A DNA stretch of 64,000 bases from Amycolatopsis sp. cg9 (lineage in GTDB: Bacteria; Actinomycetota; Actinomycetes; Mycobacteriales; Pseudonocardiaceae). Position 1 is the first letter of the stretch. Every line of letters begins with the position of its first letter. A program made the position numbers and the translations under genes. The notes under the pieces are model-generated. The model ran no database searches. It saw only the letters and a list, made by a program, of their open reading frames with translations, and was not told the DNA's origin. The stretch is taken from contig NZ_CP166850.1 in the NCBI RefSeq assembly GCF_041346945.1, forward strand, positions 5,998,501-6,062,500, read 5' to 3'. Below are positions 1 through 64,000 of the stretch, piece by piece.

Positions 1-1
1 C

Positions 2-3000
2 GGCTTCGACGCCGCGAGCGTCGACGTCGAGCGCGAGTTCCGCGGCCTCGGCTTCGACTCGCTCACCGCGGTCGAGTTCCGCAACCAGCTCGCCACCGCG
101 ACCGGCCTGCGGCTGCCGGCCACCCTCGTGTTCGACCACCCGACCCCGGTCGTGCTGGCCGGTTTCCTGCGCGGCGAACTCGCCGGCGAGGACGTCCCGG
201 TCGCCCGCACCACCGTCCGGGCGCCGGTGTCCGACGACCCGATCGCCATCGTGTCGATGGCCTGCCGCTACCCGGGCGGGGTCACCTCGCCCGAGCAGCT
301 GTGGCAGCTCGTCCTCGACGGCGGCGACGGCGTCGGGCCGTTCCCGGCCGACCGCGGCTGGGACCTGGCCGGGCTGTTCGGCGCCGACCGCGGCCGCTCC
401 TACGTCCGGGAAGGCGGGTTCCTCGGCGAAGCCGGGATGTTCGACCCCGGCCTGTTCGGGATCTCGCCGCGCGAGGCCCTCGCGATGGACCCCCAGCAGC
501 GGCTGCTGCTGGAGACCTCCTGGGAGGTCGTCGAACGCGCCGGCGTCGACCCGCTTTCGTTGCGCGGCAGCAAGACGGGCGTGTTCGCGGGCGTGATGTA
601 CCACGACTACGGCCAGGGCGTGCAGTTCCCGGAGGAGGCCCTCGGCTTCCTCGGCATCGGCACCGCGGGCAGCGTCATGTCCGGCCGCGTCGCCTACGCG
701 CTCGGGCTGGAAGGCCCGGCGGTCACGGTGGACACGGCGTGTTCGTCGTCGCTGGTCGCGATGCACTGGGCCGCGCAAGCACTGCGGGCCGGGGACTGCG
801 AACTGGCGATCGCCGGTGGCGTCACGGTGATGGCGACCCCGGGTGCCTTTGTCGATTTCTCGGCACAGGGCGGCCTGGCCGCCGACGGGCGGTGCAAGTC
901 GTTCTCCGATTCCGCCGACGGCGTCGGCTGGGCCGAAGGCGTCGGCGTGGTCCTGCTCGAACGGCTCTCCGACGCCCGCCGCAACGGCCACGAGGTCCTC
1001 GCCGTGGTGCGCGGGTCCGCGGTCAACCAGGACGGCGCGTCCAACGGCCTCACCGCGCCCAACGGGCCCTCGCAGCAGCGGGTGATCCGGCAGGCGCTGA
1101 CGGTCTCCGGCCTCACGACGTCCGATGTGGACGTCGTCGAAGGGCACGGCACCGGCACCCCGCTCGGGGACCCCATCGAGGCGCAGAGCCTCCTGGCCAC
1201 CTACGGCCGCGACCGCGAAACGCCGTTGCTGCTGGGCTCGGTGAAGGCCAACATCGGCCACACCCAGGCCGCCGCCGGGGTCGCGGGCGTGATCAAGATG
1301 GTGCAGGCGATGCGGCACGGCGTCGTCCCGAAGTCGCGCTACTCCGGCGAGCCGTCGTCCCACGTGGACTGGACCGAGGGCGCGGTCGACCTCGTGGCGG
1401 ACACCACGGCGTGGCCCGAAACCGGCCGCGTCCGCCGCTCGGCGGTGTCCTCGTTCGGGATCAGCGGCACCAACGCCCACGTCATCCTCGAACAGCCCGC
1501 ACCCCACCCCGAGCGTCACTTTCATAGGGAAAGTGACACGGAGGACCGGTCTCCGGATCACTTTCCCTATGAAAGTGCCGCCCTTGCCGGTCCGGTGCCG
1601 GTCGTGGTTTCCGGCCGGACGCCCGAAGCCCTGCGTGCCCAAGCCGCCCGCCTGGCCGACCACCTCGAGACCAACGAAATCCCGGTGGCCGACCTGGCCC
1701 ACGCGGCCGCGGTGACCCGGGCGGCGTTCACCCACCGGGCCGCGGTCGTCGGCAGCGAACTCAGCGAAGTCGTCGCCGGGCTGCGGGCCGTCGCCGCCGG
1801 GGACGCGGCCGTGCGCGGCGAGGCACGCGTCGCCCCGCCGGTCGCGTTCCTCTTCTCCGGCCAGGGCGCGCAGCGGGTCCACATGGGACGCGGCTTGTAC
1901 GCCGCGCACCCGGTGTTCGCGGCCGCGTTCGACGAGGTCCTGGCGCTGCTCGCCCCGGAGGTGCGCACCGCGCTCGACGACGAGGACCGGATCGACCGCA
2001 CGGAGTTCGCGCAGCCCGCGCTGTTCGCCTTCGAGGTCGCGCTGTTCCGGCTGCTGGAGTCGTGGGGCGTGCACCCCGACTTCGTGACCGGGCACTCGGT
2101 CGGCGAGATCGCCGCCGCCCACGTGGCCGGCGTGCTGTCCCTGCCGGACGCGTGCGCGCTGGTTTCCGCGCGGGCCCGGCTGATGGGCGCGCTGCCGGAA
2201 GGCGGCGTCATGGTCGCGGTGCGGGCGTCCGAAGAGGACGTTCTCCCGTTCGTCGGCGAAGGCGTCGACGTCGCCGCGGTGAACAGCCGCGGCTCGGTCG
2301 TCCTTTCCGGACACGAGGAGGCCGTCGTCGCGGTCGCGGCGAAGTTCGCCAAGCACCGGCGCCTGCGCGTCTCGCACGCCTTCCACTCCGTGCTGATGGA
2401 GCCGGTGCTCGCCGAGTTCGGCGACGTCGTCGCGAAACTGGAGTTCGCCGAGCCGCGGGTGCCGGTCGTGTCGGCGGGCGACGTGACCTCTCCGGCGTAC
2501 TGGGTCAGCCAGATCCGCGACACCGTCCGCTTCGGCGACGCGATCGAGCGGCTCACCGAGGCCGGCGTGGCGGTGTTCGCCGAGCTGGGCCCGGACGCCA
2601 CGCTCACCGCGGTCGTCGACGAACCGGCCGCGCACGTGATCCCGGTGCAGCGCAAGGACCGCGACGAAGCCGCCGCGGTCGCCGAGGCCCTCGCGCGGCT
2701 GCACGTCGCCGGGGTCGCCGTCGACTGGGCCGCCCGCTTCCCGCGGGCCCGGCGCGTCGCGCTGCCGACGTACGCCTTCCAGCACGAATGGTTCTGGCCG
2801 CTGCCGGCCGCCGGTGGCGACGCCACCGGCCTCGGCCTCACCCCGGCCGGGCACCCGCTGCTCGGCGCGACCCTCGCCCTCGCCGACTCGCCGGGCGTGG
2901 TCTTCTCGGGGCGGCTGTCCGCGGCCACCCAGCCGTGGCTGCGCGACCACGTCGTCGGCGGCACGATCCTGTTCCCCGGCGCGGCTTTCCTCGAACTGGC

Positions 3001-5485
3001 GGTCCGCGCGGCCGACGAGGCCGGCTGCGCGGCGGTCGAGGACCTGACCCTGGCCGTGCCGCTGGTCCTCGACCCGGACGGCGCCGTCGTGCTGCAGCTG
3101 GCCGTGGGGGAGCCGGGCGAAGGCGGCCGCCGCGAGCTGACGATCTCGTCGCGGGCCGACGACGACTGGACCCGGCACGCGACCGGCACCCTGGTCCCGC
3201 GCGCGGTGGCCGCCGAGCCGCTGCCCGACGCGTGGCCGCCGGCCGGTGCGGTCGAAGCGGATCTCACGGACTTCTACGCCTCCGCGGCCGAAGCCGGATT
3301 CGCCTACGGGCCCGCGTTCCAGGGCCTGCACCGCGTCTGGCGCGCCGGCGCCGAGGTCTACGCCGAGCTGGCCCTGCCCGACGGCACCGACGCCGGCCGG
3401 TTCGGGCTGCACCCGGCGTTGCTTGACGCGGCCCTGCAGGCCATCGGCTTCGGCGAAGGCGCCCCGGCCGGGCTGCCGTTCGCCTGGACCGGGGTGACGC
3501 TGCACGCGTCCGGCGCGAGCCGCGCCCGGGTCCGGATCACCCCGGCGGGCGGCGACTCGGTGACCCTGGCGCTGGCGGACGACGCCGGGAAGCCGGTCCT
3601 GACCGCCACCGGCGTCACCCTCCGCGCGGCCGAAGCCCCCGCCGAGGCCGACGCGCTGTTCGAGCTGCGGTGGACGCCGGTCCCGATCCCCGAGCCCGGC
3701 GACGAGACCTGGGCGGCCGTCGGGGACGAGCTCGCCACCGCCCTCGGCGTCGAGGCCCACCCGGACTTCGCGGCCGCGCTGGCGTCCGGCGCCGACGTGC
3801 TCGCCGTCCCGGTCACCGGCGGCCCGGATGCGGCGGCTTCGGCCCGCGCGCTCACCGCGGAAGTCCTGGAATACCTGCAAAGTCCCGCACCGCGGCTGGT
3901 GTTCGTCACCCGCGGTGCCGTCGCCGGGGCGGACGTCGCCGCGGCCGCGGTCTGGGGCCTGGTGCGCTCGGCGCAGTCCGAGGAACCCGGCCGCTTCGTC
4001 CTGCTGGACGCCGACGACCCCGACGGCGACACCCTCCGCGCGGCCCTGGCCACCGGCGAACCCCAGCTCCTCCTGCGCAACGCCACCCTGAGCGTCGCCC
4101 GCCTCACCCGAGCCGCACTTTCACGTGAAAGTGCGGACCTGGGCCCCGCACTTTCACGTGAAAGTGCGGGCTGGGATCCGGACGGGACGGTGCTCATCAC
4201 CGGCGGGACCGGGGGGCTGGGGCGGGTTTTCGCCCGGCATCTTGTCGCGAAGGGGGCGCGGAAGCTGCTGCTGCTCAGCCGTCGTGGCCCGGCGGCTGAG
4301 GGGGTCGACGAGCTGGTCGCGGAGCTGGCCGGGGCCGACGTCCGGGTGGTGGCCTGCGACGTCGGCGATCGGGACGCGCTCGCCGCCGTGCTCGCCGGCG
4401 TGCCCGACCTGACCGCCGTCGTGCACACCGCGGGCGTCGTCGACGACGGCGTGCTCGCGTCGCAGTCCCCGGAGCGGCTGGAGACGGTGTTCGCGCCGAA
4501 GCTCGACGCGGCCTGGCACCTGCACGAACTCGCCGGCGACGTCGCCGGGTTCGTGCTGTTTTCCTCCGTGGCCGGCACCATCGGCACGCCGGGGCAGGCC
4601 AACTACGCCGCGGCGAACGCGTTCCTCGACGCGCTCGCCGAACGCCGGCGCGGCGACGGGCTGGCCGGGCTGTCGCTCGCGTGGGGTGCCTGGGACACCG
4701 GCATGACCGGCGACCTGACCGACGCAGACCGCGAGCGGATGGTCCGCGGCGGGATGCCGCCGCTGAGCGCCGGGCAGGGCACCGAGCTGTTCGACCGCGC
4801 GGTGGCCGGCAACGCGGCGCACCTCGTCCCGGTGCGCGTCGACCTGCCGACGCTGCGCACCCGCGGCGAGCTGCCGTGGCTGCTCCGCCCGGTCGGCCGT
4901 CCCGGCCGCCGGAGCGCGGCCGCCGGACCGGACCGGGCCGCCGCGGCCGACCTGCGGGTGCAGCTGGCCGGGATGCGCGAGAGCGAACAGGAACGGACGC
5001 TGCTTTCCCTGGTGCGCCACCAGGTTTCCGCGGTGCTCGGGCACCCGGCCGAGCAGGTCGGGGCCGGGCTGGAGTTCCGCGAGCTGGGCTTCGACTCGCT
5101 GACCGCGGTCGAATTCCGCAACCGGCTCACCGCCGCGACCGGGCTGACCCTGTCGGCGACCCTCGTCTTCGACTACCCGACCCCGGCCGGGCTCGCCGCG
5201 CACCTGCGGGCGGAACTCGCCCCGGCCCCGGCCGCCGCGACTTCGCTGCCGGACGAGCTGGACCGGCTCGAAGAGCTGGTCGCCGCGGGCACGGCGGGCG
5301 AGTTCGCGGAGGCGGACGTCGCGGCCCGGCTGCGCCGGCTCCTGGCGAAGATCGCCGACGCGGAGCCCGCCGGCGAAGACGTCTCCGAGCGGCTCGACGC
5401 GGCCAGCACGGACGAGGTGTTCGCCTTCATCGACCACGAACTGGGCCGGCTCGGCGACGGGTCCGGACTCGAGCGGGAGGGCTGA
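2..5485 (+). CDS. Type I modular PKS, 3' part (ACP / KS-AT-DH-KR-ACP), 5' end outside window
   Basis: C-terminal part of a modular polyketide synthase. The frame is open at the left edge, so the true start lies upstream; 1,827 residues are visible. Residues 1-45 are the end of an acyl carrier protein with its GFDSL phosphopantetheine site, the last domain of the preceding module. One full module follows: KS about 78-498 (active Cys247 in DTACSSS, then HGTGT and NIGHTQ); AT about 610-900 ([13 protein letters not shown], malonyl-type HAFH at 792-795); DH about 945-1210 (His983 in HxxxGxxxxP, YGPAF, Asp1142); KR with GGTGGLG near 1401, VDD in place of the B-type LDD, and Ser/Tyr/Asn present; ACP with GFDSL near 1697. 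There is no room for an enoylreductase. Expected output: a malonate extension processed to an alkene. The tail is a helical C-terminal docking domain. The next PKS starts 7 bases after the stop, with GAGG overlapping the stop codon, so the pair is probably co-translated. Two palindromic elements interrupt its linkers (1515-1578 and 4113-4170). Confidence 0.95.
1515..1578. repeat. Paired, mutually inverted CACTTTC hairpins inside the KS-AT linker
   Basis: Two hairpins, CACTTTC-ATAGG-GAAAGTG (inside 1515-1537) and CACTTTC-CCTAT-GAAAGTG (1559-1577). The two 19-mers are exact reverse complements of each other, so the region can fold as two small hairpins or one long one. It is read in frame as part of the KS-AT linker (peptide pieces FHRES and FPYES), where the sibling PKS starting at 5493 has unrelated sequence. 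It belongs to the same family as the repeats at 4113, 21320, 35764 and 46872. Confidence 0.85.
4113..4170. repeat. Two perfect palindromes, 33-base pitch, in the DH-KR linker
   Basis: Perfect palindromes of 24 bp (4113-4136) and 26 bp (4145-4170) share the core GCACTTTCACGTGAAAGTGC. Their centres are 33 bases apart and the two cores are separated by 13 bases. Each core is translated as ALSRESA, and the 11-codon pitch keeps the PKS frame open. The element lies immediately before the KR Rossmann fold. Confidence 0.9.
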
Positions 5486-5492
5486 GGCCGCC

Positions 5493-8400
5493 ATGACCGA
5501 GGACAAGAAGCTCGTCGAGTACCTGAAGTGGGTCACCGCCGACCTGGCCAAGACGCGCAAGCGCGTCGAGGAGCTCGAAACGGCGGAACCGGAACCCGTG
5601 GCGATCGTCTCGATGGCCTGCCGCTACCCGGGCGGGGTCACCTCGCCCGAAGGGCTGTGGGAGCTCGTGCTCGACGGCGGGGACGGCATCGGAGCGTTCC
5701 CCGAAGACCGGGGCTGGGACCTGGGAGGTCTGTTCGGCGATGAAAGAGGACGTTCGTACGTTCGTGAAGGCGGTTTTCTCGACCATGCGGGCCGCTTCGA
5801 TCCTGGCCTCTTCGGGATCTCCCCGCGCGAGGCGCTGGCCATGGACCCGCAGCAGCGCCACCTCCTCGAGGTCTCCTGGGAAGTGATCGAACGCGCCGGC
5901 GTCGACCCGCTTTCGTTGCGCGGCAGCAAGACGGGCGTGTTCGCCGGCGTGATGTACCACGACTACGGCCAGGGCGCGCGGTTCCCCGAAGAGGCGTTGG
6001 GCTTCCTCGGCGTCGGCACCGCGGGCAGCGTGCTGTCCGGCCGCGTCTCCTACACCCTCGGCCTGGAAGGTCCGGCGGTCACGGTGGACACGGCGTGTTC
6101 GTCGTCGCTGGTGGCGATGCACTGGGCGGCGCAGGCGCTGCGGGCCGGGGACTGCGAGCTGGCGATCGCCGGCGGCGTCACGATCATGGCCACCCCGGGG
6201 TCCTTTGTGGACTTCTCGGCCCAGGGCGGGCTCGCGCGCGACGGGCGGTGCAAGTCCTACGCCGAGTCCGCCGACGGCGTCGGCTGGGCCGAAGGCGTCG
6301 GCCTCGTCCTGCTCGAACGGCTCTCCGACGCCCGCCGCAACGGCCACGAGGTCCTCGCCGTGCTGCGCGGCTCGGCGGTCAACCAGGACGGTGCGTCCAA
6401 CGGCCTCACCGCCCCCAACGGACCTTCGCAGCAGCGGGTGATCCGGCAGGCGCTCACCACCTCCGGGCTGACGGTGTCCGATGTGGACGTCGTCGAAGGG
6501 CACGGCACCGGCACCCCGCTCGGGGATCCGATCGAGGCCCAGAGCCTCCTCGCGACGTACGGCAAGGGCCGGACGACGCCGCTGCTGCTGGGTTCGGTGA
6601 AGTCCAACATCGGGCACACGCAGGCGGCCGCGGGGGTCGCCGGGGTGATCAAGATGGTGCAGGCGATGCGCCACGGCGTCGTGCCCGAGTCGGTGCACCT
6701 CGACGAGCCGTCGTCCCACGTGGACTGGACGGCCGGTGCCGTCGAGGTCGTCACCGAGCACACGCCGTGGCCCGAGACCGGGCGCGTCCGCCGCTCGGCG
6801 GTGTCGTCGTTCGGCATCAGCGGCACCAACGCCCACGTGATCCTCGAACAGCCCGAACCCGTCGAGCAGACCGAGACCGAGGCCCGGCCCGGGGTCCGCG
6901 CGTTCGTCGTCGCCGGGCGCACCGAAGCCGCGCTCGCCGCGCAGGCCGCCCGCCTGCGTGACCACCTCGACTCCGGTGATACTTCGGCGGCCGACCTGGC
7001 GTGGTCCCTGGCGAAGTCGCGGGCCGCGCTCGACCACCGGGCCGTCATCGTCGCCGAGGACCCGCGCGACGACTTCGCCGCGCTCGCCGCCGGCACGCCC
7101 GGTCCGGCGGTGACCACCGGCGTCGCCGACGTCGACGGCCGGGTCGTGTTCGTCTTCCCCGGCCAGGGCGCGCAATGGGCGGGCATGGGCGCCCGGCTGC
7201 TCGACGAGTCGCCGGTGTTCGCCGCCCGCATCGCCGAATGCGAAGCCGCACTGGCGCCGTACCTCGACTGGTCGCTGACCGACGTCCTGCGGGGTACGGC
7301 CCCACTCGACCGCGTCGACGTCGTGCAGCCCGCGTCCTTCGCCGTGATGGTCGCGCTGGCCGCGCTGTGGCAGGCCCACGGGATCACCCCGGACGCCGTC
7401 GTCGGCCACTCCCAGGGCGAGATCGCCGCGGCCTGCGTGTCCGGCGCGCTCGACCTCGCCGACGCCGCCCGGGTGGTCGCCCTGCGCAGCCAGGCCATCG
7501 CGCGCCGGCTCGCCGGGGCCGGGACGATGCTGTCGGTCTCGGTGCCCGCCGCCGACGTCGAAGCCCGCCTCGCCCGGTTCGAAGGCAAGCTGTCGGTCGC
7601 CGTGGCGAACAGCCCGTCCTCCGTCGTCGTCGCCGGCGACCCGGCGGCGGGGGAGGAGTTCCTGGCCGAGCTGGCCGAGGCCGGCCTGCGCGCCCGCCGC
7701 ATCGACGTCGACTACGCCTCGCACTCCGCCCACGTCGAGCTGATCGAAGACGAGCTGGCGACCGCGCTCGCCGGGCTGAAGCCGCGGCCGTCGGAGATCC
7801 CGTTCTTCTCCACCGTGGACGGTGACTGGCTCGACACGAGCCGGCTGGACGCCGGGTACTGGTACCGCAACCTGCGGCAGCGCGTCCGGTTCGAAGACGC
7901 CATCCGCGAGCTGCTTTCCCTGCAGTACCAGGCGTTCCTGGAGATCAGCTCGCACCCGGTGCTCAACGTCCCGCTCCAGGAGATCGCCGAGGACGCGGGC
8001 GCCCGCGCGGTCGTCACCGGCACGCTGCGCCGCACCGACGGCGGCCTCGACCGCTTCCTGACGTCGGTGGCCAAGGCGCACGTCCGCGGCGTCAGCCCGG
8101 ACTGGGCGAGCTTCCTCGCCGAGGGCGCGAAGATCGTCCCGCTGCCGACTTATGCCTTCCAGCACGAGAACTACTGGCCCGAACCCGCCGCGGCGGCCAC
8201 CGCGGACCCGGCCGAGGCCGCGTTCTGGACGGCGGTCGACGACGCCGACTTCGCCGCGCTCAGCAGCACCCTCGACGTCGAAGAGGACGCGCTGACCCGC
8301 GTGCTGCCCGCGCTGTCGTCGTGGCGCCGCCGCCGCGGCGAACAGTCCGCTGTGGACGGCTGGCGATACCGCGTCACGTGGAAGCCTTTGCCCACGGGGA

Positions 8401-11400
8401 CTTCCGCGACCGGTCGCTGGCTCGCGCTGGTCCCCGAAGACTTCGACGTCCCGTTCGACGCCGACTGCCTGGTGGTGGCGCCGGACGCCGACGCGGTCGA
8501 GGTCCTGCGCACCGGGCTCGGCGACCACACCGGCGTCGTCTCCTTCCTGGAACTGGACGGGACGACCTTCACCACGACCGCCGCGCTCGTCGAATTCCTC
8601 GCCGGGGCCGATCCGGTCGTGCCGCTGTGGGCCGTCACGCGCGGCGCGGTGTCCGTCGGCCGCTCCGACCCGCTCGCCGACCCCGCCCGCGCCGCGCTGT
8701 GGGGTGCCGGGCGAGTGCTCGCGCTGGAGTACCCGAAGGCCTGGGGCGGCCTGATCGACCTGCCCGCAACCCTCGACGAACGGGCCGCCGCCCGGTTCGC
8801 CGCCGCGCTCGGCGGCCCGGAGGACCAGGTCGCCGTCCGGGCGTCCGGCGTCTTCGGGCGGAGGCTCGTGCACGCCGCGGCCGGGGGCGCCGCCGAACCG
8901 TGGCGCCCGCACGGCACCGTGCTGGTCACCGGCGCCGAAGAAGGCTTCGGCGCGCGCGTCGCCGAATGGGTCACCGAGTCCGGCGCCGACGTCGTCACCG
9001 ACATCCCCGGGGACCGGCCGCTCACCGCGGTCCTGCACACCGCGGGGATGACCGGCGACCCCGGCGCGTGGACCACCGCCGTCCGGCTCGACGAAGCCCT
9101 CGCCGGCACCGACCTCGAAGCGTTCGTGCTGTTCACGTCGGTGAGCGCGGTGTGGGGTGCCGAAGGCCGGCGCGACCGCGCCGCCGTCGACACCGGGCTC
9201 GAAGCGCTCGCCCGGCACCGCCGCGACCGCGGCCGGGTGGCGACCGCCGTCGCGTGGAGCGCCTGGGCGGACACCGGCGTCGCCGAAGACGAAGAGACCG
9301 CCGGGTTCCTGCGGGCCCGCGGCCTCCCGCCGCTGCCGGTCGAGCAGGCGCTGCTCGCGCTCGGCCAGGCCGTCGCCCACAACGACACCGCCGTCGTGCT
9401 CGCCGACGTCCGGTGGGACCGGTTCGTCCCGGCGCTCACCTCGCGCCGCGACGGCACCCTGTTCGACGAGCTGCCCGAGGTCCGCGCGCTCGCCGAGACC
9501 GGTTCCGGCGATGTCACCGCGGCTTCGGGACTGCTGGGCCGCCTGCGCGAAAGCGACCCGCGTGACCGCGAAACCCTGCTGTTGGACCTGGTCCGCGAAC
9601 AGGTCGCCGGTCTGCTCGGCTACGCGGGCGCGGCGGCGGTCGAACCGCGCCGCCCGTTCAAGGAACTGGGCTTCGACTCGCTGACGTCGGTCGAACTGCG
9701 CAACCGGATCAACGCGGCGACCGGCCTGACGCTGCCGGCCACCCTGGTCTTCGACCACCCGCGCCCGGACGCCGTCGCGAGCCTGCTCGCCGCCGAACTG
9801 CTCGGCGGCGAAGACCGGGCCGCCGCGCCCGTCGTGTCCGGTGTGGCCGATGGTGACCCGATCGTCGTGGTCGGCATGAGCTGCCGCTACCCGGGCGGCG
9901 TCCGCTCGCCCGAAGACCTGTGGCGGCTGGTCGCCGACGGCACCGACGCGATCACGGAGTTCCCCGGCGACCGCGGCTGGGACCTGCTCGGCCTCCGCGA
10001 CGGCGCGTCCTACGTCCACGAAGGCGGTTTCGTCGACGGCGTCGCCAACTTCGACGCCGGCTTCTTCGGCATCTCCCCGCGCGAAGCCCTCGCGATGGAC
10101 CCGCAGCAGCGCCAGCTCCTGGAAGTGGCGTGGGAGCTGTTCGAACGCGCCGGCGTCGACCCCGAAGCCTTGCGCGGCAGCACCACCGGCGTCTACGTCG
10201 GCGGTTCCGGCAACGGCTACGCGCCTCCGCCGGAACTGGCGGGGCACCTGCTCACCGGCGCCGCGACGAGCGTGCTGTCCGGCCGGATCTCCTACCTGTT
10301 CGGGCTGGAAGGCCCGTCGGTCACCGTCGACACCGCGTGCTCGTCGTCGCTGGTCGCGCTGCACATGGCGGCGCGGGCGCTGGCTTCGGGGGAGTGCTCG
10401 CTGGCCGTCGCGGGCGGGGTCACCGTGATGGCGACGCCCAGCGCGTTCGTCGAGTTCAGCTACCAGGGCGGGCTCGCCCCGGACGGGCGCTGCCGGTCGT
10501 TCGCCGAGACCGCGGGTGGCACCGGCTGGTCCGAAGGCACCGGCCTGCTCCTGCTGGAGCGCCTGTCCGACGCGCGGCGCAACGGCCACACCCCGCTCGC
10601 GGTGCTGCGCGGCTCCGCCGTCAACTCCGACGGCGCGTCCAACGGCCTCACGGCTCCCAACGGCCCCTCGCAGCAACGCGTGATCCGCCAGGCCCTCGCC
10701 AACGCCGGACTGTCCACATCGGACGTCGATGCGGTCGAGGCGCACGGGACCGGCACGTCCCTCGGCGACCCGATCGAAGCCCAGGCCCTGCTGGCCACCT
10801 ACGGCCGGGATCGTGAAGAGCCGTTGCTGCTCGGCTCGATCAAGTCGAACCTCGGGCACGCCCAGTCGGCCGCGGGTGTCGCGGGCGTGATCAAGATGGT
10901 CGAGGCCATCCGCCACGGCGTGCTGCCCAAGACGGTGCACCTGGACGAGCCGACGTCCCAAGTGGACTGGACGGCCGGGGCGATCTCACTGCTGACCGAG
11001 CAGCGCCCGTGGCCGGAGACCGGCCGCGCTCGGCGCGGTGCCGTGTCGTCGTTCGGGGTCAGCGGGACCAACGCGCACGTGATCCTCGAACAGGCCGAGG
11101 ACGCCGAGCCGTCGGAGGCGTCGGTGACGGGCCCGGTGCCGGTGCTCCTCTCCGCCCGCACCCCGGAGCGGCTCGCCGCCCAGGCCGCGCGGATCGCGGA
11201 CTTCGTCGCCACGCAACCGGATCTCACCGACCTCGCCGCCGCGCTGGCGACCACCCGCACGCACTTCGACCACCGCACCGCGGTCGTCGCCGCCGACCGG
11301 GCCGAGCTGCTGGCCGGCCTCCGCGAGATCGACGGGCCGACCCTCGCCGGGCCGGAAGGCAAGCTCGCCGTCCTGTTCGCGGGGCAAGGGAGCCAGCGCC

Positions 11401-14400
11401 TCGGCATGGGCCGCGAGCTGGCCGCCACCTACCCGGTGTTCGCCGACGCGCTCGACGCCGTCCTCGCCCACCTCGACGTCGAGCTGGACCGCCCGCTGCG
11501 CGAGGTCGTTTACGGCGACGACGCCGAGCTGCTCGACCAGACGCAGTACGCGCAGGCGGCGATCTTCGCGTTCGAGGTCGCGGCGTTCCGGCTCCTGGAG
11601 TCGTGGGGGATCACCCCGGACCAGCTGGCCGGGCACTCGGTCGGCGAGATCGCGGCCGCGCACGTCGCCGGTGTGTTCAGCCTGGCGGGGGCGTGCCGGC
11701 TGGTCGCCGCGCGCGGCCGCCTCATGCAGGCCCTTCCGCCGGGCGGCGCGATGCTTTCCGTGGTGGCGAGCGAAGAAGAGGTCGTCCCGCTGCTCGGCGA
11801 CGACGTCGTGATCGCCGCCGTCAACGGCCCTCGCTCGGTCGTCGTCTCCGGCGCCGAGGCCGCCGTCCTCGCGGTGGGGGAGCACTTCGCCAAGACGAAG
11901 CTGCTCGCCGTCTCGCACGCCTTCCACTCGCCGCTCATCGAACCCGCCCTGGCCGAGTTCGGCCGGGTCGTGGCCGGCTTGGACCTGGCCGCCCCCTCGA
12001 TCCCGATCGTCTCGACCGTCGCCGGGGACGCCGACTTCACCTCGCCGGAGTACTGGGTGCGCCAAGCCCGCGAAGCCGTGCGGTTCGCCGACGCCGTCAC
12101 GACGCTGGCCGGAGCGGGGGTGACGACGTTCCTCGACATCGGCCCGGACGGCGTCGCCGCCGCGATGGCGGCCGAAAGCCTGACCGGCGGCGAAGTCGTC
12201 GCGGCCGTGCGTGACGAGCCCCGGACCCTGGTCACCGCCCTGACGCGGCTGCACCACGCCCGCGTTCCCGTGGACTGGGCGAAGTTCTTCGGCGGCGGCC
12301 GCCCGGTCGCGCTGCCGACCTACCCGTTCGCCCCGGACCGCTACTGGCCCGAAGGCTTCCACGGCGCGAACGGCGACCTGCGCCTGTCCGGCCTGCACTC
12401 CGCGGAGCACCCGCTGCTCGGCGCCGGGGTCGCGCTGCCGGAGTCGGGCGGGTTCCTCTTCACCGGCGCGCTTTCCCCGCAGCTGCAGCCGTGGCTGGCC
12501 GACCACACCGCCGGCGGCGTGATCGTGTTCCCCGAGGCCGGGTTCGTGGAACTGGCCGTGCGCGCGGGCGACGAGGTCGGCTGCGACCTCGTCGAGGAGC
12601 TGACCGTCGAGGTCCCGCTGACGCTGCCGCCGGTCGGCGGGGTGCACGCGCAGGTCGTCGTCGGCCCGGAAGGGACCGCGGGGAGCCGGGAACTGACCAT
12701 CTGGACCCGGCCCGAAGGCGAAGGCGAGCAGCCGTGGACGCGGACCGCGGCCGGCCGGCTCGCCCCCGGCGCGGCCGAACCGGCGGTCGACCCGGCCTGG
12801 CCGCCGTCCGCGGTGGAACTGGTCCTCGACGGCTTCTACGAGGACCACGCCGAGGCCGGCGCCGCCTTCCGCGGGCTGCAAGCGGCGTGGCGCTCGGGTG
12901 ACGAGGTCTTCGCCGAGGTGGCGCTGCCCGCGGCACGCCAGGACGACGCGGCCGCGTTCGGCCTGCACCCGGCGCTGCTCGACGCGGCCCTGCAAGCCGC
13001 GACCCTGCTGGACACCCCGCTGCGCCCTGCGACGGGCTGGACGCGGTTCGCGCTCCACGCCGCCGGTGCGGCGGCCGCGCGCGTCCACCTCCGCCGTACC
13101 GAAGACACGATCGCCCTCACCCTGACCGACCCCAGTGGAGCGCTGATCGCGTCCGCGGAAGCCGTGTCGTTCGGGGAAGCCGCCACGCCGCGGCAGCAGG
13201 GGCACGACTCGCTGTTCCACCTCGAGTGGACCCCGCTGCCCGAGCTTTCGCCGTCGGGCAAGCGGCTCGTCGTGCTGGGGGAGGACGCGACCGACCTGGC
13301 CGGGCTGGTGGCCGCGGCGAAGGACGACGGCGTGGTCGTCGTCGGGGTGGACACGAGCGGGGACCCGGTCACCGCGACCCACCGCGCGACCGCGCTGGTG
13401 CTGGACCAGCTGCAGTTCTTCCTGGCCGCCGACGACGTCCAGGTGGTGTTCCGCACCGGCGACGGCCCCGCGGCCGCGGCGGTGCAGGGCCTGGTCCGGG
13501 CGGCGCAGTCGGAGAACCCGGGCCGGTTCCTGCTGGTCGAAGGCGATGCCGTCGAGGCCGCCGTGGCCTCCGGGGAGCCGCAGGTCGCGGTGCGCGACGG
13601 CGTCCCGCACCGCGCCCGGCTGGTCCGGGCACCCGCGGCGGACCGGCCGGAACCCGGCTTCGGCGACCCGGACGGCACGGTGCTCGTCACCGGCGGCACG
13701 GGCGGGCTCGGCCGGCTGCTGGCCCGGCACCTGGTGACCCACCACGGCGTCCGGCACCTGCTGCTGGCCGGCCGGCGGGGCCTCGGCTCCGCCGGGGCCG
13801 CGGACCTGGTGAACGAGCTGAAGGGCCTGGGCGCGGACGTGCGCGTCGCGGCGTGCGACACCGCCGACCGCGAAGACGTCGCCGACCTGCTGTCGGGCAT
13901 CCCGGCAGGCCACCCGCTGACGGCGGTGGTGCACGCGGCCGGCGTCCTCGACGACGGCGTCGTGGGGTCGCTGACGCGAGCGCGGCTGAAGAAGGTGCTG
14001 CGCCCCAAGGTGGACGGCGCCTGGCACCTGCACGAGCTGACCCGCGGCCTCGACCTGGCGGCGTTCGTCCTGTACTCGTCGGCGAGCGGCCTGCTCGGCG
14101 GCGTCGGCCAGGGCAACTACGCGGCGGCGAACTCCTTCCTGGACGCACTGGCTTCGGCCCGGCGCGCGGAGGGGCTGCCGGCGGTGTCGCTGGCGTGGGG
14201 CCCGTGGGCGCAGGCGGACGGCATGGCGGGCACGCTCGCCGACGTCGATGCTCAGCGCCTGGCGAAGTCCGGCATGCGCCGCTTCACCCCGGAGGAGGGC
14301 CTGGCGCTGTTCGACACGGCGGTGGCTTCGCCGGCCGCGATGGTGGTGCCGGTGGGCCTGGACCTGGCGGTGCTGCGCGGCCACATCGTCCCGCCGGTAC

Positions 14401-14960
14401 TGGGCGACCTGGTCCCGAAGACCCGCCGCACGGCCCGCATCGACGCCGACGGCGTGCGGTCGTTCGTCCCGCGCCTGGGCGAGCTGGCCCCGGACGCGCA
14501 GGACCGCGAGCTGCTCGGCCTGGTCCGCGAACTGGCGGCGAGCGTCCTCGGCCACGGCTCCCCGGCGGCGATCGACCCGGACACGGGTTTCACCGAGATC
14601 GGCTTCGACTCGCTGACGGTGGTGGAGCTGCGCAACCGCCTGGGCTACGCGACCGGGCTGACGCTGCCGGCGACGGTGCTGTTCGACCACCCGAACCCGC
14701 GGGTGCTCAGCACGCACCTGCTTTCGCTGCTGAGCCCGGAGCCGGTGGACGCGTCGTCCCGGGTGCTGGACGAGTTCGCCCGCTTCGAAGCGCTGGCGGA
14801 GGACCCTTCGCTGACGCCTGAGACGGTCGGCTTCCTGACGACCCGGCTGCGGTCCCTGCTGGACCGCCTCGGCGGCGACAGCGAGTTCCTGGAGTCCCTG
14901 GACTCCGCGAGCGACGGCGAGCTGTTCCGCCTGATCGACTCGGAGCTCGGCAGCGACTGA
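5493..14960 (+). CDS. Type I modular PKS, two modules (KS-AT-KR0-ACP / KS-AT-DH-KR-ACP)
   Basis: 3,155 residues. The ATG at 5493 is chosen because a typical N-terminal coiled-coil docking domain ([12 protein letters not shown]) starts a few residues in and GAGG lies just upstream. Module 1: KS about 35-455 (Cys201); AT about 555-830 with GHSQGEIA and YASH at about 741, hence methylmalonyl-CoA; a KR-like region whose nucleotide loop reads GAEEGFG and whose catalytic Tyr is lost (about 1143-1260), so the beta-ketone should stay; ACP GFDSL near 1393. Module 2: KS about 1456-1865 (Cys near 1616); AT with HAFH near 2143, hence malonyl; DH about 2306-2560 with His near 2337 and Asp near 2498 but without the usual YGPxF; KR with GGTGGLG near 2731 and LDD near 2820 (B-type, active); ACP GFDSL near 3038. 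A C-terminal docking helix ([13 protein letters not shown]) ends the protein. Expected additions: an alpha-methyl ketone, then an alkene, or an alcohol if the DH is impaired. The gene faces the transporter operon convergently. Confidence 0.96.
8340..9290 (+). other. Degenerate ketoreductase region (KR0) in module 1 of the 5493-14960 PKS
   Basis: The structural half of a KR is intact in outline ([10 protein letters not shown] through [22 protein letters not shown]). In the catalytic half the GGTGxLG dinucleotide loop has become GAEEGFG, the core is shortened, there is no LDD, and the SS...Y...N catalytic set reads [19 protein letters not shown] with no Tyr in place. NADPH binding and catalysis should both be lost, although the fold may still brace the module. 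Confidence 0.85.
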
Positions 14961-15000
14961 CCCCGTTCGCCGGCGGCCGGGCGAGCGGGGGCGGGCACGA

Positions 15001-15033
15001 AAAACCGGGCCGGGGGAGAACCCCGGCCCGGTC
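15001..15033 (-). terminator. Intrinsic terminator of the glycosyltransferase-ABC operon
   Basis: A perfect 12-bp stem (15005-15016 with 15022-15033) and a 5-base loop, followed on the minus strand by a run of five T (15001-15005). It sits 14 bases beyond the permease stop. The stem could also stop plus-strand transcripts of the convergent PKS, although no T-run follows on that side. Confidence 0.8.
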
Positions 15034-15046
15034 GGGTCGTGCGAGA

Positions 15047-15814
15047 TCAGGCAGCGACCGCCTGGAACGTGCGCGAGTTCCACCGCACCGCCAGCGCGGT
15101 CAGCGCGATGATCACCACCGCGCCCACCAGCGTCGGCACCACCGGCAGCGTCTGCCGGAAGCTCGCCCGGCTGATGTCCACCACGTACGCCAGCGGGTTG
15201 AACCGCGACAGCACGTACAGCCACATCGGGGCGCGGTCCGGGGTGATCGGCAGCAGGATGCCCGACAGCAGCGTCAGCGGCAGGATCACGATGTTGACGA
15301 TCGACGAGAACGTGTCCTCGTTGCGCAGCTTCAGCACGATCGCGTTCGCGCAGCACGCGATCGTCAACGCCGTCAGCGCCGTGATCACCAGGACCAGGAC
15401 CACGCCGACCGCGCTCACCGCCACCCCGAACACCAGGCTCGCCAGCAGCAGGATGATCACGCCCTGCACCAGCGACAGCGTCACCGACGGCAGGGCCTGG
15501 CCGAGGCTCAGCGCCGTGCGGCTCACCGGGGTCACGCGCAGCCGGTCGACCGCGCCCGCCTTGATGCCCGACAGCAGGACGAAACCGCAGTAGACACCGT
15601 TGGTCGCCGCGATCTGGATGATCAGCGCCGGGGTCAGGTCCACCCAGGACGTCTGGGCCGCGACGCCCGGCGTCTTGCTGACCAGCACCGCCAGCAGCGG
15701 CCCGCACAGCACCAGGTACAGCACCGGCTGGATCATGCCCATCACCAGGTACGGCTTGTTGCGCAGCAGCACCGCCAGCTCGCTGCGGTAGACCAGGATC
15801 GCTTCACGCAGCAT
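15047..15814 (-). CDS. ABC-2 type transporter permease (DrrB-like)
   Basis: 255 residues, the membrane half of a drug-efflux ABC exporter. After a short cytosolic start (REAILVYRSELAVLLRNKPYL) there are about six hydrophobic segments, including PVLYLVLCGPLLAVLV, VTLSLVQGVIILLLASLVFG, a long VGVVLVLVITALTALTIACC stretch, IVNIVILPLTLLSGILLP and a final VGAVVIIALTALAV helix. The motif around LPLTLLSGILLPI and the following RFNPLAYVVD are typical of ABC2_membrane proteins that partner DrrA-like ATPases. The start codon overlaps the end of the ATPase gene by 11 bases, so the two are translationally coupled and probably assemble as a 2+2 complex. Likely role: export of the finished or glycosylated polyketide, giving self-resistance. 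The substrate is inferred from context only. Confidence 0.92.
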   Translation of the reverse strand: MLREAILVYRSELAVLLRNKPYLVMGMIQPVLYLVLCGPLLAVLVSKTPGVAAQTSWVDLTPALIIQIAATNGVYCGFVLLSGIKAGAVDRLRVTPVSRTALSLGQALPSVTLSLVQGVIILLLASLVFGVAVSAVGVVLVLVITALTALTIACCANAIVLKLRNEDTFSSIVNIVILPLTLLSGILLPITPDRAPMWLYVLSRFNPLAYVVDISRASFRQTLPVVPTLVGAVVIIALTALAVRWNSRTFQAVAA

Positions 15815-16775
15815 CGGTGACCTCCTCGGCCGGCTCGCGCGGGCCCCGGCCGGTCAGGGCGAAGAACACGTCGTCGAGGGTGGGGCGCCGGACGCGCAGC
15901 GCCACCAGCGGGATGTCCTGCTGGTCCAGCGCCCGCACCAGCGGCGACAGCACCTCGTCGCTCTGCGCGACCTGGAACCGCACCGTCGCGTCCTCGCGGC
16001 GCAGGCCGCGCACCCCGGGCAGCCCGGCCACCAGCAGTTCCGCGTGGTCCGCGCGTTCCGGCGGCACCGTCACCTCGACGCCGTCGCCGAGCAGGCGGGA
16101 CTTGAGCGCCTCCGGGGTGTCCTCGGCGACGATCACGCCGTCGTCGATCACCTGGATCCGGTCAGCCAGCGCGTCGGCTTCGTCGAGGTAGTGGGTCGAG
16201 AGGAACACCGTCACGCCCTGCTCGTCGCGCAGCCGCCGGATGTGGCTCCAGAGGTGGGCGCGGCTCTGCGGGTCGAGGCCGGTGGTCGGCTCGTCGAGGA
16301 ACAGCACCACCGGCAGGTGCACCATGCCCAGCGCCAGGTCGAGCCGCCGCCGCTGGCCGCCCGACATCGCCGACGTCAGCCGGTCCTCCAGGCCGGTGAG
16401 GCCCAGCTGACCCGAAATCTCGCGGACGCGCTCGGCGGCGTCGGTCTTGTTGAGCCCGTAAAGCCGGGCCTGCAGCATGAGTTCTTCGCGGACCTTGCGT
16501 TCGTCGACCGTGCCGCCGCCCTGGGCGACGTACCCGATGTGCCGCCGCACGCGCTTCTGCTCGGTGAGCAGGTCGGCGCCGGCGATCCGGGCCCGCCCGG
16601 CCGTCGGGCGCAGCAACGTCGTGAGCATCCGCATGGTCGTGGTCTTGCCGGCGCCGTTCGGGCCGAGGAACGCGACGATCTCCCCGGCCTCGACCCGCAG
16701 GTCGACGCCGCGGACCGCGGCGACTTCCCGGCCGTCGGCGGTGAAGGTGCGGGCCAGGCCCGCGGCCTCGATCAC
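15804..16775 (-). CDS. ABC transporter ATP-binding protein (DrrA-like)
   Basis: 323 residues. The frame stays open far upstream through the glycosyltransferase gene, but homology begins at a GTG on 16775 (VIEAAGLARTF), giving a 4-base GTGA overlap with the glycosyltransferase stop. Motifs: Walker A GPNGAGKT at about 38-46, Q-loop near 85 (YVAQGG), signature SGGQ at 138-141, Walker B VVLFLDEP at about 156-163, H-loop His195 (FLSTHYLDEAD). The C-terminal 80-90 residues (from VEVTVPPERADHAEL to RRPTLDDVFFALTGR) are the accessory domain typical of DrrA/CcmA drug exporters. It should energise the overlapping permease gene. Regulation is presumably shared with the glycosyltransferase from the promoter region upstream of 18169. 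Confidence 0.94.
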   Translation of the reverse strand: MIEAAGLARTFTADGREVAAVRGVDLRVEAGEIVAFLGPNGAGKTTTMRMLTTLLRPTAGRARIAGADLLTEQKRVRRHIGYVAQGGGTVDERKVREELMLQARLYGLNKTDAAERVREISGQLGLTGLEDRLTSAMSGGQRRRLDLALGMVHLPVVLFLDEPTTGLDPQSRAHLWSHIRRLRDEQGVTVFLSTHYLDEADALADRIQVIDDGVIVAEDTPEALKSRLLGDGVEVTVPPERADHAELLVAGLPGVRGLRREDATVRFQVAQSDEVLSPLVRALDQQDIPLVALRVRRPTLDDVFFALTGRGPREPAEEVTDAA

Positions 16776-18169
16776 CGGGCCGGCTCGGTCGCGGCCGGCG
16801 TCCCGGCGGCGAGCGCGAGCAGCGCGTCGGCGGCCCCCGCCCGGCCGCGGCCCGGCTCGTGCTGCAGCCGGGCCATTTCCCGCGCCCGCGTGGTGAACGA
16901 CGGGTTTTCCAGGACCTCGGTCAGCTTCGCGGTGACGTCGTCGGCGTCGATGCCGTGCGAGGAGTCGACCACCAGGCCGACGCCGGTGTCGCGCGCGCGG
17001 ACGGCCTGGTCGTAGCCGTCGACGAACAGCGGCCGCAGCAGCAGCGGCTTGCCGAAGTAGAGACTTTCGATGTAGCCGTTGCCGCCGCCGTGGGTGAAGT
17101 GGGCGCGCACGTGCGGGTGGGCGAGGACGTCCAGCTGCGAGGGCAGCCACTTCTCGGCCCGCAGGTTCGACGGCAGCTCGTCGGCCGGTGGCAGCAGGTG
17201 CCACGACTGGGCGGGCAGCCGCCAGAGCACGGCGTGCTTGCCTTCGAGCCGCCGCGCTACCTCGACCAGGCCCTTGATCTCGGCTTCGCTCATCCGCACG
17301 ACCGTGCCGAACCCGATGTACACCACCGATTCGTGCCGGTCGAGCCAGCCCTTGACGTCCTGCTCGTCGGGCAGTTCCGGCAGCGGCGGCACGATCGCGC
17401 CGAGCATCCGGAAGTGCGCCGGGATGTCGACCGGGTACTCCAGCTCGGCCAGCGAATAGACCAGCACGAGCGCGGCTTCGTCGATCCGGGAGGTGTACTT
17501 CGCGGCGAGCCGCGAGACGCCGAGCTCCTTGTTGGACTTCACGTACTCCACGACCCGCTTGCGCAGCAGGGAATCGGTGAAGTACAGCGCCTTGCGGCGG
17601 AACCCGAACCACGCGTTCGCCAAGCGCTGCCCGGCGGTCATTTCCAGCGGCAGCCCGGAGTGCGGGACGGGGAAGCCCGGCGGCAGCTTCGTCAGGTGGT
17701 TGCTCACCGAGAAGGGCACGCTCACGACGTGCGGGATCCGCTGCGTCACGGCCAGCTCGAACCCGGCGTGCAGCAGCGAGTCGATCACCATCGCGGCCGG
17801 CTCGACCTCGCGGACGACCTCGGTGAGCGCGCGGTAGGCCTGGTCGCGGAAGCGCGTGTCGAAGGTGTGCCGCATCAGCGCTTTGTGCGCTTTCCAGCGG
17901 GACTTCTGGGTGACCGCGTGGTAGGTCTCGTCGTCCCACTCCCCGGAGGACAGCTCGGGGATCGGTGCCCCGAGCGACCGGAACCCGACGCGGCTGCCGG
18001 TGCCGTCGGCGCCGATGGCTTCGACCTCGGCGCGGCGGTTGTCGAAGGTGGCGAAGTACAGGTCCGGGACCCCGCGCCGGGACAGTTCCGCCGCCAGCAC
18101 GAGCAGGGAGTTGACCAGCCCGCTGTCGGGTGAGCTGACGAACAGGATCGGACGCCGTTCTCGGCTCAT
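16772..18169 (-). CDS. GT1-family glycosyltransferase (macrolide/UGT-like)
   Basis: 465 residues from ATG at 18169, chosen over an in-frame upstream ATG (18220) because RPILFVSSPDSG starts the Rossmann fold right after it and a GGAAAGG ribosome site lies about 9 bases before it. The C-terminal half has the nucleotide-sugar signature of UGT-like GT1 enzymes: VYIGFGTVVRMSE, then WLPSQLDVLAHPHVRAHFTH and GGGNGYIESLYFGKPLL, ending in LFVDGYDQ. It should move a sugar from an NDP donor to the polyketide in the cytosol. Oddity: the N-terminal loop that in OleD/OleI-type enzymes contains the catalytic His (AHGHVNP) reads SPDSGLVNS at residues 13-21, with no His. The acceptor and sugar cannot be told, and no deoxysugar genes are in the window. 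It is first in an operon with the exporter genes, overlapping the ATPase start by 4 bases. Confidence 0.92.
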   Translation of the reverse strand: MSRERRPILFVSSPDSGLVNSLLVLAAELSRRGVPDLYFATFDNRRAEVEAIGADGTGSRVGFRSLGAPIPELSSGEWDDETYHAVTQKSRWKAHKALMRHTFDTRFRDQAYRALTEVVREVEPAAMVIDSLLHAGFELAVTQRIPHVVSVPFSVSNHLTKLPPGFPVPHSGLPLEMTAGQRLANAWFGFRRKALYFTDSLLRKRVVEYVKSNKELGVSRLAAKYTSRIDEAALVLVYSLAELEYPVDIPAHFRMLGAIVPPLPELPDEQDVKGWLDRHESVVYIGFGTVVRMSEAEIKGLVEVARRLEGKHAVLWRLPAQSWHLLPPADELPSNLRAEKWLPSQLDVLAHPHVRAHFTHGGGNGYIESLYFGKPLLLRPLFVDGYDQAVRARDTGVGLVVDSSHGIDADDVTAKLTEVLENPSFTTRAREMARLQHEPGRGRAGAADALLALAAGTPAATEPAR

Positions 18170-18379
18170 GGAGAAGCACCTTTCCTCGGCGGGAGCACAC
18201 GACCGCCGCGACCGTAACAACGCCTTTTCCGTGAATCACCTAAATTCCGCCGCGGCTCCGCCCGGCCCGGGGTGCGAAGACTAAGGGTTTGCGGGCACCG
18301 GACGCGGTTGACTCCAGCGATGCGGAACCCCGGACCCGCGGTGCCGCGAGTCCCGGCCGGACGACACCGAGAGGCGAGG
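18170..18379. promoter_or_regulatory. Divergent intergenic region between glycosyltransferase operon and PKS
   Basis: 210 bases without a gene, feeding both directions. The left part (about 18210-18250) is unusually AT-rich for this window (GTAACAAC, CCTTTTCC, CCTAAATT) and is the likely promoter zone of the minus-strand operon, although I cannot assign hexamers with confidence. The right part holds the conserved 39-bp block at 18277-18315 and a GAGG ribosome site at 18371-18374 for the ATG at 18380. Confidence 0.6.
18277..18315 (+). promoter_or_regulatory. Conserved upstream block, copy A (promoter/operator candidate)
   Basis: The pattern AAGWCT-N2-GGGTTT-N-CGGGC-N7-GCGGTTGACTCC occurs here and again at 47027-47065 with identical spacing, both times before a PKS gene that starts a new transcription unit. 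It contains TTGACT, which could be a -35 hexamer. The 16 bases CTAAGGGTTTGCGGGC match the published PAS-LuxR (PimM-type) operator consensus CTVGGGAWWTCCCBAG at 10 of 16 positions by my count. The block ends 64 bases before the start codon. Confidence 0.5.
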
Positions 18380-21300
18380 ATGGCCAGCGAGAGCCAGCTG
18401 CGTGACTACCTCAAGCGCGTCACCGCCGACCTGCACCGGTCGCGCCGGCGCGTGCGGGAGATGGAAGCCGCCGCCGCCGAGCCGGTGGCGGTCGTCGGGA
18501 TCGGGTGCCGGTTCCCCGGTGGGGTCGCGACGCCGGACCAGCTGTGGGACCTCCTCGACGGCGGCACCGACGCGATCGGGCCGCTGCCCGCCGACCGCGG
18601 GTGGTCCGCGCTGCTGGCCGGCGTCGACCGCAGCACGATCAGCCTTGGCGACGTCGACGCGTGGCGCGGCGGTTTCGTCGAGGGGGCGGACCGGTTCGAC
18701 GCCGGGTTCTTCCGCGTCTCCCCGCGCGAGGCGCTCGCCATGGACCCGCAGCAGCGGCTCCTGCTCGAAGTCACCTGGGAGGCGCTCGAACGCGCCCGGA
18801 TCGTGCCCGCGAGCCTGCGCGGCAGCCGCACCGGCGTGTTCGTCGGCACCAACGGCCAGAGCTACGGCAAGCTCCTGGCCGCGTCCGGGGAGACCGTCGA
18901 AGGCCACGCCGGCACCGGCACCACCGCGGCCGTGCTCTCCGGCCGCGTCGCCTACACCTTCGGCTTCGAGGGCCCGTCGGTCACCGTCGACACCGCGTGC
19001 TCGTCCTCGTTGGTCGCCGCGCACTGGGCGACGCAGGCGCTGCGCTCCGGCGAGTGCTCCCTCGCACTCGCCGGCGGCGTCACGGTCATGGCGACCCCCG
19101 AGGCGTTCGCCGAGTTCAGCAAGCAGGGCGGGCTCGCCCCGGACGGCCGCTGCAAGGCGTTCGCCGACGGCGCGGACGGCGTCGGCTGGGCCGAAGGCGC
19201 CGGGATCCTTGTCCTGGAAAGGCTTTCCGACGCCCAGCGCCACGGCCACCCCGTCCTCGCCGTCCTCCGCGGCACGGCCGTGAACTCCGACGGTGCCAGC
19301 AGCGGCCTGACCGTCCCCAACGGACCCTCGCAGCAACGCGTGATCCAGGCCGCGCTCGCCGCGTCCGGACTGTCCACTTCGGACGTCGACGTCGTCGAGG
19401 CGCACGGCACCGGCACCCGGCTCGGCGACCCGATCGAAGCGCAGGCCCTGCTGGCCACCTACGGCCGCGACCGCGAGCACGACCTGCTGATCGGCTCGGT
19501 CAAGTCGAACTTCGGGCACACCCAGGCCGCGGCCGGCGTCGCCGGGATCATCAAGGCCGTCCTGGCCATCCGCCACGGCGAGGTGCCGCGCACCCTGCAC
19601 GCCGACCGGCTCTCGTCCGAAGTGGACTGGAGGGCCGGGGCCGTCCGGCCGGTGACCGGAACGGAAGCGTGGCCGGAGACCGGCCGCCCGCGCCGCGCCG
19701 CCGTGTCGTCCTTCGGGGTCAGCGGCACCAACGCGCACACGATCGTCGAGCAGGCCCCCGAATCCGAGCCGGCCGATCGCGGCCCGCGCGCCGCCGGACC
19801 GGTGCCGTGGTTCGTCTCCGCCCGGTCGGAACCCGCGCTGCGCGCCCAGGCCGAAGCGCTGCTGGCCGCCACCGCCGACGACGCCGACCCGGCCGACATC
19901 GCCTTGTCGACCGCGACCACCCGCACGGCGTTCGAGCACCGCCTCGCGGTCGCCGGAACGGGCACCGCGGCCCTGCGCGAAGGCTTGCGTTCCTGGCTCG
20001 AGCAGGGTGCCGCCGCGACCGTGACCACCGGAACGGCGTCGCGCGGCGAGACCGCGTTCCTCTTCTCCGGCCAGGGCGCGCAGCGGAGCGGGATGGGCAC
20101 CGGGCTCGCCGAGGCCCACCCGGTGTTCGCCGAGACGCTCGCCGACCTCTCGGCACGCCTCGGCGTGGTCACGGACGACCGGCTCGACCGGACCGAGTAC
20201 GCGCAGCCCGCGCTGTTCGCCTACGAAGTCGCCCTGTACCGGCTGCTGGAGTCGTGGGGCGTGCGCCCGGCGTTCCTGGCCGGGCACTCGGTCGGCGAGA
20301 TCGCGGCCGCGCACGTCGCCGGGGTGCTCTCGCTCGACGACGCCTGCGCCCTCGTTTCGGCCCGCGCGAAGCTGATGGGTGCGCTGCCCGGGGGCGGCGC
20401 GATGATCTCGGTCCGGGCGTCCGAAGCGGACGTCGCCGCCGAGGGCGTCGACGTCGCCGCCGTGAACGGCCCGGAGTCGGTGGTGCTCTCCGGTCCCGAA
20501 GCCGCCGTCACCGCGGTCGCCGCGCGGTTCCCCGGGGCCCGGCGGCTCAAGGTGTCCCACGCGTTCCATTCGCGCCTGATGGACCCGATGCTCGACGACT
20601 TCCGTTCCGTGGTCACGAAGCTTTCCTTCGCCGAGCCGCAGATCCCGGTCGTTGCGGGTGGGGACGTCACCGACCCGGAGTACTGGGTGCGGCAGGTCCG
20701 CGACACCGTCCGCTTCGGCGACGCCGTCGACCGGCTCACCGGGGCCGGGGTGACGCGGTTCGCCGAACTGGGCCCGTCGGCCGTCCTTTCCGGACTCGTC
20801 GCGGGAGCGATCCCCCTCGCGCGGAAGGACCACGACGAAGCCACCGCGCTGATCGCCGGGCTGGCCGCGCTGCACGTCGCGGGCGGCACCGTCGACTGGG
20901 CGGCCGTGCACCCCGGTGCCCGCCCGGTCGACCTGCCCACCTACGCGTTCCAGCGCGAGCGCTACTGGCCCACGCTCACCCCGCGCACCGGCGACGCGGC
21001 CGGGCTCGGCCTCACCCCCGTCCGGCACGCGCTGCTCGGCGCCGCCCTCGACGTCGCCGCGAGCACCGAGACCGTGCTCACCGGCACCGTGTCCCCGGCC
21101 ACCCAGCCCTGGCTCGCCGGCCGGACCTCGTTCCCCGGCACGGGTTTCCTCGAACTGGCCCTGCGCGCGGCCCGCAACCTCGGCTGCCCGGAGCTCGCCG
21201 AGTTCACCCTCACCGCACCGCTCGCCCTGGCCCCGAAGGACGTCGTCGCACTCCAGGTCCGCGTGGGCCCACCCGACGCCGACGGCCGCCGCCCCATCGA

Positions 21301-24300
21301 CGTCCACTCCGCGAACGCCGCACTTTCACGTGAAAGTGCCGACCAGGGGTCCGCACTTTCACGTGAAAGTGCGGCCTTCGAGGCGGGCTGGACGCACCAC
21401 GCCGGGGGCACCCTGGCCGCGGTCGCCGGGCCGGAACCCGCCGTGCTGGCCGAAGGCGCGTACCTGACCGACGTCACGCTCGACGGGGACGCGGGCGCCT
21501 TCGACCTCCACCCCCTCCTGCTCGCCGAAGCAGTGCAAGCGTGCGGCGAGGAACCGGTGACCTGGCGCGGGGTTTCCCTGCACGCGCGGGGACTGACCCG
21601 GCTACGGCTGCGCGTCGCCCCGCTCGGCGGCACCACGGTGAGCCTCGCCCTGCTCGACTCCGCGGACCGGCCCGTGTTCGCCGCCGCCGAGGTCGAGTTC
21701 GGCGGCCCCGTCACCGAGGTCGAAGCCGCGCCGGCCACGCCGGTGCGGGTCCCGGCGAGCCCGGTGGCCGGCGACTGGGCGGCGCTCGGTGAGGCCGACC
21801 GCGTCCGTGCGGCCGAAGACCTCGTCCGCACCACCGTCGCCGCCGTGCTCGGCCACGGCGACACCGGCGCGGTCGGCACCGGCGACCCCTTCACCGACCT
21901 CGGCTTCGACTCGATGATGTCGGTCGAGCTGCGCAACCGGCTCACCGCCGCCACCGCGCTCGACCTGCCGGCCACGCTCGTGTTCGACCACCCGACCCCG
22001 GCCGCCGTCGCCCGGCTGCTGCTGGCCGGGCTCTTCGGCGGCGACGAGCGCACCGGCCCGGCCCGCCGGCCCCGGGCACGCACCGACGACCCGGTCGTGA
22101 TCGTCGGCATGAGCTGCCGGTACCCGGGCGGCGTCCGTTCGCCGGACGACCTCTGGACGATGGTCGCGAACGGCCACGACGCCGTCGGCCCGTTCCCGGC
22201 TGACCGCGGCTGGGACCTCGCGACGCTCGCCGCGGGCGCGTCCGCCACCACCTACGGCGGCTTCCTCGACGGCATCGACCGCTTCGACGCCGCGTTCTTC
22301 GGCATCTCCCCGCGCGAGGCCCTCGCGATGGACCCGCAGCAGCGCCAGGTCCTGGAAACGTCGTGGGAAGCCCTCGAGGACGCCGGGATCGACCCGCTCG
22401 GCCTGCGCGCCACCCCGACCGGCGTGTTCGTCGGCACCAACGGCCAGGACTACGCGAGCGTGCTGGCGGGCAGCGACGCCGACGTCGGGGCGCACGCCGG
22501 GCTCGGCAACGCCGCCAGCGCGGTGTCCGGGCGGGTGTCCTACGTGCTCGGTCTCGAAGGCCCGTCGCTGACCGTCGACACGGCGTGCTCCTCGTCGCTG
22601 GTCGCGCTGCACCTGGCGGCGCAAGCGCTGCGGGCGGGGGAGTGCGAGCTCGCGCTCGTCGGCGGCGTGCTCGTGATGTCGAGCCCGAACTACTTCCTCG
22701 GGACCAGCCAGCAGGGCGGCCTCGCGCCGGACGGGCGCTGCAAGGCGTTCGCCGAAGCCGCCGACGGCACCGGCTGGGCCGAGGGCGTCGGGATGCTCGT
22801 CGTGGAACGGCTTTCCGACGCCCGCCGCAACGGGCACGAGGTCCTGGCGGTGGTGCGCGGCTCCGCGGTCAACTCCGACGGCGCGTCCAACGGCATCACC
22901 GCGCCCAACGGCCCGTCGCAGCGCCGGGTGATCCGGGCCGCGCTGGCCGACGCCGGACTGTCCACTTCGGACGTCGACGTCGTGGAAGCGCACGGCACCG
23001 GCACCACCCTGGGTGACCCGATCGAAGCCCAGGCGCTGCTGGCGACGTACGGGCAGGACCGCGAAACGCCGTTGCTGCTGGGGTCGTTCAAGTCGAACAT
23101 CGGCCACACCCAGGCCGCCGCCGGCGTCGGCGGGGTGATCAAGGTCGTGCAGGCGATGCGGCACGGCCTGGTGCCGCCGACCTTGCACGTCGACGCGCCT
23201 TCGTCCCATGTGGACTGGACGGCCGGGTCGATCGGCCTGGTCACCGAAGCGACGCCGTGGCCGGAGGTGGACCGGCCGCGCCGGGCCGGGGTGTCCGCGT
23301 TCGGCGTCAGCGGGACCAACGCGCACGTCGTGCTCGAAGAGGCTCCCGAAGCGCCCGCCCCGGCGCCGGAACCGCCGGCCGCCGTGGTGCCGTGGGTGCT
23401 TTCGGCCCGCAGCCGGACCGCGCTGCACGCCCAGGCCGCTCGCCTGGCCGGCGCCCGGTCGCCGCTCGCCGCCACCGGGCTCGCCCTCGCCACCCGCCGG
23501 GCCGCGCTGGAGCACCGCGCGGTCGTCGTCGGGGCCGACGTCGAGGAGATGCGCTCGGCGCTGGCCGGGAACCTCCTCGAGGGCACTGTGCGCGACGGTG
23601 GCACGGCGCTGCTGTGCACCGGCCAGGGCTCGCAACGGCTCGGCATGGGCCGCGGGTTGTACGACCGGTTCCCCGAGTACCGCGAGGCCTTCGACGAGGT
23701 CTGCGCCGAGTTCGGCGCCGGGCTGGAGGACGTCGTCTTCGGCGACGACGCGGCGCTGCTCGACACCACCGGCTGGGCGCAGCCGGCGATCTTCGCGGTC
23801 GAGGTCGCGCTGCTGCGGCTGCTGGACGCCTGGGGGGTCCGGGCCGACCACCTGGCCGGGCACTCGATCGGCGAGATCGCCGCCGCCCACGCGGCCGGGG
23901 TGCTCTCGCTGACGGACGCGTGCGCGCTCGTCGCGGCGCGCGCCCGGCTGATGCAGGAACTGCCGGCGGGCGGGGCGATGTTCGCCCTGCGCGCGAGCGC
24001 CGCCGACGTCGAGCCGCTGCTCGGCCCGGATGTCGCGCTCGCCGCCGTCAACGGGCCGTCGTCGGTGGTGATCGCCGGGACCGAAGCCGCCACGCTCGCG
24101 GTGGCGGACCGGTTCGAGAGGGCGCGCCGGCTCACCGTCAGCCACGCGTTCCACTCGCCGCTGGTGGAGCCGATGCTGGAGGACTTCGCCAAGGTCGTCG
24201 CCGGGCTGGACCTGCGGCCGCCGCGCCGGTCGCTGCTCTCCGCGGTGACCGGCCGGCCGGAACACGAGCTGTTCGCCACCGCCGGGTACTGGGTGGACCA

Positions 24301-26719
24301 CGTGCGCCGGACCGTCCGCTTCGGCGAGGTCGTCGCGGACCTGGCCGGGCGCGGGGTCACGCGGTTCGTCGAGGTCGGCCCGGACGCCGTGCTGTGCGGG
24401 ATGGCCGCCGAGACCGTCGAAGCCACGTTCGTGCCGCTGCTGCGCGCGGGCCGCGACGAGGAGACCACGATCGTCACCGCGCTGGGCCGGCTGCACGTCG
24501 ACGGCCTCGAGATCGACTGGCACCGCTTCTTCGCCGGGGCCGACGCGCGCGGGGTCCGGCTGCCGACGTACCCGTTCGACGGCGAGCGGTTCTGGCCGGA
24601 GCCCGCGGCCGCGGTGCCCGTCGAGCCCGCGGACGGGTTCTGGGCCGCGATCGAGGGCACCGACGTCACCTCGCTGGCCGCGGAACTCGGCACCGACGCG
24701 GCCGAGCTGGCCCGGGTGCTGCCCGCGCTTTCCGCGCACCGCAAGGGACACGTCGACCGGACCACGACCGACGGCTGGCGGTACCGCGTCGACTGGCAGC
24801 CCTTCACGGGCACGGCCGCGCCACGCCGGGAGGACTGGCTGATCGCGGTCCCGGCGTCGCTCGACGGCGACGAACGCGTCGAGGTGCTGGTCGACGTGCT
24901 GGGCGCGGACACCGTCCGGCTGGTGGTGGACGGGCCGGACCGCGTGCCCCTCGCGGAGCGGATCACGGCGCTGCTGGAGACGTTCCCGAGCCCGGCGGGG
25001 GTGCTTTCGCTGCTCGCGCTCGACGAGACGCCCGCAGCGGAGGCGCCGTCGGTGCCCGCCGGCCTCGCGACCACGGCGGCCCTGGTGCAGGCCCTCGGCG
25101 ACGCGGGTGTCGACGCACCGCTGTGGTGCCTGACCACGGGCGGCGTGCGGACCGGCCCGGCCGACGCGGCGGGCAGTCTCGCGCAGGCCGCGGTGTGGGG
25201 CCTGGGCCGGGTGGCCGCGATGGAGTACCCCGGCCGCTGGGGCGGGCTCATCGACGTACCGCCGGACTTCGAACCCCGCGCACTGACCCGCCTGCCGGGA
25301 GCGCTCGCGGCGGCGGGGGAGGAGGACCAGCTCGCCCTGCGCGCGACCGGCGCGCTGGTGCGGCGGCTCGTGCCCGATCCTGCGGGACCACCCGCCGGGC
25401 ACGGGGGCGAGGTGCCCGCCGACGGCACGGTGCTCGTCACCGGTGGTACCGGCGCCCTCGGCGGCAAGCTCGCGCACTGGCTCGCCGACTCCGGTGCCGC
25501 CCACATCGTCCTCACCAGCCGCCGGGGGCTCGACGCGCCCGGGGCCTGCGAACTGGCCGACGAGCTCACCGCCACGGGCGCCCGCGTGACCGTCGCCGCT
25601 TGCGATGTCTCCGATCGGGACGGTCTGCGGCGGCTCATCGAGAGCCTGCCGCCCGAATTCCCCCTCCGCGGGGTCGTGCACGCGGCCGGTGTCCTCGACG
25701 ACTGCGTGGTCGACGCCGTCGACCCGGGCCGGTTCGAAACGGTCCTGCGGCCCAAGACCACCGCCGCCGTGAACCTGCACGAACTGACCGCCGACCTCGA
25801 TCTCGGCCTCTTCGTGCTCTTCGCCTCGATCGCGGGCACCGTCGGCGGGCCCGGGCAGGGCAGCTACGCCGCCGCGAACGCCGTGCTCGACGCGCTCGCC
25901 GAGCAGCGGGCCGCCGCCGGGTTGCCCGCGCTGTCGGTCGCGTGGGGGGCCTGGGGTGAGGTCGGCATGGCGGCCGACCCCGCCATCCAGGAACGCATGC
26001 GCCGCAGCGGGGCCGCCGCCCTCGCCCCGCGCCGGGCGCTGCTGGCCCTCACCGAAGCGCTGCGCCGCGGGGACACCTCGGTGACCGTCGCCGACATCGA
26101 CTGGACGCGGTACGCGCCCGGCATGGCGCTCATGCGGCCGACGCACCTGCTCGACGGCATCCCCAGCGCCCGCACCGCCATCGAAGCCGCGCGCGAAGCC
26201 CCGGAGACCGCCGAGGCGCCGCTGGCCGAGCAGCTGGCCGGGATGCCGGAACCCGAGCGCGTCAGCACGCTGTCGAAGGCGGTGCGGACGGCCGCCGCGA
26301 TGATCCTCGGGCACGCCTCGGGGGACGCGATCGAGCCCGAGGCGAAGTTCGGCCTGCTCGGCTTCGACTCGCTGAGCGCGGTCGAGTTCCGCAACCTCCT
26401 GGCCCGGCGCACCGGGCTGAACCTGCCGCAGGGCCTGGTCTTCGACCACCCGACGCCGCTCGCGCTCGCGCAGTACCTGCGTGCCGAGCTGGTGCCGGCC
26501 GACCGGCCCGCGGCCGATCCACTGGACGCCGAGCTGGCCGGCCTGGAACGGGCGGTGGCGGCCGGTGACCTCGACGAAACCCGCCGGGACGCGGTGTCCC
26601 GGCGGCTGCACCGCCTGCTCGACGGGCTGCGGCCCGACCGCGCGGCCGGCGAAGACGTCTTCGCGGCTTCGGACGACGAAATGTTCGACCTGCTCGGCAA
26701 GGAGTTCGGGATCTCGTGA
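18380..26719 (+). CDS. Type I modular PKS, two modules (KS-AT-DH0-ACP / KS-AT-KR-ACP)
   Basis: 2,779 residues from ATG 18380. An in-frame start further upstream is rejected because the docking domain ([14 protein letters not shown]) begins right after this ATG and GAGG sits 5 bases before it. Module 1: KS about 35-459 (Cys207); AT with HAFH near 727 (malonyl); a reduced DH-like region about 876-1107 lacking the catalytic His loop, YGPxF and Asp; no KR; ACP GFDSM near 1175. It should leave a beta-ketone. Module 2: KS about 1237-1654 (Cys near 1403); AT with HAFH near 1921 (malonyl); KR with GGTGALG near 2351, LDD near 2438 and intact Ser/Tyr/Asn (B-type, alcohol product); ACP GFDSL near 2659. 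The C-terminal docking helix reads [13 protein letters not shown]. The stop is followed after 23 bases by the ATG of the four-module PKS, so both are one transcript. A paired palindrome lies inside the dead DH (21320-21374). Confidence 0.96.
21005..21700 (+). other. Degenerate dehydratase (DH0) in a module without ketoreductase
   Basis: Recognisable DH remnant: [16 protein letters not shown] and [14 protein letters not shown] are retained. The HxxxGxxxxP loop has collapsed to AGRTSFPG without His, YGPxF is missing, and the catalytic Asp segment reads [10 protein letters not shown] instead of [10 protein letters not shown]. The ACP follows directly, so the reductive loop has otherwise been deleted. 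The region also carries the ALSRESA repeat insertion. Confidence 0.85.
21320..21374. repeat. Paired palindromes, 33-base pitch, inside a degenerate DH
   Basis: Palindromes at 21320-21339 (20 bp) and 21351-21374 (24 bp) share the core GCACTTTCACGTGAAAGTGC, with the same 13-base gap between cores as at 4113 and 35764. They are translated in frame as [18 protein letters not shown]. Unlike the other two copies, this one is inside a catalytic domain remnant rather than before a KR. Confidence 0.9.
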
Positions 26720-26742
26720 GCACGCAGGATGGGCGAGCGCTG

Positions 26743-46854
<20,112 letters not shown>

Positions 46855-46871
46855 CCCCTGGGCTCACGGAG

Positions 46872-46898
46872 GCGGCACTTTCCCTACGAAAGTGCCGC
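46872..46898 (+). terminator. Hairpin 17 bases after the PKS stop, possible terminator
   Basis: Perfect 11-bp arms (46872-46882 with 46888-46898) around a 5-base loop. The top of the stem, CACTTTC-CCTAC-GAAAGTG, is the same repeat family found inside the PKS linkers. Only a short TTTC follows, so termination is plausible but not canonical. Confidence 0.55.
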
Positions 46899-46916
46899 TT
46901 TCGACGTGCCCGGCAA

Positions 46917-47001
46917 GCGCCCCAATGTGGCGTTCGGTGCGTTGGACGCACCGAACGCCACATTGGGTGCGCTGGACGCAACCAATGCCACATTGGGGCG
47001 C
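46917..47001. repeat. Nested inverted repeats with a 22-bp perfect stem
   Basis: 46921-46942 pairs perfectly with 46946-46967 around a 3-base loop. In addition GCGCCCCAATGTGGC (46917-46931) is exactly complementary to 46987-47001, so two alternative folds compete for the same left arm. The words CCAATGTGGC and GGTGCGT recur in both orientations. It looks like a non-autonomous palindromic repeat cluster or an elaborate 3' end of the upstream transcript. Confidence 0.8.
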
Positions 47002-47026
47002 TCGGGGTGGGCCGCTGGCCGGGGGC

Positions 47027-47065
47027 AAGTCTGGGGGTTTCCGGGCTGGGCGTGCGGTTGACTCC
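47027..47065 (+). promoter_or_regulatory. Conserved upstream block, copy B (promoter/operator candidate)
   Basis: Same gapped pattern as at 18277-18315, with identical spacing, ending in GCGGTTGACTCC. Its segment CTGGGGGTTTCCGGGC matches the PAS-LuxR operator consensus CTVGGGAWWTCCCBAG at 12 of 16 positions by my count. It ends 95 bases before the start codon. Confidence 0.5.
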
Positions 47066-47150
47066 CCGGGCAAGTGGACGTTCGCTCGGCGCCGGTCCGG
47101 AGAGGAACGCCGTCGCGGTGGCGTCACCCGGGTAAGAACACGCTCACCCT

Positions 47151-47154
47151 GGAG
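47151..47154 (+). promoter_or_regulatory. Ribosome binding site deciding the start at 47161
   Basis: GGAG followed by ATGTTTATG. The first ATG (47155) directly abuts the site, whereas the second (47161) is 6 bases away, the normal spacing, so 47161 is taken as the start. Confidence 0.6.
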
Positions 47155-47160
47155 ATGTTT

Positions 47161-50100
47161 ATGCCGGCCGGGTCGGATCGAGTCGTCGAAGCACTGCGCG
47201 TCGCCGTGCAGGAGAACAAGCAGCTGCGGCGCCAGAACACCACGCTGCTCGCCGCGGCGGCCGAACCGGTCGCCGTCGTCGCCATGAGCTGCCGGTACCC
47301 GGGCGGTGTGCAGTCGCCCGAGGACCTGTGGCGGCTCGTCGACGACGGCGTCGACGCCGTCACCGGGTTCCCCGAGGGGCGCGGCTGGCCGGAATCGCGG
47401 CACCAGGGTGGTTTCCTGCACCGCGCCGGGGACTTCGACCCCGCCTTCTTCGGCATTTCGCCGCGCGAGGCGCTCGCCATGGACCCGCAGCAGCGGATCG
47501 TGCTCGAGCTGGCCTGGGAGGCCTTCGAACGCGCCGGCATCGACCCGCGCGAGGTCGAGGGCGGCACCGGCGGCGTCTTCGTCGGGGCCGGGTCCATGGG
47601 GTACGGCCGCGGGCTCGCCGCGCTGCCCGACGGCGTCGAGGGCTATCTGGTCACCGGCACCGAATCCTCGGTGATCTCCGGCCGGATCGCCTACTTCTAC
47701 GGCCTGGAGGGGCCCGCCGTCACCGTCGACACGGCGTGCTCGTCGTCGCTGGTCGCGGTGCACTGGGCCGCCCGGGCGCTGCGGGCGCGGGAGTGTTCCT
47801 TCGCCCTCGCCGGCGGCGTCGCCGTGATGGCCACGCCCGGTCTCTACGGCGAGTTCGACCGCCAGGGCGGCCTGGCTTCCGACGGCCGCTGCAAGTCCTT
47901 CGCCGAGGCCGCCGACGGCGCCGGGTTCTCCGAAGGCGCCGGGCTCCTGCTGCTGGAACGGCTGTCCGACGCCCGCCGCAACGGCCACGAGGTGCTCGCC
48001 GTCATCCGCGGCTCCGCGGTCAACTCCGACGGCGCGTCCAACGGCCTCACCGCGCCCAACGGCCCGTCCCAGCAGCGCGTGATCCGCCAGGCCCTGGAAA
48101 ACGCCGGGCTCACCACCGACGACATCGACACCGTCGAGGCCCACGGCACCGGCACCGTGCTGGGCGACCCCATCGAGGCGCAGGCGCTGCTGGCCACCTA
48201 CGGCCGCGAGCGCGCGGGCGACCCGCTGTGGCTCGGGTCGTTCAAGTCGAACGTCGGGCACACGCAGTCCGCCGCCGGCGTCGGCGGGATCATCAAGACC
48301 GTCCAGGCCATGCGCCACGGCGTCCTCCCGAAGACCCTGCACGTCGACGCGCCGACGTCCCACGTGGACTGGACGGCCGGGCGGGTCTCCCTGCTGACCG
48401 AGCCGCGGCCGTGGCCGGAGACCGGGAAACCGCGCCGCGCCGCCGTTTCGTCCTTCGGCATCAGCGGCACCAACGCGCACCTGATCCTCGAACAGCCGGT
48501 CCCCGAACCGGTCGAAGCCCCCGAGCGCCGGGAGCCGCCCGGCTACCTGTGGCCGGTGTCCGGGCGCACGCCGGACGCGCTGCGCGAGCAGGCCGCCCGG
48601 CTGCTCGCCCACCTCGACGCCCGCCCGGAGCACACCCCGCTCGACGTCGCGCACTCCCTCGCCACCACGCGCGTCGCCTTCCCGCACCGGGCCGTGGTCA
48701 CCGGCGCGGGCCGCGACGAGCTGCTGACCGGCCTGCACGCGCTCGCCACCTCCGCAGCCGCTCCCGGCGTGCACACCGGCTCGGCCGGGCACCCCGGCGC
48801 GTCGGCGTTCCTGTTCACCGGCCAGGGTTCCCAGCGCGCCGACATGGGCCGGACGCTGGCTTTCCCGGCGTTCACCCGGGCGCGCGACGAGATCCTCGCG
48901 CTGCTCGACCTTCCAGGCGAGTCCACTGTGGATGAAACCGGCGTCGCGCAGCCCGCGCTGTTCGCCTTCGAGGTCGCGCTCTTCCGCCTCCTCGAATCCC
49001 TGGGCGTGCGCCCGGACTTCGTCGCCGGGCACTCGGTCGGCGAGATCGCCGCGGCCCACGTCGCCGGGGTGCTGTCCCTGCGTGACGCGGTCAAGCTCGT
49101 CACCGCCCGTGGCCGCCTGATGCAGGCGCTGCCCGCCGGCGGCGCGATGGTCGCGATCCAGGCGGCCGAAGCCGACGTCCTCCCGCTGCTCACCGCCGAC
49201 GTCTCGATCGCGGCCGTCAACGGGCCGGAAGCGGTGGTCGTGTCCGGCGCCGAGGCGGCGGTGCTCGCCCTCGCCGCGCGGTTCGAAAAGACCAAGCGGC
49301 TCTCGGTGAGCCACGCGTTCCATTCGCCGCTGATGGAGCCGATGCTCGACGACTTCCGCGCGGTGCTGGACACGCTGACCTTCGCCGAACCGGCGATCCC
49401 GATGATCGCCTCCGGTGACGTGTCCACAGTGGACTATTGGGTGCGGCACGTCCGCGACGCCGTCCGCTACGCCGACACGGTCGCCGACCTGACCGGCCGC
49501 GGCGTCACCACGTTCCTCGAAGTCGGCCCGGACGCGACGCTCTCGGCGATGACCGCCGAGCTGACCGGCCCGGACACCGACTGCATCCCCACCGTGCGCC
49601 GCGGCCGCGACGAAACCGCCACCCTGCTTTCGGCGCTGGCCCGCTGGCACGTCCGCGGCGGCGCCTTCGACTGGACGGCGTGGCACGACGGCACCGGAGC
49701 CCGCGTCGTCGACGTGCCCACCTACGCCTTCCAGCGCCGCACCTACTGGCTCGAGGGCGGCACCGGCGGCGACCTCGGCCAGGCCGGGCTCGACCCGGCC
49801 GGGCACCCGCTGCTCGGGGCGGCCGTCGAGCTGCCCGAGTCCGGCGGGTTCCTGTTCGCCGGTGAGCTGTCCGTGCGGCGGCAGGCCTGGCTCGGCCAGC
49901 ACGAGATCCTCGGCGCGAAACTCCTGCCCGGCACGGCGTTCCTGGAACTGTCGGGCCGGGCCGGGGCGCAGGTCGGCTGCGCCCGCGTCGAAGAGCTGAC
50001 GTTCGCGGCGCCGCTCGTGCTGCCCGCGGCCGGGGGCGTGCGCGTGCAGGTCGTCGCCGGCCCGGCCGCCGAGGACGGCAGCCGCTCGGTCAGTGTGTAC

Positions 50101-53100
50101 TCCCAGCAGGACGACGCCTGGGTGCGGCACGCCGCCGGCCGGCTCGGCGTCGGCGGCGCCCCCGCCGCGGTCCTGCCGGGGGAGTGGCCGCCCGCCGGCG
50201 CCGAACCCCTGGACCTGGCCGGCTTCTACGAAGGCCTGGCCGAGAAAGGACTCGGCTACGGCCCGGCGTTCCAAGGGCTGCGCGCGGCCTGGCGGCACGG
50301 TGACGAGATCCTGGCCGAAGTCGCGCTGCCGCCGGAACACGAAACCGAAGCCGCGTCGTTCGGCCTGCACCCGGCCCTGCTGGACGCCGTCCTGCACGCC
50401 TCCGCGTACCTCGGCCGCGATGGCCTGCCGTTCTCGTGGACCGGCGTCGGCGTGCAGCCCGCGCACGCCACCACCCTGCGCGCCCGGCTCACCCCGGTCG
50501 GCGAGAACGCCGTCGCGCTCGCCGTCACCGACCCCGCGGGCACACCGGTGCTCGCCGCCGACGCGCTGACCTTCCGCCCGGTCGCGGCCGGGGAACTGCG
50601 GGCGACCCGGCACGAATCCCTGTTCCGTCCGGTGTGGACACCCGCGCCCGCGGTCGCCGTCACGCACCCCGCCGACGACGCGGACTGGGTGGTGCTCGGC
50701 ACCGGGCTGGGGTTCGCCACCCCGGCCGTCTTCCCCGACCTCGCGACCGTCCGGATCGGCGGGGTGCCGTCCGTCGTCCTCGCCCCGGTGCCGTCCGGTG
50801 ACGGCGACGCGGCCGCCGCGCACGCGGCCACCTCGTGGGCCCTCGAACTGCTGCAGACGTGGATCGCGGAGCCGGACTTCGCCCGGTCGCGCCTGGTCTT
50901 CGTCACGTCCGGGGCCGTCCCGGCCGCCGACGGTGACCTCGTCGACCCGGCCGCCGCGGCGGTCTGGGGCCTGGTCCGTTCGGCGCAGGCCGAGCACCCC
51001 GAGCGGTTCGTCCTCATCGACGTGGATGAGCCGGCGCAGCTGACCGCGCCGCTGCAGCGCGTCCTCGACTCCGGCGAAACCCAGGCCGCCCTGCGCGACG
51101 GCGGGATCGTCCTGCCTCGGCTGGCGCGCCTCCCGGTCGGCGACGGCCCGGCCGCGCACTTCCCCGACGGCGCCACCGTCCTGGTCATCGGCGGCACCGG
51201 CGGGCTCGGCGCCCTCGTGGCGAAGCACCTGGTCACCGCGCACGGCGTCCGGAACCTGCTGCTGGCCGGCCGTCGCGGGCCCGACGCCCCTGGCGCGCCC
51301 GAACTCCGTGCCGAGCTGACCGCGCTCGGTGCCGAGGTCACCATCGCCGCGTGCGACGCCGCCGACCGGGACGCGCTCGCCGCGCTGCTGGCCGAGCACC
51401 CGGTCGGCGCGGTCGTGCACGCGGCCGGCGTCCTCGACGACGGTGTCGTCGAAACCCTTACCCCCGAACGCATCGCGACCGTCTTCCGCGCGAAGGTCGA
51501 CGCGGCCTGGAACCTGCACGAGCTGACGGGCGACCTGGGTGCGTTCGTCCTGTTCTCCTCCGCCGCCGGTGTGCTCGGCAGCCCCGGGCAGGCCAACTAC
51601 GCCGCGGCCAACGCCTACCTGGACGCCCTAGCGCAGCGGCGTCGCGCCGAAGGACTGCCGGGCCAGTCCCTGGCCTGGGGTGCCTGGGCCGGGGACGCCG
51701 GCATGGCGGCCCGGCTGTCCGACGCCGACCACCGCCGCCTCGCCGCCGCGGGCCTGCCACCGCTCGACCCGGCCCAGGGCCTGGCGCTGTTCGACGCGGC
51801 ACTGTCCGAGGCCGAACCCGCCGTCCTGCCGATGCGGGTGGACACCGGCGCCCTGCGCGGCCGCCCGGGCGTCCCGGCGCTGCTGCGGTCGCTCGTGCCC
51901 GGCGGTGCCGCGCCGGGCCCGGGCCGCCCCGCGGCCGCGCTGGCCGACCGCCTCGGCGGGCTCACCGAGGCCGACCGCACCCGGGCCCTGGAAGACCTGG
52001 TCCGCGCCGAAGCCGGGCTCGTGCTCGGCTACGCGGCCACCGACACCGTCGACGGCCGGAGTGCGTTCAAGGACCTCGGCTTCGACTCGCTGACCGCCGT
52101 CGAGCTGCGCAACCGCCTCGACGCGGCGACCGGCCTGCGCCTGCCCGCCACGCTCGTCTTCGACTACCCGACACCGGAAGCGCTCGCCGCGCACCTCGGC
52201 CGCGAGCTGTCCGGCGCGGTCGCGGAGGAGACGGCGGTGACCGCGCGGCCGGTGTCCGACGACCCGATCGTCATCGTCGGCATGGGCTGCCGCTACCCGG
52301 GCGGGGTCGGCTCACCCGAAGACCTGTGGCACCTGGTCGATGCCGGCGTCGACGCGGTCTCCGGCTTCCCGGTCAACCGCGGCTGGGACGTCGAGCACCT
52401 CTACCACCCGGACCCCGACCACCCCGGTACGTCCTACACGCGCCACGGCGGGTTCCTGCACGAGGCGGGGGAGTTCGACCCGGCGTTCTTCGGGATGAGC
52501 CCGCGCGAAGCCCTGGCCACGGACTCGCAGCAGCGGCTGCTGCTCGAAGTGTCGTGGGAAGCCGTCGAGCGCGCCGGTGTCGACCCGGTGTCGCTGCGCG
52601 GCTCGCGGACCGGCGTGTTCGTCGGCGTGATGTACTCCGACTACGGGATGCTGCTGCAGGGCAGCCCGGAAGCCGAGGCCTACCAGGGCAACGGCAGCGC
52701 GCCGAGCGTCGCCTCCGGCCGGATCGCCTACACGATGGGCCTCGAAGGCCCGACCGTCACCGTCGACACCGCGTGTTCGTCGTCGCTGGTCGCCCTGCAC
52801 TGGGCCGCGCAGGCCCTGCGCCAGGGGGAGTGCTCGCTCGCGCTGGCCGGCGGGGTCACGGTCATGTCGACGCCCGGCTCGTTCGTCGCCTCCAGCCGCC
52901 AGCGCGGGATCGCCGCCGACGGCCGCTGCAAGTCCTTTTCGGACACCGCCGACGGCGTCGGCTGGTCCGAAGGCGCCGGGATCCTGGTGCTGGAGCGGAT
53001 GTCGGACGCGCGCCGCAACGGCCACGAGATCCTGGCCGTGCTGCGCGGCTCCGCGGTCAACTCCGACGGCGCGTCCAACGGCCTGACCGCGCCGAACGGC

Positions 53101-56100
53101 CCGTCGCAGCAACGCGTGATCCGCCAAGCGCTCGCCGCTTCCGGTCTGTCCACTTCGGATGTCGACGTCGTCGAGGCGCACGGCACCGGGACCACGCTGG
53201 GCGACCCGATCGAAGCGCAGGCCTTGCTCGCGACCTACGGACAGGACCGGGAAAACCCGCTGCTGCTCGGCTCGATCAAGTCCAACATCGGGCACGCCCA
53301 GGCCGCCGCGGGGGTCGCCGGGATCATCAAGGTGATCCAGGCGATGCGCAACGACACGCTGCCGCGCACGCTGCACGTCACCGAACCGTCGACGCACGTC
53401 GAGTGGGCCGCCGGCAACGTCGAGCTGCTCACCGACGCACGGCCGTGGCCCGCCGAAGCCGGTCGCCCGCGCCGCGCCGGTGTCTCGTCGTTCGGCATCA
53501 GCGGCACCAACGCCCACGCGATCATCGAAGAACCGCCCGTCGTCATCCCGGCCCGCGACGAGGCCGAGCGCGAGCTGCCGTGCGTCCCGCTGGTGCTCAG
53601 CGGCCGCACGCCGGAAGCCCTGCGCGACCAGGCGGCCCGGCTCCGGGACGTCGACGCGGACCCGATCGACCTCGGGTACTCCCTGGCCACGACGCGCTCG
53701 GCGTTCGACCACCGCGCCGTCGTCTTCGCCCCCGAAGGGCTCGCCGCGCTCGCCGAAGGCCGCCCGTCGCCACTGGTCACCGCGGGCGAGGCGAAGGGCG
53801 TGCCGAAGGTCGCGTTCGTCTTCACCGGCCAGGGCGCGCAGCGGCCCGGCATGACCCGCGGCCTCTACGACACCTTCCCGGCGTTCGCCACCGCGCTCGA
53901 CGCCGTCCTCGACCGCCTCGATCCGCGGGTGCGCGAAGTCCTCTGGGGCGAGGACGCGGAAGCGTTGTCCCGCACCGGGTTCGCGCAGCCGGCGTTGTTC
54001 GCGGTCGAGGTCGCGCTCGTGCGGCTGCTGTCCGCGTGGGGCGTCCGGCCGGACTTCGTCGGCGGCCACTCGGTCGGCGAGATCGCCGCCGCGCACGTCG
54101 CCGGGGTGCTGTCGCTGGACGACGCGTGCGCGCTGGTCACGGCCCGCGCGTCGCTGATGCAGGACCTCGAGCCGGGCGGCGCGATGGTCGCCGTCCGCGC
54201 CACCGAAGCCGAAGTCGCGCCCCACCTGAGCGAAGAAGTTTCGCTCGCGGCGGTCAACGGCCCGGACTCGGTCGTGCTGTCCGGAGTGGAGAGCGCAGTG
54301 CTCGCCGCGGCGGAGCACTTCGCCGACACCAAGCGGCTCACCGTGTCGCACGCGTTCCACTCGCCGCTGATGGACCCGATGCTGCCCGCGTTCCGGGACG
54401 CCATCGCCGGGCTCGCCTTCGAATCGCCCGCTGTCCCGATGATCGCCGAGGGGGACGTCACCGACCCGGAACGCTGGGTCGCGCACGTCCGGGAACCGGT
54501 GCGGTTCGCCGACACCGCCGAGCAGCTGCGCGGGACCGGCCTGATCGTCGAAATCGGCCCGGACGCGGTCCTGTCCGCGATGACCGGCGGCATCCCGGTG
54601 GCCCGCCGCGGCCGCGACGACGTCGAGACCTTGGTCGGCGCCATCGGGAAGCTGCACGTCTCCGGCGTCCGGATCGACTGGTCCGCCTTCTTCGCCGGGA
54701 CCGGCGCCCGCCGGGTTCCGCTGCCCACGTACGCGTTCCAGCACGAGTGGTTCTGGCCCTCGGCCGCCGCACCCACCGGCGAGACGGCCGACGCCGAGTT
54801 CTGGGCCGCCGTCGACCGGGGCGACGCCGCGGGACTGGCCGCGCGGCTCGACGTCGACGACGCTTCGGTGGGTGCGCTGCTGCCCGCGTTGTCCTCCTAC
54901 CGCCGTTCGCGCCACGAAGAGTCCGTTGTGGACAGATGGCGCCACAAGGCGACGTGGGTCCCGGTCGCCGCGGCCCGGCCCGGCAGCGGATCGTGGCTCG
55001 TGGTAGTCCCGGCCGCGCTGGCCGACGACCCGTGGGTCACCACCGTCGCCGGGTACTTCGACGGCGAGCCCGTGGTCTTCGACGGCACCATCGCCGACCG
55101 CCTGCGCGACCGAGAGTTCGACCACGTCCTTTCCCTGCTGGCCCTGGACGAAACCGGCTTCCCCGGCGTCCCGGCCGGGCTCGCCACCACGGCCGCGCTG
55201 CTGCAGGCCCTCGGGAACACCCCGCTGTGGTGCGTGACCCGCGAGGCCGTCGCGGTGGCGCCCGGTGACCCGGTGGCCCGGCCCGCGCAGGCCGCCGTGT
55301 GGGGTCTCGGCCGCACCGCCGCACTCGAACTCCCGCAGCGCTGGGGCGGTCTCGTCGACCTGCCCGGCGAACTGGACGCCGAGGTGCCCCGGCGGCTCGC
55401 CGCCGCGCTGACTGGCGACGGCGGTGAAGACCAGCTCGCGATCCGCGCGGCCGGGCTGTTCGGCCGGCGGGTCGTCGCCGCGCCCCCGGCACCGGGCCGC
55501 GTCCCCGAGCCCGGCGGCGGGACCACCCTCATCACCGGCGGCACCGGCGCCCTCGGTGCCGCGATCGCCCGCCGGCTCGCGAAGACCGGCCGGACCCTGG
55601 TGCTGCTCAGCCGCCGCGGGCCCGACGCTCCCGGTGCGCGCGAACTCCGCGAAGAACTCACCGCCCTCGGCGCCGACGTCACCATCACCGCGTGCGACGC
55701 CGCCGACCGGGCGGCCCTCGCCGCCGTGCTGGCGGACGTGCCGGACCTGACCGACGTCGTCCACACCGCCGGGGTCCTCGACGACGGCGTCCTCGACACC
55801 CTCACCCCGGACCGCTTCGAAGCCGGGTACCGCGCCAAGGCCGAGGCCGCGTGGAACCTGCACGAACTGACCGCCGACCTGCGCGGCTTCGTGCTGTTCT
55901 CCTCCGTCGCGGGCACCTTCGGCTCGGCCGGCCAGGCGGCTTACGCGGCGGCGAACGCCTCCCTCGACGCCCTCGCCGAGCACCGCCGCGGGCTCGGCCT
56001 GCCCGCGACGTCCATCGCCTGGGGCCCGTGGGCAGGCGGCGGCATGCTCGCCGCCGACCCGGGCGTGGCCGAGCGCGCCCGCCGCGGCGGTCTCAACCCC

Positions 56101-59100
56101 CTGGACCCGGAACGCGCGGCCGCCGCGCTGGACCGGGCACTGGCGGACACCACCGTCGTCGTCGCCGACATCGACTGGACCCGCTACGCGCACGTGCTGC
56201 GTCGCGGCCCGCTGCTCAGCGGCATCCCGGCCGCGGCGCGCGTCGAAGCCCCGCGCGGGGACGAAGAACTGCGCGCCCGGCTCGCGGCCGTCCCCGAGGA
56301 CGACCGGTTCGACTTCCTGCTCGGGCTGCTGCTGGAGCAGGTCGCGGTGGTGCTCGGCCACAGCGGCACCGGGGGAGTGGCACCCGACCGTGCGTTCCGC
56401 GACCTCGGCTTCGACTCGCTCACCGCCGTCGAGCTGCGCAACGTCGTCGCGCTGGCGACCGGCCTCGACCTGCCGCCGTCGCTGGTGTTCGACCACCCGA
56501 CGCCCGAGATCCTCACCCGCCACCTGCTGGGCGAGCTGGCCGGGACGCTGGCCGAGACCACCGCACCGGTGCGCGCGGCGGCCGACGACGACCCGATCGT
56601 CATCGTCGGCATGGGCTGCCGGTTCCCCGGTGGCGTCCGCGGCCCCGAAGACTTCTGGCGGCTGCTTTCCGGTGGCGAGGACGGCATCACCGGCTTCCCC
56701 GAGGACCGCGGCTGGGACCTCGCCACCCTCGCCTCCGGCTACGAGTACGCGCTCACCGGCGGCTTCCTCGACGGCGTCACCGACTTCGACGCCGATTTCT
56801 TCGGCATCTCGCCCCGCGAGGCGCTGGCGATGGACCCGCAGCAGCGGCTGCTGCTCGAAGTCTCCTGGGAGGCCCTCGAGCGCGCCGGGATCGACCCGGC
56901 GACGCTGCACGGCGGCGACACCGGTGTGTTCGTCGGCACCAACGGCCAGGACTACGGCAGCCTGCTCGCCACCTCCGGCGAGGACGTCCAGGGCCACCTG
57001 GCCACCGGCACCACCGCCAGTGTCCTTTCCGGACGGTTGTCCTACACGCTCGGGCTGGAAGGGCCTTCGGTCACCGTCGACACCGCGTGCTCGTCGTCGA
57101 TGGTCGCGCTGCACTGGGCCGCGCAGGCCCTCCGCCGCGGCGAGTGCGCGACCGCGCTGGCCGGTGGCGTCACGGTCATGGCCACGCCGAACTCCTTCGC
57201 CGAGTTCGCCCGCCAGGGCGGCCTCGCCGCCGACGGCCGCTGCAAGCCGTTCGCCGACGGCGCCGACGGCACCGGCTGGTCCGAAGGCGCAGGCATCCTC
57301 GTCGTCGAACGGCTTTCGACCGCGCGGGCGCAGGGACACCCGGTGCTCGCCGTGGTCCGCGGCACCGCCGTCAACTCCGACGGTGCGTCCAACGGCCTCA
57401 CCGCCCCCAACGGCCCCGCCCAGCAACGCGTGATCCGCCAGGCACTCGCCGACGCCGGACTGTCCACATCGGACGTCGACGCGGTCGAGGCGCACGGCAC
57501 CGGCACGGTGCTCGGCGACCCGATCGAAGCGCAGGCGCTGCTGGCCACCTACGGCCGCGACCGCGAGGAACCGCTGTGGCTGGGCGCCGTCAAGTCCAAC
57601 CTCGGCCACACCCAGGCCGCGGCCGGGGTCGCCGGGATCATCAAGATGGTGCTCGCCCTGCGGCACGGGGAGCTGCCGAAGACGTTGCACGTCGACGAGC
57701 CGTCGAGCCGCGTCGACTGGACCGCGGGCGAGGTCCGGGTGCTCACCGAGCACCGCGCCTGGCCGGAATCCGGGCGCCCGCGCCGCGCGGGTGTCTCGTC
57801 GTTCGGGCTCAGCGGCACCAACGCGCACGCGATCCTCGAACAGGCCCCGGTTTTCGACGACGTCGTCGCCGAAGAACCCGCGACCGCGCCGCTGCTGCTG
57901 TCCGCGCGCACCCCGGAAGCGTTGTCCGCGCAGGCCGCCCAGCTGCACGCGCTGCTCAGCGACCGCGCTCCGGCGGGGATCGCCCGGGCGCTCGCCACCA
58001 CCCGCACCGCGTTCCCGTACCGCGCGGCGATCGTCGGTGACCCCCTCGGGCAGCTGGCCGCGCTCGCCGAGACACCTGTTGTGACTCCCGCGCGGGCTCG
58101 CGCCAAGACCGCGTTCGTCTTCGCGGGTCAGGGCGCGCAACGGCCGGGCATGGGCGCCGAGCTGTACCGGCGCTTCCCGGTGTTCGCCCAAGCCTTCGAC
58201 GCCGTGTGCGCCCACCTCGGCGAGGAACTGCGAGACGTCGTCTTCGCCCAGGACGGCACGCGGCTGGACCGCACCGACTGGACGCAACCGGCGACGTTCG
58301 CCCTCGGCGTCGCGCAGTACCGGCTGCTGGAGTCCTTCGGGGTCAAGCCGTCCTGGCTCGCCGGGCACTCGGTCGGCGAGATCGCCGCCGTGCACGTCGC
58401 CGGGGTGCTGTCCCTCGAGGACGCGTGCACGCTCGTCGCCGCCCGCGGCCGCCTGATGGCCGCGCTCCCGGCCGGCGGCGCGATGGCCGCGGTCCGCGCC
58501 CCCGAAGCCGAAGTCCGCGAATTCCTCGTGGACGGCGTGACGATCGCCGCGGTCAACGGGCCCGCGGCGATCGTGGTCGCGGGGACCGAAGCCGCCGTCA
58601 CCCGGACCACCGACGCGCTGGCCGCAGCCGGGCACCACGTCCGGCGCCTCGCGGTCAGCCACGCGTTCCACTCGCCGCTGATGGACCCGATGCTCGAGGA
58701 CTTCGCCGAAGTGCTGGCGGGCCTGGAGTTCGGCGAGCCGCGGCTGCCGATCGTGTCCACGGTGACCGGTGAACTCGCCGACCTGAGGACGCCGGAGTAC
58801 TGGCTCGCGCACGTCCGCGAGCCGGTCCGCTTCGCCGACGCCGTGCGCGTGCTCGGCGAACTGGGCGCCGCCGCCGTCGTCGAGCTGGGCCCGGACGGGT
58901 CCCTGTCCGCCGCCGCGAGCGAAGTCCTCGGCTCCGGCGTCGCCTGCGTCCCGCTGCTGCGCCGCGACCAGGCCGAGGAGACCGCGTTCGTGACGGCGCT
59001 GGGCCGGCTGCACGTCGCCGGGGTGCGGGTCGGCTGGCCCGCGTTCTTCGGCCCGGCCGGCGGGCCCGGCCCGGAGCTGCCGACCTACCCGTTCCAGCGC

Positions 59101-62100
59101 GAACGCCACTGGCCGCGCACCTCCGGCGCGGTCCCCGGCGACCTCGGCTCCGCCGGCCTCGACGCCGCCCGGCACCCGCTGCTCGGCGCGGGCGTCGAGC
59201 TCCCGGACTCCGGCGGGTTCCTCTTCACCGCCCGGCTTTCGCTGCGCACGCAGCCGTGGCTTGCCGACCACTTCGTGCTCGGCGCGGCCTTGCTGCCCGG
59301 CACGGCTTACCTCGACCTCGCGATCCGCGCGGCCGACCGGGCGGGCTGCGACCGCGTCGACGAGCTGACCCTCGAAGTCCCGCTGGTCCTGCCGGCCGAA
59401 GGCGCGGTGCGGCTGCAGGTCGTCGTCGGCCCGGCCGGTCCCGCGGGCGACCGCGCCCTGGCCGTGTACTCGAGCCCGGCCGGCGGCGGCGAGCAGCCGT
59501 GGACGCGGCACGCGAGCGGTCGCCTCGGCACCGGCACGGCCACCCCGGACGACTCGGCCGCTTGGCCGCCTCCGGAAGCCGAAGCCGTGGCCCTGGAGGG
59601 GTTCTACGAGCGGCTCGCCTCGGGCGGGTTCGGCTACGGGCCGCTGTTCCGCGGGCTCAAGGCCGTCTGGCGCACCCCCGGGGCGGTGTACGCCGACGTC
59701 GTGCTGCCCGAGGAGGCCGAGCGGGACGCGGCCGCGTTCGGGCTGCACCCGGCGTTGCTGGACGCGGTCCTGCACGCCGCCGAGCACGCCGGACTGACCG
59801 ATGTGGACGGGGGACGGCTCCCGTTCGCCTGGAGCGGCGTCACGCTGCACGCGGGTGGCGCGGCGGTCGTGCGGGCCAAGCTGACCCGGCTCGGCGAGGA
59901 CTCCGTCGCCATCGAGCTGCGGGACGCGGCCGGCGACCCGGTGGCGTCGGTCGGCTCGCTCGTGCTGCGCCCCGCGGCCCCGGCCCGGACCCAGCCCGTC
60001 GACTCGCTCTACCGCCTGGACTGGGTCCCGATCCCACGGCCGGCCGAGGAAGCCGAGTTCGTCGTCCACCACGTCCCGGCGGGCGGGCCCGGCGGGGTGC
60101 GCGGCGCGACCGCCGACGCGCTCGCCGTGCTGCAGTCCTCTGAAGACAACCAGCTGGTGTTCGTCACGTCCGGAATGGACGATCCCGCCGCCGCGGCCGT
60201 CTGGGGCCTCGTGCGCTCGGCGCAGCGCGAACACCCGGGCCGGTTCTTCCTGTCCGATGTGGACGAGCACCCCGGGTCGCTCGCCGCGCTGCCCGCCGTC
60301 GTGGCGTCCGGCGAACCGCAGACGATCGTGCGCGGCGGCGAGATCAGCGTCGCCCGGATCGCCCGCGTGCCGTACGCCGACGACGTCGTCCCGCCGAAGT
60401 GGGACGAAGGCACCGTGCTCATCACCGGCGGCACCGGCGGGCTCGGCGCCACGCTCGCCCGCCACCTGGTGACCACCCACGGCGCCCGGCGGCTCCTGCT
60501 GGTCAGCCGCCGCGGCGCGAACGCCCCCGGCGCGGACGAACTGATCGCCGACCTGACCGCGGCCGGTGCCGAGGTCGACGTCGCCGCGGCCGACGTCGCC
60601 GACCGCGCCGAACTGGCCCGCGTGCTGGACGGCGTCGACCTGTCCGCCGTCGTCCACACCGCTGGTGTCCTCGACGACGGCATCCTCGGCTCGCTCACCC
60701 CCGAGCGGCTCGACACCGTGCTGGCGCCCAAGTTCGACGCCGCCTGGCACCTCGACGAGCTGACCCGCCACCTCGACCTGACCGCGTTCGTCGTCTACTC
60801 CTCGGTCGCCGGCACGTTCGGCGCGGCCGGGCAGGCGAACTACACCGCGGCCAACGCGGCCGTCGACGCGCTCGTCCGGCGCCGCCGGGCCCGCGGGCAG
60901 CAGGCGCTTTCCCTCGGCTGGGGCGCGTGGTCGCGGGCCGGCGGCATGACCGCCACCCTCACCGACGCCGACCTGCGGCGGATGGCCGCCACCGGCCTGC
61001 CCGCGCTCGAACCGGAACACGCCCTCGCGCTGTTCGACGCGGCCTGCGCGAGCGGCCTCGACACCGTCCTGCCGGTCCGCCTCGACTTCGCCGCGCTCAG
61101 CGCCCTGCCCGAGGTCACGCACCTGCTGCGCGGCCTGGTCCGCACCCCCGCCCGGCAGCCGGCGGCCAACCTGCCGCGCCTGGACGGCCCGCTCCTCGGC
61201 CTCACCGGCGCCGAACGGTCCCGCGCCGTGCTCGACCTCGTCCGCGCCCAGGTCGCCGCCGTCCTCGGGCACACCGGCACCGCCGGGGTCGCCGCCGACC
61301 GCCCGTTCCGCGAACTCGGCTTCGACTCGCTCACCGCGGTCGAACTGCGCAACCGGCTCGACGCGGCGACCGGGCTGCGGCTGCCCGCCACCCTCACGTT
61401 CGACTACCCGACCCCGGCCGAGCTGGCCGCGTTCCTGCTCGGCGAGGTCGACGTCCCCGAGCCGGTCACCCCGGCGGCCGCGGTCGACGGCGACCCGATC
61501 GTCATCGTCGGCATGGGCTGCCGCTACCCCGGCGGTGTCGGCTCGCCGGAAGACCTGTGGACCCTGGTGGACCAGGGCGTCGACGCCGTCACCGACTTCC
61601 CGGCCGACCGCGGCTGGGACGTCGACGGCCTCTACCACCCGGACCCCGACCACCCGGGCACGTCCTACACGCGCAGCGGCGGGTTCCTGCACGAGGCCGG
61701 GGAGTTCGACCCGGCGTTCTTCGGGATGAGCCCCCGCGAGGCCCTCGCGACCGACTCCCAGCAGCGGCTGCTGCTGGAGGTCTCCTGGGAGGCCGTCGAG
61801 CGGACCGGCGTCGACCCGCGTTCGCTGCGCGGCTCGCGCACCGGCGTGTTCGTCGGCGTGATGTACTCCGACTACGGGCTGCTGCTGCAGGGCAGTCCCG
61901 ACACCGAGGGCTACCAGGGCAACGGCAGCGCGCCGAGCGTCGCCTCCGGCCGGGTCGCCTACGCGTTCGGGCTGGAGGGCCCGACGCTGACCGTCGACAC
62001 GGCGTGTTCGTCGTCGCTCGTCGCCCTGCACCTCGCGGCCCGCGCGCTGCAGAACGGGGAGTGCTCCCTCGCGCTCGCCGGCGGTGTCACGGTGATGTCG

Positions 62101-64000
62101 ACGCCGAGCACCTTCATCGGCTTCAGCCGGCAGCGCGGCCTGTCCGCCGACGGCCGCTGCAAGTCCTTTTCGGACAGCGCCGACGGCGTCGGCTGGTCCG
62201 AGGGCGCCGGGATCCTGGTGCTGGAGCGGATGTCCGACGCGAAACGCAACGGTCACGAGATCCTCGCCGTCGTCCGCGGCAGCGCGGTGAACTCCGACGG
62301 CGCGTCCAACGGTCTCACCGCGCCGAACGGCCCGGCCCAGCAACGCGTGATCCGCCAGGCCCTCGCCGCGGCCGGTCTGTCCACTTCGGACATCGACGTC
62401 GTCGAGGCGCACGGCACCGGGACCACCCTCGGTGACCCGATCGAAGCCCAGGCACTGCTGGCCACCTACGGCCGTGACCGGGACGAGCCCCTGCTGCTCG
62501 GGTCGATCAAGTCGAACCTCGGGCACACCCAGGCCGCGTCCGGCGTCGCCGGGATCATCAAGGTGGTGCAGGCCATGCGCGCAGGCTCGCTGCCGCGGAC
62601 CCTGCACGTCACCGAGCCGTCCACGCACGTCGACTGGTCGGGCGGTGCGATCGAGCTGCTCACCGAGCCGCGGGCCTGGCCCGACCGCGGCCGTCCGCGC
62701 CGCGCCGCCGTGTCGTCGTTCGGGATCAGCGGCACCAACGCCCACACCGTCCTCGAAGCGCCGCCGGCCGCGCCGGTCCCACCGCGCGCCGCACCGGCGC
62801 CGTCGCCGCTGGCTTGGCCGTTGTCCGCGCGCACCCCGGAAGCGCTGCGGGAGCAGGCTTCCCGGCTGCTCGCGCACCTCGCCGGGCACCGCGACGCGAG
62901 CCCGGCCGACATCGGGTTCGCGCTGGCCACCACCCGGACGCAGTTCGCCGAACGCGCGGTCGTCACCGGCGGCACCCGCACCGACCTGGAGACCCGCCTG
63001 GCGGTGCTGGCCCGCGGCGGCAGCGTCCCCGGGCTGGTCACCGGGACGGCGGGGGAGCAGGTCGCCGCGTTCCTCTTCGCCGGGCAGGGCAGCCAGCGCG
63101 CCGGCATGGGCCGCGACCTCCACGAGCGCTTCCCGGTGTTCGCCGAAGCGCTCGACACCGTCCTCGCGCGGCTCGACCGGGAGCTGGACCGCCCGCTGCG
63201 CGAGCTGCTCTTCGCCGAGGAGGCGGGAGCGCTCGACGAGACGCAATACGCGCAGCCCGCGCTGTTCGCCTTCGAAGTCGCGCTGTACCACCTGGTCCGC
63301 TCGTGGGGGGTGACGCCGGAGTACCTGGCCGGGCATTCGATCGGCGAGATCGCCGCCGCGCACGTCGCCGGGGTGTTCACCCTCGACGACGCCTGCACGC
63401 TGGTCGCCGCGCGCGGCCGGCTGATGCAGCAGCTGCCCGGGGGCGGCGCGATGATCGCCGTGCAGGCCACCGAAGCCGAGGTCCGGCCGCTGCTGGCCGG
63501 CCGCGAGGACGAGGTCGCGCTGGCCGCGGTCAACGGCCCGGCGTCGGTCGTGGTGTCCGGCGCCGCCGGCCGGGTCGAGGAGATCGCCGCGCACTTCGCC
63601 GCCGACGACCGCAAGACCCGGCGGCTGCGCGTCAGCCACGCCTTCCACTCGCCGCTGATGACCCCGATGCTCGACGACTTCCGCAAGGTCGTCGCCGGGC
63701 TGACCGCGGCCGAGCCGCGGGTCCCGATCGTCTCGACGGTCACCGGCGACCTGGTCACGGCGTCGACGCTGGCTTCGGCCGAGCACTGGGCCGAGCAGGT
63801 CTGGCGGCCGGTGCTGTTCGGCCCGGCCGTGCGGCGGCTGACCGAGCTGGGGGTCACCGCGTTCGCCGAGATCGGCCCCGACGCCACGGTGTCCGCGATG
63901 GCCGCGGAGTCCCTCGGCGCGCGGGACGTCGCGGTCCCGTTCCTGCGCCGCGACCGGTCCGAAGCCGACGCGGTCGTCGAGGCCCTCGGCCGGCTGCACG
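47161..64000 (+). CDS. Type I modular PKS, three full modules plus KS-AT, 3' end outside window
   Basis: 5,613 residues are visible; the frame stays open to the right edge. The N-terminus ([19 protein letters not shown]) is a docking coiled coil of a different class from the [12 protein letters not shown] type upstream, matching the MDADDLVR tail of the preceding protein. Module 1: KS from about 37 (Cys193), AT HAFH 718-721, DH with His914 ([10 protein letters not shown]), YGPAF and Asp1075, KR GGTGGLG near 1344 with LDD, ACP near 1640. Module 2: KS from about 1700, AT HAFH near 2397, no DH, KR GGTGALG near 2793 with LDD, ACP near 3083. Module 3: KS from about 3143, AT HAFH near 3835, DH with [10 protein letters not shown] and YGPLF from about 4003, KR LDD near 4423, ACP near 4720. 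Module 4: KS from about 4778 and AT (HAFH near 5495), then cut off. All ATs are malonyl-type. Expected: alkene, alcohol (B-type), alkene, then one more acetate unit. The gene has its own upstream promoter-like block. Confidence 0.96.

Follow-up and report, generated by a model that had tools for sequence, protein, structure and literature searches.

The CACTTTC-loop-GAAAGTG hairpins in this Amycolatopsis polyketide synthase (PKS) cluster belong to a REP/BIME-like family dispersed through the genome. At orthologous positions that stay fixed, its units vary in outer stem, loop, and number, and they can occupy the place of other resident sequence, other hairpins included. We put at about even chances the explanation that we prefer: gene-end hairpins have been spread and homogenized by an overwriting, conversion-like process and are tolerated in protein linkers mostly as the peptide ALSRES. 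The observation made by the initial annotation in a single 64-kb stretch of DNA (the window) is real and broader than first described, with an unusual genic load, overwriting, concerted evolution, and spread without a detectable RAYT transposase.

Hairpins in the polyketide synthase genes

The window corresponds to G000:C1:5998501-6062500 of the host genome (G000, 10.64 Mb). It contains nine matches to CACTTTC-N3-7-GAAAGTG (starting at 1517, 1559, 4116, 4149, 21321, 21354, 35765, 35798, and 46876); 100 dinucleotide shuffles of the window produced none. The word CACTTTC occurs 18 times on the two strands, against 2.25 expected, and always within these nine hairpins. The nine hairpins at five loci listed by the initial annotation were all recovered as exact matches (see table). 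Its account of the genic loci also held: at each of loci 1-4 a pair lies within an open PKS frame, with the frame kept and the three host ORFs free of stops, and loci 2, 3, and 4 have a common architecture (20-bp core, 13-base gap, 33-base pitch) in which ALSRESA is read twice. The locus 1 pair is read in a different frame (HFHRESD...HFPYESA). Every pair in the window can form one long hairpin, with predicted folding energies of -35.4 to -46.8 kcal/mol. An Rfam search at the gathering threshold gave nine matches in the window, all to ASpks and none at the hairpins; comparison of the first 10 kb with plasmids gave PKS-like matches only (best 20 of 90 records).

Hairpin loci and host reading frames, in window coordinates
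Feature	Position	Strand	Description	Location
Locus 1	1517..1577		Pair with mutually complementary loops ATAGG and CCTAT; pitch 42; spacer 1536-1558; folds as one hairpin, -43.7 kcal/mol	KS-AT linker, in frame, PKS ORF 2-5485 (KAsynt_C_assoc 451-583)
Locus 2	4115..4167		Pair of GCACTTTCACGTGAAAGTGC; units 4115-4134 and 4148-4167; spacer 4135-4147	Between SpnB_Rossmann and KR domains, ORF 2-5485
Locus 3	21320..21372		Pair; units 21320-21339 and 21353-21372; spacer 21340-21352	Directly after PKS_DH_N, ORF 18272-26719
Locus 4	35764..35816		Pair; units 35764-35783 and 35797-35816; spacer 35784-35796	Between SpnB_Rossmann and KR, ORF 26716-46854
Locus 5	46867..46903		Intergenic terminator-like hairpin; core CACTTTCCCTACGAAAGTG at 46876-46894; predicted fold -27.5 kcal/mol	Core lies 21 bases past ORF end at 46854
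Host PKS ORF	2..5485	+	Open at window start; KS-AT-DH-KR-ACP	Carries loci 1 and 2
Host PKS ORF	18272..26719	+	Two KS domains; start uncertain, 18272 or 18380	Carries locus 3
Host PKS ORF	26716..46854	+	Several modules; start uncertain, 26716 or 26743	Carries locus 4

A unit consists of CTTTC-loop-GAAAG and a largely complementary outer stem. Among 70 units of G000, 56 have an ACGT centre and 14 a five-base centre (e.g., CCTAT, ATAGG). Single copies are common genome-wide; where units are adjacent, the pitch is 33 bases in 82 and 39 bases in 16 of 118 spacings (duplicates included). A shared spacer with ACC[TA]GGG on one strand is present in 15 of 28 G000 pairs, 8 of the 15 lying outside the PKS cluster, and BLAST with a shared-spacer locus gave short matches across pair and spacer at many other places, many of them at 90-100%. 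The recurrence of this spacer at unrelated places supports copying between loci. Of the distinct genic pair contexts (68, with orthologues and paralogues counted), 41 have the shared spacer oriented with the coding strand and none against it; the other 27 have other spacers.

Both loops are self-complementary and four bases long in 114 of 130 adjacent-unit pairs. Six pairs have two asymmetric loops, which are complementary to one another (exactly in five and with one mismatch in one; GTACT/AGTAC is among the six), and ten are mixed, with a symmetric and another loop, and do not pair perfectly unit to unit. Loop complementarity across adjacent units therefore makes the pair usually, not always, one long inverted repeat.

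Distribution and gene context

The core is abundant in the host genome, with 147 copies of the CACTTTC-N-GAAAGTG pattern and none of a reversed control pattern. Diverse as the hosts are elsewhere, copy density in the PKS window (nine per 64 kb) exceeds the G000 average about tenfold. Beyond the window, the same cluster carries four more pairs (L194 twice, L195, and L196), located at matches to a KR-linker query.

A scan of public sequence found at least 120 stretches with the 20-mer, and all 80 that have titles are from Amycolatopsis. Of 80 genomes of the genus, 30 carry the loose pattern, and counts across the set range from 0 to 311. The 14-mer CTTTCACGTGAAAG was found in 3 of 249 genomes drawn from the family (135 copies in G000, one in a congener, and one in another genus); the draw included 17 genomes of the host's own genus, without the high-copy relatives. 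Multi-copy genomes are confined to Amycolatopsis within the family draw, the genus set, and the listed public matches. The distant congeners G028 (311 loose-pattern copies) and G037 (175) have the same stem, mostly with a CCGG centre among the listed copies, and sister genomes can differ greatly in copy number (115 in G075, 8 in G057), as can the close relatives G019 (75) and G040 (0). The 18-mer, searched as a literature string, had no match; among the matches listed, from a coverage that mostly excludes subscription journals, no title or abstract start names such a repeat in Amycolatopsis.

Gene context was read for 33 clusters sampled by position from the first 2.7 Mb of G000, with gene calls from a codon-model caller. 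Twenty of the clusters are intergenic (14 convergent, 6 co-directional, none divergent), 2 overlap the 3' end of a gene, and 11 are inside genes. Divergent spacers, which account for 33 of the 94 kb of intergenic sequence in these loci, contain none of the 33 clusters. In a wider sample of 140 clusters, orthologues included, 43 are convergent, 37 co-directional, 5 divergent, and 42 genic; of the rest, 4 overlap the 3' end of a gene and 9 sit at the edge of a locus. Pfam matches for ten genic hosts of G000 are to PKS, SoxG, LPG_synthase_TM, AMP-ligase, ABC ATPase, two NIT-HAMP-HATPase proteins, a BTAD regulator, a permease (BPD_transp_1), and, weakly, MTES_1575.

The special place that the initial annotation gave to megasynthase linkers is not supported, as 22 of the 33 clusters are outside genes or at gene ends and the genic hosts are diverse; its rule of pairs in PKS linkers applies within the window and fails genome-wide, where singles are common. 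Among 95 distinct genic units, 81 are read in the LSRES frame, 13 in the CAC-TTT frame, and 1 in the third; the ALSRES frame is probably dominant because one frame of the ACGT form contains TGA. Selection at the peptide level is unlikely, since genic units use all three reading frames.

Orthologous sites and sequence conservation

Orthologous PKS clusters were taken from seven relatives (G017, G025, G042, G048, G051, G062, and G067). Locus 1 is missing from all seven, which have a shorter linker there. At locus 2 there is a pair in G017, G025, and G042, one CGC-type unit in G048, and no family unit in G051, G062, or G067; the single-unit form of G048 and the three unit-less forms are pieces of equal length (227), and G051 has a different hairpin, GGTTTC-CCCG-GAAACC. 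Locus 3 is a pair in G017, G042, G048, and G051 (with variant stems in G051) and is absent from G025, G062, and G067, the net length change being a gain of about 50-60 bp. Unit number varies at locus 4: three in G025 and G048, two in G017 and G042, and one in G051 and G062, with G067 carrying a variant that has a CCTAT loop. At the intergenic locus 5, the stem is kept in G017, G025, and G048 while the loop varies (CCTAC in the window, CCCAC in G017, ACGT in G025, and the inverted GTAGG in G048); the hairpin has changed in G042 and G051, and G062 and G067 lack it. An ordinary conserved PKS linker is rejected by the absence of locus 1 from all seven clusters and the polymorphism of loci 2 and 3: several of the same linkers exist without the core.

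Other hosts were compared in 30 genomes each. In the ABC ATPase, the palindrome is present in 14 (13 exact, 1 with one base changed) and a native SLPAESA stretch of identical length in 15, the remaining genome being a differing outgroup. The AMP-ligase has the pair in 14 genomes (a few with single changes), a single unit in 1, and a shorter native linker in 13, with 2 outgroups; here the net change is a gain of 27 bp. SoxG states, grouped by eye, are a perfect ACGT core in 12 genomes, a near-perfect one in 3, graded or CCGG-type forms in 7, a different native linker in 6, and outgroups in 2. The single SoxG unit is equal in length to the native linker of those six genomes or 3 bp shorter, and in seven genomes a second, upstream unit displaces native codons beside a native GCCGAGCTGGAAGC that is similar to the family spacer. 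Relic-like SoxG states occur mostly in low-copy genomes (G077, G040, G055, G029, and G057), but also in G062 (40 copies); the graded states could represent either decay or stages in the formation of the palindrome. The in-frame insertion proposed by the initial annotation is supported insofar as the element is present or absent at orthologous sites, but several genic copies replace resident sequence.

A convergent gene junction (L205), also grouped by eye in 30 genomes, carries a hairpin of this family in 10, a degenerate relative in 1, a CCGGGAG hairpin in 10, a GTGA..TCAC hairpin in 7, and others in 2. Native targets differ in their likeness to the element. The ABC ATPase and SoxG sites agree with it at 10-13 of 20 positions, a level attained by 0.02-1.7% of coding 20-mers, and the hairpin of G051 at PKS locus 2 resembles it at 14 of 20. 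The AMP-ligase site agrees at 8 of 20 (13% of coding 20-mers) and PKS locus 2 of G062 at 4 of 20 (86%); founding guided by homology is therefore not general.

The nucleotide core outlasts synonymous drift. In 62 orthologous coding units (at most 2 core mismatches, at least 70% flank identity, self rows dropped), the 14-bp core shows a difference at 4 of 248 third codon positions, compared with 975 of 6072 (16%) for flank 14-mers under the same mismatch filter; the rows are mutually related and no probability is claimed. The core codons CTT, TCA, CGT, and GAA all end in A or T, and the window has a G+C content of 75%, so that drift would be expected to have altered them. The outer stem is Watson-Crick at position -1 in 57, at -2 in 58, and at -4 in 59 of the 62 units, with more than one pair type at each; position -3 is weaker (49 of 62).

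Stem types also differ between close relatives, as placed by a midpoint-rooted tree of 28 genomes, built on 2731 columns of sequence flanking two genes. The GC-type stem GCTTTCACGTGAAAGC occurs once in G000, whereas its sisters G017 and G025 have 49 and 42 copies; in G042 and G048, also sisters, the counts are 2 and 33. The CAC type (any loop of 3-7) numbers 147 copies in G000, 87 in G017, 67 in G025, 150 in G042, and 73 in G048. The stem type is thus characteristic of each genome, a case of concerted evolution acting via conversion or a changing binding factor.

Origin, spread, and relation to known systems

Judging from position and fold, gene-end copies may be bidirectional terminators or mRNA 3'-end hairpins, and gene-end hairpins may behave as interchangeable cassettes; no U-tract is obvious at the intergenic copies. 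Within one hairpin, template switching could homogenize the arms and invert the spacer; between loci, ectopic conversion could act among copies that have a unit or a spacer-like stretch in common. Spread would then proceed by overwriting, in a conversion-like process distinct from RAYT transposition, and the genic copies would be by-products tolerated in linkers, mostly in the ALSRES frame. Length-neutral replacement, exchanges between hairpin families, complementary loops, and genome-wide stem types fit such an overwriting process. A wider proposal, which we hold only tentatively, is that a genus-wide hairpin-writing process operates without a REP-type transposase, copying cassettes over existing hairpins or quasi-palindromes, swapping terminator families, recoding linkers, and keeping copies alike.

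Conservation and symmetric stem changes are also expected for a palindromic protein-binding site. The copies could form a network of duplex sites bound by a DNA-binding protein of this clade (perhaps ParB/Noc-like) and selected wherever they are located, with specificity switched (ACGT versus CCGG centre) or the protein lost in some lineages. The core CTTTCACGTGAAAG of the host's own clade and CTTTCCCGGGAAAG, found in most listed G028 and G037 copies, contain the exact 12-bp cores of parS and NBS; synonymous positions are conserved within genes; and the relic-like SoxG states fall mainly in few-copy genomes, G062 excepted. We nevertheless regard this explanation as unlikely: five-base centres (14 of 70 G000 units) would break a symmetric dimer site, and neither the shared spacers nor the exchanges with unrelated hairpins are accounted for. 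The ParB_N (PF02195) search gave a single match in G000, with no second ParB_N-domain paralogue, and a separate GTTTCACGTGAAAC site, the canonical parS core, already adjoins parB (G000:C1:2575661, 2 kb away). A ParB/Noc paralogue as the binder is unsupported, the number of ParB_N proteins not tracking copy number. Also doubtful is a non-autonomous insertion element (MITE- or RPE-like) of an unrecognized transposase, making clean insertions with borders since blurred by divergence. It would account for the dispersal of the shared spacer as a unit, for presence and absence among orthologues, and for copy-number gaps between sisters such as G075 and G057, but not for the unchanged length of the ABC ATPase (14 genomes with, 15 without), the equal or 3-bp shorter SoxG unit, or hairpin-for-hairpin swaps; no target duplication was recognized by eye in the orthologue alignments, in which linker divergence precludes a sharp border.

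Same-length replacement also argues against classical REP/BIME elements moved by a RAYT (Y1 HUH) transposase. The BIME-like paired palindromes, the 3'-end location, and the inverted pairing would suit such elements, but PF01797 was detected in none of 80 genus genomes (E 0.001; controls positive in 5 of 14), so that the RAYT/IS200-type mobilizer suggested by the initial annotation is abandoned and this origin appears improbable; no GTAG or CGTC tag was noticed by eye in the sequence contexts inspected. Mutation bias and selection alone, with hairpins forming in place from quasi-palindromes via template switching and no copying between loci, would explain the graded SoxG states, the element-like native ABC ATPase and SoxG targets, the complementary loops within pairs, and the inverted loop at locus 5. 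A 14-bp core and a spacer that recur at unrelated loci, together with the genome-wide stem types, require inter-locus transfer or a common selective agent, and formation in place is accordingly highly improbable as the whole explanation.

Palindromic repeats are usually seen as mostly intergenic and, where the mover is known, as moved by RAYTs. The present family is found in a genus without detected RAYTs, and its in-frame copies lie inside catalytic and multi-domain proteins. At each site studied in depth, sequenced relatives include forms with and without the element, and the spread of REP-like repeats and of terminators as exchangeable cassettes becomes a directly testable question. For PKS engineering, we speculate that the pairs, which several modules carry at the KR border, might promote recombination of modules or serve as marks of it.

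The binding sites recognized by ParB and Noc are parS TGTTTCACGTGAAACA and NBS TATTTCCCGGGAAATA in their 16-bp consensus forms, the 12-bp centres of which equal the lineage cores TTTCACGTGAAA and TTTCCCGGGAAA (PMC7383237). The Amycolatopsis family differs in having C/G at the seventh base from the centre, leaving the 16-bp consensus unmatched, and in its five-base-centre variants and more than 100 copies with no extra ParB_N protein. Template switching in hairpins is said to homogenize arms and invert the spacer with pairing preserved (PMC8604942, PMC8794818); because it operates inside a single inverted repeat, the occurrence of one sequence at many loci is left unexplained. Coding palindromes of up to 284 bp are described in Nematomorpha mitochondria, with protein function kept (PMC6649704); palindromes in coding sequence, together with protein function, are a likeness to the Amycolatopsis family, which differs in being one short sequence genome-wide.

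The REP/BIME and Rickettsia likenesses drawn by the initial annotation stand, given the 147 copies and the orthologous sites without a palindrome. REP/BIME elements are short palindromes in opposite-orientation pairs, mostly after genes between co-directional or convergent ORFs and sometimes genic, and CGTC-tagged REPs also occur without a known dedicated transposase (PMC3733652). The Amycolatopsis family likewise comprises dispersed short palindromes, often paired and mainly extragenic downstream of genes; it differs in that no tag was noticed by eye and no RAYT found in the genus, in the one third of sampled G000 clusters that are genic and in frame, in overwriting, and in stem types homogenized per genome. 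Rickettsia palindromic elements are about 150 bp and lie in frame inside unrelated protein genes (PMC10969869). In-frame palindromes in unrelated protein genes are found in the Amycolatopsis family too; compared by description, its units are 20 bp and its pairs 53 bp, and further distinctions are its conserved core, same-length replacement, and intergenic copies that resemble terminators.

Possible hairpin exchange at fixed sites

At a convergent gene junction compared across 30 genomes (L326-L355), one intergenic slot is occupied by unrelated hairpin families (grouped by eye) depending on the species, a pattern suggesting that putative bidirectional terminators in this genus can be swapped for one another as cassettes. 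At PKS locus 2, between the SpnB_Rossmann and KR domains, the orthologous cluster of a relative, G051 (L182), is missing the CACTTTC-N4/5-GAAAGTG family unit and has a GGTTTC-CCCG-GAAACC hairpin at the same coding position.

Locus 5, an intergenic, terminator-like family hairpin, is followed immediately by a long palindrome of a second kind (see table). Comparison of orthologous clusters showed that this palindrome is likewise present in G025 and absent from the compared pieces of G017, G042, and G051; G048 has another palindrome there.

Related patterns in the genus

Two distant congeners, G028 and G037, carry 311 and 175 copies, respectively, of the loose pattern CACTTTC-N3-7-GAAAGTG; most of the copies listed have a CCGG centre, and among 16 loci read (L280-L295) one unit lies within a called gene and the remainder are intergenic. 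Some genomes of the genus also carry multiple copies of GTGAAAG-N-CTTTCAC, the reversed pattern used as a control (22 in G034 and 10 in G007), which perhaps represents another hairpin family.

Coding context of the PKS cluster

Rfam ASpks matches the minus strand at nine places; these are probably not nine sRNAs but stretches of PKS coding sequence that are conserved. The transport and glycosyltransferase genes found amid the PKS genes suggest that the predicted product of the cluster is a glycosylated, exported polyketide.

Additional features of the window
Feature	Position	Strand	Context
ABC-2 transporter, DrrA-like ATPase, UDP-glycosyltransferase/EryCIII-like gene	15047-18169	minus	between PKS genes
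Rfam ASpks (mycobacterial antisense sRNA), example of nine matches	32812-32886	minus	over PKS ORFs
Long palindrome CCCCAATGTGGCGTTCGGTGCG...CGCACCGAACGCCACATTGGG, partly doubled	~46920-47000		immediately 3' of locus 5
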